Positions 1 to 64,000 of a stretch of DNA of 64,000 nucleotides are shown one piece after another (the stretch's first letter is position 1; every line of letters starts with the position of its first letter). Source of the stretch: Hemileia vastatrix. Taxonomy: Eukaryota > Basidiomycota > Pucciniomycetes > Pucciniales > Zaghouaniaceae. The stretch lies in the NCBI GenBank assembly GCA_030280995.1, contig JASXTE010000008.1, positions 22,061,693 through 22,125,692 on the forward strand, written 5' to 3'. A model generated the notes under the pieces. The model did not search any database. It saw nothing but the letters and a program-made list of their open reading frames with translations, and was not told where the DNA came from. A program made the position numbers and the translations under genes.

Positions 1-386
1 ATCCTTTAAAACACAGAATTTCACTATAACAACGTTGGGACATGAAATATAGAGAAAAATTAGCTCTATCCAATGGTACTAAGCACTTAAGCCTAAGACT
101 TAAGGTTAGCCCGTAAAACACAAAAAACAAAATTAAACAGCAATCTTTTATAAATGAAAAATGAGGAAATGACCCCTTAAAACTCAGAATATGAAAAATG
201 TCTACAAGACATAAAATATAGAGAAAAACCAGGGCTATCCAATGATAGTACCCACATACCCGCAGACCCAATATCCACAGAATAAAACCAGAAAAATACC
301 AAATTCCTTAACAGATGTCAGTTAAGACATGCACAAAGAGCGCCAAATCACACAACAAAGGCCCCTGCCAATGTTGGAAGACCACA
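1..386 (-). repeat. Gypsy-1 3' LTR (partial)
   Basis: Positions 1-386 match 12025-12410 without indels. In element orientation the LTR starts TGTGGTCTTCC at 386 and runs off the window edge. It lies directly beside the polypurine tract. Confidence 0.95.
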
Positions 387-396
387 TCCTCCCTCC
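387..396 (-). other. Polypurine tract of Gypsy-1
   Basis: The minus strand reads GGAGGGAGGA immediately before the LTR start TGTGGT. The same ten bases precede the Gypsy-2 3' LTR at 20113-20122, which fixes both boundaries. In this family the tract primes plus-strand DNA synthesis. Confidence 0.9.
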
Positions 397-434
397 AATT
401 GAGAATTTCCGCATTCTTTCTTCATCCAACCACC

Positions 435-1075
435 ATGTTTAACCTCCTTCCCAAATCTGCCTCTGAAATGGGCCCCTGCCAATACTGCATCGACAATAAT
501 TTAATCTGCGCCATGACACCACCTGTCCATCCATACAGAACGTCCTGCGATGTCTGCCACTCCAGAAAGAAGACCTGCCACAGACCTGGTCCACTTTCTT
601 CCACAACAGATTCACCTCCACCTCAACCTGGTCCTTCTTCTGCCAGCACCAAAAGATCTAGGCCATCCATCCTGATACCCAGATTAATCAAAAAGCTCCA
701 CCCTTCCCAGAAGAGTGCCACAACCCATAAAACAACTAGTTCCCCCCTCCCTGGTCCATCTGATGGTAAAGAACATTCATTCATTCCTTCAACTTTAAAA
801 CTGATAACTTCTCAGTTCCTTCCTCTTCTGATAGTGATGATAACAATGTAGGATCCATTGCACCACCAACACCAACGCACTTGCCCACTATCAAGGCCAA
901 GTTCCAACAACACACATCTCAACAGAAACAACTTCTGCTTCACTACTTCCAATCCACTCCTGCTAGAGATCCACAGGACATTGAGAACAGAAGACACCTC
1001 ATTCACCAGTTCAAGGCTAATTCTGAACACTTCATTTCATCTCTTGATTCCCTCTTTAATTCCACTAGTACTTGA
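435..1075 (+). CDS. Antisense gene A: small Zn2Cys6-like cysteine-cluster protein
   Basis: This gene runs opposite to gag-pol and begins about 50 bases inside the internal region, next to the 3' LTR. I infer two exons, 435-765 and 852-1075, with an 86-base intron (donor GTAAAG, acceptor TGTAG). Splicing keeps the frame and gives about 184 residues. Six cysteines at residues 15, 18, 25, 38, 41 and 48 have the spacing C-x2-C-x6-C-x12-C-x2-C-x6-C, within the range of fungal Zn2Cys6 clusters. Here the basic run HSRKK lies in the second half, unlike Gal4. The rest is rich in Ser, Pro and Thr. An open frame continues upstream into the LTR, so transcription could start there. It resembles gene B in plan. 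DNA binding is inferred only from the cysteine pattern. Confidence 0.6.
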
Positions 1076-1136
1076 GTTTGATTCAGAAAAGAAAAATTGA
1101 CCACACCCTCTATAGGATGTAACCACAAACAACCCT

Positions 1137-1637
1137 CAGTTTTAAGTCTTGGGGGACCATCCTCATTTTATAGTCTTGGGGGACTCAAAAACCCTCAGTT
1201 TAAAGTCTTGGGGGACTCAAAAAACCTAAATCATAAACCCAGAACCAGAGATCAACCACATTAAGACACAGAGAAAAAAACTAACATTCTGGGGTAATTG
1301 TGAATAGAGCTGCCAGCCCATCAATTACCCCCAAACTTGCCTTTGCTAAATTCGGAGGCTCCCCCTGTGGATACCCTCCACCAATCTTTCAAACCGAATC
1401 CAACAACAAAAACTTTTCCCTCAGTTTATAGTCTTGGGGGACTTACAACCCTCAGTTTAAAGTCTTGGGGGACTAACACAGTGTTCAGTTTAAAGTCTTG
1501 ACGGACTACTTCTTGATAAAATCTTGAAACCAGCCAGTTTAAAGTCTTGGAGGACTAACAGAAACCAGATTTCAGTTTAAAGTCTTGATGGACTGACTTG
1601 ATACCATAGCTTTTTCAGTTTAGAGTCTTGATGGACT
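1137..1637 (-). repeat. Cluster of eight TAAACTG hairpin repeats (Gypsy-1)
   Basis: Copies lie at 1137-1158, 1164-1185, 1196-1217, 1422-1443, 1453-1474, 1486-1507, 1535-1556 and 1573-1594, with a ninth, variant copy at 1616-1637. In element sense each reads AGTC, a six-base loop such as CCCCAA, CATCAA or CGTCAA, then GACT and TTAAACTG. The loops vary while the four-base stem and the tail stay constant. The same element occurs in Gypsy-2 and Gypsy-3. Confidence 0.85.
1291..1331 (-). repeat. GGGGTAATTG hairpin, copy 1
   Basis: Perfect 10-bp inverted repeat GGGGTAATTG/CAATTACCCC around a loop that contains CTGGC. Related hairpins are at 4212-4253, 4473-4513 and, in Gypsy-2, 18005-18045. Confidence 0.8.
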
Positions 1638-1788
1638 GACGGAATTTTGCATAAAATGGAGGCAGCCAATTTCATGCAGCACAAATCTACAGCCAACCTG
1701 CTGAACTTCCACCTTCACTTCATCATCTACCCATCACTGACAAAAATCTCCTCCTATCCCTTTTCATCATCTTTTCTCACCACAGATA

Positions 1789-3362
1789 ATGGCTGGATCT
1801 CCTGATGTTAACCCTTCTACTCTCCCTTGCTTCACTGCTCCCAAGGACTATGCCTACAAACAGTGCATCCACATGTGCAGACCTTGCACATTCACTCTTC
1901 CAAATCCTGAATCCAAATTCTACAACAGGGCTTGTGACTCTTGTTATTCCAAAAAGAAAAGATGTGACAGAGAGGCCAACTACCCTATTCCTCCACCTTC
2001 ACCATCTCATAAATACATCTCCAGATCCCCTACCAGATCCCCAGAGCTTGGTCCTTCCTCTTTCTCTCTATCTTCTGCTCCTTCCAGAAGATCCAAAAGC
2101 TCAGCTTCCCGCACTCTTCACAAAAGACCAGCCTTAGCCTCACAAGAAACTGCCTTTATCTCCACCAAATTGGCTCCAAAAGCTTCAAAATCAACTCCCA
2201 GGCTTCTAGACCGCGTCCAGGCGGCCCAGCCGACGTTGGGGGGCCCGCCCGCCTCACCAAACAGTGAAAATCAGGGCCAAAACCTCCAAAAACGGTCAGA
2301 AAATAGCCAAATTCATCCAGACAACAACAACAACTCAACCCAACTACCTCCTACTGCTCCCAGAGCAATGCAATCCACCCTTCCAAAAACCAAAAACACC
2401 AAAATTTCCCAGATTTCTAAGAGAACTGCCAGAGAACCCCAAGAAGAAACCAGAACACGACACACTGCTCCACAACAACAACTTTGTCTCCAACTAAGAC
2501 AAAGAAACTACACCTCTCCTCTGTCAGCCAACTACTCTTCTGACAGTTCCATCTCTTCAAATTCTCCATCCAGAAGAGAGCAGTCTGCTTCCAAATCTCC
2601 CTCTCCTTCTCCATCCTTTAACAACCCTGGTACTCCATCACCAGCACCTCCTCCAGCTGAATCCAACAGAAATAACAACCACAACAACAACCACAATCTC
2701 ACTGCTCCAACTAGGCCCCAGGAACCTCAGCATCCCAGTTCACCTTCTCAGGATCTTTCAGAGGAAGACCATGAGAATCCATATCTTTCCCTAGTTGATC
2801 CACCCACTATGACCATTACAAAATCGTCAGAGATCCAAATCCCAGCTGCTTACAGATTTGATGAACTTCCAATCTGTAAGTACAAAATTAATTATTCCAT
2901 TTCTTCAACAAAAATAATTACTGATCCAATTCTTCTTGTCTAGTTGGCACCCCTCCTCCTGAATCTATTATTGGAGTTGGCCAAACTCTTGAAACTTCTT
3001 TGACCCTGGATTATGGAGACATGAAGAAACACCTAAGCACCATGTGTTCCAACATGCTAAAAGCCTTTGCCCTCCATGGACCCTTGAATGACTTTGAAAA
3101 ATCCCTGAGAAAGCGCCTGCTGGAAGACCACTGGAAAATGTCTTGGATCATTAAACAAACCCTCCAGCACTCCATTCCTGCCTCTTCTTCTTCCTCCTCT
3201 GAACTTCCCTCTAATCCAATCCCTATAATCTCTCCAGCAGGATGCACTTCAAAGAACACAGTGCTTCCCATAATCCCAACAAAAAACAAAAACGTCATCA
3301 CAATCTGGACCAGCCTCCAGAAGCTTCATCATCCAGACAATGAGCCCCTGAAAAAAGATTAA
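1789..3362 (+). CDS. Antisense gene B: Ser/Pro-rich cysteine-cluster protein
   Basis: This intact two-exon gene runs opposite to gag-pol in the Gypsy-1 3' region. Exon 1 is 1789-2875 and exon 2 is 2944-3362. The 68-base intron starts GTAAGT and ends TTGTCTAG, and splicing restores one frame of about 501 residues. The N-terminal region has Cys26, 30, 33, 49, 52 and 59. The last three form C-x2-C-x6-C with a basic stretch (YSKKKR), like half of a Zn2Cys6 cluster. Residues 65-330 are low-complexity, rich in Ser, Pro, Asn and Gln. The last 120 residues are charged and may be helical. It has the same plan as gene A, which suggests duplication. A regulatory or nucleic-acid-binding role is a guess. 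Gypsy-2 shows no counterpart. Confidence 0.7.
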
Positions 3363-4650
3363 AAACATAATAATAGTATAAAACAATTAATAAAAATAAA
3401 TTCAGAATTTTTTTTTTTTTTTTATGTATCTACTAATATACTAAAATTAAAAATTAATAACTAAAATGAAATGAAATAAAATAAATGAAATAAAATAAAT
3501 GAAATAAAATAAAATATAAAAAATAATACAAATGGTATTCCCCAGCCAATTGATGAGCTGATCCCCTTATACCTTACCCACATCCAAGTGCACCTTGATG
3601 TGAATACACCTTAAAATAATTTTTAAATGATTTGAGATAAAAATATATTGAGAAAAATATAAATCAAGAAAAATAAAATAACAAAATTCAAAAAATTTAG
3701 AAATTCAGAAGGTAATAAAAATAATGAAACACAGAAACACATGAAATAAATAATAAATAAAAATAAAATAGCATTGCCCGGCCAATTGATGAGCCTTTCC
3801 CCACCAATGCTTGCCCACATCCAGGTGACCCTGATGTGGTAACACCCTATATTTTTGATTTTATAATTTTGAACAACCCCCATAAAAAAATTAATAGAAA
3901 AAAAGAGAAAAAAGAAAATAATCTAAAACTACTATCTAGAAAAAACATAACTGCAAAATCAAAGAAGGTCCAGCTCCATAGATGATCCTATAAGAGAAAG
4001 TCCGGTCCATAGAAATGATCACTGGGTGGGCTCCCTCCAATAAGTAAAAATGATGGGAGACCACCAGTGATCCACCACCAATCTGAAAGAACCAAAGATA
4101 AAGAAGCCAGTCCCAAACCAGTTTAAAGTCATAGCGGACTTAAAACCTGAATAATAAACAACAGAACTAGAATTCAACTAGGAAAAACAAAAGACTTGAG
4201 ACAGACATTCTGGGGTAACTGTTCTACAGAGCAGCCAGCTCATCAGTTACCCCCACACTTGCCAAAATAAAATCTAGAAGCCCCCCCCTGGGTAACTTCT
4301 AACAAAAACACAACATCCAACACAATAAACAAAATATAATAAGAGTGAAGATTCCGGCACTTGAAAACCAAAGCAATTTCCAGTTTAAAGTCATAGAGGA
4401 CTAAAACCTATGAAAAGAAACCAATACTAGGGTTCAACCAAATTAAGAGAAAGGGTTGGAAACAGACAATCTGGGGTAACTGTTGATAGAGCAGCCAGCC
4501 CATCAGTCACCCCTACACTTGCCAAGATCAAATCTAGAAGCCCCACCCATGGGTACCTTCTAACAAAAAATTCCAACAAACAGATGCATAGTATCACCAC
4601 AAAAAAAACCAAAATTAAAGAATGGTCCATAGTTTATCCTCATTGCAGAG
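3363..4650. other. Noncoding 3' region of Gypsy-1 with structured repeats
   Basis: No gene is visible. The region contains two CCACATC/GATGTGG hairpins (3577-3602, 3814-3839), a long GATCACTGG/CCAGTGATC inverted repeat (4017-4072), two GGGGTAACTG hairpins (4212-4253, 4473-4513) and three TAAACTG hairpin repeats (4119-4140, 4381-4402, 4629-4650). Counterparts of each type, in the same sense relative to pol, occur downstream of pol in Gypsy-2. The rest is A-rich sequence. Confidence 0.75.
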
Positions 4651-6045
4651 TCAATCTTCTTCATGCCTAGTGCCTCTGGGATAAAACCTTTTCACTTGGT
4701 CTGCAGCCACCCTCTTTTTCAAATCTGCACCATCCAACTCTTCCAAAACATAAGAACCTCCAGACGCCTGAGACCTGACTCTGTAAGGTCCATTCCATCT
4801 GTCAGCAAACATTTTGCCCCACTGACTCTCCAAACTTCTATTATACACCAAAACCAAACAACCAGGTTTCAAGGGATTCCTGAGTCTATGAGCTAACTTC
4901 TTGTCCCAGTATCTGACTGATTGATTCCTAATCTTCATCATTCTAGAGTATGCCTTCTCTTGACATTCCTCTCTACATTCCAACTGTTGCATCCTGGCAC
5001 AGAGAAATTCTTCTGTTGAGTGCATGTCATCCCAATCAATTCCAAGATAAGAGACAGCTTCCAAGTCCACTGGTAGAACGGCTTTTTGACCAAACATTAG
5101 CTCATAAGGAGAATAGCCAGTTGTCCTCTTCACAGTGACCCTATCAGCAAATAACACCAAGGGTAAATAATGCCTCCACATTTCAGCACTATCTCCGCAC
5201 ATCTTCACCAAAGCATTCTTGATAACTTGATGGCCTCTTTCAACCATGCCTTCAGCTTCAGGATAATATGGTGTAGCCACTCTAACCCTAGAACCAACAC
5301 TAGCCACAGCTTCTTTAAATTTGGCACCAAACTCTGGCCCACCATCAACAGTCACCAACTTCATCGACCCATACCTATAAATCTACTCCTTCTTCAAAAA
5401 CTCTGCCACATTCTTGGCAGTCAAATTAACCAGAGGCACTGCCTCAACCCAATCAGACAAATCATCCCTAGCAACAATCAAGTATTTATACCTTCCCTCT
5501 TTAATATGGACAGCATCCAGACTGACCCTTCCAAAAACAGTTGATTCACCAGTAGCACGGCCCATCTCTTTAGGTTTCAAGTGACTTCTTCTTTGACATT
5601 CTTCACAAGATTGAACCCAACCCTGCACAGCCAACTTCATACCCGGCCACCAAAATCTGTCTGCTACTCTTCTATAAGTCTCCCCAAAGCCTCTATGACC
5701 AAGGTCTACATGCTAAGACTTCAAAACCAATTCTTGACCCTTCTTCTGAGTCACCACCACTTGAGGATTAGGATGTCTCCTTCTCATCAAGCGCCTTCCT
5801 GACACATAAAATCCAGGACTCTTCTTCTTGATTGCCAACCAAGTATCATCATCACAACTATCTGGCCTCTCCAAGGTCAAAAGATATTCCACCAAAATAA
5901 AATAAAACCCAGATTGACCCCAGGTCTCATCTTCAAAATCCAACAAAACAACATCCAAGGGTACAACTTTGTCATCAAAATCACCAGTGTGAACATGAGC
6001 CAATTGAGCAGCCCAACCATGACACCAATCCTTAAATTTTGGCAC
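4651..6045 (-). pseudogene. Gypsy-1 integrase region (in-frame stops)
   Basis: One reading frame continues from the RT/RNase H block and is cut by single stops at 6082-6084, 5713-5715 (TAG) and 5383-5385 (TAG in place of Trp). It contains the HHCC zinc-binding region (CEECQRRS) and the catalytic core: Asp in VSLDAVHIKEG, Asp in VTVDGGPEFG and Glu in EAEGMVERGHQV. A basic C-terminal region ends KRFYPRGTRHEED. Integrases of this class insert the cDNA into host DNA. I see no chromodomain. The stops match sense codons in Gypsy-2, so they are mutations of this copy. A TAAACTG hairpin directly follows the stop codon. Confidence 0.9.
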
Positions 6046-6081
6046 GTCCTTCTCTTTCCACTGAACCTTGTGAGAATCCAG

Positions 6082-8640
6082 TTAACTAACAAAAACACCC
6101 TTTTCCAATTTTGAGCTGTCCCAAACCACAACTCCATCTTCATCAACAAAAACATCCTGATCACCAGAATCAAGATCAGATCCAGCCAGTTTAACCTCTT
6201 GGGGGAGGTCAGAACAATCATCCAGTTTAGCCTCATGGGGGAGGAAAGAAAAATCCTCAGCACCCTTTGTGCTGGCCCTAATCACTGGAACATCTTCGTC
6301 AAACTCTTCAGAATCAGAATCCTCATCTGTAGGTGGCCTCCTTGATAATCCATCAGGCATAGTAAAAGTTTTACCTGGTTTGTGTATCAGGTCAAAAGAA
6401 AAATGTTGAATAAATGCCACCCACCTAGTCATTGGAGCATTTGGAAGACTAGGTGTATTGATCATCTGAACCAAAGATTTTGTATCCACCTGCAGCTCAA
6501 AATGCTGCCCCCACAAAACCGTCTGTAGCTTCTTTAAAATTTTAGCTACGCCACACAATTCCAACTTAGGTTGAGAATACCTAGATTCCACCTCATTAAA
6601 CACCACAGACTCATACCTTACTGGCCTGACCCTCCCAGTCTTATCCTCCTGAGACAAAACAGCACCAGCAGCAATATAACTTGAGTCCACTGCCAGATAA
6701 ATCTTTCCAGCACCAACACCATAATCCAACTTGTGAAGAATTATATCTTCACCAACAACCTTTTTCAACTTCTGAAAAGCCTCTTCACACTCTTCAGTCC
6801 ATTCCCAATCTGCATCTTTTCTGGTCAACCTCCTTAAAGGTGAAGCCAACAAAGAAAAATCCTTAATGAAAACCCTGACATATACACATACACCCAAAAA
6901 TCCTCTGACTTCTGTAGTATTTTTAGGCCTTGGCCATGCCTGAATTTTATTAATCTTCTTCTTCGCCATAATCCTTCCCTCTTTACATACCACATGACCC
7001 AGAATTTCCAAAGCAGGAACACAACAACAGAATTTTGACCCTGAAATGGTCAAACCAGCCTCTTCAATCCTAAACAACACTCTCTCTAGAGTTATTGCAT
7101 ATTCCCACACAAACCTCCTTATTCCAGGGTTCTCCGATAACACCTCATTACCATAATCAGTGGATGGTCCTTTAATTTCACCATCATCAATAAAAATACC
7201 AGCATAAGTAGGAACCTCATCCTGCAAAATCCAAGCCATCTGTGCTTGATAAACTGCCACCGAATTAGTTGCTCCTTGAGGCAACCTAGTGAGCTGAAAT
7301 CTTCCCAAAGGAGTCTCAAAAGTTGTGAGAGGCCTTGAATCCGTATGTAGTTCCCTCTCATCATAACCACCCATAATATCACCCAAACCATAACACACCC
7401 TTCCAGAAAAAGCTTCAACAAAATCCTCTGCACTTGGCAGCATACCAGCGTCCTTGATAGTGACTCTATTCAAGGCTCTAAGATCATGAACCACCCTCAA
7501 CTTTCCATTCTGCTTCTTTACACAGAACACCGGACTTGAGTAACTGGATGTTGATTGTTCATATAACCCAGTCCTGACTCTTTCCCTAACAATCTCTACA
7601 AAATCCTCTCGAATAGCGGCTGGAATCGGAAAAGGTTTGATTTGCCAAGGTTCATGACAAACAACAGGAGTCAAGTAAGGTTCCCCATAAGAGTGCTTCA
7701 ATACACCCCTTTCCTCCTCAACAAATTCCACCGCTTTTTCCCTTAGCACAATAATGTGCAACAACAACTTCTTTTCTTCCTCAGACAACCACCCATCAGG
7801 ACCAAAATTAACAACTTTCAATCTTTCCACGGTCACCCTAGCCGTCTCTACAAATTCTGGAGGATTCTTCACCAATGGAGTACAGTACGGATCTCTTGAC
7901 AAAGGAGGTCTCTTCAAAGGTGGATTCAAACCCACAGGCATAGGCTCATTGACAGGCCTAATCTTCTGCGCTACCTTCTTATACTTTGCCGCTCCATCTT
8001 CAACTTGAGGGATCTTCAGGAAATCTTCACCAACAGACCTGGAACAAAAACCAAGGGTTTCCCCATTGCTCACATGCGTGGCTAAGGTAATGTTTTTGAA
8101 AGGTGTAGAAGAAACCTTAGCGGTGCACAATTGGGAGGACTTACTTTTACACCCCAATCTCACCACTCCAAAACTTTTCCGCAATTCCACATCTTCATCC
8201 TCACTTCCAACTTCCAAATCTTCAAATCTTGATTCATCTTCTGAATCACATCTTCTAAAATTGTGCAGTTTATCCTCATGCTGGAGGTCCAAAAATAGAT
8301 CTTGATGATCTTCTCTCTTCAAAATTTTCTGCAGTTTAACCTCATGCTGGAGGCCCAAAAATAGATCTTGATGATCTTCACAAAAATATTTTGCATCTTC
8401 TTTCTTCATTATCTTCAGATTTTTTTCTTGATTTTCGTGAATTATCTTGAAATTGTTATCTTCTTTTCTTGAGTTTTCTTCTGTCCTACAAATATAACCA
8501 GGGGTTTCCCCAATTCTCACAGGTGTGGCCCAGGTAATGTTTTTGAAAGGTGTAGAAGAAACCCTAGCGGTGCACAATTGGGAGGACTTACTTTTATACC
8601 CCAATCTCACCACCCCAAAACTTTTCTGCATATCTTTCAA
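6082..8640 (-). CDS. Gypsy-1 linker, reverse transcriptase and RNase H
   Basis: Longest open frame of the element, about 852 codons. Residues 1-250 form a low-complexity linker with an internal duplication: KSFGVVRLG-type blocks near residues 6-50 and 155-200. The linker also holds two LQHE-V/D-KL peptides encoded by hairpin repeats. RT follows with KLRVVHDLRALNRVT, GLGDIMGGYDE and the active-site box FIDD near residue 483, where many relatives have YVDD. RNase H is near residues 640-770 (AVDSSYIAAGAVLSQ, KLELCGVAKIL, LQVDTKSLVQ). The frame is -1 relative to protease, so translation is expected by the frameshift signal at 8797-8883. The first Met here is not thought to be the real start. Two stops lie between the shift site and this frame. 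Confidence 0.93.
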   Translation of the reverse strand: MKDMQKSFGVVRLGYKSKSSQLCTARVSSTPFKNITWATPVRIGETPGYICRTEENSRKEDNNFKIIHENQEKNLKIMKKEDAKYFCEDHQDLFLGLQHEVKLQKILKREDHQDLFLDLQHEDKLHNFRRCDSEDESRFEDLEVGSEDEDVELRKSFGVVRLGCKSKSSQLCTAKVSSTPFKNITLATHVSNGETLGFCSRSVGEDFLKIPQVEDGAAKYKKVAQKIRPVNEPMPVGLNPPLKRPPLSRDPYCTPLVKNPPEFVETARVTVERLKVVNFGPDGWLSEEEKKLLLHIIVLREKAVEFVEEERGVLKHSYGEPYLTPVVCHEPWQIKPFPIPAAIREDFVEIVRERVRTGLYEQSTSSYSSPVFCVKKQNGKLRVVHDLRALNRVTIKDAGMLPSAEDFVEAFSGRVCYGLGDIMGGYDERELHTDSRPLTTFETPLGRFQLTRLPQGATNSVAVYQAQMAWILQDEVPTYAGIFIDDGEIKGPSTDYGNEVLSENPGIRRFVWEYAITLERVLFRIEEAGLTISGSKFCCCVPALEILGHVVCKEGRIMAKKKINKIQAWPRPKNTTEVRGFLGVCVYVRVFIKDFSLLASPLRRLTRKDADWEWTEECEEAFQKLKKVVGEDIILHKLDYGVGAGKIYLAVDSSYIAAGAVLSQEDKTGRVRPVRYESVVFNEVESRYSQPKLELCGVAKILKKLQTVLWGQHFELQVDTKSLVQMINTPSLPNAPMTRWVAFIQHFSFDLIHKPGKTFTMPDGLSRRPPTDEDSDSEEFDEDVPVIRASTKGAEDFSFLPHEAKLDDCSDLPQEVKLAGSDLDSGDQDVFVDEDGVVVWDSSKLEKGVFVS
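6187..6245 (-). repeat. Two coding hairpin repeats in Gypsy-1 (after RNase H)
   Basis: Copies at 6187-6210 and 6223-6245 read CCTC, loops CCCCAA and CCCCAT, GAGG, then TTAAACTG or CTAAACTG in element sense. They encode the peptides LPQEVKL and LPHEAKL. Confidence 0.8.
8058..8633 (-). repeat. Duplicated segments in the Gypsy-1 linker
   Basis: A segment of about 130 bases occurs at 8058-8190 and 8505-8633 in direct orientation with few differences. Between them a shorter unit of about 66 bases is repeated (8266-8395), and each unit begins with a CCTC-CAGCAT-GAGG hairpin repeat (8266-8290, 8332-8356). Both duplications keep the reading frame. Confidence 0.85.
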
Positions 8641-8796
8641 TAAAGATATATAACCAATCTTCTTCTTTGAACTTGAATTAAAAATAATTAAGAATCTTGA
8701 GAGAGAACAGAGACTTGATAAAAAACTTCATGAATACTTGCAGAGAAGAGAAACATTAAAAAGAGAAAGTTGAAAATCCACTTGTTATATCTCCAA

Positions 8797-8883
8797 GGGA
8801 GCTGACCTACTACAACCTGGGATTTCCTCATCTCGGGGAGAGGTTGTAGCACTAGGGTGATCAGCCCTCATTATTCTAAAAAA
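8797..8883 (-). promoter_or_regulatory. Predicted -1 ribosomal frameshift signal, Gypsy-1 pro-pol
   Basis: The minus strand reads T TTT TTA in the protease frame (8883-8877), then GAA TAA, so the zero frame stops two codons later. About nine bases after the slippery site a stem-loop begins. Its outer arms are GGGCTGA/TCAGCTCCC (8867-8861 with 8805-8797) and its inner arms are CTACAACCT/AGGTTGTAG (8849-8841 with 8818-8810). The RT frame is -1, as such a site would produce. Gypsy-2 and Gypsy-3 have the same arrangement, and the inner stem shows compensatory changes against Gypsy-2. Confidence 0.8.
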
Positions 8884-9875
8884 GACAGACTCTCAATAGA
8901 GCCTGAGCCGCACTCCAAAAAACCAGAGGCAGCACCCACTTCTTTCCTTCTCCTGCAGCAATCCATGCACTGGCACATTGAAGATAAACCAGGCCTAGTC
9001 TCCCAACCATCCTCTCCAGGGGATGATAACCTCATGTGAAGCCTCCTTTCGTCTTCACCAGTCAACTCCAAACTGATTCCCAAATCAAATTGATAACCTA
9101 TTCTTGCCTGAAAATCCATCAAGAATGGCCCACCCAAAACTGCTTTTACATTACCTTTAGCAATGTAAAAATGAACCTTCCCTGAGGCTCCTCCAACATC
9201 TAACTTCACAAACTCTGAAGTTACAACCAATTCAGTGACATGGCCACCGATCCCTCTCAAATTCTCACCAATACCAGTTTTGATGGGGAGGCCCTTATGA
9301 GTTGCCTCAAACAAAGAAATCAGGTTTATCTGAGAACCTGAATCCACCATTGCCCTTGCCTCCCTGCCATTCAGAGTGACATTGACATATCCCAGAGGAG
9401 CAGAAAAATGAGTTTCCAACCCCTCACCAAACTTTTCAGCAGAATCACAAATGTATTCTACCTCACCAGAAGAAACCCTTCTCCTGGTCAACAACTTCTT
9501 CTGCCTATCAGCCAACCCTGGACTGATAGCATACAATCCCCCATAAGATAGGGAAACCTGACCCTGGTTCATCCTTTCCAGGACAGAGTCCATAACATTA
9601 ACTTGACTAGACACTACTGGCCTCTCAAAGTGAGCTCTTTGCTTCACCACCTTGGTCCTAGAAGATTCTTGAGGACCAGCACCACCAACAGATTTACCAT
9701 TAACAGGAACCAAACCAGATCCCTCACCAGAACCTCTGACTCCAACAGGCTTTGGCAATGAAGCCAAAGGGAAATCCTCCTCAGAGTCAGAATCCACCTC
9801 CATTGGCATTGGATCACCATTCATATCCAATGCGCCAAAACTAGGGGGGCCCATATCAGCCATACCCTTCTGCAT
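8871..9875 (-). CDS. Gypsy-1 aspartic protease region
   Basis: Open frame of about 334 residues. The retropepsin core is AMVDSGSQINLIS with an intact Asp-Ser-Gly triad, a flap-like GIGENLRGIGGH and the following VLGGPFLMDF. It would cleave the Gag-Pol polyprotein. The N-terminal half is an acidic, Ser- and Pro-rich linker. The C-terminus is cysteine-rich (MCQCMDCCRRRK). The frame is the same as gag and is separated from it only by in-frame stops. It ends inside the frameshift signal. Confidence 0.88.
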   Translation of the reverse strand: MQKGMADMGPPSFGALDMNGDPMPMEVDSDSEEDFPLASLPKPVGVRGSGEGSGLVPVNGKSVGGAGPQESSRTKVVKQRAHFERPVVSSQVNVMDSVLERMNQGQVSLSYGGLYAISPGLADRQKKLLTRRRVSSGEVEYICDSAEKFGEGLETHFSAPLGYVNVTLNGREARAMVDSGSQINLISLFEATHKGLPIKTGIGENLRGIGGHVTELVVTSEFVKLDVGGASGKVHFYIAKGNVKAVLGGPFLMDFQARIGYQFDLGISLELTGEDERRLHMRLSSPGEDGWETRPGLSSMCQCMDCCRRRKEVGAASGFLECGSGSIESLSFLE

Positions 9876-9896
9876 CTTGTAAAGCTCCTCTTTGCT

Positions 9897-10319
9897 TTAC
9901 CTCTTCCTAGCTGCACTCAGCTTAGGATCCCCCTTTGAAGCATTTGGCTTTGGTTGGGCCTGAGAACTGCTCTTAGGCCTACCCACCTTTCCTGCTTCCA
10001 CATCATAAACACCAGCCAAGCATTCACCACTTGACTGTCCACCACAATAATACAACTCCAAACCACCAAAGGAAGTAGAAAAAGAGACCTTATTGACCTC
10101 CTTCCCCTTTCCCTTGACGTCCTCATCTACCTTAACAGAAGACTTCCCCTGATCAGGAATCTCCTCAAACCTTGGCCTTCTTTGATTGAGACCACCTCTT
10201 CTCCTGACCAAATCAACAGGAGCCTGCCCCTCACTGGTCTTCACAAAGGAACTGTCAGGGAACTTAAAAACCCTGCCATCAAACTCCACTTTTCCTTCAG
10301 ACACATCTCTGTTCAGTGC
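9897..10319 (-). CDS. Gypsy-1 gag-protease linker
   Basis: About 140 codons in the same frame as gag and protease, bounded by TAG after the gag zinc knuckle (10320-10322) and TAA before the protease block (9897-9899). Gypsy-2 has Tyr (YSKDELY) at the second stop and Gypsy-3 has Tyr (YLKDEIY), so that stop is a mutation. At the first stop Gypsy-3 has Tyr. The conserved sequence includes GRVFKFPDSSFVK, also seen in Gypsy-3. No known domain. Confidence 0.75.
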   Translation of the reverse strand, partial: ALNRDVSEGKVEFDGRVFKFPDSSFVKTSEGQAPVDLVRRRGGLNQRRPRFEEIPDQGKSSVKVDEDVKGKGKEVNKVSFSTSFGGLELYYCGGQSSGECLAGVYDVEAGKVGRPKSSSQAQPKPNASKGDPKLSAARKR

Positions 10320-11255
10320 CTAACAATCATTGGACCTGTGCCCCCTCCTACTAAAATAAGAGCAAACCCAAGGATCACTCCTACCAGCCCTTCTTTCAAA
10401 CTCTCTTGGCTGAGAAGGTGCCTTATTAACCTTCTTGGCCTCCTGAACAAAAATGTGCAGCTGTTTTGTCAGATCAGCCAGCTGCTCCACCATTGGGTCC
10501 CTCTGCTGTTTGGGAACATGCACCAAATTTTTCTCCTCCTTCTTCTCCCTAACTTCCTCTTCTGCCAAAGCCTCACTGACTTTGCTGACATACTTGGCAC
10601 ACCCCTCCTGATAGCTGTCCACAGCCAATAACTTCAAATGGGCCTCAAAAGCCTCCTTCACCTTATCCAAGGCAGGCAACTTCTGATCCCCATTAGAAAG
10701 AGTTTTCATCAATTCCTTTCTTGACAACTCCTTCAACACATCCATCCTGAAATCTCTAGCCAGGGCAGACCAAAAAACATCTTTGGCAGCATTTTCATGT
10801 GCCAGCTCCTCCACTTCCACCAAGTATTCCACCACAGGATCAAACTGTAGCAGAAACTTCCTGTAACTATGTAAGTTACCAACACCACCATAAGATTGCC
10901 ATTCACTGACAACCTTGTTCAAGTCCACCATAGTGAACCTGACACCCCATCTATCCACCATCTCCCTACACAGCAATTTCCAATCCCTCTTCTTGTAGCC
11001 AGACATGGTCACAATCTCCTTCTCCACTGACCTATCACCAATGAAGAAGATAATCTGCTTCACCATGTCCAGGTAGGAAGCACCATCCACTCCAGCAGCA
11101 GTTTCATACTTCTCTAGAAACCACTTGACATCCTCCCCATTAAACTTGGTACCATCCCAAGTTTTAATTCTCACACACTCCCTAAACATCACAGAAGGAG
11201 GACCATCCCCCCCCCCACTGACAGTCACCACAGGAATAGCAGAACCAGAAGCCAT
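10320..11255 (-). CDS. Gypsy-1 Gag (capsid and degenerate zinc knuckle)
   Basis: The start chosen is the ATG at 11255, about 70 bases after the primer-binding site. An upstream GTG at 11276 is unlikely. About 311 residues. The capsid-like helical region contains KFNGEDVKWFLEKYE and FRMDVLKELSRKELMKTL, matched in Gypsy-3. The C-terminus reads CSYFSRRGHRSNDC, a CCHC knuckle with its second Cys replaced by Phe. Gypsy-3 keeps all four ligands. Gag would form the particle that packages element RNA. It ends at a TAG with an open frame beyond it. Confidence 0.88.
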   Translation of the reverse strand: MASGSAIPVVTVSGGGDGPPSVMFRECVRIKTWDGTKFNGEDVKWFLEKYETAAGVDGASYLDMVKQIIFFIGDRSVEKEIVTMSGYKKRDWKLLCREMVDRWGVRFTMVDLNKVVSEWQSYGGVGNLHSYRKFLLQFDPVVEYLVEVEELAHENAAKDVFWSALARDFRMDVLKELSRKELMKTLSNGDQKLPALDKVKEAFEAHLKLLAVDSYQEGCAKYVSKVSEALAEEEVREKKEEKNLVHVPKQQRDPMVEQLADLTKQLHIFVQEAKKVNKAPSQPREFERRAGRSDPWVCSYFSRRGHRSNDC

Positions 11256-11325
11256 TCCTCCAGTCCAAAACACCAAAAAGAGCCAACCAAAGAAAACAGA
11301 GATTCCAAAGAACTAGCAAGTTCTT

Positions 11326-11342
11326 CCCCACGTTGGGCGCCA
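11326..11342 (-). other. Primer-binding site of Gypsy-1
   Basis: The minus strand reads TGGCGCCCAACGTGGGG four bases after the 5' LTR end. Gypsy-3 has the related TGGTTGCTCCCAACATGGGG at the same place. I do not assign a tRNA. Confidence 0.75.
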
Positions 11343-11346
11343 GAAA

Positions 11347-12410
11347 TGTAGACAATCCTATAGTACTAGCTATAGGCCTTGACCAAGGGAGTTGGAGAAA
11401 AACCAGAGAGAACATCCCCTGTCCCTTTAGAAACATAAGTGAGATTTACTTGCTAAAGTAAGTTGGTTCCTGTTTTGCTAAAGACCCCTTTTAAACACAC
11501 TTGACTGCTTGATGAGCCAAGAAAGTAGTCACCAGATAGACTACCAGACCAAAGAACTGAAATGTAGAACAAAGTCCACACCAGAGACAGCAAAGATACT
11601 TGATGTAGGCTGCAAATCCACACCAGAGACAGCAATAATACTTGCTATAGCTTGCAAGACTATAACAGAGAAAACAGTTGCCAAAGTTAAGTTAAATGAA
11701 GAACTCACTTGCAACAAACACAGCCAATTGTGGCCAGAAAACAGTGAAAACTGAGTGAGGAACAATGAGATCACCTCCGGATGGTTGTATGATGATTAAG
11801 GTTGCCCCAAACTGTCTTATTCACTATGTACACACAGACCACTAACTAAGAGCCCATGCGCACCCACCAATCTGGCGCCTGTACCTTCCAAATCGCATAA
11901 AAAACCCTCCTGGAGCGCTCCCCAACCTCCTAAAACAGAGGCGGACGGGCCGCCCGACCTCCCTGAAGCCAGAAAACCAATAAAAACCACTAATCTACTT
12001 AGAAAAATTAGCTACAACTACTAAAACCTTTAAAACACAGAATTTCACTATAACAACATTGAGACATGAAATATAGAGAAAAATTAGCTCTATCCAATAG
12101 TACTAAGCACTTAACCCTAAGACTTAAGGTTAGCCCGTAAAACACGAAAAACAAAATTAAACAGCAATCTTTTATAAATGAAAAATGAGGAAATGACCCC
12201 TTAAAACTCAGAATATGAAAAATGTCTACAGGACATAAAATATAGAGAAAAACCAGGGCTATCCAATGATAGTACCCACATACCCGCAGACCCAATATCC
12301 ACGGAATAAAACCAGAAAAATACCAAATTCCTTAACAGATGTCAATTAAGACATGCACAAACAGCGCCAAATCACACAACAAAGGCCCCTGCCAATGTTG
12401 GAAGACCACA
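11347..12410 (-). repeat. Gypsy-1 5' LTR (1064 bp)
   Basis: In element orientation it starts TGTGGTCTTCC (12410) and ends GGATTGTCTACA (11347), the usual TG...CA ends. The TG-proximal 386 bases are repeated at 1-386. It should carry the sense promoter. Confidence 0.93.
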
Positions 12411-12426
12411 CCGCCAACAAATTGAA

Positions 12427-13516
12427 CCCTTACTCTAAGGACGAATTATATAAAATGCAGAAGGGGATTGCTGATATGGGGCCCCCTAGTTATGGCAAGT
12501 TTGATTTAAATGGTGAGCCTATGCCAGAGGATGATTCGTATTCTGAGGATGTACTGTTGGCATCTCTACCCAGACCAAGTTTTAGCGGTCCCATCCCAAT
12601 GGAGGGTGTAAGAAGGACTAGCGATGGATCAGGATTAGTGCAAGAAGCTGGTGACGGAGTTAGGGTTATAGAAAGTGAAGATGTTATAATGGGGGGTGAA
12701 GATGGCTCAGTTGGACCTTAAGAGGTACCCAGGGCCAAGGTTGTTAAATCAAAGGTCCAGTATGAGCGTCCAGTAGTTTCTGGTCAAGGCAATGCGATGG
12801 ACGTAGTTTTGAATAGGGTGAATCAACTGCAGATTCCCTTATCTTTGGGGGAGTTATTTAAGATTAGTCCGGCGCTTTCTGAAAAGCAAAAGAAGCATTT
12901 GACGAGGCGTTGGGTTTCCACTGGAGAGGTGGAATATATTTGTGAAAATGTTGAAAAGTTTGGGGAAGATGTAGATACGCATTTTTCTGATCCCCTGGGT
13001 TACCTGGTGGTAACTCTTAACGGTAAAGAAGTAAAGGCCTTGGTCAATTCAGGGTCTCAAATTAATTTAATTTCATTGGAGCAAGCAACGAGTATAGGCT
13101 TTCCAATTAAAAGTGGAACTGGGGGAAACCTCTGAGGCATCGGAGGGCATGCAACAGAGCTGATGGGAACAGCTGAGCATGTCAGGTTAGGCATTGGTGG
13201 ATCTGTTGGTAAGGTTCACTATTATTTGACCAGAGGAGCAGTCAAAACTGTTCTTGGTGGTCCTTTTTTGATGGATTTTGAGGCCAGGATAGGTTATCAA
13301 GCTGGCATGGGGATTAGTTTGGAAATCACTGGTGAAGATATGCGGAGGTTACATATGCGGTTAGCACCTCCTGGAGATGAAGGTTGGGAAACACAGCCAG
13401 GAATTACTACTCTGTGCCAGTGTTGTGTTTGCACCAAGAAGCGGCGTATAAAACGGACGTCTTCTGGTGAATTATGTTTGTTGGAAAGGGATGAATGGCC
13501 TCATTTTTTGGGGTAG
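12427..13516 (+). pseudogene. Gypsy-2 protease region
   Basis: One frame with stops at 12719 (TAA) and 13133 (TGA in place of an Arg codon). The protease site reads ALVNSGSQINLIS, so the catalytic Asp has become Asn. Downstream GIGGHATELMG and VLGGPFLMDFEARIG match Gypsy-1. It ends CQCCVCTKKRR, then HFLG and TAG inside the frameshift signal. Confidence 0.88.
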
Positions 13517-13585
13517 ATAAGGCTGATCACTCTAATGTTGTAATCTCTTCTCAGGATGAGATCCCGGATTGCAATAGGTCAGCTC
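13504..13585 (+). promoter_or_regulatory. Predicted -1 ribosomal frameshift signal, Gypsy-2 pro-pol
   Basis: The protease frame reads CAT TTT TTG GGG TAG, so the slippery heptamer is T TTT TTG (13504-13510). Ten bases later comes the stem-loop: outer arms GGCTGA/TCAGC (13521-13526 with 13579-13583) and inner arms TTGTAATCT/GGATTGCAA (13538-13546 with 13566-13574). Slipping back one base enters the RT frame (FFGVDKADH). Three inner pairs differ from Gypsy-1 on both sides and still pair. Confidence 0.82.
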
Positions 13586-13770
13586 ACTTGGAGATAATTC
13601 AAGTGGATTCTCAATTATTTTCTGTTAATATTACTTTGGAGTGCAAATACGTTTTGGACTTTTCTATATGTTTATTGGATTTACCCTGTTTTTATATTAA
13701 ATTTAAAAATGGTGAAAAAGGAAAAATGGGCCAAATTAGGTTGGATAAAAATTGGAAGGGTATGTTTTAT

Positions 13771-14004
13771 GACCTCCAGCAAGAAGGTAAACTGAAAATA
13801 TCACATCAAAATCCGATTAAAAATCTCAGTATAATTAAAACACAAAAAAATAATCTATGTGAAAATGTTATTCCGGACCTCCAGCAAGAGGGTAAACTGC
13901 AAAAATCACATCAAAACCCGATTAAAAATCTCAGTATAATTAAAACACAAAAAAATTATTTTTGTGAAAATTCAATTCCAGTCCCCCAGCAAGAGGTTAA
14001 ACTG
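13771..14004 (+). repeat. Tandem coding repeat carrying hairpins (Gypsy-2 linker)
   Basis: Two 105-base units start at 13771 and 13876 and a third starts at 13981. Each opens with a hairpin repeat: CCTC-CAGCAA-GAAG, CCTC-CAGCAA-GAGG and CCCC-CAGCAA-GAGG, followed by GTAAACTG or TTAAACTG. They encode LQQEGKL, LQQEGKL and PQQEVKL. The unit sequence differs from the Gypsy-1 linker repeats, but both carry the hairpin. Confidence 0.9.
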
Positions 14005-15963
14005 CCAACTTTCTTTACGGGGGATTTACTGTTGGATAAGGGAAGCAAAGGTGTTGGAAAATCTGTTTATAAATTAGATGAAGGAAAGGAGAAAAGGTTA
14101 AAATTTAAAAATGAAATAAAGTATTTTTCTAATCTTTCTTATTCCAATTCTGATGATGAAATTTTTAATGGCAAAACAAAAGTAAATGTTTTACCTCAAG
14201 TTTATTTAGATGTGGACGCAGCCAAATATAAGAAAGTAGCAAATAAAGTTCGACCTATTAATGAACCTCTACCTGCTGAATAAAATCCACCTTTGAGAAG
14301 ACCAAGGTTATCAAGAAATCCTTATGAAAGTCCCTTGGTAAAGAATCCGCCTGAATTTTCTGAGACGTCAAGAATCACTTTTGAGAGACTGGGTGTTGTT
14401 AATTTTGGACCTGATGGTTGGTTGTCTGGAGAGGAGTAGAAGTTGTTGTTGGATGTGATGGTCAAGTGAGAGAAGGCCATCGCTTTTGTAGAAGAGGAGA
14501 GGGGTGTGTTGAAGCATTCCTATGGGGAGCCTTACAAGATTCCTGTGGTATGTCATGAACCCTGGCAGCAGAAACCGATTCCTATTCCGGCTGCATTAAA
14601 AGAAGCCTATATTGAAGTTGTCAGAGAACGGATACGCACTGGACTGTATGAGCAATCAACGTCAAGTTATTCTAGTCCGGTATTTTGTATCAAGAAACCG
14701 AATGGAAAGCTTAGAGTTGTTCATGATCTTAGGGAATTAAATAGGGTTACAATAAAGGATGCTGGGATACCACCTAGTGCTGAGGAGTTTGTTGAAGCGT
14801 TTGCAGGGAGAGTGTGTTATGGTTTGGGAGATATTATGGGTGGATATGATGAGAGAGAGTTACATCCGGACTCAAGGCCTCTCACTACATTCGATACGCC
14901 ACTAGGACGTTTACAGTTAACAAGATTACCTCAAGGAGCAACAAATTCGGTTGCAGTTTATCAAGCTCAGATGGCTTGGATCCTTCAAGACAAAATTCCA
15001 CAATATGCTGGAATCTTTATAGATGATGGAGGAATTAAGGGACCAACAACCGACTATGATAACCAGGTGTTGGAAGAGAATCCCGGGATACGCAAATTCA
15101 TTTGGGAGTTTGCAATCACTTTAGAAAGAATCTTGTTTCGAATTGAAGAGGCTGGTTTAACTATTTCTGGTTCAAAATTTTCATGTTGTGTGCCAGCCTT
15201 AGAAATATTAGGCCATGTGGTATGTAGAGAGGGTAGGATTATGTCCAAGAAGAAAGTTAACAAAATTCAGTCCTGGCCAAGACCCAAGAATACGACCAAA
15301 GTTAGAGGGTTTTTAGGTGTTTTTGTATATGTTAGAATGTTTATCAAGGACCTTTCTTCATTGGAAGCTCCATTGAGATGGTTAACAAGAAAGGATGCAG
15401 ACTGGGAGTGGGATGAAGAGTGTGAGAAGGCGTTTGAGAAGTTGAAGGAGGTTGTGGGGAAGGATTTATTCCTGCAAAAGTTGGATTATGGAAAAGATTC
15501 TGGCAGAATTTATTTAGCAGTTGATTCAAGTCAGGTTGCAGCTGGGGCGGTTTTGTCTCAGATGGATAAAGCTGGTTACATCAGGCCAGTTAGGTATGAA
15601 TCTGTAGTATTTACTGAGGTCAAATCAAGATATTCTCAACCAAAATTGGAATTATTTGGTGTGGCAAAAATAATGAAGAAACTTCAGCATATTTTTTGGG
15701 GGAAACATTTTGAGTTGCAAGTGGATGCAAAATCGTTAATCCAGATGATTAATTCCCCAAGTTTACCGAACGCACCCATGACGAGATGGGTAGCTTTTAT
15801 TCAACATTTTTCGTTTGATTTAGTTCATAAGCCTGGCAAGACTTTTACTATGCCAGATGTTTTATCAAGGAGACCACCCACTGAAGAAGATTCAGACTCA
15901 GAAGAGTTCGATGAAGATATACCTATTATCAAAGCCAGCACTAAAGGAGCTGAAGACTTTCCA

Positions 15964-16044
15964 TACCTCCGCCATGAGGTTAACCTGGCAGGATTATTGT
16001 GTTTAGATTATGGTGATGATGACCTCCACCAAGAGGATAAATTG
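15964..16044 (+). repeat. Two coding hairpin repeats after Gypsy-2 RNase H
   Basis: 15964-15988 reads CCTC-CGCCAT-GAGG then TTAACCTGG. 16021-16044 reads CCTC-CACCAA-GAGG then ATAAATTGG. The position matches the two copies at 6187-6245 in Gypsy-1. Confidence 0.78.
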
Positions 16045-16119
16045 GAAAATAGTTTTTATGTTAATAAAGATGTTTGAAAAGGTGTAGATAAATTCGGTAG
16101 AAAGGAGGTAGAATAAGAT

Positions 16120-17703
16120 GTGGTGTATGTAGAGGAAGATGGATTGGTAGTGTGGGATAGTAGTAAGTTAAGGAATGGTGTATATGTTGGAGAATTAGTG
16201 AATTTAAATAAAAAGGTGGATAAAGAGAAAGAGGTATTTTCGAATACGGTTTACAAAGGATCCAAAGGTTCAGAAGAAAAATTTCGACATAGCTCGATTA
16301 AAGATTTATTTAGGGGACAACGCTTATTGGCTCATTCATGTGCAGGTGATATTGGTGATAGAGAAGTCCCTATTGATGTTATATTAATCGATTTTCAAGA
16401 TGAAGTCTGGGGTCAGACTGGTTTTTATTTTTTGTTAGTCAAATATTTGTTGACTTTAGAGAGACCAGAAGATTGTGAAGACGATGAATGGGTGGCTATC
16501 AAGAGGAAGTCATCTACGTTTTACCTATCTGGTCGATGTTTAATGAGGAGAAGGTATCCAAATCCTCAAGTAGTTATAACTCAACAGAAGGGGCAAGAAT
16601 TAGTTTTGAAATCACTGCATGAAGATCTCGGGCATAGAGGTGTTGGAGAAACATTTAGAAGAATTTCTTATCAATTTTGGTGGCCTGGCATGAACATGGC
16701 TGTTAAAGAGTGGGTTCAGTCATGCGAAGAATGTCAAAGACGAAGTTATTTAAGGTTAAAAGAACCTGGACGCGCTACCGGAGAAAATACACTCTCTGGG
16801 AGAGTCAGTTTGGATGCTGTTCATATCAAAGAGGGACGGTATAAATATTTAATTGTAGCCAGAGACAACTTATCTGGTTGGGTAAAGGCAGCGCCTCTTT
16901 TTAATTTGACTGCCAAAAATGTGGCAGAATTTTTGTTAAATAATTGGGTGTATTGATATGGAGTGATGAAATTGGTGACGGTAGATGGAGGTCCTGAATT
17001 TGGGGCTGAGTTTAGAGAGGCTGTATCTAAAATTGGATCAAAGTTTAGGGTAGAAACCCCATATTATCCTGAAGCTGAAGGCATGTTTTAAAGAGGGCAT
17101 CAAGTTATTAAGGATGCTTTAGTTAAAATGTGTGGGACAAGTGCCAAAAAGTGGAGGCACTATTTACCTTTAGTTTTATTTGCTGATTGAATCACTGCCA
17201 AAAGGACGACCGGATTTTCACCTTATGAACTTGTTTTTGGGCAGAAAGCAGTTTTACCCGTTAATTTAGAAGCTGAATCATATCTTGGAGTTGACTGGGA
17301 CACGGTCAAAACTACTGATGAACTATTGTGTGCAAGAATGATGCAGCTAGAAAAGAAAGAATAATATTTAGAAAAGGCATATTCGTGGATGATGAAGAGC
17401 AGAAATCAATCAGTTAGATATTGTGATGAGCGGTTGGCACATTGATTAAGGAAACCTTTGAACCCAGGAGATATGGTCTTGGTGTATAATAGGAGTTTGG
17501 AAAGTCAGTGGGGAAAGATGTTTGCAGATAGGTGGAATGGATCATATAAAATCAAGGAGCAAGTTTCCGGTGGTTCATATGTGTTAGAAGAGTTGGATGG
17601 AGTTGAATTGAAGAAGAGGGTAGTGGATGATCAAGTGAAACGGTTCTATCCTAGAGGCACCAGGAGTGCCGAAGTCTCCCTCTGCAATGAGGATAAACTA
17701 TGA
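16120..17703 (+). pseudogene. Gypsy-2 integrase region
   Basis: Continues the Pol frame with stops near 16954, 17088, 17188, 17362 and 17443. The HHCC region is present (HEDLGHRGVGETF, CEECQRRS). Catalytic residues are visible: Asp in LDAVHIKEGRYKY, Asp in VTVDGGPEFG and Glu in PEAEG. The C-terminus (VKRFYPRGTRSAE) matches Gypsy-1. I find no chromodomain. Confidence 0.9.
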
Positions 17704-17793
17704 TGTTTTTTTAGAAAAATCTTATCACCCTCCACAATGAGAATCTATGACATATATCAAATTTTATTACCCTCTGCAACGAGGATAAACTAT
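17674..17793 (+). repeat. Hairpin repeats at the end of Gypsy-2 pol
   Basis: 17674-17700 and 17767-17793 read CCTC-TGCAAT/C-GAGG then ATAAACTA. 17726-17748 is a decayed copy. The first spans the end of the coding region, as at 4629-4650 in Gypsy-1. Confidence 0.7.
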
Positions 17794-18004
17794 CTTCTTT
17801 TTATCAAAATACTTTACTGTCATTACACTGCATATGGGCGACAAAACTGTGATGAAACTTAACAAAATGCAAGAAAACCTTCTTTGAAATTTTCAAAATT
17901 TAAAATTTTTAAAATATGGGTGAAGATAGTGTTGGAAAATTTTAAAAATTTATTGCTAGAAGTGTTCACAGGGGAACCTTCTTAATTTAATATTGGCATG
18001 TGTG

Positions 18005-18045
18005 GGGGTAATTGATGGTCTGGCTGCTCTATACACAATTACCCC
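18005..18045 (+). repeat. GGGGTAATTG hairpin, Gypsy-2 copy
   Basis: Arms GGGGTAATTG and CAATTACCCC pair perfectly around a 21-base loop. Compared with Gypsy-1 copy 2 (GGGGTAACTG/CAGTTACCCC), one pair has changed on both sides. Confidence 0.8.
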
Positions 18046-18804
18046 ATAATGTTCGTTTCCAAAATTTTCCCTGTTTATAGTTGAATCCTGGCTTTGTCTT
18101 TTAATTATAGGAAGTCCACTAAGACTATAAACTGGAACAAATCAAGAGACACCGCTCTCAACGCCGGATTCAAGATTTTATATATATATTTTTTAAAATT
18201 TTGTTTTTTATGTTAGATTGTGATTTCTTTCCTTTAAATATATATTATGAATTATTGCAAAGGTGATGCTCACGGGTGGTCTCTAATCATTTTTATAAAT
18301 TGGAGGTAGCCCACCCAGTGATCATCATTATAATATTATCTTCTAAAAACTTTCATTTATTTTCTTTTCTTTTAAATTTCTCAATATTGTGTAACCACAT
18401 CAAGTTGCACTTGGATGTGGGTATGATGTTGAGGGTACGGCTCATCAAATGGCTGGGGGGCATCTTTTAAAATTTTAATTTTGATAATTCTTTTTTATTA
18501 CTTTTTTTATCTTTCTTTAAAAAATTAAATTTTAACTTTTATTTCAAAACTATCTTTTATAAATCTTTCAAAAATAAAAATAATAATAAAATAAAAATAA
18601 AATAAAAAAATAAAATAAAAATAAAAATAAAATAATAAAATGAAAAAATTCATTAATTAAATCAAAATTATTATTATAGTTCTTAGTTTTATTTTTCAGT
18701 CTTCATTCTTTTTAGTTTTATTCATTTAGTTTAGACAGGAAACAGGGTCTAGGGGAACTCAATACCTATGAAATTTTACTTCAAGATTTTATGTTGGAGC
18801 TGTT

Positions 18805-19459
18805 AGTCCTCCAAGACTTTAAACTGGCTACTCTTCAAGATGTTCTTTAAGGTTTTTTATACGTATTTTGGATCTGTTAGTCCTCCAAGACTTTAAACTG
18901 GCTAATCTTCGAGACTGTCATTAAAGATTTTATATTGGAGTTGTTAGTCCTTCAAGACTTTAAACTGAAATTCAAGGACGTTCAAGATTTTATGGATATT
19001 TTTGGAGAAGGGTTCAAGGATAGAGAAGTTGTTAGGTCCTCCAAGACCTTAAACTGGACTATTATCAAGTTGTTGGGTCCACCATGACCTAAAACTGGAT
19101 TTCTTATCAATCAAATTTTTGGTCCACCATGACTTTAAACTGGTAGTTCATTCATTGTTTTAGTCCCTTATGACTTTAAACTGGAAAATTAATATCTGCA
19201 GGAAAATTCAACATTCATTGGTCCACTATGACATTAAACTGGATTATCAAGTTTATTCAATCTTTGGTCAAGCCTAGGCCTTACTTAGGAATATTTCAAG
19301 TTATTTATGCACTTAAACGATCTTTGGTCCACCAAGACCATAAACTGGCAATCGATTATATGTTTGGTCCACCAAGACTTTAAACTGGAATGTCAATCTT
19401 GTTTGGATAACTCAATTCAATCTTTTAATTTATCACTGTCCACTAAGACTCTAAACTGG
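18805..19459 (+). repeat. Array of twelve TAAACTG hairpin repeats (Gypsy-2)
   Basis: Copies at 18805, 18879, 18946, 19034, 19075, 19121, 19162, 19220, 19326, 19376 and 19437, with spacing of roughly 40-105 bases. Stems are AGTC/GACT or GGTC/GACC, loops include CTCCAA, CACCAT, CCTTAT and CACCAA, and the tail is TTAAACTGG or a close variant. Eleven copies are clear; a twelfth may be hidden in the decayed spacers. Confidence 0.88.
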
Positions 19460-20112
19460 TTATTCAATCAAATCTGGAATTGGGTGATGATAAGCTTTAG
19501 GAGGTTAAAATTTTAGGTGGTGATGATGCTAAGGAAAGCATAATGGTTAATTAGGTGAAATTTGTGGCGCTTTAACATGGTCTAAAGATAATATTATTAT
19601 TATTGGAAGCCTGGCAAAAGTATTTTATAGGTTGCTATTTAGCAATGGTTGAAATTGTGATGAAGGAATCAGAAGTTAGGATGGTAGTTGGATTTTAGGG
19701 AATGATTTTTTTAGTGCCTCATAGTTAGGCCATTTTTGGTGTAAAGCTTGGAGGACCTTATGGCAAGATTGGAATCATAGAATTAGGCTCAGTGGGGGGC
19801 CCTATGAGATTGGAATCAGGAGTATTCGGCTCATTAGGAAGATCCACTCTCTCAATGCTGTGACATGAAGGAAGACTGGTTAATGGGAGTCTGAAGGGAT
19901 TCAAACCTTGCTCTCAGTAGTGGAATCATCACAAGATTTATTTTATTTTATGTTATATCAAGCCAGAGAAGAAGAAACAATGTTTTTATTTTTAAAAATT
20001 AAAAGAAGACCAGCTAAAACAAATTTATCAAATTATTTTATTAGAAAAGATAATTCTTTTGGAATTGCTCAATCACTTATGCAAAGTTTTAAGAATGGGG
20101 ACATTCTCAATT

Positions 20113-20122
20113 GGAGGGAGGA
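20113..20122 (+). other. Polypurine tract of Gypsy-2
   Basis: GGAGGGAGGA directly before the LTR start TGTGGTAG, identical to the Gypsy-1 tract. Confidence 0.9.
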
Positions 20123-21206
20123 TGTGGTAGCCTAAAGTTTAGTATGGCACCTAAATATGTAAATGGAGTTATTACAGTGTGCAAGATTGGCGCTATTATT
20201 TTTTATAAAAGGGTTTTATTTAATTTATTTGAGTTTTAAATATGAAGAAATTGGTCAAAAGCAAATGCCTACACGAAAACAATTTATTTTACGGTCTGAA
20301 TAACTTATAAGTATCAAGTAGAGTCACTCAAGAACCTTGGGAAATTTTCCCAGAATTTTTACTATTTTTCTTATATTTTTAAATGAATTTTAAAGATTTA
20401 TAGAAATATTTATGTTTTTAGAAATTACTTAACTTTGATGAATTTTAACGGTGTGATTAGAGCTGCGCAGACTACGAAAATTAGTTGAGAATGTAAAGGG
20501 GAAGTGGCTCTATTATGTGTAATTTTTACAGATTTTTTTATTATAGTTTTAGGTTCTAGTTGAGTCCGGAGGTCCGGATGGACTCCGTACGGACTCCGTA
20601 CGAGCTCCGGATGGGCTCCGGCTGAGTGCTGGAGAAGTATCTTAGGCACATGACTAGGTATACTTAAGAGCCTCTCAGACTCGAAATTGGGCATCTATCA
20701 TACATCATACAGACATCATACAGCTTAATCTTTAACCACCACAGTCTCATTATTTATTACTCAACAAATTAAATAAAATTGTAATACCCTTATAACTTTA
20801 TATTTTATATATAACATTATAGAAATACTACTCAACAATTTATATCACACTTCATACAGGGTATCTTTAGAAAGGTCTTCATCACTGGGACTTCATTATT
20901 GCTGTCTCATAAAAATTTAAATTATTATAAAAACATAAAAGTCAATCTTTTCAGATCTTTCACTGGTACACCATAATTTTTGTATTCAGTATTTCTTTCT
21001 CAACAGCCACTTTCTTTAAATCTCAAAAGGCGTTAAACATATCAGATTTTCATTATTTTTATCAATCAGATCCAAGTAGACTGGTTAGCTTAGTGATTTA
21101 GAATTCCCATTTTGTTATTTTTTTATTGGAAGGACAGGGTTTTCAGCTAAATCCACACATCTCCTCTGGATTCTGCTTACAGCAAGGCGACTGTAAGAGT
21201 TTACCA
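20123..21206 (+). repeat. Gypsy-2 3' LTR (about 1084 bp)
   Basis: Starts TGTGGTAGCC and ends near GAGTTTACCA. It aligns along its length with the Gypsy-3 5' LTR (27598-28652), including GTTTAGTATG near the start, GGCACATGACTAG in the middle and GGATTCTGCTTACAGCAAGG near the end. It contains a GC-richer cluster of GGACTCCGTAC-type repeats at 20565-20630. Confidence 0.88.
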
Positions 21207-22292
21207 TACCATAACGGAACTAAACAGGCGGCAAGATGCTGGTGGAAACACCTTAGCGGCATTCTGTCAAACTTGGGTTATAAAGCCAGTAATCATGATG
21301 CAAGTGTGTATGTTTTAGAAAAAAGCAATATGAAAGGAATGATATGGATTCATGTTGATGACGGGGTGGTTGTTTAAAATAGTCAAGAGATGTTGGATGC
21401 ATTAGTAATCAATATTGGGAAACATTTGAAGGTGAAGTGGTCTGATGGATTATCTTCTATTGTTGGCCTAGCAGTTTCAAGATGCAACAGAGGTTTTACA
21501 ATTCATCAACCGGCACTTGTTCATAAAATTCTGAGGGAACATAATCCGGTAGGTCTCACAACCCATTCACCACTCCCGGCGGGACTTTCATTAATATCAC
21601 TGCCTGAAAAAACCAAGGAACCTATGGAACGGTTAAAATTCTTATTGATCATTGGTTCTTTATCATATCTGGTAGCAGGCTCTAGACCTGATTTAGCATA
21701 TCCAGTCAACTTCCTGGCACGTTATGCATCAAGACCAGGTAAAGATGAATGGAATGCACTAAATCACCTCTTGAGATATCTGCAATTTACTAAGGATATG
21801 AAATTTCACTTGTTCCCTACGCTTAATGATGTTCCATCAATGGAGGTTTTCTGTGATGCTACGTGGGGTGGAAAATTTGCACGCGCCACAGGCGGCCATA
21901 TCCTTATAGTAAACGGTTGTTTAATACTATGGCAATCAAAAGGACAATCACGAGTGGCTACGGCATCCCTACACTCGGAATTAATGGCAATGTCCACTGC
22001 CACCCGCCAGGCTCTGTGGATGAGAAACCTCCTACGTGAAGTAAATCTATGCAAAAAACCAACTACACTGTTATGTGACAACAAGGGTGCTATTGTTGCA
22101 GCTACGGATAACCCTTCTGATAAAAGATGCAGACATGTTGACCGTGACTTCTATTTTGTGAATGAACAAGTACATAGGCGGGAAATTATAATAGAGTGGG
22201 TTTCCTCAAAGGATCAAGTAGCGGATTTGTTGACAAAGAATTTAGGTCCTAATGTGTGGAAAGAAAAAAGATGTTTACTTGGTGTTTATTAG
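21207..22292 (+). pseudogene. Copia Pol fragment: RT C-terminal part and RNase H
   Basis: Begins at the Gypsy-2 LTR border in mid-RT (GTKQAARCWWKHL). The RT box is HVDDG. One in-frame TAA at 21375 interrupts it, after which the frame stays open to 22292. RNase H motifs follow: VFCDATWGG, SLHSELMAMS and LLCDNKGAI. It ends DLLTKNLGP...LLGVY, a typical Copia Pol C-terminus. The upstream half should lie left of the window, split off by Gypsy-2. Confidence 0.93.
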
Positions 22293-22380
22293 TTTACACC
22301 CTTTTATTTTCTTTCTTTCTTCTTTTTTTCTCTCATATTTTCTTTTTCTTTCTTTTTGCACGGTGGCAGGGAAATCACTA

Positions 22381-22390
22381 AGAGGGGGGA
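22381..22390 (+). other. Polypurine tract of the Copia element
   Basis: AGAGGGGGGA directly precedes the LTR start TGTTATGTATAGG. A pyrimidine-rich stretch lies upstream (22297-22350). Confidence 0.75.
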
Positions 22391-23041
22391 TGTTATGTAT
22401 AGGACATAATATGCTTAGTGATTATTCAATATGTAAATAGATTTTAGTATAAAACCTATGGTGCAGCTGACGCGTCTAACTCCGGTTCACTCCGGACGAA
22501 GCGCTGACACTGCTACCATAGAAATGAATAGTTAATAAGGGGTAATAATGCAACGGTGAGTGAATATGCCCTTAATTATCGGTAAAGTATGCTTACCGAC
22601 CCAACTTACAGACACGGTGGTTAGATGCCCTGATAATCCTCACCATAATTTAGTAATGCCAGTTGTAGATCTGCGGTAGATTCCCCAATAATGTTCCCCT
22701 CCCACAGTAGTCACATATAGTTGCCTTTTTATTGCCCTGTGTTTCCTCCTCCTTCTGCTTACTCTAACATGTATATACTCCAAATTTGTCTTCCTTCCTT
22801 CATGCCCCTAGTTGGGTGAGCCTTATATTTGTCACTGTTACCTTTTATACTTGGGTTTATGTCCTTCCTCTCACCATTCATAACCGTAGGGAATGAAGAG
22901 AGAGAGTTTACCTTTCTGGGCTTTGAGATTCCGGTGCGCAAAGTTCTGCAGTGATACTCTTAGCTTGTTATGCGGATACATTTTTTATGACACTGATTCT
23001 TGCCTTGTTCTAAAAGAAGTTCCCGTTTGACTGAGATAACA
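22391..23041 (+). repeat. Copia 3' LTR (about 651 bp)
   Basis: Ends TGTTAT and ATAACA form a terminal inverted repeat, and the start follows the polypurine tract. No second copy is in the window, so the right end is inferred from the ends alone. It contains a 50-base block (22581-22631) shared with the fold-back at 25706-25811. Confidence 0.7.
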
Positions 23042-23557
23042 AAGGATACAATGGCGCGGAAAACTAACATACATCATAAGATATCAGACGCCATTCAATA
23101 TTTACTGATAGCCTATAAGCTTTTAGAAACTGATTTTTAAGGCAATGTTAACACGTAAACTATAATATTTTAAGTAGAGGTAAGCAAGCAACAACACAGG
23201 GACGTTGGGAGAAGAATGAAAAAAGACAATGGGCATCCAGCCTACATTCGGCCCAATATCATACTCAGTATTTGCTTTGGTGCCAGTACTCATCCTGAAT
23301 TCATCTGATATAATGAGGAACAATTTTTGTTGTTTCTCACTTGCATCTCACGCATTTTTCTGTAAAACTCTTCCCAGAGTGCTGTTTTTTCTATCTTCTA
23401 CTTTTGGCTATCTATAGGGAACATTTCCGGTTTCGCGTACTCCATCCATAATTTCCACACTAGGTAAGATTCTCAGAAGTGGCAGGCTCTAAGCTACACA
23501 TTAGTTTGTAACCTGTCAAATTGTTAATGTATCAAACACGATTATATTTTTTAGCTA
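23042..23557. other. Interval between Copia LTR and the 312-residue open frame
   Basis: No convincing gene. A short ATG frame of 29 codons starts at 23051. A possible intron runs from GTAAGATT near 23463 to TTTTTTAG at 23554, just before the next ATG, so an untranslated or coding upstream exon is possible. Confidence 0.35.
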
Positions 23558-24496
23558 ATGCCTCAGTCAACTTGGTCTTCATGGTATTCTTCCTCAAAGC
23601 GCTCAGAAAATACTTTTCATCAAGATGTTATTTCTCCTCGTCATGTAACTTGCACTTCCAAAAATTTTACGCCTCTTGATAAATCTATTTTGAAAGACAG
23701 GAGACCCGCCGAGGAAGAAGAACGAGAAGGTGTCACTTTAAGGGAAGAACTAAATCGTTGGAGTTGGCAGTTAGCCACATCAAGTGCTACATCTTCTGGT
23801 AGAAATGGATTGAATAATCCTGCTACAAAAGCCGATGTTCCTTTGTCCAAAATTAGCCGCTTGTATCGCATCTTGAATCTTCCCCAGACTCCAAATGAAA
23901 CTCCCCCAGTTGGTCATCGTGATTTTGAAAAGAGTGAAACAAACGTTACCATTGATGGGCTATCAAACCCTAAACATCTCCAGTCCAAATTCTCAAAGGC
24001 TTCCAAGTTAGACTCCCACCAAGTTTTTGCAACATCTAAAAAACGAGAAGCCGACGAGGGAGATCAGGCACACTTTCCATACAAAAAGGTGAAGCAAGAC
24101 TATCAAATCAAGTCACTTCACTCTATGCCAGCATTTAGCTTCCGATCAACAAGTCCTTTTCGAATGAAATCACTTATATCCTCTTCCACATCAGGACGTT
24201 TAACAATGACTAATCAACCACAAAATCACCACCCTCACGTATCTAATCAGAACATCTCTCATAAGAAACACTACACCTTTTCAAGAGGAACGCATGATAC
24301 TGAGCCTGTTGATATTTTGAAAAATTATCGACCCAAGACCTGGGCGCAAGGATCTCGTAACAGCGAATGGAAGCATCAAGATTTAGAAATGGCGGTAGAA
24401 GCACAGGTGAAATTCACCAATCCTCAAGTTACCCCCAGTAAATGGAAAATTAGAGCTGAAATTTTTGGCCAACGCTTGAAGCGATTGGAAACTTAA
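23558..24496 (+). CDS. Hypothetical protein, likely host gene
   Basis: 312 residues from an ATG just after a possible splice acceptor. I recognise no domain. It is rich in Ser, Lys and Thr. An acidic patch (AEEEEREGVTLREELNRW) lies near residues 50-68 and basic clusters such as TSKKREADEGD and PYKKVKQD near 155-180. The C-terminus (ESEWKHQDLEMAVEAQVKF-like, then RAEIFGQRLKRLET) looks helical. GC content is higher than in the surrounding AT-rich DNA and codon use looks natural. It matches no transposon protein here. It could be a complete single-exon gene or the last exon of a longer one. Confidence 0.5.
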   Translation: MPQSTWSSWYSSSKRSENTFHQDVISPRHVTCTSKNFTPLDKSILKDRRPAEEEEREGVTLREELNRWSWQLATSSATSSGRNGLNNPATKADVPLSKISRLYRILNLPQTPNETPPVGHRDFEKSETNVTIDGLSNPKHLQSKFSKASKLDSHQVFATSKKREADEGDQAHFPYKKVKQDYQIKSLHSMPAFSFRSTSPFRMKSLISSSTSGRLTMTNQPQNHHPHVSNQNISHKKHYTFSRGTHDTEPVDILKNYRPKTWAQGSRNSEWKHQDLEMAVEAQVKFTNPQVTPSKWKIRAEIFGQRLKRLET

Positions 24497-25705
24497 GCTT
24501 ACAAAATATCTTTTGACGCTTTAACGCATTGATCTTTCGATTAGATTATTTTGCTAAAAACTGGCGGAAATGTATTGCTCGCACGATTCTGGTTGACTTT
24601 ATGTGATAGAATTTACCGTTAAACTTATATTACCTATCAATATTTTAAGTTAATTAGAGCATGTACTATCCTTCACTTAAAGTGAGTTAATGTGTAGTTT
24701 TAAAGTTGATGGTATGCCAGTGGAAATTCGGTATTTTTTGTCTAACGAAATTCAAGTCAAGATAAATGTTAACGCAATATCATTCACAAAGACTAGCAGT
24801 ACAATAGTAAAGTCATAATTCCCATTGTCTCTTTCATAATACTATTCCTACTAAGCTTGTACCTAAACTAATTTGCTACTTCCTTCATGCCCCAAGTTGG
24901 ATGAAATTGTATGAAATATAAAAAAAATAGTAAAGTCATAAGAGCATCTACCTCCGTTGCAGTAAAATTTCAGTAGATAATTGCATAATTGCTGTGTCAA
25001 TTGTTACTGAAATGGGGTTTGACACCCTCGTATGCAGATTCAGTTAGCAAACACAAGTTGGGCAAATTTCCATACCCTCGTGTTGAGTCGCCCATTTGGT
25101 AAACTCTACTGTTTTCCTTCTCGCATTTTTGCTACTCACTTCACTCTCCTCAACTTTTCAGATGGGACAAATCATAATTGACAAATTTCTCACAATGGAA
25201 GAAGATTTAATTGCACAGAGCTTCTTGGTGTAGAGACTGATGCCTTGCAGGACCAGTACAAGGACCAGGAAAAGATCTCTGGTGCACTCGGAAGCTACAC
25301 TATATACTGATGGGTGACTAGCTAAGTACATAGTATGGTAACACCCTAACACTAGGTGGTTCCAATTAGGGGATCGCTTTTTTGTTGGATCAGACAAGTT
25401 GATCACTTTATATGGATTTGGAGTTTGTAGGGCGAGGTGCGAAATGGGAGATTGTGTTAATAGGAAGTGTTGTGTAGTAACAGTTGTGAATTAAAATAAA
25501 AAATGTTTGGTTTCAATAAGTAGTGAAATGTGAAAGTGTTCAGCAGCTACAAGGTGGAGTGAAAAGAATTGGCTGGCAGAATATTGAATTACCGAATGAG
25601 GTCAAAAGGAGCTCAGTAACTTTAGTTGACAGGCTACAGTACATGCTGAATTCACTAGCTAATAGAGGCCTTTAATGAAACGAGGGTTAAGGTTCACGTC
25701 AAAAT
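24497..25705. other. Noncoding interval
   Basis: No gene. At 24941-25030 a decayed repeat begins AGAGCATCTACCTCCG and contains an inverted match to CAGTAAAATTTCAGTA (TTACTGAAATGGGG). It resembles the arms of the fold-back that follows. The remainder shows nothing I can name. Confidence 0.5.
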
Positions 25706-25811
25706 GCAGTAAAATATGCATACCGAACCAATTTACCGACACAGAGGTAGATGCTCTAAGGGCATTTACCCCCGTTTTGGTAAAGTTGTTCGGTATGCAT
25801 ACTTTACCGAC
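25706..25811. repeat. Small fold-back repeat (MITE-like)
   Basis: Two arms of about 53 bases in inverted orientation meet near 25758 without a spacer. Both contain TATGCATACCGAAC and end in GATGCTCT or AATGCCCT. A third, single arm lies in the Copia LTR (22581-22631). Confidence 0.65.
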
Positions 25812-26148
25812 TTTTGAGCAAGTATTCATCCTCCGTGTTATTAAAGCCCCTCATTAGCAATTGATTTCATTACATATTGGATGCGAACACATATTTTTAC
25901 TGAAAGATATTTGATTCATTACATTATCTTGGCCTTGCTCCCGCAATAAAACTTCATTTCGCAACTCACTTGCCGAAAACTTAATTTACTACTTTGCTCT
26001 TCTTAGCTTTTTTCATTTTCATATAACATCACTACTACTCACCATAAATTATCATTTATATATACTTGCTACCCATAACAACTAATATAAGCTTAAAGTA
26101 TGTCAAGTGACTCTAGGAAAAAGTGATTGCCAAACTGGACTCCTCACT

Positions 26149-26560
26149 CTATGCACCAAGTAAGATATCACTGATGGGGATATCCAGCGCGAGTCAGGGA
26201 TATTGTAGGGAGGGACATAAAGATAGAAAAATATGTACAAGAAAAATATGTGTAAGGAAAATATATGCCAAAAAAATATGTGAGAAAAATAACCATGGGG
26301 AATTTAGTTTTTAAAAAAAAATTTTCTCAAAAAAATGATTTTTTACCTCATTTTTCATTTTTTCCTGTTTTTTACAATTTTTTTTTTTGAAAACAAAATT
26401 CTCATGGTTGAAAATGAATTTTCTTACATTTGCTTTTCTCGCACTTATTTTTCTTGCACTTACTTTTCTTACATTTATTTTTCTGACCTTATGTCATTCC
26501 CTAAAATATCCCCAACTGGCACTGGATATCCCCATCAGGGATATCTTACTTGGTGCATAG
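26149..26560. mobile_element. MITE-5, 412-bp element with long terminal inverted repeats
   Basis: The outer 37 bases at each end are inverted repeats with one mismatch (26149-26185, 26524-26560), containing ATGCACCAAGTAAGATATC. Looser pairing continues inward through tandem GAAAAATATGT-like units for about 150 bases. TA directly flanks TGCACC at both ends, which would fit a Tc1/mariner-type TA duplication. No coding sequence. Confidence 0.75.
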
Positions 26561-27597
26561 TGCCAGAAGGAAGAACACAGTGGGAAAAATTCCTGAACTA
26601 GATGTCTATTTCAGTTTTTGGTTTCAAGGTACAATTCCGGGTCTGATTTGTGGAGTGACCCTGTTTGACCCCATCTTATTTTTTTGCTTTTCTGGCATTG
26701 TCATCTCCTTGGTGCATGTCCTGTCATCTTCATGGATTCATCCAAAACCTCTATTTGCGCTTCCTCTTCCCTTCTCTTACAAGCATACCCACACCATACC
26801 ACAAAAACCCTCTTCCAAAGGCAAAAAATAAGGTGGGCTCAAAAAGTGACATTCAATGGTTTGTCACAAAGACACACCTAGAAATGGGATAGGGTCACAA
26901 AGCTGAACTAAAAATTTAGTTTGCCATTTTTCCCCCTGTGGAACATCTTTCAATTTCATATATCAGTATAAACAAGTTGGTGTAAGAGTAGTCTGTCACA
27001 AGTTGATTATGTCCTTCACTACAATCTTGATTGAGGAGCTCTTTCTTTGGTTTAGACTTAGCCTTATTGGTTGAGTAAATTTAGTAAGAAATGAACACAA
27101 AAGCTTTCATTCACGCTTGCAGTCAAAAGCTTTTGTGACTTGACCATAAATGGCATGTTAAAAAAAAGTGGAGTTTACAGTTGAGTTTTGGTTACTGGAC
27201 ACAAAAATTCCAGGAATGAATATTACGTTTGAATCATAAGTTGCAAAAGAAACTGCATACAAGGGATGAATGAGAAATTTCGTTATAAATTGGCTCAAGT
27301 AAAATGGAAATATATACTGGATATTTATTGAAATGGGGGAAGATGCTCTAAGAATAAAACAACTATTGGTTTTAGGAGTCAAACAAACAAGATATATTTG
27401 GGGACAAATGGACTCATACTAGGCACCAAAAAAGGAAAAAGACTTAAATGAAAATTTAAAAAGAATAAATTTGGTTAATAAATAATAAAAATAAATAAAG
27501 AAGATGCAGGCTAGATGCACAACATTTTTTGGCCAAGAGGGGGTGCAACATAGTAGTTGTCACTACAGATCTGACTCTCACCCCTGCTAAAGTAGAT
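26561..27597. other. Noncoding interval before Gypsy-3
   Basis: No gene that I can support. Short open frames at 26550-26892 overlap in several frames and look like chance. GATGCTCTAAG at 27348 recalls the fold-back ends at 25750. Confidence 0.45.
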
Positions 27598-28652
27598 TGT
27601 AGTTGTTATGGAATTCTAAAGTTTAGTATGACACAAAATTTTGCTAAAAATATATTATAGGAAACTCATCATGGAGAATTAGAGGGTTATTAAATTTTGG
27701 TTTTATTTTATAATAAAGAAATACGGTTGATTTTAAATATTGGTCAAAATAATGTATCAAAGAAAAAAATTATTTTACAAAAAAGAAAAATTATTATGGG
27801 CTTAAAAATTCATGGAAAAAAAATTCAGGGGACCCAAAAAACTTTGGAAATTAAATTGGAATTTTTCACATTTTTCTTATATTTTTATTAATTTTATTAA
27901 GTAGTTGAAAATATTTTTAATTTTTGTTAAATTGCTTAACTTTAATGATTTTTAGTTTGGTAAATAAGGCTGCAGAGACTAAAAAATTTTGAGCAAATGT
28001 TTTTCAGATGTATCTCTCTTATCTCTAATTTTTCTAGATTCTTATTAAGGTTTTAAGGCTCTAATTGAGTCTAGTGGTACATGCAAACTCCATACAAACT
28101 CTAGAATTGAAAAAGAGGCACATGACTAGACTATGCATATATAATATGTAGACTCAAAATTATACCACACACATAAGAAGAATAAAATATTATATAGGCA
28201 TAAAAATTAACCACCACAACATATTATTTAAATAAGTCATAATACCCTTATAAATAAAACATTTTTACATAACACTTCATATATTTTACACAACAGCTCA
28301 TAAATATATGCATGAAGGGTATAATTAGAAAGGATTCAATTCCAGGGACTCAACTTTAACATCTTTTAATAAAAAATAAAAACTCAGTAATTACAAATAA
28401 ATTCAATTGATTAAATATTTTTAATGGTACAGCTTTCTGTTGTATTTCATTATATTATCTTAAGGTCATACATTCCATCATCTCAAAACAATTAATAAAA
28501 ACTGTTCAAAAAGTCCTTTTACTATCAAGTAGAAATTATATCAGAGATTATTGAGAAATCTTTATTTATTTTAAAGGGACAGGGGTTTTTTAGGTTTATC
28601 CAACTCCCTTGGATTCTGCTTACAGCAAGGTGACTGCAAGAGTCTTTCTACA
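27598..28652 (+). repeat. Gypsy-3 5' LTR
   Basis: Homologous to the Gypsy-2 3' LTR through most of its length. The end is set by TCTACA before the primer-binding site. The start is TGTAGTTGTTATGG at 27598 or TGTTATGG at 27604. Confidence 0.82.
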
Positions 28653-28653
28653 T

Positions 28654-28673
28654 TGGTTGCTCCCAACATGGGG
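28654..28673 (+). other. Primer-binding site of Gypsy-3
   Basis: TGGTTGCTCCCAACATGGGG just after the LTR end, matching the Gypsy-1 site TGGCGCCCAACGTGGGG apart from a short difference near its start. Confidence 0.7.
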
Positions 28674-28781
28674 CTCACATTTTCTGGATTTTAAAGGACT
28701 TAATTGATACTTGGACTTTCTTAGCCTGAAAGAGGCTCACTTTTTTGAATGCTTATCAAATTTTTGATCTTTACTTTTGGG

Positions 28782-29835
28782 ATGTCTTCTTCTACTGATT
28801 CTGGTGTTTCTGCTGCTGGTGCTACTCCTGTAATGGAATCAGTAAGGATTCAAACTTTGTATGTGTCCAAGTTTAATGGCAAGGAATAAAATGGTTTTTG
28901 AGTAGGTATGAAGCTTCTTCTTTTGTTTATGGGGCTTCTCTTGTGGATATGGTGAAGCAAATTAGGTTCTTTATTGTGGAAAGAGAGGTGGAAAAAGAGG
29001 TCATTGCTATGGAGGGTTATAAAAAGTGGGATTGGATTAATTTTTCAAAAGAGATGATTCAAAGATGGGTTCTGAGGTATTCTACAGTGGATTTGAAAAT
29101 TAATTTCAGTGTGTGAAAGGCAAAATATGGTTTTGCTTCATTGGTGGATTATAGGAAAATCCTTGGAGAGTTTGATGAAGTGGTGAAATATCTGGTGTTG
29201 GTAAAGGAAATTTCTCAAGAAAATCTGGCTAAGGATCTCTTTTGGTCTCATTTTAATAGGAGTGTTAGAATGGATGTGCTAAAAGATTTTCCTAGGAAAA
29301 TTCTGATGAAGAATTCCCCTAATGAAGAGCAGAAACTTCCTGCTTTATTGATTATTAATTGAGAATGTGGAGGAATACCTCAAACTTATGGCATTGGACA
29401 GATTTCAAGAATATTGAAATAAGTATTTCAGAAAGATCAGAGAAGTTTTGGCTGAGAATAATGATATTATGGTGAAAGCTCAAGAGGATAAGAAGGATCA
29501 GACAGGACAGCTGCTTGCTAAAGCTGAAGGTAATTATAATAATCAGATGGTGGATCAGTTGGCTGACTTCACAAAGCAGCTAAAAAAGTTTGTCCATGTG
29601 ACAAAAAAGGTCAATAAGGACCCTGTTTCTTTGTACTTTTCTACTTCTTATAAATCTAGGGGTTATGAGAGGAGGAATTATGATTATAATTGTAACAATA
29701 ATTGATTATCTGGAAATGGAAATGGTAGAAATGGGTATAATAGTATTAATGGTTATAGAGGTGTATATGGTGAGGTAAAGGTGTGCTCTTATTGTAACAG
29801 GCAGTGGCACAAACCTGGTGATTGTTATTTTTGGA
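28782..29835 (+). pseudogene. Gypsy-3 gag
   Basis: Starts ATGTCTTCTTC. Several stops and shifts break it, but the Gag order is clear: VRIQTLYVSKFNGKE, then MVKQIRFFI, YRKILGEFDEVVKYL and MDVLKDFPRKILMK match Gypsy-1 Gag. The zinc knuckle at 29783-29824 reads CSYCNRQWHKPGDC, an intact CCHC. This indicates the Phe in the Gypsy-1 knuckle is a change. Confidence 0.85.
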
Positions 29836-31365
29836 TAGGGACCTGAATTCTTTTAGATTCAAAATTTATGGAAAGGTTTACAAGTTTCCTGATATATCTT
29901 TCATCAAGCCCAGTGATGGTCAGGATCTGTCAGATTTTTTTTGTAGAAATATGTTGGGTGAAAAAAGGAAATTTTTTGAAGAGCTACCTGGTGGTAATGA
30001 TGATAATAGTGGAAAAAGTGATGGTAATTGTGGTAATGGTAAAGATGAGAAAGAAAAAGGTAAAGAGAAGGAGGCCAGTAAGGCCACATTTTCAACTTCA
30101 TTTGGTGGTTTGGAGTTTTGTTTTGTTGTTAGGGTGGATGGAAATTGTATGGCTGGAGAATATGATTTGAATACTGCTAGAAGGGCAGCCACTAATAAAG
30201 CAAAGAGTAGCATTAAAAGTCAGCTTAGGGCTAAACCAGATAAGGTGGAGCTGAGAAATGTGGAAATGAAACATTATTTAAAAGATGAAATTTATTGGAT
30301 TCAGAAGGGGATGGCTGATATGGGGTCTGCTAGCTCTGGTACTTTGGATTTAAATGGAGAACCTATGCATGTGAATGAAGAATCAGATTCTGAGGAGGAT
30401 GTGTCTTTAGAATATATCCCCAGACCAAGTTTTAGTAGTCACACTCCAATGGAGAGAGTACAGAGAATCAGTTTTGGATCTGGATTGGTTAAAGTTGGTG
30501 GTGATAAGATTGCAGTTATTAATTCAAAAGATGTTGGAATGGCTGTTGATGATGTAAATTTTGGTTCTCAGTAGGTGTATAGGACAAAGGTGGTTAAAGC
30601 AAAGGCTCAGTATGAAAGGTAATTTGTGGATGATAAAGAGAATATGATGGATATGATTTTGGGTAATTTGAATTAATTTCAGATTCCTCTATTCTAGGTT
30701 AATTATTTACTATTAGTCCTGCCCTTGCACAGAAGCAAAAGAAGCCTCTGAGAAGGAGATGGGTGTCAGTTGTAGAGGTGGAATATATGTGTGAAAATGT
30801 AGAAACTTTTTGTGAGGAGGTGGAATTCATTTTTCTACTCCTATGGGATATTGGGTAGTGACATTAAATGGTAAAAAGATAAAGGCCCTGATGTATTCTG
30901 GCCCTTAAATTAATCTAATTTCATTGGAGCAGGCTACAGGTATTAGTCTTCCACTTAAGACTGGTACTGGTGGGAATATTAGAGGAATTGGAGGACATGC
31001 TAGTGAGCTGATGGGTATAGCAGAGTATGTAAAGTTAGGTGTTGGTGGATCTGTTTCTAAAGCCCATTTATATGTGGCCATAGGGTCTGTAAGAAAGGTT
31101 CTTGGTGGTCCTTTTTTAATAGATTTTGAAGCCAAGATTTGTAATCATTCTGGAATGGGTATAAGTTTGGATATTACTGGTGATGATGTGAAAAATTTTA
31201 CATATGCAGTTGGTACCTCCAGAAGATGAAGGTTGTGAAACTAGGCCTAGAGTGACTCCAATGTGTCAGTGTTGTGTTTTAACCTAGAAGAGGCAAATTA
31301 AAATGTCAGCTTCTGGTGAAATAATTAGAGAAATGTATAATGGAGACCCCCATTTTTTGGGGTAG
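29836..31365 (+). pseudogene. Gypsy-3 linker and protease
   Basis: The linker is open to 30574 (KVYKFPDISF, YLKDEIYWIQKGMADMG, LDLNGEPMHV) and shows no stop where Gypsy-1 has TAA. The protease site is destroyed (MYSGP then a stop, then INLIS). GIGGHASELMG and VLGGPFLIDFEAKI remain. It ends CATTTTTTGGGGTAG at the frameshift site. Confidence 0.85.
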
Positions 31366-31438
31366 GAAGGGCTGATCACTCTATTGTTTTAATCCCTCCT
31401 CAAAATGAGATCCTGGATCAAAGTATTTCAGCTCACTT
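31353..31438 (+). promoter_or_regulatory. Frameshift signal of Gypsy-3 (slippery site kept, stem decayed)
   Basis: T TTT TTG at 31353-31359 followed by GGG TAG, identical to Gypsy-2. The outer arms GGGCTGA and TCAGC remain. The inner arms TTTTAATCC and GGATCAAAG pair with one mismatch and one wobble. Confidence 0.7.
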
Positions 31439-34133
31439 GGAGTTAATTCATGTGTATTCTCAATTAATTTCTGTTGATATTTCATTGTTTTACAGATATT
31501 TGATGGATTTTTCTATATGTCCTTCATCATTATCAACTTTCTCTATTAGTTTTAAAAATGGGACAAGAGAAGAGAAGAGATTTATTATTTTTGATAAAAG
31601 ATAGAATGGTAATTGGTTTAAAATGTTGGATATTAGCAGTGTATATTCTGGGGGATTATTTTCTGACCTCCTTCATGATGATAAACTGCCAGTAACTCAA
31701 CAAAATTAAGAAAAAAATCTTAATATAATTAATTAAAAATAAAATATTATTTGTGAAAATTTTGTTTCTGTCTTCCAGAAAGAGGTTAAACTTCCAACCT
31801 TATTTACCATGGATTTCATGGTGGCTTATTTTGGTAATGGCAATAAAAATATAGTGTAAAATTAGATGAAAATATGTATGATAAAATTTATAATAAAATA
31901 TATGTTTTAATTTGTTTTGTTTCTGATTATTATTATGAAGAAATTTCTGATTATGATCTATGTAGTTATGGATCAAGAAGTTATCATGTTACTCAAGTCA
32001 AAGTCAATTTTTATGCAGAAAAATATAAAAATGTAGCTAATAAGGTCAAGCCAATTAATGAACCTCTACAAGCTGAATTAATTCACCTTTAAAGAGTCCC
32101 AATTCATCAAGAGATACTAATGAAATTCCTTAAGTCAAGAATCAACCTGAACTTTCTGAAACATCAATAATCAATTTTGAGAGAAAAGGTGTTGTAAATT
32201 TTGGACCTGAAGGCTGGCTATCAGGTGAAGAGAAGTAGTTGTTGGATGTGGTGGTAAAAAGGGAGAAGTTCATTTAGAAGTGTGTTAAAGCATTATTATG
32301 GGGAATCTTACAAGTTTCCTGTAGTGTGTCATGAAACATGTAAGCAAAATCCAATTCCAATTTCTGAAGCTAAAAAAAAGGCTATATTGAAGTTATTAGA
32401 GAAATAAATTTGTACTTGGTTATAAGAACAATCATAATAGAGTTATTAACGTCCAATATTTTTTATCAAAAAACCAAATGGAAATCTCAGGGTAGTTCAT
32501 TATCTAAGAGAACTAAGTAGGGTGACAATTAAAGATGCTGATATACCACCTAGTTCACAAAGGTTTGTGAAAGAATTTTCTGGTAGAGTGTGTAATGGGT
32601 TAGGAAATATTAGGGGGTGTCAAAGCTAGAAATCTTCCATTTCAAAATACCCCTTTTTTCCACCAAATTAACCATGATTAATTTTTAAAATATTTCATAT
32701 TGTGACCCCAAAACACCTCTTTACTGAGAATCAATATCAAGTTTTTGGATTCCTTTTTGTGTTGTGAAATACCATTTGAATAGTTACAAATTTCTAACTT
32801 TGATACCCCCTATTATGGGGGAATATGATGAGGGAGAGTTGAATCCAGATTCTATACCTCTCATTACTTTTGATAATCTTCTTGGACCATTACAGTTAGC
32901 AAAATTACCTCAAGTGGAACCAAACTCAGATGGCTTGAATTCATCAAGATAAAGTTCCTCAGTATTCTGGTATACATATTAATGATGGGGGAATCAAAGA
33001 AACTTCAACAAACTATGATAATGAAGTTTTGGAGGAGAATCCAGGGATACAGAAATTTATCTAGGATTTTGAAATTACTTTAGAAAGGATCTTGTTTAGA
33101 ATTGAAGAGGCTGGCTTAACTATTTCAGGTTCCAAATTTTGTTGTTGTGTGCAAGCTTTAGAGATTCTTCGTCATTTGGTATGTAAAGAGGGTAGGATAA
33201 TTTCAAAGAAGAAGGTTAATAAAATTCAGTCCTGGCTTAGACCTAGAATTACAACTGAGGTCAGGAGTTTTAGGGGTATTTTTTATGTTAGAATGTTTAT
33301 TAAGGATTTTTCTTCATTGGAAGATCCATTGAGAAGGTTAAATAGTAAGGATGCACATTGGGAGCAGGATTAAGAGTGCAAAGAGGAATTTGTGAAGTTG
33401 AAAAAGGTAGTTGTAGAAGATATTGGGCTCCATAAGTTGAATTAATTGAAAGGATCATGTAGGATATATTGGGGAGTGTATTAATGCCAAATAGCTGCTG
33501 GGTAGGTCTTGACTCAGATGGATAAAGCTTGTTATATTAGACAAGTCAGGTATTAATCTGTAGTATTTACTGAAGTAGAGTCAAGATATTCTCAACTGGA
33601 ATTTGAATTATGTGGTGTGGTAAAAATTCTGAAGAAACTTTGAAATGATTTATGGGGAAAACCTGTCAAGCTTCAAGTGGATGCTAAATCATTAATTCAA
33701 TTTATAAATACACCAAGTTTACCAAATACACCTAAAACCAGATGGTTATCTTTTATTCAACATTTTTCATTCTATTTAGTCCACAAGCCTGGAAAAAATT
33801 TCACTATTCCAGATGGATTGTCACAAAGACCACCCACTGAAGAGAATTTCGTCTAAGAAGAATTTGATGAAGATATACCTGTTATCAAAGAAAGCACAAA
33901 AGGTTGTAAAAACTTTCCTTACCTCCCTAATGAGGCTAAACTCAAAGACTTTCTATATTTAAATTGTTACAAGTTGATGGTAAATGATGTGTTTAGAGAA
34001 GATGTTGCAGATAAATTAGTTAAAATAGTGGATGGATATTTAGAGGTATTTTGTGATGAAGATGGTGTAGTTGTTTGTATAGTATTAAACTTGAGAGTGG
34101 TCTATATGTTGGAGAATTAGTTAATTTGGTTAA
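31366..34133 (+). pseudogene. Gypsy-3 linker, RT and RNase H
   Basis: Fragments in several frames. They include hairpin repeats at 31665-31688, 31770-31793 and 33920-33943. RT pieces include LRVVHYLRELSRVTIKDA, GEYDEGELNPDS and the open stretch 33092-33373 (RIEEAGLTISGSKFCCC through MFIKDFSS). The RT box region reads HINDGGIK, so FIDD is lost. RNase H remnants follow (LQVDAKSLIQ, KPGKNFTIPDGLS). MITE-1a interrupts GDIMGGYDE. The block ends at the CACTA MITE. Confidence 0.85.
32613..32810 (-). mobile_element. MITE-1a (198 bp, Harbinger-like ends)
   Basis: Begins GGGGGTGTCAAAGC and ends CTTTGATACCCCC, flanked by TATTA on both sides (32608-32612, 32811-32815). The uninterrupted codons exist in Gypsy-2 RT, which gives the empty site. 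Copies at 35386-35582 and 49557-49752 are in the opposite orientation. Confidence 0.9.
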
Positions 34134-34136
34134 AGA

Positions 34137-34397
34137 CACTACACAATATGGGGGGCAAACTTGCTAGCGAGTCCACAAACTTGGACACAAACTCACCACA
34201 GATTGAACACACATTGAACTATTGATAAAGGAACCATACAATAAGGGATAAACACCACTCAGTAGAACAGTTTTAGGTGGGTTTTCATGTAGATTTTAGT
34301 ATGGGTTCAGTATGAGTTCGGTCTGAGTTCCATCTGAGTTTCATCTGAGTTCAGGTTGAGGACTTGCTAGCAAGTCCACCCCCTATATTGCGTAGTG
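34137..34397. mobile_element. CACTA-type MITE-2a (261 bp)
   Basis: Starts CACTACACAATATGGGGG and ends in the inverted equivalent ...ATATTGCGTAGTG. Three-base duplication AGA at 34134-34136 and 34398-34400. CACTA ends and 3-bp duplications are hallmarks of the CACTA (CMC) superfamily. Each end contains a GCTAGC-centred palindrome (CTTGCTAGC). The interior has GAGTTC(A)GTCTGAGTT-like tandem units. No coding sequence. Confidence 0.9.
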
Positions 34398-35385
34398 AGA
34401 GAGATTGGGTTTAAGAGGTTACAAATTGGTTAAAAAGAGGATGGATGATGAAGATGTGGATGCTGAAAGGTGTCAGCCTGGACATCCCCAGGACTGATTA
34501 AAAATAACTTATAAATAATATTGAACACATGGACTATACATGGGAACAATAAATAGAGGTACATAAGTTGTATACATAAGTAATAATTATGATAAAATAC
34601 AATATATGCCATTATAACACCTTATATACATGCATATATCCACATTTTTTAGGTCTTATGTACTTAATATTAAGTTTAAATGTTCTAGGGTAATCCTAAT
34701 AACCTTGAAAATAAGGCTTTATTGTTTTTAAGTGGACTTAAAGCTGTTTTTCTCATTTTTTTATGTGAAAAACAAGAAATGCACTTTAAATCACTTAAAA
34801 GTTGACTATATGCACTATTAATTTGATAATATTAAAAATGCACCTTTACAGATCAAATTGTCTTAATTAGTAATATTTTTTTGGATACTCAAATGCATAA
34901 AAATAACACTTTTCAAATTTGGCGTTTTTTATGCCAGAAATGGCTTCTGTGTACTGGCTACATACTGCCTGAAATTTTCCCATGTGAATAGCTTCATTTT
35001 TAGCAAATTTAGCTTTTTAACACTATAATTACCCCAAATTCTATGCCCACTGTGGGGAAAAACACTAAAATAGGCAACAGGTGCTTATTTAGTGTCCTAA
35101 TCTAATTATAGGTGCATTGACCTTATTATATGCACCAATTTCATTAATAACCTCAAGCTTTGCACTTTTAATTTATTAACACACTTAAATTTGCCTAATT
35201 TAGTCAAGAATTGACTCATGCAACTGCCTTCCAAGGACTGCATGTAGTTACCCCACATCTCATGCCCTTTTTTGGGTTTTTCAGTGGTTTCTCAGTCAAT
35301 ATTGGTTATTTTTAGATGGGGAATTTATGTAGTATATTGTAATAATTAACCCCATCACTTCTACTTTTGATCCCCCTTAATATTA

Positions 35386-35582
35386 GGGGGTATCAAAGTT
35401 AGAAATTTGTAATTATTTAATAGGTATTTCACAGCACAAAAAAAAGCCACAAGCATGACATTAATTCTCAGTAAAAAGATGTTTTTGAGACACAAGATAT
35501 TATACCTTAAAAAATAATTATGGTTGATTTGGTGGAAAAAAAAGGTATTTTGAAATGGAAGATTTCTAACTTTGATCCCCAC
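35386..35582 (+). mobile_element. MITE-1b
   Basis: About 197 bp, starting GGGGGTATCAAAGTTAGAAAT-like and ending TTTGATCCCC. The other LTR has an uninterrupted AATATTATTGCG at this place. The right duplication has lost a few bases. Confidence 0.85.
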
Positions 35583-35799
35583 TATTGTGTAATATTTGAT
35601 TTTATTCTTTCTTTTTTTAGTCTTTTATTTTAAGATATTACATGCATATACTCTCTTTTTTACTTATTATTTTATTTTGATGGATTATTCCTATTACTCC
35701 AGGATTTTGGCAGGGAAATATCATTCTAATTATGTTATTGGTAATTATTTGTGTTGTGGGAGAAACGTATTAACTAGAATGAGTTATCATTAGCCATGT

Positions 35800-36060
35800 C
35801 ACTATGCAATATAGGGGGTGAACTTGCTAGCAAGTCCTCAACCTGAACACAAATGGAACACAGATGGAACTCAGACTGAGCTCATACTGAGCCCATACTG
35901 AACTCTACTTGAACACCCACCTAAAACTCTTCTTCTGAGTGGTGTTCATCCCTGATTTTTTGATTCCTTTTTCAATAGCACAATGTGTGTTCAATCTGTG
36001 GTTAGTTTGGGTCCAAGGTTGTGGACTTGCTAGCAAGTCCGCCCCTCATATTGTGTGGTG
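35800..36060. mobile_element. CACTA-type MITE-2b (261 bp)
   Basis: Inverted copy of MITE-2a with the same length. Flanked by TGT at 35797-35799 and 36061-36063. The empty site is seen in the 3' LTR at about 56140-56150. Confidence 0.92.
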
Positions 36061-37029
36061 TGTATAGGACTGTTAAATCAAGGGGTTTATTGGAGAAGTA
36101 TTGGGTATAAAAGGAGTGGGGATTTTTCTTGTTTTCTACATTCTTTATCATTGCAATCAAAACATATAACCAATACAATTACAATACATATCAATAGTAC
36201 TGATAAAGTCTTTGAGTAGTATCTTAATTCTTACATCTATTTTTCTACCAACTATAAGAGTTTAACCCATATATAATTAGTGATATTTAAATTACCACAA
36301 CCCTTATATTGAGTTATATTTATATACTTATTGGATTTGTACCACAGTATTCATATAGGACCATTAAAATCTTCTAGACAACTGGCTATTCAAGCTATTT
36401 CACATCTCTGTACTTGAACTTAGACTGACAATTGGGGACCTTTCATCAAGAATTCTATTGGTTATTTTCCAGTAAGCAAAAATTCAAAAAGAGGCTACAA
36501 GTAAATAAAATCCCTATAGAAAATTTTTGATAATTAAAACAGGTTGGAGTCACTTATATAGTGATTTCAGAAAAAGAAGCCCTTTTATATAATAAAATTT
36601 TTATATTGAATCAACAATTTTACCACTAATTTAACATAAAAGTTGTTATTAGTGGTAGTCTGTTAATAGAATAATTATTTTTTAATATTTGCAGATGATA
36701 AAACATATAATAAAAACTGATTAATTGTTTCTTTTTAAAAAGAGTTTTAATCCCTTTTTATTGGTTTGTAAAACTCATTTTTTATTTAGAAAGAATATTA
36801 CTGACATATTTTCTTTTTTAAATATAAAAACATGGCTTCATATTGTAGACCAGTTATATCTAGTGACCACTTAAAGCATATTTGACTTTTGGCACTTATA
36901 AAGCCACTTAATACCTACAAGTTAGCAATCAAATTATCTTCATTAGTGCTAATTAATACTGATAAAACTCCTTTTTGAAGTTTTAATAACTTGTATTTCA
37001 AATCTTTGATTTAAATTCCATGTAAAAAT

Positions 37030-37608
37030 GTGTGACAATGTAGACAATGTGAGTAATAAGGTAAACCCTTATAATCTAAGATCTAGAGCTGACAAAACTG
37101 TTTCAGGACACTGAAGTGGAGGGTTATTCTCCTACAAAAACAACTTCAAACGTATGTCTCTGGAAGAAATGGAAAGACTTTTAAAACAAGTATCAATAAA
37201 GAAAACAAAAAATACCTTACAAGAACAAATTCACTCCCTCTCAACCCTTCTAAATACCCTAAAAAAAAGTCAACAACATGTTGGACCAAATGAAAATTTT
37301 GGAAAAAAGAGAAGCACAGGGTTTCATAGAAGTAAATAAAGCTCTAGTAGGATTAAAATCCCAACCAACCACAGTTGTCTTAAACCCTTCCACGGTGGCA
37401 ACAGCAGAACCTCCAGCCCAAGAGGAGTATCAAAAAGATCACAGTCATAAAATGGAAATTGGAATGGTATGCCCAAAACTAAAACAACTCTCCACAGCAG
37501 TGCTCCAGAAGTAACCCTTACAGGGGAAAGATAAGTAGAGGCAGGGTAAATGGAATAAGACCTTAGTAAGTAATCCATATTTGCATGATCAACCATATGA
37601 AACTAACT
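37030..37608 (+). pseudogene. Gypsy-4 gag, N-terminal part
   Basis: Starts ATGTGTGACAATG (MCDNVDNVSNKVNPYNLRSRAD). A leucine-rich stretch of coiled-coil type follows (LEEMERLLKQV, LQEQIHSLSTLLNTL). It has a stop and shifts. It ends in DQPYETN at the Harb-2 border and resumes at 49401 (IELIIGNEIDRDLLS), which fits a TTA duplication. Confidence 0.7.
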
Positions 37609-38094
37609 TTAGGGGTATCAAAGTTGAGGGATCCGCAATTAGGTATCAGAAATTTTTTTCCCGGGATCAGACATTATTATTTGTGGAAGATTATTATCTA
37701 CTATACCCAGGGATAGTAGATAAGAAATCCACAATAATGCATTATCCTGCCTCTTATACCCCAATTTCTATTCCTAATTCCTGATCACAAACTCATCACA
37801 TCCATGATAGATATTTAAGAAAGTCAAATGACTTATAATGTCTGATTCCATCCTTAAGTCTTTTCTCACTCTATACTACTTAACTTTGGTGTCAAACACT
37901 CAAAATATTTTCTCAATCTTATGTATCCCTTCACTCTATGATACTTATTTTTGGTGGCAAACACATAACAATTTTTTCTATTTACACACCCCACCTGCTC
38001 GTTTGGTAAAAAATTCTCGCTTACCAGTTATCATCTAAAACTTCTACCAACAATAATAAAGCATTGCTCTAGTAGGAAGTAATTTCACTCAGCT

Positions 38095-38245
38095 ATGATT
38101 TCTATCACTTTAAATTTAGCTGCTGACTCTGATTCTGACTTGGTTTTGGAAGACACTTTAGCTTATATGTCTTTTCAATGATCTTTATGAAGAAGAGGAT
38201 CCCAAAACTGCACCATCTCTTCCCTCCCTTGAATCAAAAAACATT
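38095..38245 (+). pseudogene. Harb-2 nuclease remnant (internal deletion)
   Basis: An ATG frame (MISITL, then DSDSDLVLEDTLAYM) matches the N-terminus of the Harb-1 nuclease. It jumps directly to the C-terminal part (DLYEEEDP-like, PSLPSL). All catalytic sequence is missing, so the element depends on another copy for transposition. Confidence 0.75.
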
Positions 38246-39971
38246 CTTTCCGCCAGCATATGCTCTGTCATTATGCCAATCACCCTCCATCATTTTGAAA
38301 CACAACCATTTTAAATTTTTTTCCATACTCTCCAGATTTTCAGCTTGTGTGCATTATTTACCTGTTTTGGTGTTTTTGTTTTTTGCATATTCATATTTAT
38401 TTTTAATTTATGCTGAATCTCTCCTTTTTGGATTTCTCTTTGTTTTCATTCACAAGCTCAATATGAAATCACATATTTTCTGCATTTGCATAATTTTTCA
38501 ATGTTTCTTTTTTCATTCATTGCTCATATCCTTTTCTCCTTGCCTCAAACAACCCTCAAACAATTTGGTTTTATTTATTTTCTCATCTCATCTCTCCAGG
38601 TAAGTCATTTTATTCATCTTTTTGATTTTTTATTTCTAATTATATTTTATTTGTTTTTTTTTGATTTTTTTCTTTTTTATATCTAATTTTTTTTTGAAAG
38701 GGGTTATTTTTGATTTTTATGGTAAAATTAAACTTTTTTTCTCTCCCTTTTTTCTTTCTTGTTTAGCTCCCTCACCCTACTCATCATACCTCGTTGGCAT
38801 GGTCATTATCCCCCTTTGCCCTATTTCACTTCTTTTTGGTTCCACATCATTAAAACACATACATTCCACATTCTTAATGTGTTTCACTTACTCTATATTA
38901 AATTTTGTCCAGATTACAATCCTGTTTCATTTGTTATAGTATTTTTGTGTACTCTATCTCATTTGGGGAAGATATAAACTAACTTATTCTTTTTAGTTTT
39001 TTTTACTTTTCCTTGCACTATGGTGACCTCTAGAGCTGGAAGGAAGCAACTTACAATAACAAAACAAGCTTGCATTGTTGGCATGGCTGAAGCAGGAATC
39101 ACAACAGCTGAAATTTCTAGAAAGCCAGGTGTTGCTGACTCTACTGCTCTCTCAATATTTGAGAGATGGAGAGCTAGGGGCTATTATCTGGATAACAGTG
39201 GACTTATTAAACTCTTCTTGTTCTCATCTCCATAAACACTTTTCAAGTTTTTGTAAAATTTTAAATATCAGACTTGGAATCAGGGTTAGATTTATTTGAA
39301 TCTAATTTCCTTATATATGAAGACTCTCCTGAATACTACCTTTTATCTCCCACAAACAGATTTTAATTTGGTTGATTTGTTTCTGAGATATTGTCCTTTA
39401 AATTTGAGCCCTTTTTTCCCAATTAAATTTCCTTTATTTAAAATCTTTATGAAAAAAATTAGTGTTAGGTTTAAATAAATCAACTGTCCTTTAACTGAAA
39501 ACTCTCCTGAAGCCTATTTTTCATTTCGCAGAAACATGTTTAAATTTGGTTAAGTGGTTTCTGAGATTTCAAACTTATAAGTTGAGCCTTTTTAACCAAA
39601 TGTTACTTAGTTTATTTTATGTTTTTATATTTCACAATTAGAAAATAAGGCTTATGAAATTTTTATCTGATGATTATCTAGGATTATATCTCCATCTTGT
39701 TAGAATTTTCATCTTCAATTTTCAAACTTTTGTGCAATTTTGAAAATCAGAGTTATTATTAGGGTTAGGATTATTTGAATCTTAAGTTCTTTTTGCTGAA
39801 GATTCTTCTAAAGCCTATCTTTCATTTCCCATAAATGGATTTGAATTTGGTTCAGTGGTTGCTGAGATATTGGCATATAAAGTTGAGCCTTTTTTCTAAA
39901 TTTCACTTAATTTATTTCATGTTTAGACTATGATTTGTTAATGGCTATTCTCTTGGTATATCTGATAATAT
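38246..39971. other. Harb-2 intergenic region with about 200-bp repeats
   Basis: AT-rich, with chance open frames. From about 39270 to 39910 a unit of 170-250 bases occurs three times, containing GGTTAGGTTTATTTGAAT, GAAGCCTATCTTTCATTT and GCTGAGATATTG. It also occurs at 43910-44230 (inverted, Harb-1) and 58880-59500 (Harb-3). It always lies upstream of the TET-like gene position, so a leader or promoter role is possible. Confidence 0.6.
39020..39235 (+). pseudogene. Tc1/mariner-like helix-turn-helix fragment
   Basis: 71 residues. GRKQLTITKQACIVGMAEAG, TTAEISRKPGVADSTALSIF and ERWRARG match the pattern of the N-terminal HTH DNA-binding domain of Tc1-like transposases. It then joins sequence shared with Harb-1 (TATCTGGATAACAGTG). 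No catalytic DDE part is nearby. Harb-1 and Harb-3 lack it at the same place. Confidence 0.65.
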
Positions 39972-40568
39972 ATGCTTCATTCTCAAAATCATGTCACGCA
40001 TTTAATTTCGATTGGAATATATTCTTTACTTAAAAAACTATCTAAATCTGAGATAGATGACAATTTTTTCTTATGGGACACCTTACCTTCTTTTTATAAT
40101 TTTATTTCTCTTTGCCTCAAAAAACTCTGCCATAAAGCTTTCCAAAAGAATCATCAACTTGCTACCAAAATTGGAACACCAAATTGGTGTGACCCGCAAT
40201 GGGAAGAAATTAGCAACCAATATCTTTTATTTTCAAATTTTATTATTACTCATTCATTATTCTACAATAAGATTCATATTCATAAGAATGACACAAACTA
40301 TCTTACTCTTGGAATTTTCTCATATATCAATCCAATAACTTGCCAACCGATACAATCTCCAGCTAAAATCAAAAGACATGGATTTTATTTTCCATACCAT
40401 CAATGCATAATTGATTTTGGTTTGAGAAATGGTGTGATTGAAACAATTTCAAACTCTTCTCAGGATCATCACCAAGCAACCAAAGCTCCACCTGGCTTAG
40501 AATCTTTTCAAGAGTTCATACATTTTTGATGTTCTTTTCAAATAAGTCAAAACTTAATCCACAAAATA
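39972..40568 (+). pseudogene. Harb-2 TET/JBP-like dioxygenase gene, split by Harb-1
   Basis: Open from 39972 to a TGA at 40527-40529. It aligns with the Harb-1 protein from IYSLLKKLSKSE to GLESFQEFIHF. The iron-binding HxD motif reads HIH, so the Asp is lost. The distal His region (SSQDHHQAT) remains. Coding similarity continues past the stop (CSFQIS), is cut by Harb-1, and resumes at 46698-46778 (NKVKKEV through SKKYGDE). Confidence 0.8.
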
Positions 40569-40917
40569 GGGGGTATCAATGTTGACCGATCCGCAATTAA
40601 ATTAATTGCGGAAAATAATCTGCATAATCCAATTATCTTCCACAATTATTTTTGCTAATAATTGGGTTATTAGACACTTTACGTGTCAATGTTCACCTCT
40701 TATCTGACATTTTTATCCTCAATATTTGATAACCACATCTTGGACAACTTTCTGGATATCCAAGCCTTCTACCTTGCTGCGCACTTCCATTCTCATCCCA
40801 TCCTCTTCAATCTATCCGCTCAGAATTTCTCCCCATTTCATCTATTTGATTCTGCTCCTTTTCATCTCGCTATCTCATCTGCTTGTTTCTTCTCTTTTCA
40901 TCTTCATTTATAATAAC

Positions 40918-42319
40918 ATGCCTTGTCATCCTAGATCTTCTCAAAGGCAGCCATCACCCAGTTGTTCTTCAATTCCCACTACTTCCTCTTTCCCCTGCTC
41001 AGCTGAGAAATCAAAGACCGTTCAATTAAAAAAAGATGAGCATCTCATTCTTATCAACTGGCTGAAAAACAAATCTAACCATGATTCTTGTTTTGCTACT
41101 GAGTATGCCACTAAAGTAGGACGGCCCCCCGCATCAAAAGTTAATGGCTATCTTCTAATGGCAAATGAATTACGGAATAAGACCAAGGGAAGGATTGATC
41201 TTTTGCCTAAACAGATGTCTGAATGATTCAAGCATTACCGAGCAAAATACAAGAAGGCAAAGGCTCTTTCATCTTCCACTGGTTTTGGGGTTACGGACAA
41301 CGATATAACTAAGGGCATAAAATCCATAGACGATAAACTTGAAACTTTATGTCCTTACTTTAAAGAGATGGATGCAATTTTTGGAGAGCGAGCCGATGTT
41401 AATCCTGTAAACATGTTGGATGGAGAAGATCCTATCTCCGAACATGATGTCAAAGCAAATCTTTTCCCATCCTCTTCCTCCACTCAAGCCTCCCCTCTTC
41501 TAAATTCTACAAATCTAGATAGCTTTGCTATTGATCCTATTGGCGATTTAACCCAACCCAATCTAACTCAGGTCTGTTATTTTTTCTTTTATCTTATCAA
41601 TACTTTTTTTTATTTACTTAGATTTTCTTATTTCTTAAAAGGCTGATGAACAAGCCCAGGACCCACAATCAACTGAGTCTGAAGCTAGTGACAATGATGA
41701 GGAGGAAAATATGACCTTGAAAAAGAAGCGTAGGGCTTCAAGTAGTCTAAGTTTCCACTCACAAAGAAGACGAAAAAGTGATACTTCATCACAAACCCCT
41801 TTTTCTTCGATGGAACAGTTTTTAGAGAAACGCGATGCTGGTAAGTGATATCATACCTATTAATACTTTACTCTGCTTTTCTTCTACTTATTGTTAACAT
41901 TGCTTATCACTCTAGAACAAGTGGAAGCTGCTAAAGAGACTCTAAAGTTTGAAAAGCAAAAATATGAGCTCTCTTTAAGGAGGGATAATAGGCTACAAGA
42001 TTTGGAAGAGAGGAAGTACAAGCTCTCTTTACAGAAGGATGATCGGGCCCAAGATTTGGAGGAGAGGAAGTACCAGCTCTCTTTACGGAAGGATGATTGG
42101 GCCCAAGATTTGGAGGAGAAGAAGTTTGAGTTAACTCTAAGTATTGAAAAATCAAAAAAAGAGGAGAAAACACTCGAACATCAAAACCTATTAGAGCAGA
42201 TGAAATATAAGTTTGATCATGAAGAAAATTCCAAAATGAAAGATTTCTTGATAGAATGTGTTAAAGCTAATAAATCTGTTGAGAAAATTGAACGTTTAAA
42301 GAAATTGTTGGATGACTAG
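40918..42319 (+). pseudogene. Harb-1 Myb/SANT-like DNA-binding protein (one in-frame stop)
   Basis: Three exons: 40918-41571, 41642-41840 and 41916-42319. The introns start GTCTGT and GTAAGT, end AAAAG and CTCTAG, and keep frame. About 418 codons. Residues 40-150 look like a trihelix or Myb-like domain (HLILINWLKNK, FKHYRAKYKKAK, IDDKLETLCPYFKEMDAIFG). A TGA at 41224-41226 (codon 103) interrupts it; the Harb-2 copy has His there. Exon 3 encodes four tandem 18-residue units (KYELSLRRD, QDLEER) that should form a charged coiled coil. In this superfamily the partner protein helps the nuclease bind ends or enter the nucleus. Confidence 0.8.
41928..42150 (+). repeat. 54-base tandem repeat in the Myb-like gene
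   Basis: Four units encode an 18-residue heptad-like block (K-Y/F-x-L-S-L, QDLEE). Harb-2 keeps a decayed version at about 47850-47990. Confidence 0.85.
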
Positions 42320-42429
42320 TTTGTTTTATTTCTCTCACACTTCAACTGTTCATATTTATTTGTACATAAAATTTCCAATAATTTCCTTTATTTCATTACT
42401 CTCCCACTTTTTTTAAATAAAATTTTCAT

Positions 42430-42860
42430 GTCTCCTTTGAAAATTTGAGGATCCCCCACCCCTGGATTTTTTTGAAGTAAGGGGTGGGTATCACAAAAAT
42501 TCTTTCATATCATGAATCTTGAAAGTCTTATATGAAAATTTGGCTTTACTACCTCCTGAATTTTACTGGTATCCCAAAAATTCTTACATTTCAAGAATTT
42601 CACAAGTCTTAAAAGAAATTTTGGCAAAACCCCCCATGAATTTTATTGAAGTAAGGGATGGGTATCACCAAAAAATTTTCACCAAAATATTTACAAGTCA
42701 AAAAAATTATATATCTGTTTTAAAAAATTGGCAATACTCTCCCCTGCATTTTATTGAAGCAAGGGGTGGATATCACCAAAATTTTTCTAAGTCATCAATT
42801 TCACATGTCATATTTGAAAATTTGGCAATACCCCCCCCTGCATTTTATTGAAGTAAGGGG
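42430..42860. repeat. Tandem minisatellite between convergent Harb-1 genes
   Basis: About five imperfect units of 60-100 bases with TTTATTGAAGTAAGGGGTGG, TATCACCAAAA and AAAATTTGGCAATA. Related arrays occur inverted at 47060-47480 (Harb-2) and as two units at 60070-60190 (Harb-3). It lies between the 3' ends of the Myb-like and TET-like genes. Confidence 0.75.
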
Positions 42861-43167
42861 TGGAAGTCATCTAAATTTAATATAATTACATAAATTATTA
42901 AATAAATATCTAATATATATCAATTTCCCTAGTTTATAGTGATGACAATTCCTCAGGCTAAAATGCAGACCAAGTCTAGAAACAAAAGTTTGGGACTTTC
43001 TACAGGTATAGGCAAGAGGAACCTCATGAATCAAACAAATAAATGTTATCATGATTACCTGTTATACAACCAAAGGTCAATGGCTCATCACATTACTTGA
43101 GAAAATTGATATATAAAAAATATTTATTAAAAATTTATGAAAAAATATAAAATTTTCAATGACAACT

Positions 43168-43813
43168 CTAATCCCCATACTTTTTGGATCTAGATAAAGT
43201 TTTTTTAAATTGAATAACTTTACCTTCTTTCTTCACCTTATTGATTCTTTGTATCAACTTATTACTGATTTGAAATGAGCAACCAAAATGTGTGAAATCT
43301 TGACAGGATTCCAAACCAGGAGGAGCTTTGGTCGTTTGATGATTATCCTGAGAAGAATTACAAATAGTTTCGATGATACCATTTCCCAAACCAAAATCAA
43401 TGATGCACCGGTGGTCTGGAAAATATAAACCATGTCCTTTGATTTTAGCTGGAGATGGTATTGGGTGGCCAGTTATCGGATTGATATATGAGAATATTCC
43501 AAAAGTAAGAAAATTGGCATCATTCCTATCAATATGAATCCTATTGTGAAATCCAGAATGAGTGATAATAACATTAGAAAATAAAAGATATTTGTGGCAG
43601 ATATCTTCCCATTTGGAGTCACACCAATTCGGTATTCCAACTTTGGTTGCAAGTTCATGATTTTCTTCAAATGCTTTATTACAGAGCTTTTTGAGTCGAA
43701 AAGCAAGAAAAGAGTCAAAGGAAGGTAGAGTGTCCCATAAGCAAAAATCTTCATCTTTTTGAGCTTTAGTGATATTCTTGACCAACGAATATATGCCTAT
43801 ATAATTGAAATGC
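43168..43813 (-). CDS. Harb-1 TET/JBP-like 2OG-Fe(II) oxygenase (last exon)
   Basis: Open from a likely splice acceptor (TATCTAG/GC at 43813) to TAG at 43168, about 215 codons. Upstream exons are not resolved. Counting from the codon at 43785, the putative iron ligands are His84 and Asp86 (RIHIDRND) and distal His149 (SSQDNHQTT). The core around them, FGIFSYINPITG, GLYFPDHRCIIDFG and GIIETI, fits the Tet-like oxygenase proteins annotated in rust fungi. TET/JBP enzymes oxidise 5-methylcytosine or thymine in DNA; whether this one does is unknown. It is intact over the visible exon. A role in removing methylation from the transposon is speculation. Confidence 0.72.
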
Positions 43814-43909
43814 CTAGATAATAATCATATAAGAGTTTCAGAATCCTTATCCTCTAAATATGCAATATAAAAATGTGAAATAAGACAAGTGAAATTTGGA
43901 AAAAAGGCT

Positions 43910-44930
43910 CAACTTCAAAGGTCAAAATCTCAGCAACCACTGAACCTAATTCAAACCTGTTTGTGGAAAATGAAAGATATGCTTTAGTAGAATCTTCAGT
44001 TAAAGGACATGTGATTTAAATAAACCTAACCCTAATTTGTTACATAAAAAATGAAATAAAAATTTAAATTGGGAAAAAAAAGGCTCAACTTTAACGGTCA
44101 ATATCTCAGCAACCACTGAATCAAATTCAAATCTGTTTGCAGGAAATGAAAGGTAGCCTTCAGGAGAATCTTCAGTAAAAAGAACATTAGATTTGAATAA
44201 ACCTAACCCTAATTCCGAGTCTGATTTTCAAAATTTTACAAAAACTTGAAAAGTGGTAATGAAGATGAGATCAAAAGGAGTTTTATAAGTTCACTGTTAT
44301 CCAGATAAGAGTCATACATATATTTAAGTATGAAGTTTTCATAAAAGGAATGAGATATCATATAGGCATGAAAAAAAGGAGATGAAACTTACCTTGATTG
44401 AAAAGTAGGAAAAATAGAGTGAGAAAGATTGATGTTGGAATTGTGGGGAAATTGAATATGGAGTAAGTGAAATGCATAAAGAATGTGCAATGTATGTGTT
44501 TCAATGAAATGGAGCCAAAAAAAAGTGAAATAAGGGAAAGGGGGGATAATGACAATGCCAAGGAGGGATGAAGAGTAGGGTGATGGAGCTAAAAAATAAA
44601 GTAAAGAGGGAGAGAAAAAAAAGGTTAATTATACCATTGAAATCCAAAATAACCACTTACAAAAAAAATTTAGATAAAAAAAATAAAAGAAACAGAAAAA
44701 AACAAAAAAATTATAATTAGTAATCAAAAAATCAAAAAAAAAGAATAAAATGACTTACCTGGAGAGATGAGATGACAAAATGAATGAAACCAAATTGTTT
44801 GAGGGATGTTGGAGGAGAATAGGAAAAGGATATGAGGGATGAATGAAAAAAAAAATCACTGACAAAATATGCAATTTCAGAAAATATGTGATTTCATGTT
44901 GAGCTGGTGAAAGAAAACCAATGAGCCATC
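43910..44930. other. Harb-1 region between TET-like and nuclease genes
   Basis: Two copies of the GCTGAGATATTG-type repeat (43910-44230) and A-rich low complexity. Possible splice donor ACTTACCTGGAGAG (minus-strand GTAAGT) at 44750, also present in Harb-2 and Harb-3, hints at 5' exons of the TET gene. No coding sequence identified. Confidence 0.45.
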
Positions 44931-45056
44931 CAAAAAAAAGATATTCACCGTAAATTCAAAAAAAAAATGAATATGCAACAAACCAAAATACAAAACCAAG
45001 TGAATAAAGTACATAGAGAGGACATTTAGAAAGTATGAAAACTTAAAAATTAAAAA

Positions 45057-46228
45057 TTAAAAGTGTTGCAAAGTGAAATGTTGGAGAGTAATTGGCATCA
45101 TAATGGAATGTATGCCAGTTGATTGAATGATTTGTGAATCAAGGGAGGGGAGTGCCGGTGGTGGTTCAGGATCCTCTTCTTCATAAAGATCATTCCACTC
45201 ATCCTTTAAATCAGCAAGAATATTGTGGAGTATTACGCAAGTCAAGATCCAATGATTTGCAGTTTTGATCTCCAATTTTTTTTGAAATTGGATTCTGAGC
45301 TCCTGAAGACTAGAAAATTGTCCTTTTAAAATACCTATAGCATGTTCAATTTGTACTCTTGATTTTGCAAGGTGATAATTAAAGGCAGTTTTGGGGTCAT
45401 TTTCTGAAGTTGCACCATGGAAAGCAGGTATAATGTACTTTCCACTTGCATATGCTGAGTCTTCAAGGAGGTACTGAGATTTGTCAAAGTATGAGTCAGG
45501 GGATTGAGAAATCCTCATTTTTTGGAAGACAGAAGAGTCATGACATGATCCAGGGCAGCCACTGTGAAAAGCAATAAATTTTTATTGACATCACATACAA
45601 GTTGAACGGCGATAGAGTATCTAGAAAGAAAATAAAAAGTTAGATTGTAAAAGATGAGAACTTGGAGAAGATTTGGAAGAAACCTTTTTTTGCGATCAAA
45701 ATAATGGTTGCCATCATGAGCAGGCTTTTGACTCAAAGGTATAGTTGTGCCATCAAAAAATCCTACACAGCCAGGGAAACCTTCAGCTTGCATTACTTGA
45801 GAGGATTCAAGTTGCTGTTCTGGAGCTGGCCAAGCAAGAGTTTGAGACTTGAGGGAAAGGATAGCAATCATACAGCACTTGGTGTATAATATCACGGTAC
45901 CATATCCTATGTTAAAGAGATTATCCAAGCGTCTTACGGCAGCACCATTTCCATTTGAGCCAAAGCGACATAGAGAAACAGCAAGTTGGATGGCAGGATT
46001 ACGCTGTTTGTTATGAGAATTGTTGTGGAAGATAGGATGTTCAGAAATGAGTTGATAAAGTTTGAAAAAAGAATTGGGAGAAGTTCTAAAATGTTGGGTG
46101 AAGTTTAAATGAGGAATGTTGAGAATGGAGGCCAGATCATATCGGGGATCATGATAAAGATTTGGCCCCCTGGTGATGATGTAACACTTTTTGGAAAGTA
46201 AACACATATAAGCTAAAGCATCTTCCAA
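45057..46228 (-). pseudogene. Harb-1 DDE nuclease (HARBI1-like), one frameshift
   Basis: N-terminal frame 46228-45515 and C-terminal frame 45518-45057. A 63-base intron (45621-45683; GTTTCT...TTCTAG) interrupts DRKKRYSIAVQ. One base is missing near 45555, which shifts the frame in the conserved block after FTVA; the correct frame there reads CPGSCHDSSVF. DDE residues are Asp in FFDGTTIPL, Asp in CHDSSVF and Glu in RVQIEHAIGILKG. The length fits the roughly 350-400 residues of PIF/Harbinger nucleases. The true start is unclear because a TAA lies just upstream. It cuts and joins transposon ends in active relatives. Confidence 0.88.
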
Positions 46229-46695
46229 ATCAGAGTCAGATTTATAGTAGAGAACTTAAAGTAAAGTGATGGCATTAATAGTGGAGTGAAGTAGCCGTCT
46301 AGTTGAGAGGTGTTTCATTGTTGCCGGTGGAAGGGTTATGTGATGAGGGAAGTGGGAATTCACCGCCAAATGTGCAGTTGGGGTGTGTAGATAGAAAAAA
46401 AATTAAGTGTTCGCCACCAAAATTAAGTAGCATAGAGTGAGGAAAGACTTAAGGATGGCATCAGCAATTATGAGTCATGTGACTTTCTTGCAAATCCATC
46501 ATGGATGAGATGAGTTTGTGATCAGGAATTAGGAATGGAAATTGGGTTATAAGAGGCGGGATAATGCATTATCGTGGATTTCTTATCCACTAGCCCTGGG
46601 GCTAGTGGATAAGAATCTTCCGCAATTAATAATGTCTGATCCCGGGAAAAAAATTACTGATCCCTAATTGCGGATCCCTGAACATTGATACCCCC
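46229..46695 (-). repeat. Right terminal region of Harb-1
   Basis: Begins GGGGGTATCAATGTTC and contains a hairpin (CTTATCCACTAG...CTAGTGGATAAG) at 46588-46612. The first 400 bases match the left end of Harb-2 (37612-38020) in inverted orientation. Confidence 0.8.
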
Positions 46696-47649
46696 TAATA
46701 AATAAGGTAAAAAAAGAAGTTAAATTCAACAAATATAAAAAAACTTTATGTAGATCAAAAAAGTATGGGGATGAGTAGAATCATCAAATATTTTTTATCT
46801 TTTCATAAATTTTTTATAAATAACTCTTATCTTTCAAATTCCTAAAGTAAATTAATTTGCCAAGGACCTTGTCTTGTTTAAACAGTAATCTTGATAAAAT
46901 TAAATTGTTTCATGGGGTTCAACTCGCCTATACCTGTGGAAAGTCCCAAACTTAGTTTCTAGGCTTGGTTCACATTTTGGCAGGAGGAATTGTCATTAAT
47001 TTAAAACTAGGAGAGTTGATATATATTAGTTGTTTATATATTAATTTATGTAATTATAATAAATTTTGGTGATACTCACCCCTTACTTCAATTAACTTCA
47101 GGGAGGGGGGAGCATTGCCAAATTTTCAAATCTGACATGTAAAATTTTTGACTTGCACAAATTTTGGTGATACCCATCCCTTACTTCAATAAAATTAGGT
47201 TGGATGTATTGCTAAGTTTTAATATAAGACTTGCAAAATTTTTAACTTGAAATTTTGGTGATACCTGTCCCTTACTTCAATAAAATGAAGGGGGGAGTAT
47301 TTCAAAAATTTATTATATGACTTGAAAAATTCTTGACTTAACAGAATTTTGGTGTACCCATAAAATGCAGAGGGTAGTAATTCCAAATCTTCATATAGGA
47401 ATTTCAAGATTATTGACTTGAAAGAATTTTGGCAATACCCACCCCTTACTTCAAGAAAATGCAGTGGGAATATTGGCACATATTCAAATGAGACTTTAAA
47501 AATTTATTTAAAAAAGAATTTTTAACATTAAAATAAAAAACTTTAACTAATTATGGATAGAGTAATGAAATAAAGGAAATTATTGTAAAATTTAATTTAA
47601 AAAAAATTATGAATAGTTGAAGTATGAAAGATATAAGACACACTAGTCA

Positions 47650-49040
47650 TTAAAATTTTTCATTACACATTCAATTTTTTCATAAGATTTATTGGCTTTA
47701 ACACATTCCATTAAAAAAATTTTCTTCTTTGAATTTTTTTTGAGATCATGCTTAAATTTCATATGTTCCATTAAGTTTTGATGCTCCAGTGTTTTCCCCT
47801 CTTTCTCTTATTTTTCAATACTAAGAGTTAGCCCAAATTTCTTCTCCTGCAAGTCTTGGTCCCTATCATCCTTCCGTAAAGAGAGCTAATTCTTCCTCTC
47901 CTCCAAGTCTTTTTCCCTATCATCCTTTCATAAGGAGAGCTTGTAATTCCTCTCCTACAAGTCTTGCACCCTATAATCCCTCCTTAAAGAGAGCTCCTAA
48001 TTTACTTTTCAAACTCTAGAGTCTCTTTAGCAACTTCCACTTGTTCTAGAGTGATAAGAAATATTAACAAAAAGTCAAAGAAATTCAGAGTAAAGTATTA
48101 AGTGGTATGGTATCACTTACCAGCATCACATTTCTCCAAAATTTCTTTGATAGAAGTTAAGGGCTTTGAGATGAAGTATCACATTTTCTTCTTTTTTAAG
48201 AGTGGAAATTTAGACTATTTAAAGCCCTTTAGTTTTTTTTTAAAGTCACATTTTCTCCTCATCATTTTTGCTGGCTTCAGACTAAGTTGATTGTGGCTCC
48301 TGCGTTTGTTCTTCAGCCTTTTTAGAAATAAAAAATGTAAATAAAAGAAAGAATGGGTAAGATAAAAGAAAAAAAATATACTTAATTTAGATTGATTTGG
48401 TTTGAATTACCATAAGGATCTATAGTAAAGCTATCTAGATTCATTGAATTTAGAACAGGGTAGGCTTGAGTGGATGAAGAGGATCAGAAAAGATTTGTTT
48501 TGAAATCATGTTCAGAGATAGAATCTTCACCATCAAACATGTTTGAAGGATTAAAATCTGCTTTCTCCCCAAAAATAGCATCCATCTCTTTAAAGTAAAG
48601 ACATAAAGATTCAAGTTTATCATCTATAAATTTTATGCCCTTACTAATATCAATGTCTATAATACCAAAACCAGTGTAAGATATAAGAGTCTTTGCCTTC
48701 TTGTATTTGATTCAGTAATGCTTGAAATGTTCAGAAATCTTTATAGGTAAAAGATATATCCTTCCCTTGGTATTATTCCATAATTAATTGTCAATTAGTA
48801 GATAGCCATTAACTTTTGATGTGGGGGGCCATCCTACTTTAGTTGAATTTTCAGTAACAAAACAAGAATCATAGTTAAATTTAGTTTTAAGCCAGTTGAT
48901 AAGAATTAGATGATCATCTTTTTTTAATTGAAAGGTCTTTGATTTCTTGGCTAAGTGGAGGAAAGAGGGAGTAGTAAAAATTGAAGAACAACTGGGGAAG
49001 GCTGCCTTTGAGAAGATCTATGATGATGTGGAATTTTAAG
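47650..49040 (-). pseudogene. Harb-2 Myb/SANT-like gene (decayed)
   Basis: Inverted copy of the Harb-1 gene with stops and small deletions. Recognisable pieces on the minus strand include DDHLILINWLK, SEHFKHY, MDAIFGEKAD and DSISEHDFK. The ATG region is deleted. The 18-residue repeats persist near 47850-47990. Confidence 0.78.
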
Positions 49041-49400
49041 ATAATTGAAGATGAAAAGGAGAAAACACAAGCAAATGAGATAGAGAGGTTTTCTGATTGG
49101 AGAGAATAGACATGATGATGTGAGAATGGTAGTGCACAGAAAGGTAGAAGAAATATCCAGAGAGTAGTCAAAGATGTGGTTGTGAATGAAAGTAGGCCAA
49201 GATGTGTTTATGACAGAAATTTTTTCAATATGTGGTTATGAAAAATTGAGTAGAAAAATGTCAGATAAGAGGTCAATTTTGACACATAAAATTTCTAATA
49301 ACTCAATTATTAGAATAATAATTGCAGAAGATAATTGTGGTATAAGGATTTTTATCAGTAATTAATTTAACTGCGGATTGGTCAAATTTGATACCCCTTA

Positions 49401-51225
49401 TTGAATTAATCATAGGTAATGAGATTGATAGGGATTTATTGAGTATAGTTGATAAGGATTTAAAACATTATTCATTTGAAAATTGAATTTTCAATTTATC
49501 TTTACATGATGACAAGGTACATAGTTTCTTTAATCACAAAGATAATACTATTAATAGGGGATAACACAGTTAGAAATTCGTAATTATTTAAAAGGTATTT
49601 CACAACACAAAAAGAAAGCTACAAGTATGAAATTAATTCTTAGTAAAAAGATGTTTTAGGGGCATAAGATGGCATACCTTAAAAAAACTATGGTTGATTT
49701 GGTGGAAAAAAGATGTATTTTAAAATGGAAGATTTCTAACTTTTATACCCCCTAATATAAAAATGGAACCAAATGAAGTAAATCTTGAGCCTGATGATGA
49801 GTCTTTTGAGCTGGACACAGAAAAAATTGAATATTTTTTAAAAGAAAATCTGATGAATTCAAAAATAATTAGCAAATTGTTATTAAGAATTGAAAAATTC
49901 AAAGAATTCTCTAGAGACTCAAACAATAATACAGAAAGTGTATTGTTAAACCTTACACAATCATTGAGTACTACAGCCAATTGATTAAAAGCCATTGAGA
50001 ATTAAAATAATGAATTAATAAATTAAAATAAAATATTAATCTCTGATATTAAGAATTTAAAAGATAAATTAGAAAATTCTCAGAATATTATGGCTACCAT
50101 AGATAGATGTGTAAAATTATCTTTTTTCAAATGTGAATGATACTTTAACTCATGTACCTGTAATAAAGAATAGGTTGAAAAGAGTGGAAATTGAAGTAGA
50201 AAATAATTTGAAAAATACTGAAAAAATAAATGACAACATCTCTTATATGGGAGAAATTCCACTTCATATGGAAAATTTATATGAAAAACAAATGATTGAA
50301 AAAGAAAATAGTGTCATGGGCTCAGAGAGTTAAGAATCAGTGCAAGAACAAATACATGACCATCTATCAAGAGTAAGTAAATTATTTAATATTCCTCAAG
50401 ATAAAGAAGTAAAAATTAACCAAAAGAAATTGCCAAAGTTAGATCATTACCCTCCTTTTGATAAGGATTCAAAATCTGATTGGAAACAATTCATTCAGAG
50501 AATTGATAACTTACAATTTTTATACAAATTACCTGATGAAGAAATTACATCAAAATTAATATCTTTATTAAAAGATGTGGCCTTATTATGGTTTGAATCT
50601 ATATTGGGTGAGGGAATTAACTACTTCTGTATTGAATGAAAGGCACTAATTGAAATGCAATTTGGTGGCCCAAAATTTAGAATCACTCAACAAACATTGT
50701 ATGATAAATCCAGATATAATCCAAATTCTAGAGATAAACCCATAATATTTTAAATGAAATTAATAAAAATCATGAAAGCCATCAATCCAATAATGGATTA
50801 TGATGAGTGGAAAGAAAAAATAATATCTAAATTTCCTATATCAGTCAGAGAGATTATTGTAGCTAGAACTGAAACAATCAGAGATACTTCTGGGATTATT
50901 AATATATGCAATGAAATATTATTGAACCACAAATATGAAACCCAGTATACTCATTATAAGCAAATGGTTGAGGTAGTAAAATCTACAAAAATTAAGTTAC
51001 CAGTGTAAAAGAAAAAACCTTCAGCTTCCCTTGTCCCTAAGAGACAGGAAAATAACACTTTCTAAAAATGTAATGAGCCTTGGGTTAAAGCTCATACTTT
51101 TAAGAAGAGAATAAATGTTATAAAAAATCCACAAGATTCTGAACCAAATAATCATGAAGATGAAAAGGAGGAGTCTAGTGAGGATTGTAAAAGTAACATT
51201 TCTTGAAGTGATGACAAAAATGAGA
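49401..51225 (+). pseudogene. Gypsy-4 gag, main part
   Basis: Continues the gag frame after Harb-2, is cut by MITE-1c, then reads MEPNEVNLEPDDESFELD at 49763. The capsid-like region near 50340-50640 contains WKQFIQRIDNLQFLYKLPDEEITSKL and VALLWFESILG, a typical Ty3/Gypsy Gag pattern. Further pieces run to 51008. At least eight stops. I see no CCHC knuckle. Confidence 0.78.
49557..49752 (+). mobile_element. MITE-1c
   Basis: 196 bp, starts GGGGATAACACAGTTAG and ends CTTTTATACCCCC. Flanked by TAATA on both sides (49552-49556, 49753-49757). Interrupts Gypsy-4 gag. Confidence 0.88.
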
Positions 51226-53430
51226 TATATATATAAGAACAGGATATTAAGTTCCTGAATGATGCAAAACCTCAAACAGATACATCTTTAACTTCTATTG
51301 AGGAAGCTGAAATAATTAAATATGTAACTCATGATATTTACGAAATTGCACCTATAAGAGAACCTGTTTTCATATGTGGAAAATAAAGGATTGCCATTCT
51401 TGAAACTGGGGCTATAGGTAGTGTAGTTTCTATTAATACATTGATGAAGCTTGATATTAAGTTTAAAGAAAAACTGGAACCTGCACAGAAAAAGGATTGG
51501 AGGGGTTTTGGTTCAGTATTACATCCAATTTGAAAATATAAATTTGCAGTATTCTTTGAATACAATAATGGATATTTAAGAGCAGTATGTGAATTTTTAG
51601 TAATGGATAATAATAATTGTAGTGATTGGTCTATTATTGGAAATGACTTATTGACCGAATTTGGCTGAAACTGGATCCTGCAAATAGTTGCTTCACTAAA
51701 GGTGTGAATGGAAAATTAAAATTTAAGATTTGCTCAGAAAATTCAGTTTATTCCATTGCTCTTAAAAAAGAAAAACTCCAAGGTGGAAATGCTACCTCTG
51801 AAGTGGTAGAACTGGAAAATGAAATCAAAAAAGCTTCTTTCAGTGCTCAACTCACAAAAATTGAAGAAAACAATATTTTGAGATTGATAAAATTTTATCC
51901 TATGGCATCTTCTCAGGGTTCAAATGAACTAGGATTGGTAAAAGACCATGAGTTGAAAATCTCTTTAAGTTGTGATTTGGATAATGTTCCTGGAAGCTTG
52001 AAAAAGAAACCTTACCCAGCTTCTCTAGCAAATGGGAAGGACATTGAAGACAACATTAAAATGTTGTTAGAAATGGGTATTGTTGAAAAATTAGACACAA
52101 CACCTAAGCATTGTGTTATTTCACCAGTTTTAATCTCTTATGAAAAAGATAAGGTAAGATTATGTGGCGATTAAAGAGCTCTAAATAAATTCACTGTATA
52201 TGATATATACCCTCTAACTAGGATAGATTCTATCCATGCTACCTTACAAAATGAAAAATATATTTTCTGTCTGGATGGAAACAAAGGTTACCAGCAGATT
52301 CATGTGGAAAAGGATTCTCAAAATGTTGTACTCATAACCACACACATGTGGATATATAATTATGTGAGAATCCCTTTTGTCCCAAAAAATGCACCTTCAG
52401 ACTTCCGAAAATTTATGGATAGTGTTTTTCATCAGGAAATGGTTGAAAGATGGCTTTTAGTTTATATGGATGACATCATAGCATTTTCAAAAACATATGA
52501 TGAGCATTTAAATCACCTGAAAAGAGTATTTCAAAAAATTGATGAAGTTAATATGACACTTGCATTAAAGAAATTTTATATTGGGTTTTAATCATTGAAA
52601 ATAATTGGACATGTTGTACCATGATTGAAAATTTTTGTTGACCAGAATAAAGTGGCAGCAATAAAAAAATTAAAATGCCTAAAAATGTGAAAGATGTTGA
52701 AATCTTTCTAGGTATTTGTGGATATTATAGGCAGTATATAAAAAACTACCAATCTATTGTGGCCCCTTTAACAACATTAGCCAGGAAAATTGAGGCTTTC
52801 ATTTGGAATAATGAAAGACAACATGCCTTTGACAAATTGAAGAAATGTTTAACTTCAGCTCCAATATTGGGAATTCCAGATTTTAAATTCACTTTTATCT
52901 TGTCTACTGATGCAAGATTTACAGGGTTAGGTGCTTCTTTACAACAAAACAGATAATTAATGGTAAATTATCTAAAGTAGTTATCTGTTATATATCCAAA
53001 ACCTTAAGAAAGACCAAATAAAGGTATGGTAGCACCCAAATGGAATGTTTAGCCATTGTGTGGGCCCTGGAGAAACTTCATTACTATCTGAAAGACCAGA
53101 AGTTTGAATTAACAACAGATTGAAGTGCAGTAAAATCATTACAAAACATGAAAACACCTAATAGGCACATGTTTAGATGGCAACCAGCTGTACAAGAGTA
53201 CAGAGGTATAATGAAAATCACTCATAGAGCAGGAACATTGCATTCTAATGTGGATTTTTTATTCAGAATTCCTTTATTAAATGATACTGACAACCCAGCT
53301 TATGTGCCTGAAAATGAGGTAATACATATTTTTGGGATTTATATTGTGGATTTAGAGGAAGAATTTATGCAAAGTATATTAGATAATTATTCATCTAATA
53401 ATTATTTGTCTAATTATCTACTATCTTAAA
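51226..53430 (+). pseudogene. Gypsy-4 protease, RT and RNase H
   Basis: The protease site reads ILETGAIGSVVS, with Asp changed to Glu. RT blocks: GIVEKLDTTPKHCVISPVL, then a stop after KVRLCGD, RALNKF, FCLDGNKGYQQI and an intact box YMDDIIAFSKT at 52463. Then FLGICGYYRQYIKNY. RNase H starts LSTDARFTGLGASLQ and is broken by stops. The usual YMDD-type box contrasts with FIDD in Gypsy-1, -2 and -3. Confidence 0.9.
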
Positions 53431-53449
53431 GGATCCAACAAATGCCTCT

Positions 53450-54500
53450 ATGAGTGCATTAATTAAAACCTTACCTCTAAAGTATAAAAATGCATTGGAA
53501 AAAGGTAAACTGTCAATTGAAGATGGATACATATATTACAGAAAAATGCTAAGTAATGTGATAGTTATACCACCTTCTATGAAAGAGTTAATTTTAAGTT
53601 CCTGTCATGATGACATCTTAGCTGGTCATTTTGAGTTTAACAAAGTATTAACAAGAGTTAAAAATAAAGCCTGGTGGATAAACATGAAAGAATATGTAAA
53701 AAAATACATTGAAACATGTGAATCTTGTCAAAAATCTAAAAGATTGACTGGGAAGAGAGCTGGTTTGTTACAAAAAATAGAGCAGCCAAAATCTCCATGT
53801 GAAATTATAATTAATAACTTTGACATGAGCTTTCCATTAGTAAGAAAATAAAGTTTCAATTCTTGCTGGGTAATTGTGGACAGACTAACAAAGATGTGTA
53901 AATTTATCTCTACCCATAAAGAGGTATATTTAAAAGACTTTGCATTAATATGATGGACTCAAATGATGAATAGTGCTGGATATCCCATAGCCATAATCCC
54001 TAACAGAGAACCTAAATTAACTTCAGAGTTCTGGAAATATTTGATAGAATTATCAGGTTGTAAATTGAAATTTTCTACAGAACACCATCCACAAACTGAT
54101 AGGCTTTCTGAGAGAATGATACAGAATCTGGAGGATATCATCAGAAGAAATTGTGCCTTTGGATTACAATACAAAGAAAACTAGAAATTTACACATGACT
54201 GGGTAAAATTAATTCTTTTCCTTTAATTTTCTTATAATAGCACAACTCATTCTGTAACAGAGAAAAAACCATTTGAACTCTGGCTGGGATATGTACCAAA
54301 CACCTCAGTAAATCATTTAAAAAAATCACCAAGGTTAGATATACACCTGGGTAGTAAATCTTTTTTTTGATATGCAAAAAATGGTAGAGAACATGCATAG
54401 GAATGCATTCAAAGATAATTTGAATATAAAAACAGAAGGTGGGAAAAATCTCATAAAGAATTTGAATTAAAAAAATGAGATGAAGTCCTAATTTCAACAC
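53450..54500 (+). pseudogene. Gypsy-4 integrase
   Basis: Zinc-binding part: CHDDILAGHFEFNK and CESCQKSK. Core: Asp in IVDRLTKMCKF. The second Asp, usually in SDRGPQFTS, is Asn here (PNREPKLTSEFWK). The Glu is in TDRLSERMIQ. Stops at several places. Confidence 0.88.
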
Positions 54501-54567
54501 TACATTTTAACTTACATAGAAATGTTACATTAAAGAATTCTTTTGTAGAACCTTTTTAGTCAACAGA

Positions 54568-54894
54568 ATGGTAGGTAATAATGCTTTGGAAGTCACATTA
54601 TATTCCCCATATAATAGGAAACATCCAGTCCTTCCTATATCATTATTAAAACCTTACCATGCAAATGATCCTGACTTATTTCCAAAACAAAGAGGAAGGC
54701 ATAAATTTCAACCTGAAGAAATTGTGGAAAAAGAAGAGATTAAAAAAATACTCAAGATAAGAATCCTTACTAAAAAGAAAGGAACTGAGTATTTATTAAT
54801 ATATAAGGGAAAATCAAATGAATTTGATAAATGGATACCTGAAAAAAAAATTTCAAACCTATCCTCCCTTCTTATAAAATTTAAAAAGAAATAA
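54568..54894 (+). pseudogene. Gypsy-4 integrase C-terminus with chromodomain
   Basis: Open stretch of 108 residues. PVLPISLLKPYHAND is the usual GPxF-like end. Residues from EEIVEKEEIKKILKIR through EYLLIYKGK and FDKWIPEKKI fit a chromodomain. This module targets chromoviruses to modified chromatin. It marks Gypsy-4 as a chromovirus. Confidence 0.85.
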
Positions 54895-55063
54895 AATTCT
54901 TTTCAACCAGCTGAGGGGTTAAATACCAGTACTCATAATATTCTATTATGTTTTATTTTATTAAAGAGTTAATTTTTAATGCTACAGAATTCTCTGAATA
55001 CCTGAAAAATAACATAAAAAGTTTATGACAAATCATTTTTTATTGTTTTTTTGGGTGGGTGAG

Positions 55064-56518
55064 GGTCAGCCTTGATATACCCAGGAATTAGTAAGAATTA
55101 CTTATAATTAATTTTAAAGACATGGACTATACATGGGAATAATAAATAAATGTACACAAGTTTTATACATAAGTAAAAATTATGATAAATTTATAACACC
55201 TTATATACACGCATATATCCACCTTTTATAAGTCTTATTTACTTAATATAATTTTGGAATACACTAGAGTAATCTTAAAAACCTTAAAAATAAGGCTACA
55301 TGATTTTTAAGTAGACCTAAAGCCATGGTTTTTGTTGTTTTATAAGAAAAACAATAAATGCGCTTTAAATCACTTAATAGTTGACTATATGTGCTATAAA
55401 CTTAATGATATTAAAAATGCGCCTTGACAGATCAATTTGTCTTAATAAGGACTAAAAATTTGGCTATTCAAATGCATAAAAATAAAACTTTCAAATTTGG
55501 TGTTTTTTATGCCAGAAATGGCTTCTGTGTACTGGCCACATACTGCGTGCATTTTTACCATGTGAATAACTTAATTATTAGTATATTTAGCTCTTTCACA
55601 CTATAATTACCCCACATTCTATGCCCACTGTGGGGAAACATACTAAAATAGGCAACAGGCGCTTATTTAGTGTCCTAATTTAATTATAGGTGCATTGACC
55701 TTGTTATATGCTGTAAATTCATTAATAACCTCAAGCTTGGAACCTTAAATTCATCACAATGCTTAAATTCACCTAAATTACTCAAGGATTTACCCATAAA
55801 AGTTCCTGCCAACCACTGCATGTAGCTACCCCACATCTCATGCCCTTTTTTGGGTTTTTCAGTGGTTCGTCACTCAATATTGGTTATTTATGGATGGGGA
55901 TTTCATGTAGTATATTGTTGTAATCAACCCCATCACTTCTGCTGTTGATCACCAATATTATTGCGTAATATTAAGTGTTATTCTTTTTTTTTATTCTCTT
56001 ATTTTAAGATATTACACTCATATACTCTCATTTTTACTTATTCTTTTATTTTGTTGGATTTTGGCAGGATGATATCATTCTAATTATGTTATTGGTCATT
56101 CTTTATGTTTTTGGACATATTTGTTTTCTAGAATGAGGCCTCATTGGCCGTTTATAGGACTGGTAAATCAAGGGATTCATTGGAGAATTATTGGATATAA
56201 AAGGAGGGGGGTTTTGTCTTGTTTTCTACATTCTTTATCATTACAATCAAAATATATAACAAATAAAATTACAATACCTATAAATAGTACTTATAAGCTC
56301 TTTGAATAGTATCTGAATCATGAAATATTTTTTCTACCAACTATAAGATTGTAACTATATATAATTAGTGAGATTTAAATTACTGAGACCCTTATATTGA
56401 GTTATAATTTAATTCTTATTGGATTTTTACTACAGTATTCATATAGGATCATTAAGATCTTCTATAAAACTGAATGTTAAAGCTATATCATGTCTCTGTT
56501 CTTGAGCTCAGCCTGACA
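55064..56518 (+). repeat. Gypsy-4 3' LTR (1455 bp)
   Basis: Aligns with 34471-36430 after removal of two MITEs. The first bases are altered (GGTCAGCC for TGTCAGCC). It ends CAGCCTGACA. A G-rich stretch (GGGTGGGTGAGGG) precedes it and is probably the polypurine tract. Confidence 0.92.
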
Positions 56519-56651
56519 GAAGGGGTGTTGATGATGAAAAAGAGGTGTTAGAAAACTCAGTTAAAGAGAGGTTATAAGTTCAATGGTCAATTATTTAAAA
56601 TATTATTTTTTCAGTCAAAATATTCAGGGTAGAAAATTATTGGCTCATTTA

Positions 56652-56870
56652 CACCAGAAAAAAAATCTGGGAACCTGATAACAGGTTAAAATCCCTATCT
56701 TTGATGTAAATCAGTTTCACCCTAGCTGAAATTTTTCTAGAAAGACCACACATAAAACAATGAGCCCACTAGCTTGTGCAGAATCAACTCTGATTTACTC
56801 TTGAATAAAAGATGAATTGAGAGATTGGCACTTGCTAACAGGTTCCGGAAGTTTTTTTTGTTTTCGCGTG
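56652..56870. mobile_element. MITE-3 (about 219 bp)
   Basis: Interrupts Gypsy-3 between TTGGCTCATTTA and GTGCAGGTTATT-like sequence that is continuous in Gypsy-2. The ends are imperfect inverted repeats, CAC...AAAAAAAA then GGAACCTG, and the reverse ending CGCGTG. CAC...GTG ends suggest a CACTA-like group, but the exact borders are uncertain. Confidence 0.6.
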
Positions 56871-57588
56871 CAGGTTATTTAAGATTATAACAAAGTGCCC
56901 CTTGATGTGGTATTGTTTGACTTTCAGGATGAAGTCTTGGGTCATACAGGATTTTATATGAATCTGGTTAAATATTTTTTACCTCTGGAAATTCCAGATA
57001 ATTGCAATATTAATGATTGAGTGGCTATAAACAGGAATTCATCAGGATTTTATTTATTTGGTAGGAGGTTGTTGAAAAGAGGTATCCCAATCTCTAGGTT
57101 ATCATTACTCAGAGAAAGGTGAAAGAACTGGTAATTAAATCACTACATGAAGATCTTGGGCATAGAGGTATTGGTAAAACTTATATACAAATTTCTGATA
57201 GATTTTTGTGGCCTGGATGAAGATGGCTGCTAAAAAGTGGGTTCAGTAATGTGAAGAATGTCAAAGAAGAAGTTATTCAAGGCCAAAGGAACCTGGACAT
57301 GCAACTGGTGAAAACACTCTTTTTGGTAGGGTTAGTTTAGATGCTGTTCATATAAAGGAGGGAAAATATAATTTTTTAATTGTTGCAAGAGATGATTTAT
57401 GTGGATAGGTTGAAGAAGAGCCTCTTATCAATTTAGCTTACAAAAATGTGGCCAATTTCTTGACAAAGGATTGGGTGTATAGGTATGGAGTGATGAAATC
57501 AGTGATAGTTGATTGTGGTCCTGAATTTGGGGCTGAGTTTAGGGAAGATATATCAAGGTTTGTATCAAAGGTTAGGGAAGCAAACCCT
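56871..57588 (+). pseudogene. Gypsy-3 integrase fragment
   Basis: KVPLDVVLFDFQDEVLGHTGFY matches the region before the Gypsy-2 integrase. HEDLGHRGIGKT, CEECQRRSYSRPK, VSLDAVHIKEG and VIVDCGPEFGAEF follow. Stops are frequent. It ends at Harb-3, and the downstream catalytic Glu block is not found beyond 61231. Confidence 0.85.
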
Positions 57589-57593
57589 TATTA

Positions 57594-60500
57594 GGGGGTT
57601 TCAGTCCTAGAGAATATACACTTACAAATCTGCACTTAATTAATTGCAGATTTCCAAAACACACTAGCCCCAACACTGGTGGATTTCAAAATGAAATAAG
57701 TCACCTATTTCACATAAATCAGCACTTTTTCATCCAAAATTTTTGATTTCACCATAACATCTTATTCCACTGATTTTTCAGCATCATCCAATTCATACCC
57801 AGCACTTCACAGCATAACACTTTATAGCTCAAAACATTGTACATCCTTTACATTTTTATACCATATAAGAGCAATGCCTTTTCTCTCAAATAATGATAAG
57901 CTAAATCAAGAAATTGATTTCAAATCTCTTGATCTCTTCTTGGACTCTAATTGCTATTCTGATTCTTATCTTAAAGAAAATTCTCTATTTTTCAAAAATG
58001 GCCAGGAAATGTTACCTTCTTCCTAGAAAGCCTCAAGTAATTCATACCCCCAAGTAAACCATCCAAACACTTCTTAACCTATCTGTACCTAGTTTTAGAC
58101 AGTTGGCCAGGACTTCTAAGGAATTTTTTCTTAGAATGGTTTTTTTTTATATTGAGTTTGATCTTTAATTTTCTGTTATAGTCTCTTTTTTTCAAGTCTC
58201 TTGGTTTTCATTCATCAACTCAAAATCAAATTGCATATTTTCTGCAATTGCATAATTTTTCTGTCATTCTTTTCTTCTTTCATCAATCATATCCATTTCC
58301 TCCTCTCCTCTTGAATCCCTCAAATAATTTGATGTCAGTTGTTTTTTCAACTCGTCTCTCCTGGTAAGTCATTTTTTCATTTTTACTTATATATTTTCTT
58401 TTTCTTTTTGTTTTTTGTATCTAAATTTTTTTAGTAAGTGTCTATTTTTTGACTTTAAAGGTAAAATTAAACTTTTTTCTTCTCTCCCTCTTTTCATTCT
58501 TTATTAGCTCTATCATCCTATTCTTCATCCCTCCTTAAGATGGTCATTATTAACCCTTTCCCTTATTTCAAATTTTTTGGTTACATGTCATTTAAACACA
58601 TAAATTGCACTTTCTTTAAGAATTTCACTTGCTTCATATTCAATTTCTCACAAATTCCAAATTCACTCTTTCTCACTCTATTTTTCCTACCTTTCAATTA
58701 AGGTTAGTTTCATATCCTTCTTTTCATGTCTATATGATATCTCATTCTTTCTATAAGAATTTCATACTTAAATATATGCAGGACTCATATCTGGATAACA
58801 ATGAACTTATTCAAATCCTCACGTTGTCATTTTTATTATCACTTTTCAAGTTTTGTGAAATTTTGAAAATAAGACTTTGAATTAGTACTAGATTTATTTG
58901 AATCTAATGTCCTTTTAAAAGAAGGTTATCCTGAAGGTTATTTCTCATTTTCCACAAACAGAGTTGAATTTGGTTCAGTGGTTGCTGAGATATTGACCTT
59001 TAAAGTTGAGCCTTTTTTCCCTATTTGAATTTTTTTTACTTCATGGTTTTATATATAAAATTAGGTTTAGATTTTTTAAATCACATTTAATTTAAATGAA
59101 GATCCTTGTGAAGCCTATCTTTTATTTAACACAAATGTATTTTAATTTGGTTGAGTGGTTTCTAAGATTTTGACCTTTAAAGTTGAGAAATTGTTTTCCA
59201 AATTTCACTTAATTTATTTCAAGTTTTTATGTTGTATAATTACAAAATAAGACTTCTGACACACTTATTTGATGATAATCTAGGCTTTTATCTCCCTCTT
59301 TATAGAATTTTCATCATCTATATTAAGGTTTTTGTGCAGTTTTGAAAAGCAGAGTCTGAATTAGGGTTAGGTTTATTCAAATCTAAATTCCTTTAAGCTT
59401 AATATTCTTCTGAAGCCTATCTTTCATTTCTTATAAGATGATTTGATTTTTTTTCAGTTGTTGCTGAGATATTGACCTTTAAATTTCAGCCCTTACCTTC
59501 CAGTTTCAATTTTATTTATTTCTAATGCATGTCATAAAATTTTACATCATTCATCTATCCTTCCAGATTCCTCAAACTACCTTTCTCTTTACTTATTATT
59601 CTTCCCTTTCATCAAGGTGTGTTTTTTTCTTTTTATTCCCATTTTCATATGTCTTACCCTTCACTCATTCTGGCTGCTCTTATTAGATCAGGTAAAAGTT
59701 GGTCCAACAAATCAACATGGTATAAATAGAGGGTAAACATGATAAATTTAATAATCCTCTAGGTAGATCAAAAAAGTATAGGAATTTTTAAAGTCATCCT
59801 ATATCTATTATTCTTTCATAAATTTTTAATAAATAAATCTGATATTTCAATTTAATAAACTGAAGTAATGGGCCAATAACCTTGTGTTATATAACAAGTA
59901 ATCATGACAACATTAATTTGCTTAATGGGGTTCCTCTAGCCTATACCTGTAAAAATTCTTAAACTTAGTTTCTAGACTTGATCTTCATTTATTCTTGAGG
60001 AATTTTAATTAATTTAAAACAAGTAAATCTTAATTATATTTTTTATTTATTTATTTATGTAATTATATTAAATTTTGGTGACTTGCACCCCTTACTTTAA
60101 TAAAATTTAGGGAAGGGTATTGCCAAATTGATGACTTGGAAAAATTTTGGTGATAACCACCCCTTACCTCAACAAAATTCAGGGGAGGATACAGCCAAAT
60201 TTTACAAACAGATTTAGAATTTCATTGACTTAGCTATATTTAGGGATTAAAATTCGTGGTAAGGTGATAAAAGTATGTTGGTGATGAGGACTTTTGCACA
60301 GGTGTCAGTATTATTTTACCATCTGGAATCCTAAAAGTGTGATATTTTAGAGTGCAGTAAATAGAAATAGTTTTATCAGAGTATCATGATATAATAATTC
60401 TTTATAAGACTAAAAGTAACTATTGAATCAGGAACCAAAAAGAATTTCCACTTCCTCACAGAGTGGACCTATGACATTGAGCTTTTTAGAAATAGTAGTG

Positions 60501-61226
60501 ATTCCATTCTCCAAATCACCATCTTTAATACAAATTCCAGTGGAAGTAGAAGCAAGTGAGCCTTTTTATATTTTAATTCATAAATTTTGAGATCTCCTAA
60601 ATTTTCTTAGGATTGATGTTGATTCTCCCTTTTTTTTTTCTTTTTTACTTCATTTTCCATCAACAGGAAGCCATTGACTACTGATGAAGGTGGGAATCTT
60701 ATTCAGGTGTACTTTTCAAATCCAAAAAATGATTCATAATTTGATTTGATTCTGAGGAATTCAATTATGATTAAATAATTTTCCTTTTTTAGTTTTTCAG
60801 ACTTTTACTTCTCAGGTGAGGGGCTTGCATTATGGTAGGACCTTTAAGATGAAGCATTTTATGAATTGCCTTTTTGATGTTGTATTTTCTGGGAGGAATT
60901 ATGAAACTTGTATTTTACATGAAATTATATTAAGACTTTGAAAACATAAAAAAAAGGAAAAAAACATGCCTGGTTAAAATTTGGTAATAAAATGTTTCAA
61001 ATCTCAATGAAGGGTGTGTGATGAGGATTATTGAGAGGATGGAGGTCTTGGTGTCTCATGTGACAGGGATGATGTGGACAATATGAGGTTTTGAAAAAAT
61101 TTCTGATTTGAGGTCATAAATGAGACCCATTTTAGAAATAATTGACTTTTTTGCAAAATTTAAGTGCTGATTTGGTTTAAAATCTGCACTTAAATTAACA
61201 GCAGATTTTCAGGCACTGACACACCC
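57594..61226. mobile_element. Harb-3, non-autonomous derivative of the Harb family
   Basis: 3.6 kb. The ends GGGGGTTTCAG and CTGACACACCC are inverted, followed inward by a shared AATCTGCACTTAATT. Flanked by TATTA on both sides (57589-57593, 61227-61231). The interior aligns with Harb-2: the splice-like TCTCTCCTGGTAAGTCATTTT near 58360, the GCTGAGATATTG repeats (58880-59500), the segment 59740-60190 and a decayed Myb-like piece (60655-60800). The nuclease and oxygenase coding regions are missing. Confidence 0.8.
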
Positions 61227-61231
61227 TATTA

Positions 61232-62250
61232 TAGACAGTGTATTCTAGTATCTAAGTATGATTTAATAGTTAATATTAATGTTCCCACTAATTATTGATA
61301 AATGATTTAGTGATTAAACCTCAGGGGAAGACTAATAAAATAGTCATTCTCAATATAAACTCACAATACTTGGATTTTATGTGTGCTAGTGGTGGAAAAT
61401 AGATAAATAAAATATAGTTATAGCTTATATAATATCAATTATATATGCTTTATAATATATTTATATATCATAATAATTGTTTTATAATGTTTATTTGAAT
61501 TGTAGAAAGTAAGTTATGTCCAATAACCCATCAAATCCTCTCTTACTTATACCAAAATCCACAGGAGTGCACAGACCTTCAATCCAGATGATGTCACTGC
61601 AATCCCCAGAAATTAAAGCACTGTGAGAGCCCATCACCTCCCCATGGAATACACTTCAAAAATTTACAACACCCAGACCTCCACTAAGGCCCTCCATCAC
61701 AATTAATGATATCACATACCCATACCATAAATAAAATAAACATATAAAAGCGGATACCATAAAGAAACAGGTAAAATAACTCATCCAAAGAGTATATAAT
61801 GAATCCCAAAGCATATAAAGGAAAAAAATTAACTTTTCAAGCCCCAATAATCTTAAAAATCCATATTAACCCAGTAATCATATCCCAACCTATAAATCTG
61901 TGAAAATCCATCAAAGGAAGCAGATTAAGTTGTCCAAACTAGATATATGTGCCTGAAAAAGGTTTAGATGCTTGTGTAGGCATTTTGAGTCCACTGAATA
62001 CGTCCATATGACCTCCAATAAGCAGAAAAATAAATTTTATAGGCTATTTAGAGGTCGAACCCCACTTATACACCTAAATTTACATAATATAACTACATAT
62101 TTCACTGAATATGATGTTTATGTATACATATAGGCTTATTTATGTCTATAATTACTTAATATCACTTAAGATAAGTATATTATGACTCAATTAACACCTT
62201 AATAAGTATTATAAGGCTATGGATAAGCTATTTATCTACTAGAAGTCATA
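61232..62250. other. Noncoding interval
   Basis: No gene or named repeat. It should continue Gypsy-3 integrase, yet no such codons are visible, so another rearrangement is likely. The segment 61560-61990 is less AT-rich than its surroundings but has no long open frame. Confidence 0.4.
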
Positions 62251-62290
62251 CACCACAGGAAATCTGGGGGTGAACTGCTAGCAGTTCCTT
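62251..62290. repeat. Possible single end of a CACTA-type MITE
   Basis: CACCACAGGAAATCTGGGGG followed by TGAACTGCTAGCAGTTCC resembles the ends of MITE-2a and MITE-2b, including the GCTAGC palindrome. No matching right end was seen in the window. Confidence 0.4.
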
Positions 62291-62616
62291 CTATTTGAAA
62301 CTATCAGGAATTTATCAGGAAACTGTTGGGAAACCATCCTGAAACTGTCAGAAATATGTTTTTAAATCAGATGAAAAAACATTGAAAAAATAAACTGTCA
62401 CAGATTGAATCCAGAACAATCCCTCCTTGAGCAGAGCTTAGGAACCACATTGAACATCAGTAAATCTCAGATTTGGCAAAAGGTTGAACAACATCACTTA
62501 GCATACCTTAACATTCAAATATTAAACTTGAATATATGTTGCGTGTTTGATATAGATGCATATGCATTTGAATTTGCATGGTGGATACTTATTGCATGTT
62601 AAAAATTGATGTGAAA

Positions 62617-62935
62617 TGCCTATCCAAAGTGTATGCATAATGAATATGAAGATGAAATATGCATAAAAAATATGCATAAAAATATGCATATTGAATATGC
62701 ATAAAAATATGAAAATTGAATATGCATTAAAAATATGCATATTGAATATGCAAAAAAATGCATATATGTATATGAATAAAATATATTAGTATGCATATAC
62801 ATCTCTATAATGAATATGCATATGCATATGTATAAATATGCATTGTGATTGAAAAATGCAAAAAAATGATGCTTAACAAGTATATTTTATGCATAAATAG
62901 AAATATGCAATATGAATTCATATTGCATACAAATA
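62617..62935. repeat. TATGCATA-type low-complexity repeat
   Basis: Many imperfect units of about 13-18 bases such as AAATATGCATAAAAA and TTGAATATGCAT. The open frames on the minus strand here are only translations of this repeat. Confidence 0.85.
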
Positions 62936-64000
62936 ACACTGGCAAACCAACATGACCAAAACTCATACTAAATTTTCATTCTGGGCTAAAGGTGTGAGGG
63001 AAAGAAGAAAAACAATCTGACATTAGAAAAATGCTACATGCACTCATTTTGTGGCAGAGCAAATAAGAAGTGCTGAATTTTGGTTGGTGCCCATAATTGA
63101 GTATGATATCATAATTTTATTAAATTGTTTTCAATATTGAAAAGAATTTAGGTTGTTTGGTGTTGATCTAGCTGTGCCAGGGTCTAATCTAATTATTTTT
63201 GCAATTTCTTAATAATTAATGGGTTTTAATACAAAAACAGCGTGTATTTTTTGTGGGATATTGGATATGATAAGGTCTTTTGTAAAAAAAACTTATATTG
63301 TTTAAAAATATTCCTGAATCAGATGTGGGATAACCACTACAAAAAATTGTAGTACTGTGGGTAATAAAATATATGCACAAGCAGTAAAGAAAGGACTGAG
63401 TGTACCTTTTTTGTGCAGTGGGAATCATTATAGTGGAATTTTGGATAAAAAATATAATTCATTATTACTATTTTATTTAATCAAAAAATTTATAATATTA
63501 AAAAAAACTATTGATTCATTAGTATTTGACCTTTGTGCCTTACTCATATTTATCATTTGATTGATTTTTTGTCACCATTATGTTATTAATATTATAAGTA
63601 CTGCAAAAACTTGTGTGCCGAATGCATACCGGGTGATGTTACACCTTTTATAATATTATTAAATAAAGGTAAAAAAATATGAAAATTATTTGATTTAAAA
63701 GAAATAAATTAATATCCAAAAGCAATATGAGGGATAAAAAGGTAAAATTAAAGGGATCAAATATGAAATAAAAAATTAAAGTAAAATTCCTGCCATCAAG
63801 AGCAAGTAGACATGATGGGGTGAACACCCACCAGTGGCACTAAACTTAAACTATAATTTCTTTTTTGAAAAAAAAAGGTGCCAACCTGAGGTTTAACAAA
63901 ACTTTAGAAGAACCATTTGGCCATATCAAACAACTTCTAGTGCAATTATTAAAGAAAAATTCATTTTCATTGCAATAGAGAGAATTGATCACATCAGAGT
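62936..64000. other. Noncoding interval to window end
   Basis: No gene seen. CACTACAAAAAATTGTAGT at about 63333 resembles a CACTA-type terminus but has no partner. The rest is AT-rich. Confidence 0.4.

What the first reader, a model, noticed from the sequence alone, without database searches (positions are those of the whole stretch)
1137..33943. A repeated RNA hairpin with a TAAACTG tail in coding and noncoding parts of three Gypsy elements
About 35 copies share one plan: four-base stem, six-base loop (mostly C-N-N-Y-A-A/T), then N-TAAACTG(G). Stems change in a compensated way: AGTC/GACT and GGTC/GACC in 3' noncoding copies, CCTC/GAGG in coding copies. Noncoding copies are at 1137-1637, 4119, 4381 (Gypsy-1, minus) and 18805-19459 (Gypsy-2, plus). 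Coding copies are at 6187, 6223, 8266, 8332, 13771, 13876, 13981, 15964, 16021, 31665, 31770 and 33920. All are in the sense of the element RNA. The coding copies give peptides such as LQQEGKL, but the same form outside genes suggests selection on RNA. Possible roles are Gag binding and packaging, export or stability.
Basis: partly seen in the sequence, partly recalled or inferred. Interest (0 to 1): 0.88.

Follow-up and report, generated by a model that had tools for sequence, protein, structure and literature searches.

The report
Repeated mini-pseudoknot in fungal retrotransposon RNA
Jumping genes of a probable rust fungus carry a dozen or more copies each of one tiny knotted RNA fold, in both coding and non-coding parts, which looks like a signal that marks their RNA, perhaps for packaging.

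Summary
The motif is real: 35 copies in the window, all in the sense of three Gypsy elements. A model with stem 1 only finds 36 hits, none antisense, none outside the elements.

The new pair changes in step: CCA with TGG, TCA with TGA, GCA with TGC, once GAA with TTC. Genome-wide 89,572 of 106,683 copies keep it Watson-Crick, against at most 50% if independent. In coding copies third-codon letters follow the pairing (18 of 20). Copies drift less than their flanks.

Function is inferred: many sense copies in POL linkers and the 3' noncoding part best fit a multivalent recognition signal, most likely for Gag-mediated localisation or packaging. A host-protein role is the main rival. About one in eight distinct copies (10 of 80) has C-A at the covarying pair; no true phylogenetic null was run.

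The parts
18113..18135 (+). pseudoknot copy, Gypsy-2 3' noncoding, end of module A; [CTA]/[TGG]
18805..18827 (+). pseudoknot copy, Gypsy-2 3' noncoding array; [CCA]/[TGG]
18879..18901 (+). pseudoknot copy, Gypsy-2 array; [CCA]/[TGG]
18946..18968 (+). pseudoknot copy, Gypsy-2 array; [TCA]/[TGA], compensated relative to its neighbour 18879
19035..19057 (+). pseudoknot copy, Gypsy-2 array; GGTC/GACC stem, [CCA]/[TGG]
19076..19098 (+). pseudoknot copy, Gypsy-2 array; [CCA]/[TGG]
19121..19143 (+). pseudoknot copy, Gypsy-2 array; G-U in stem 1
19162..19184 (+). pseudoknot copy, Gypsy-2 array; [TTA]/[TGG], two U-G pairs
19220..19242 (+). pseudoknot copy, Gypsy-2 array; stem 1 has 3 of 4 pairs
19326..19348 (+). 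pseudoknot copy, Gypsy-2 array; GGTC/GACC
19366..19388 (+). pseudoknot copy, Gypsy-2 array
19437..19459 (+). pseudoknot copy, Gypsy-2 array; stem 1 has 3 of 4 pairs
1615..1637 (-). pseudoknot copy, Gypsy-1 3' noncoding array; [TCA]/[TGA]
1572..1594 (-). pseudoknot copy, Gypsy-1 array; [TCA]/[TGA]
1534..1556 (-). pseudoknot copy, Gypsy-1 array; [CCA]/[TGG]
1485..1507 (-). pseudoknot copy, Gypsy-1 array; [TCA]/[TGA]
1452..1474 (-). CCCC-loop copy, Gypsy-1 array; C-A at the covarying pair, GGG follows
1421..1443 (-). CCCC-loop copy, Gypsy-1 array; C-A at the covarying pair
1195..1217 (-). CCCC-loop copy, end of a module A in Gypsy-1; C-A at the covarying pair
1163..1185 (-). CCCC-loop copy, Gypsy-1; C-A at the covarying pair
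1136..1158 (-). CCCC-loop copy, Gypsy-1; C-A at the covarying pair
4118..4140 (-). pseudoknot copy at the end of a module A, Gypsy-1
4380..4402 (-). pseudoknot copy at the end of a module A, Gypsy-1
6186..6208 (-). coding pseudoknot copy, linker after RNase H, Gypsy-1 (LPQEVKL); [CCA]/[TGG]
6222..6244 (-). coding pseudoknot copy, linker after RNase H, Gypsy-1 (LPHEAKL)
8265..8287 (-). coding pseudoknot copy, PR-RT linker, Gypsy-1 (LQHEDKL); [GCA]/[TGC]
8331..8353 (-). coding pseudoknot copy, PR-RT linker, Gypsy-1 (LQHEVKL); [GCA]/[TGC]
13773..13795 (+). coding copy, PR-RT linker, Gypsy-2 (LQQEGKL); 3 of 4 stem 1 and 2 of 3 stem 2 pairs
13878..13900 (+). coding pseudoknot copy, PR-RT linker, Gypsy-2; [GCA]/[TGC]
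13983..14005 (+). coding pseudoknot copy, PR-RT linker, Gypsy-2; [GCA]/[TGC]; stem 1 has 3 of 4 pairs
15966..15988 (+). coding pseudoknot copy, linker after RNase H, Gypsy-2
16023..16045 (+). coding pseudoknot copy, linker after RNase H, Gypsy-2
31667..31689 (+). coding-type copy in decayed Gypsy-3; 3 of 4 stem 1 and 2 of 3 stem 2 pairs
31772..31794 (+). coding-type copy in Gypsy-3; [GAA]/[TTC]: the tail departs from TAAACTG exactly where the loop departs (model E 0.046)
33922..33944 (+). coding-type copy in Gypsy-3; 2 of 3 stem 2 pairs

Best explanation
Each copy is a 23-nt H-type RNA pseudoknot in the genomic RNA of a Gypsy (Ty3-like) LTR retrotransposon lineage: stem 1 (positions 1-4/11-14), L1 = C-N, stem 2 (7-9/21-23), one L2 base, and L3 = N-UAAAC lying across stem 1. 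Shown by comparison: existence, copy number, sense orientation, covariation of both stems, low drift. Inferred: the constant core (UC/GA of stem 1, L1 C, L3 UAAAC, inner pairs of stem 2) is the face read by one protein, while the outer pairs need only pair. With 15 and 17 copies in Gypsy-1 and Gypsy-2, in POL linkers and the 3' noncoding region, this is a multivalent mark on the element's own RNA. The most likely reader is the element's Gag, which would collect the RNA for localisation and packaging into virus-like particles. I put the pseudoknot under RNA-level selection at about 0.92, and the Gag/packaging role at about 0.45.
For: Structure: in 80 distinct copies stem 2 alone is 91.7% paired vs 83.9% shuffled, covariation 0.343 vs 0.202 (0 of 500 for both), and slid partners fall to 4-34%. 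Col 7 x col 23 has the highest mutual information of all column pairs not wholly within stem 1. In 35 window copies 28 pair vs 18.1 by permutation, 1 of 200,000. In 141 distinct copies captured without using stem 2 columns, col 7-23 is 90 vs 62.7 and col 8-22 is 100 vs 87.3, each 0 of 5000. Genome-wide: loop T followed by A 91.9%, G by C 94.6%, C by G 80.6%. Coding-type copies: the third base of codon 2 is G when the base after CTG is C (7) and C when it is G (11), 18 of 20 distinct. U-G pairs (20 of 80 at col 8-22) point to the sense RNA strand. Selection: 567 ortholog pairs differ at 0.2-6.3% per pseudoknot column vs 12.1% mean in the flanks, most at the second L1 base; in the 11 of 25 array comparisons with under 75% identity between pseudoknots, the pseudoknots are 87-96% alike. 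Role: sense only; a CX2CX4HX4C knuckle in 4 of 6 Gag regions looked at; [quoted passage not shown] for Ty1, passages of PMC4974528 report a major Gag-CTR site in a pseudoknot.
Against: No binding, probing or expression data. PMC4974528 passages say a packaging role of the Ty1 pseudoknot could not be demonstrated. Two of the five measures (pairs changed on both sides, further pair types), the ones the tool calls least swayed by relatedness, do not exceed the shuffles (1 vs 1.0 and 5 vs 4.7 for stem 2); with one pair changing on both sides they have little power. Five of 35 window copies have C-A at the covarying pair, as may an unknown share of the 14,301 genome copies with C not followed by G. 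When loop position 3 is A (763 copies), the next base is T in only 17, so A-U is not used. Hairpins just after the pol stop keep stem 1 and L3 but not stem 2. Copies are related by descent, so permutation figures overstate independence. The low drift is partly selected for at the constant columns, and the two bases just downstream are also quiet (3% and 2%). One genome only. 0 of 97 RT relatives carry the LxxExKL peptide.
Confidence: 0.5

Rival explanations
1. The pseudoknots are read by a host RNA-binding or translation factor and act in translation, RNA stability or export, like the pseudoknot domain in the 3' end of some plant viral RNAs.
For: 3' noncoding clustering. eEF1A is reported to bind 3' pseudoknot domains or 3' UTRs of plant viruses, and a listed reference title names the TMV upstream pseudoknot domain (PMC8518580 passages); the TMV domain is said to matter for replication and translation (PMC4683447, start of abstract in listing). 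Sense-only orientation fits too.
Against: Copies also sit in two POL linkers, where a 3' UTR translation enhancer is not expected. ARAGORN finds no tRNA gene. No hits outside the elements in the window.
Confidence: 0.27
2. Simple hairpin with a single-stranded UAAACUG tail; loop and tail are read as sequence.
For: Stem 1 covariation and a constant tail. The post-stop copies have only stem 1 and L3.
Against: Loop position 3 and the base after TAAACTG change together in three pair types, and once the 'constant' tail G changes with its loop partner (31772).
Confidence: 0.07
3. Protein-level or neutral repeat: a peptide (LxxExKL) minisatellite that also left non-coding relics.
For: In-frame 45- and 105-bp spacings in coding copies; one common frame.
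Against: 17 of 20 spacings between neighbouring noncoding window copies are not multiples of three (coordinates), yet noncoding copies are better conserved than what lies between them (25 of 25 comparisons). Third-codon positions follow RNA pairing.
Confidence: 0.03
4. Programmed frameshifting pseudoknots.
For: Shape like the small luteovirus frameshift pseudoknots (recalled).
Against: A slippery heptamer 5-9 nt upstream in only 1 of 12 window coding copies, and that one in decayed Gypsy-3. 23 of 35 window copies are noncoding.
Confidence: 0.02
5. DNA-level site (integration, silencing or transcription).
For: Short partly palindromic unit in very high copy number.
Against: U-G pairs in 20 of 80 at col 8-22 and G-U in stem 1 fit RNA. 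No shared consensus beyond the unit in 201 copies with distinct context.
Confidence: 0.03

Closest known systems
Small luteovirus/polerovirus P1-P2 frameshift pseudoknots (BWYV, PEMV-1, PLRV, ScYLV)
   Same: Near-minimal H-type pseudoknot with 2-nt C-starting L1, 3-bp stem 2, 1-nt junction and A-rich L3 (layout recalled, from no call; that structures were solved is in PMC3835772 passages).
   Different: No slippery site 5-9 nt upstream in 11 of 12 coding copies; most window copies noncoding; 15 and 17 copies in Gypsy-1 and Gypsy-2.
Upstream pseudoknot domain (TMV UPD; Rfam UPSK, name and accession RF00390 recalled)
   Same: Several small pseudoknots in a 3' noncoding region of an RNA that is both message and genome.
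   Different: No Rfam match; no tRNA gene found; copies also inside POL; the copies form one sequence family.
Dispersed packaging signals of RNA viruses (PMC6281560, start of abstract in search listing)
   Same: Many copies of one fold scattered through coding and noncoding genomic RNA in sense.
   Different: A pseudoknot with a nearly constant sequence core, in an LTR retrotransposon; binding not tested.
Ty1 5' pseudoknot and Ty3 predicted GAG and POL pseudoknots
   Same: Pseudoknots in LTR-retrotransposon genomic RNA; the Ty1 one is a Gag-CTR site (passages); the Ty3 ones are predicted (passages).
   Different: The passages seen describe single pseudoknots at the Ty1 5' end and in Ty3 GAG and POL, not a repeated short unit in POL linkers and the 3' region.

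Membership tests
H-type RNA pseudoknot | Hairpin loop bases pair with bases 3' of the hairpin | tested here: met
   Covariation of cols 7-9 with 21-23; indirect, comparative only; no phylogenetic null
H-type RNA pseudoknot | Fold shown by probing or a solved structure | not testable with these tools
   No wet-lab or 3D RNA tool
Upstream pseudoknot domain / UPSK | Match to the curated RNA family | tested here: not met
   0 matches at gathering in the window; not among 2 weak matches at E<=5 in 18700-19500. Such models cannot score the second stem
Upstream pseudoknot domain / UPSK | Lies upstream of a tRNA-like 3' end | tested here: inconclusive
   ARAGORN finds no tRNA gene in the window, a weak test for viral tRNA-like structures
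-1 frameshifting pseudoknot | Slippery heptamer 5-9 nt upstream in a coding frame | tested here: not met
   1 of 12 window coding copies; frame of that heptamer not checked
Dispersed packaging signals | Binds the capsid/Gag protein | not testable with these tools
   No binding data
Dispersed packaging signals | Many sense copies through the genomic RNA | tested here: met
   35 copies in three elements, all sense; no hit in gag or the 5' leader of Gypsy-1
Ty3/Gypsy LTR retrotransposon (carrier) | Gag, PR, RT-RNase H, IN in that order between LTRs | tested here: met
   Pfam aspartyl protease, RT and RNase H; LTR-like repeats 3-402 / 12027-12425 at 96.5%. The Gag and IN frames of Gypsy-1 have no Pfam match and are named by place, a CCHC knuckle in other copies and relatives with PF00665

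The most novel reading that the evidence does not exclude
A retrotransposon lineage has evolved a self-identity code: one 23-nt pseudoknot module, multiplied through POL linkers and the 3' noncoding region to about 15 copies per genomic RNA and over 100,000 per host genome, read cooperatively by its Gag for selective packaging. Coding sequence has been extended with in-frame linkers just to hold more copies.
Probability: 0.35. Interest if true: 0.9.

Novelty: new variant of a known kind. Interest (0 to 1): 0.8.

Why it matters
How Ty3/Gypsy elements pick their own RNA is not precisely defined even for Ty3 (PMC11381356 passages). A short, repeated, covarying module gives a precise candidate signal that can be tested with 23-nt RNAs. 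It is also an unusually clear case of one RNA fold kept in both coding and noncoding sequence, with codon third positions obeying the fold, and a possible new RNA family counted over 100,000 times in one genome.

Tried and rejected
Hairpin-only reading: rejected for stem 2 covariation. Frameshifting: rejected. Peptide-only selection: rejected. Ancient coding origin of the noncoding arrays: 17 of 20 spacings are not multiples of three (coordinates). Viral or bacterial relatives: one pattern match in viral contigs, in a phage, with an unpaired col 7-23, judged chance; 0 in prokaryotic genome contigs. RT search of viral contigs empty. The 262-aa linker ORF gave no protein relative; 0 of 97 RT relatives hold L-x-[QH]-[ED]-x-K-L, with one LHQEVKY in P0004 left open. 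Single-copy folds of three module A copies gave z from -1.21 to 0.15, while an alignment of 31 of 46 candidate copies shows some covariation. Lengthening stem 2 by col 6-24 has only a weak excess (26 vs 21.5 of 80; 12 vs 8.3 of 35) and was left out. Two last genome counts (CCCC-AGG class; GAA-TTC class) did not complete.

Literature: among the rows listed by searches I saw no paper on repeated pseudoknots in Gypsy elements. Lists were capped at 8-12 rows and the library holds open-licence PMC papers only. Only passages were seen of PMC8518580, PMC3835772, PMC4974528 and PMC11381356; the rest only as listings.

Full report
What is there. The window lies in a 747.6-Mb genome of 791 contigs. RT relatives named in the databases include Puccinia striiformis and Austropuccinia psidii, so the host is probably a rust fungus; its name is not given. 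Gypsy-1 (minus; LTR-like repeats 3-402 and 12027-12425, 96.5% alike) holds, in order, a frame I call Gag, then aspartyl protease, RT-RNase H and a frame I call IN. Pfam supports protease, RT and RNase H only. Gypsy-2 (plus) and the decayed Gypsy-3 (plus, 28.8-33.9 kb) match these frames. Gypsy-1 appears to lie inside Gypsy-2, whose homology to Gypsy-3 starts at 12419. A polypurine tract and LTR start follow the 3' noncoding region in Gypsy-1 and, by eye in the sequence, near 20122 in Gypsy-2.

The motif. I find 35 copies, 15 in Gypsy-1, 17 in Gypsy-2 and 3 in Gypsy-3. Thirty have all four stem 1 pairs and five have three. Twenty-seven have all three stem 2 pairs and eight have two. Twenty Markov sequences average 0.25 of the strict form on both strands, against 23 seen. 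A covariance model built from 80 distinct copies with stem 1 only returns 36 hits at E<=1 in the window, every one in the sense of its element. The sample is the window plus 20 stretches of 10 kb picked because they hold the motif: 264 kb, 237 copies, 80 of them distinct at 25 nt. 233 have the strand of the nearest element domain; the four others, in L045, are nearer to a plus-strand protease that lies beyond an LTR.

Why a pseudoknot. Loop positions 3-5 can pair with the last two tail bases plus the next base. That next base is not free: mostly G follows CCA or CTA loops, A follows TCA, C follows GCA. Among column pairs not wholly within stem 1, col 7 x col 23 has the highest mutual information (0.597). 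On the ungapped alignment stem 2 is 91.7% paired, covariation score 0.343 against 0.202 shuffled with 0 of 500 as high, and sliding the partner by one to three columns drops pairing to 4-34%. Whole structure: 93.9% paired, score 0.362 vs 0.141. Against: the counts of pairs changed on both sides and of further pair types are no higher than shuffled (1 vs 1.0, 5 vs 4.7; 3 vs 3.0, 10 vs 10.5). Shuffling only within classes of equal stem 1 start, on 124 distinct 25-mers, gives 0 of 20,000 as high (85 paired vs mean 71.4, highest 84). Capturing copies without any stem 2 column gives 141 distinct 23-mers, with col 7-23 paired 90 vs 62.7 and col 8-22 100 vs 87.3. In Gypsy-3 one copy (31772) reads GAA in the loop and TTC in the tail: the tail leaves TAAACTG just where the loop leaves C.

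Genome-wide. For the core TCCN-X-YAWGANNNTAAACTG-Y the counts on both strands are: X=C,Y=G 59,489; X=C,other 14,301; X=T,Y=A 11,016; X=T,other 974; X=G,Y=C 19,050; X=G,other 1,090; X=A,Y=T 17; X=A,other 746. That is 89,572 of 106,683 Watson-Crick (84.0%), against at most 50.2% if X and Y were independent under the most generous margins. These are copies, not events, and the tool calls its counts lower bounds. The reversed pattern gives 0-7 per search. Against: A-U is essentially unused.

Coding copies. One search lists 21 distinct coding-type 25-mers; I dropped one (L051) as chance. In the other 20, some in decayed frames, the reading is x|CTC|CNN|CAW|GAG|NNT|AAA|CTG|N with small departures, giving L-x-Q/H-E-x-K-L. 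The third base of the second codon is G where the following codon starts with C (7) and C where it starts with G (11); two do not pair. The peptide is thus largely what the constant RNA letters spell. In the window they lie between PR and RT and after RNase H. The 33 of the first 62 relatives in which the region after RNase H was shown lack the peptide there, and none of 97 holds it anywhere. Coding-type copies occur at 45- and 105-bp spacings, up to seven in one listed stretch.

Selection. In all 25 pairwise comparisons of 3' arrays the pseudoknots are more alike than the sequence between them. In the 11 comparisons with under 75% identity between pseudoknots the figures are 87-96% and 67-74% (for example Gypsy-1 vs L033: 93.5% and 70.7%; Gypsy-2 vs L034: 90.5% and 67.9%). 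Over 567 ortholog pairs the flanks differ at 12.1% of sites on average, pseudoknot columns at 0.2-6.3%; the freest is the second L1 base, and cols 7 and 23, which played no part in picking copies, differ at 2.1% and 3.7%. The constant columns were used in picking copies, and the two bases just downstream are also quiet (3% and 2%). Beyond the unit, 201 copies with distinct context share no strong consensus apart from T richness.

What does not fit. Five Gypsy-1 copies with a CCCC loop are followed by AGGG or AGGA, leaving C-A at the covarying pair; a shifted CCC/GGG register is possible but untested. Hairpins just after the pol stop keep stem 1 and UAAAC but not stem 2. Relatedness of copies means the permutation figures are guides only.

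How it may work. The constant parts sit where the two stems meet: UC/GA of stem 1, the L1 C, UAAAC crossing stem 1, and the inner pairs of stem 2. The outer pairs vary but pair. That is what one expects if a protein or a tertiary fold reads the centre. Multiplicity, sense-only placement, and presence in POL and the 3' region fit a mark on the full-length RNA. [quoted passage not shown] For Ty1, Gag's C-terminal region has a major site in a pseudoknot, though a packaging role was not demonstrated (PMC4974528 passages). A CX2CX4HX4C knuckle was seen in 4 of 6 Gag regions looked at (L041, L042, L049 and Gypsy-3; not in Gypsy-1 or L036). I therefore favour Gag-mediated localisation or packaging, with host-factor roles in translation, stability or export as the chief rival.

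What it is like. In shape it resembles the smallest viral H-type pseudoknots (layout recalled). In arrangement it resembles 3' pseudoknot arrays of plant viruses and dispersed packaging signals. It matches no Rfam family in release 15 at gathering level in the window, with the caution that such models do not score second stems. I rate it a new variant of a known kind.

Noticed in passing
4378-4580 (-), 4118-4319 (-), 17939-18137 (+), 1196-1398 (-): A roughly 200-nt repeated RNA module with a small hairpin and a long stem (GGGGUAAYUG...CARUUACCCC) that ends each time in a pseudoknot copy; 5 of 28 predicted pairs show changes on both sides in an alignment of 31 copies.
   Followed up: partly
3674-3849 (-), 3442-3613 (-), 18389-18541 (+): Second repeated module (CACATC...GGATGTGGG...CTCATCAATTGGC) in the 3' noncoding region of both elements.
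   Followed up: partly
4001-4085 (-), 18270-18325 (+): Third conserved block with an inverted repeat around GATCACTGG / CCAGTGATC, read from the sequence.
   Followed up: no
1789-2943 (+) and 315-851 (+): Open frames antisense to Gypsy-1 with Cys-rich starts; the 1641-3440 stretch matches 11 of the 20 sampled 10-kb loci. The 384-aa frame has no Pfam match; the other was not tested.
   Followed up: partly
17679, 17771 (+), 4651 (-): Hairpins of the type CCTC-NNNAA-N-GAGG-ATAAACTA just after the pol stop: stem 1 and L3 without stem 2.
   Followed up: partly
13773-14005 (+) and G000 C2 865622-866092: In-frame coding minisatellite (45 and 105 bp) carrying one pseudoknot per unit, seemingly varying in copy number between elements.
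   Followed up: partly
12419-12425: Gypsy-1 appears inserted in Gypsy-2 in opposite orientation; Gypsy-1 LTRs 96.5% alike.
   Followed up: no
L031 2820-2840 (-): A phage contig holds one match to the 21-nt pattern with an unpaired col 7-23; taken as chance.
   Followed up: partly
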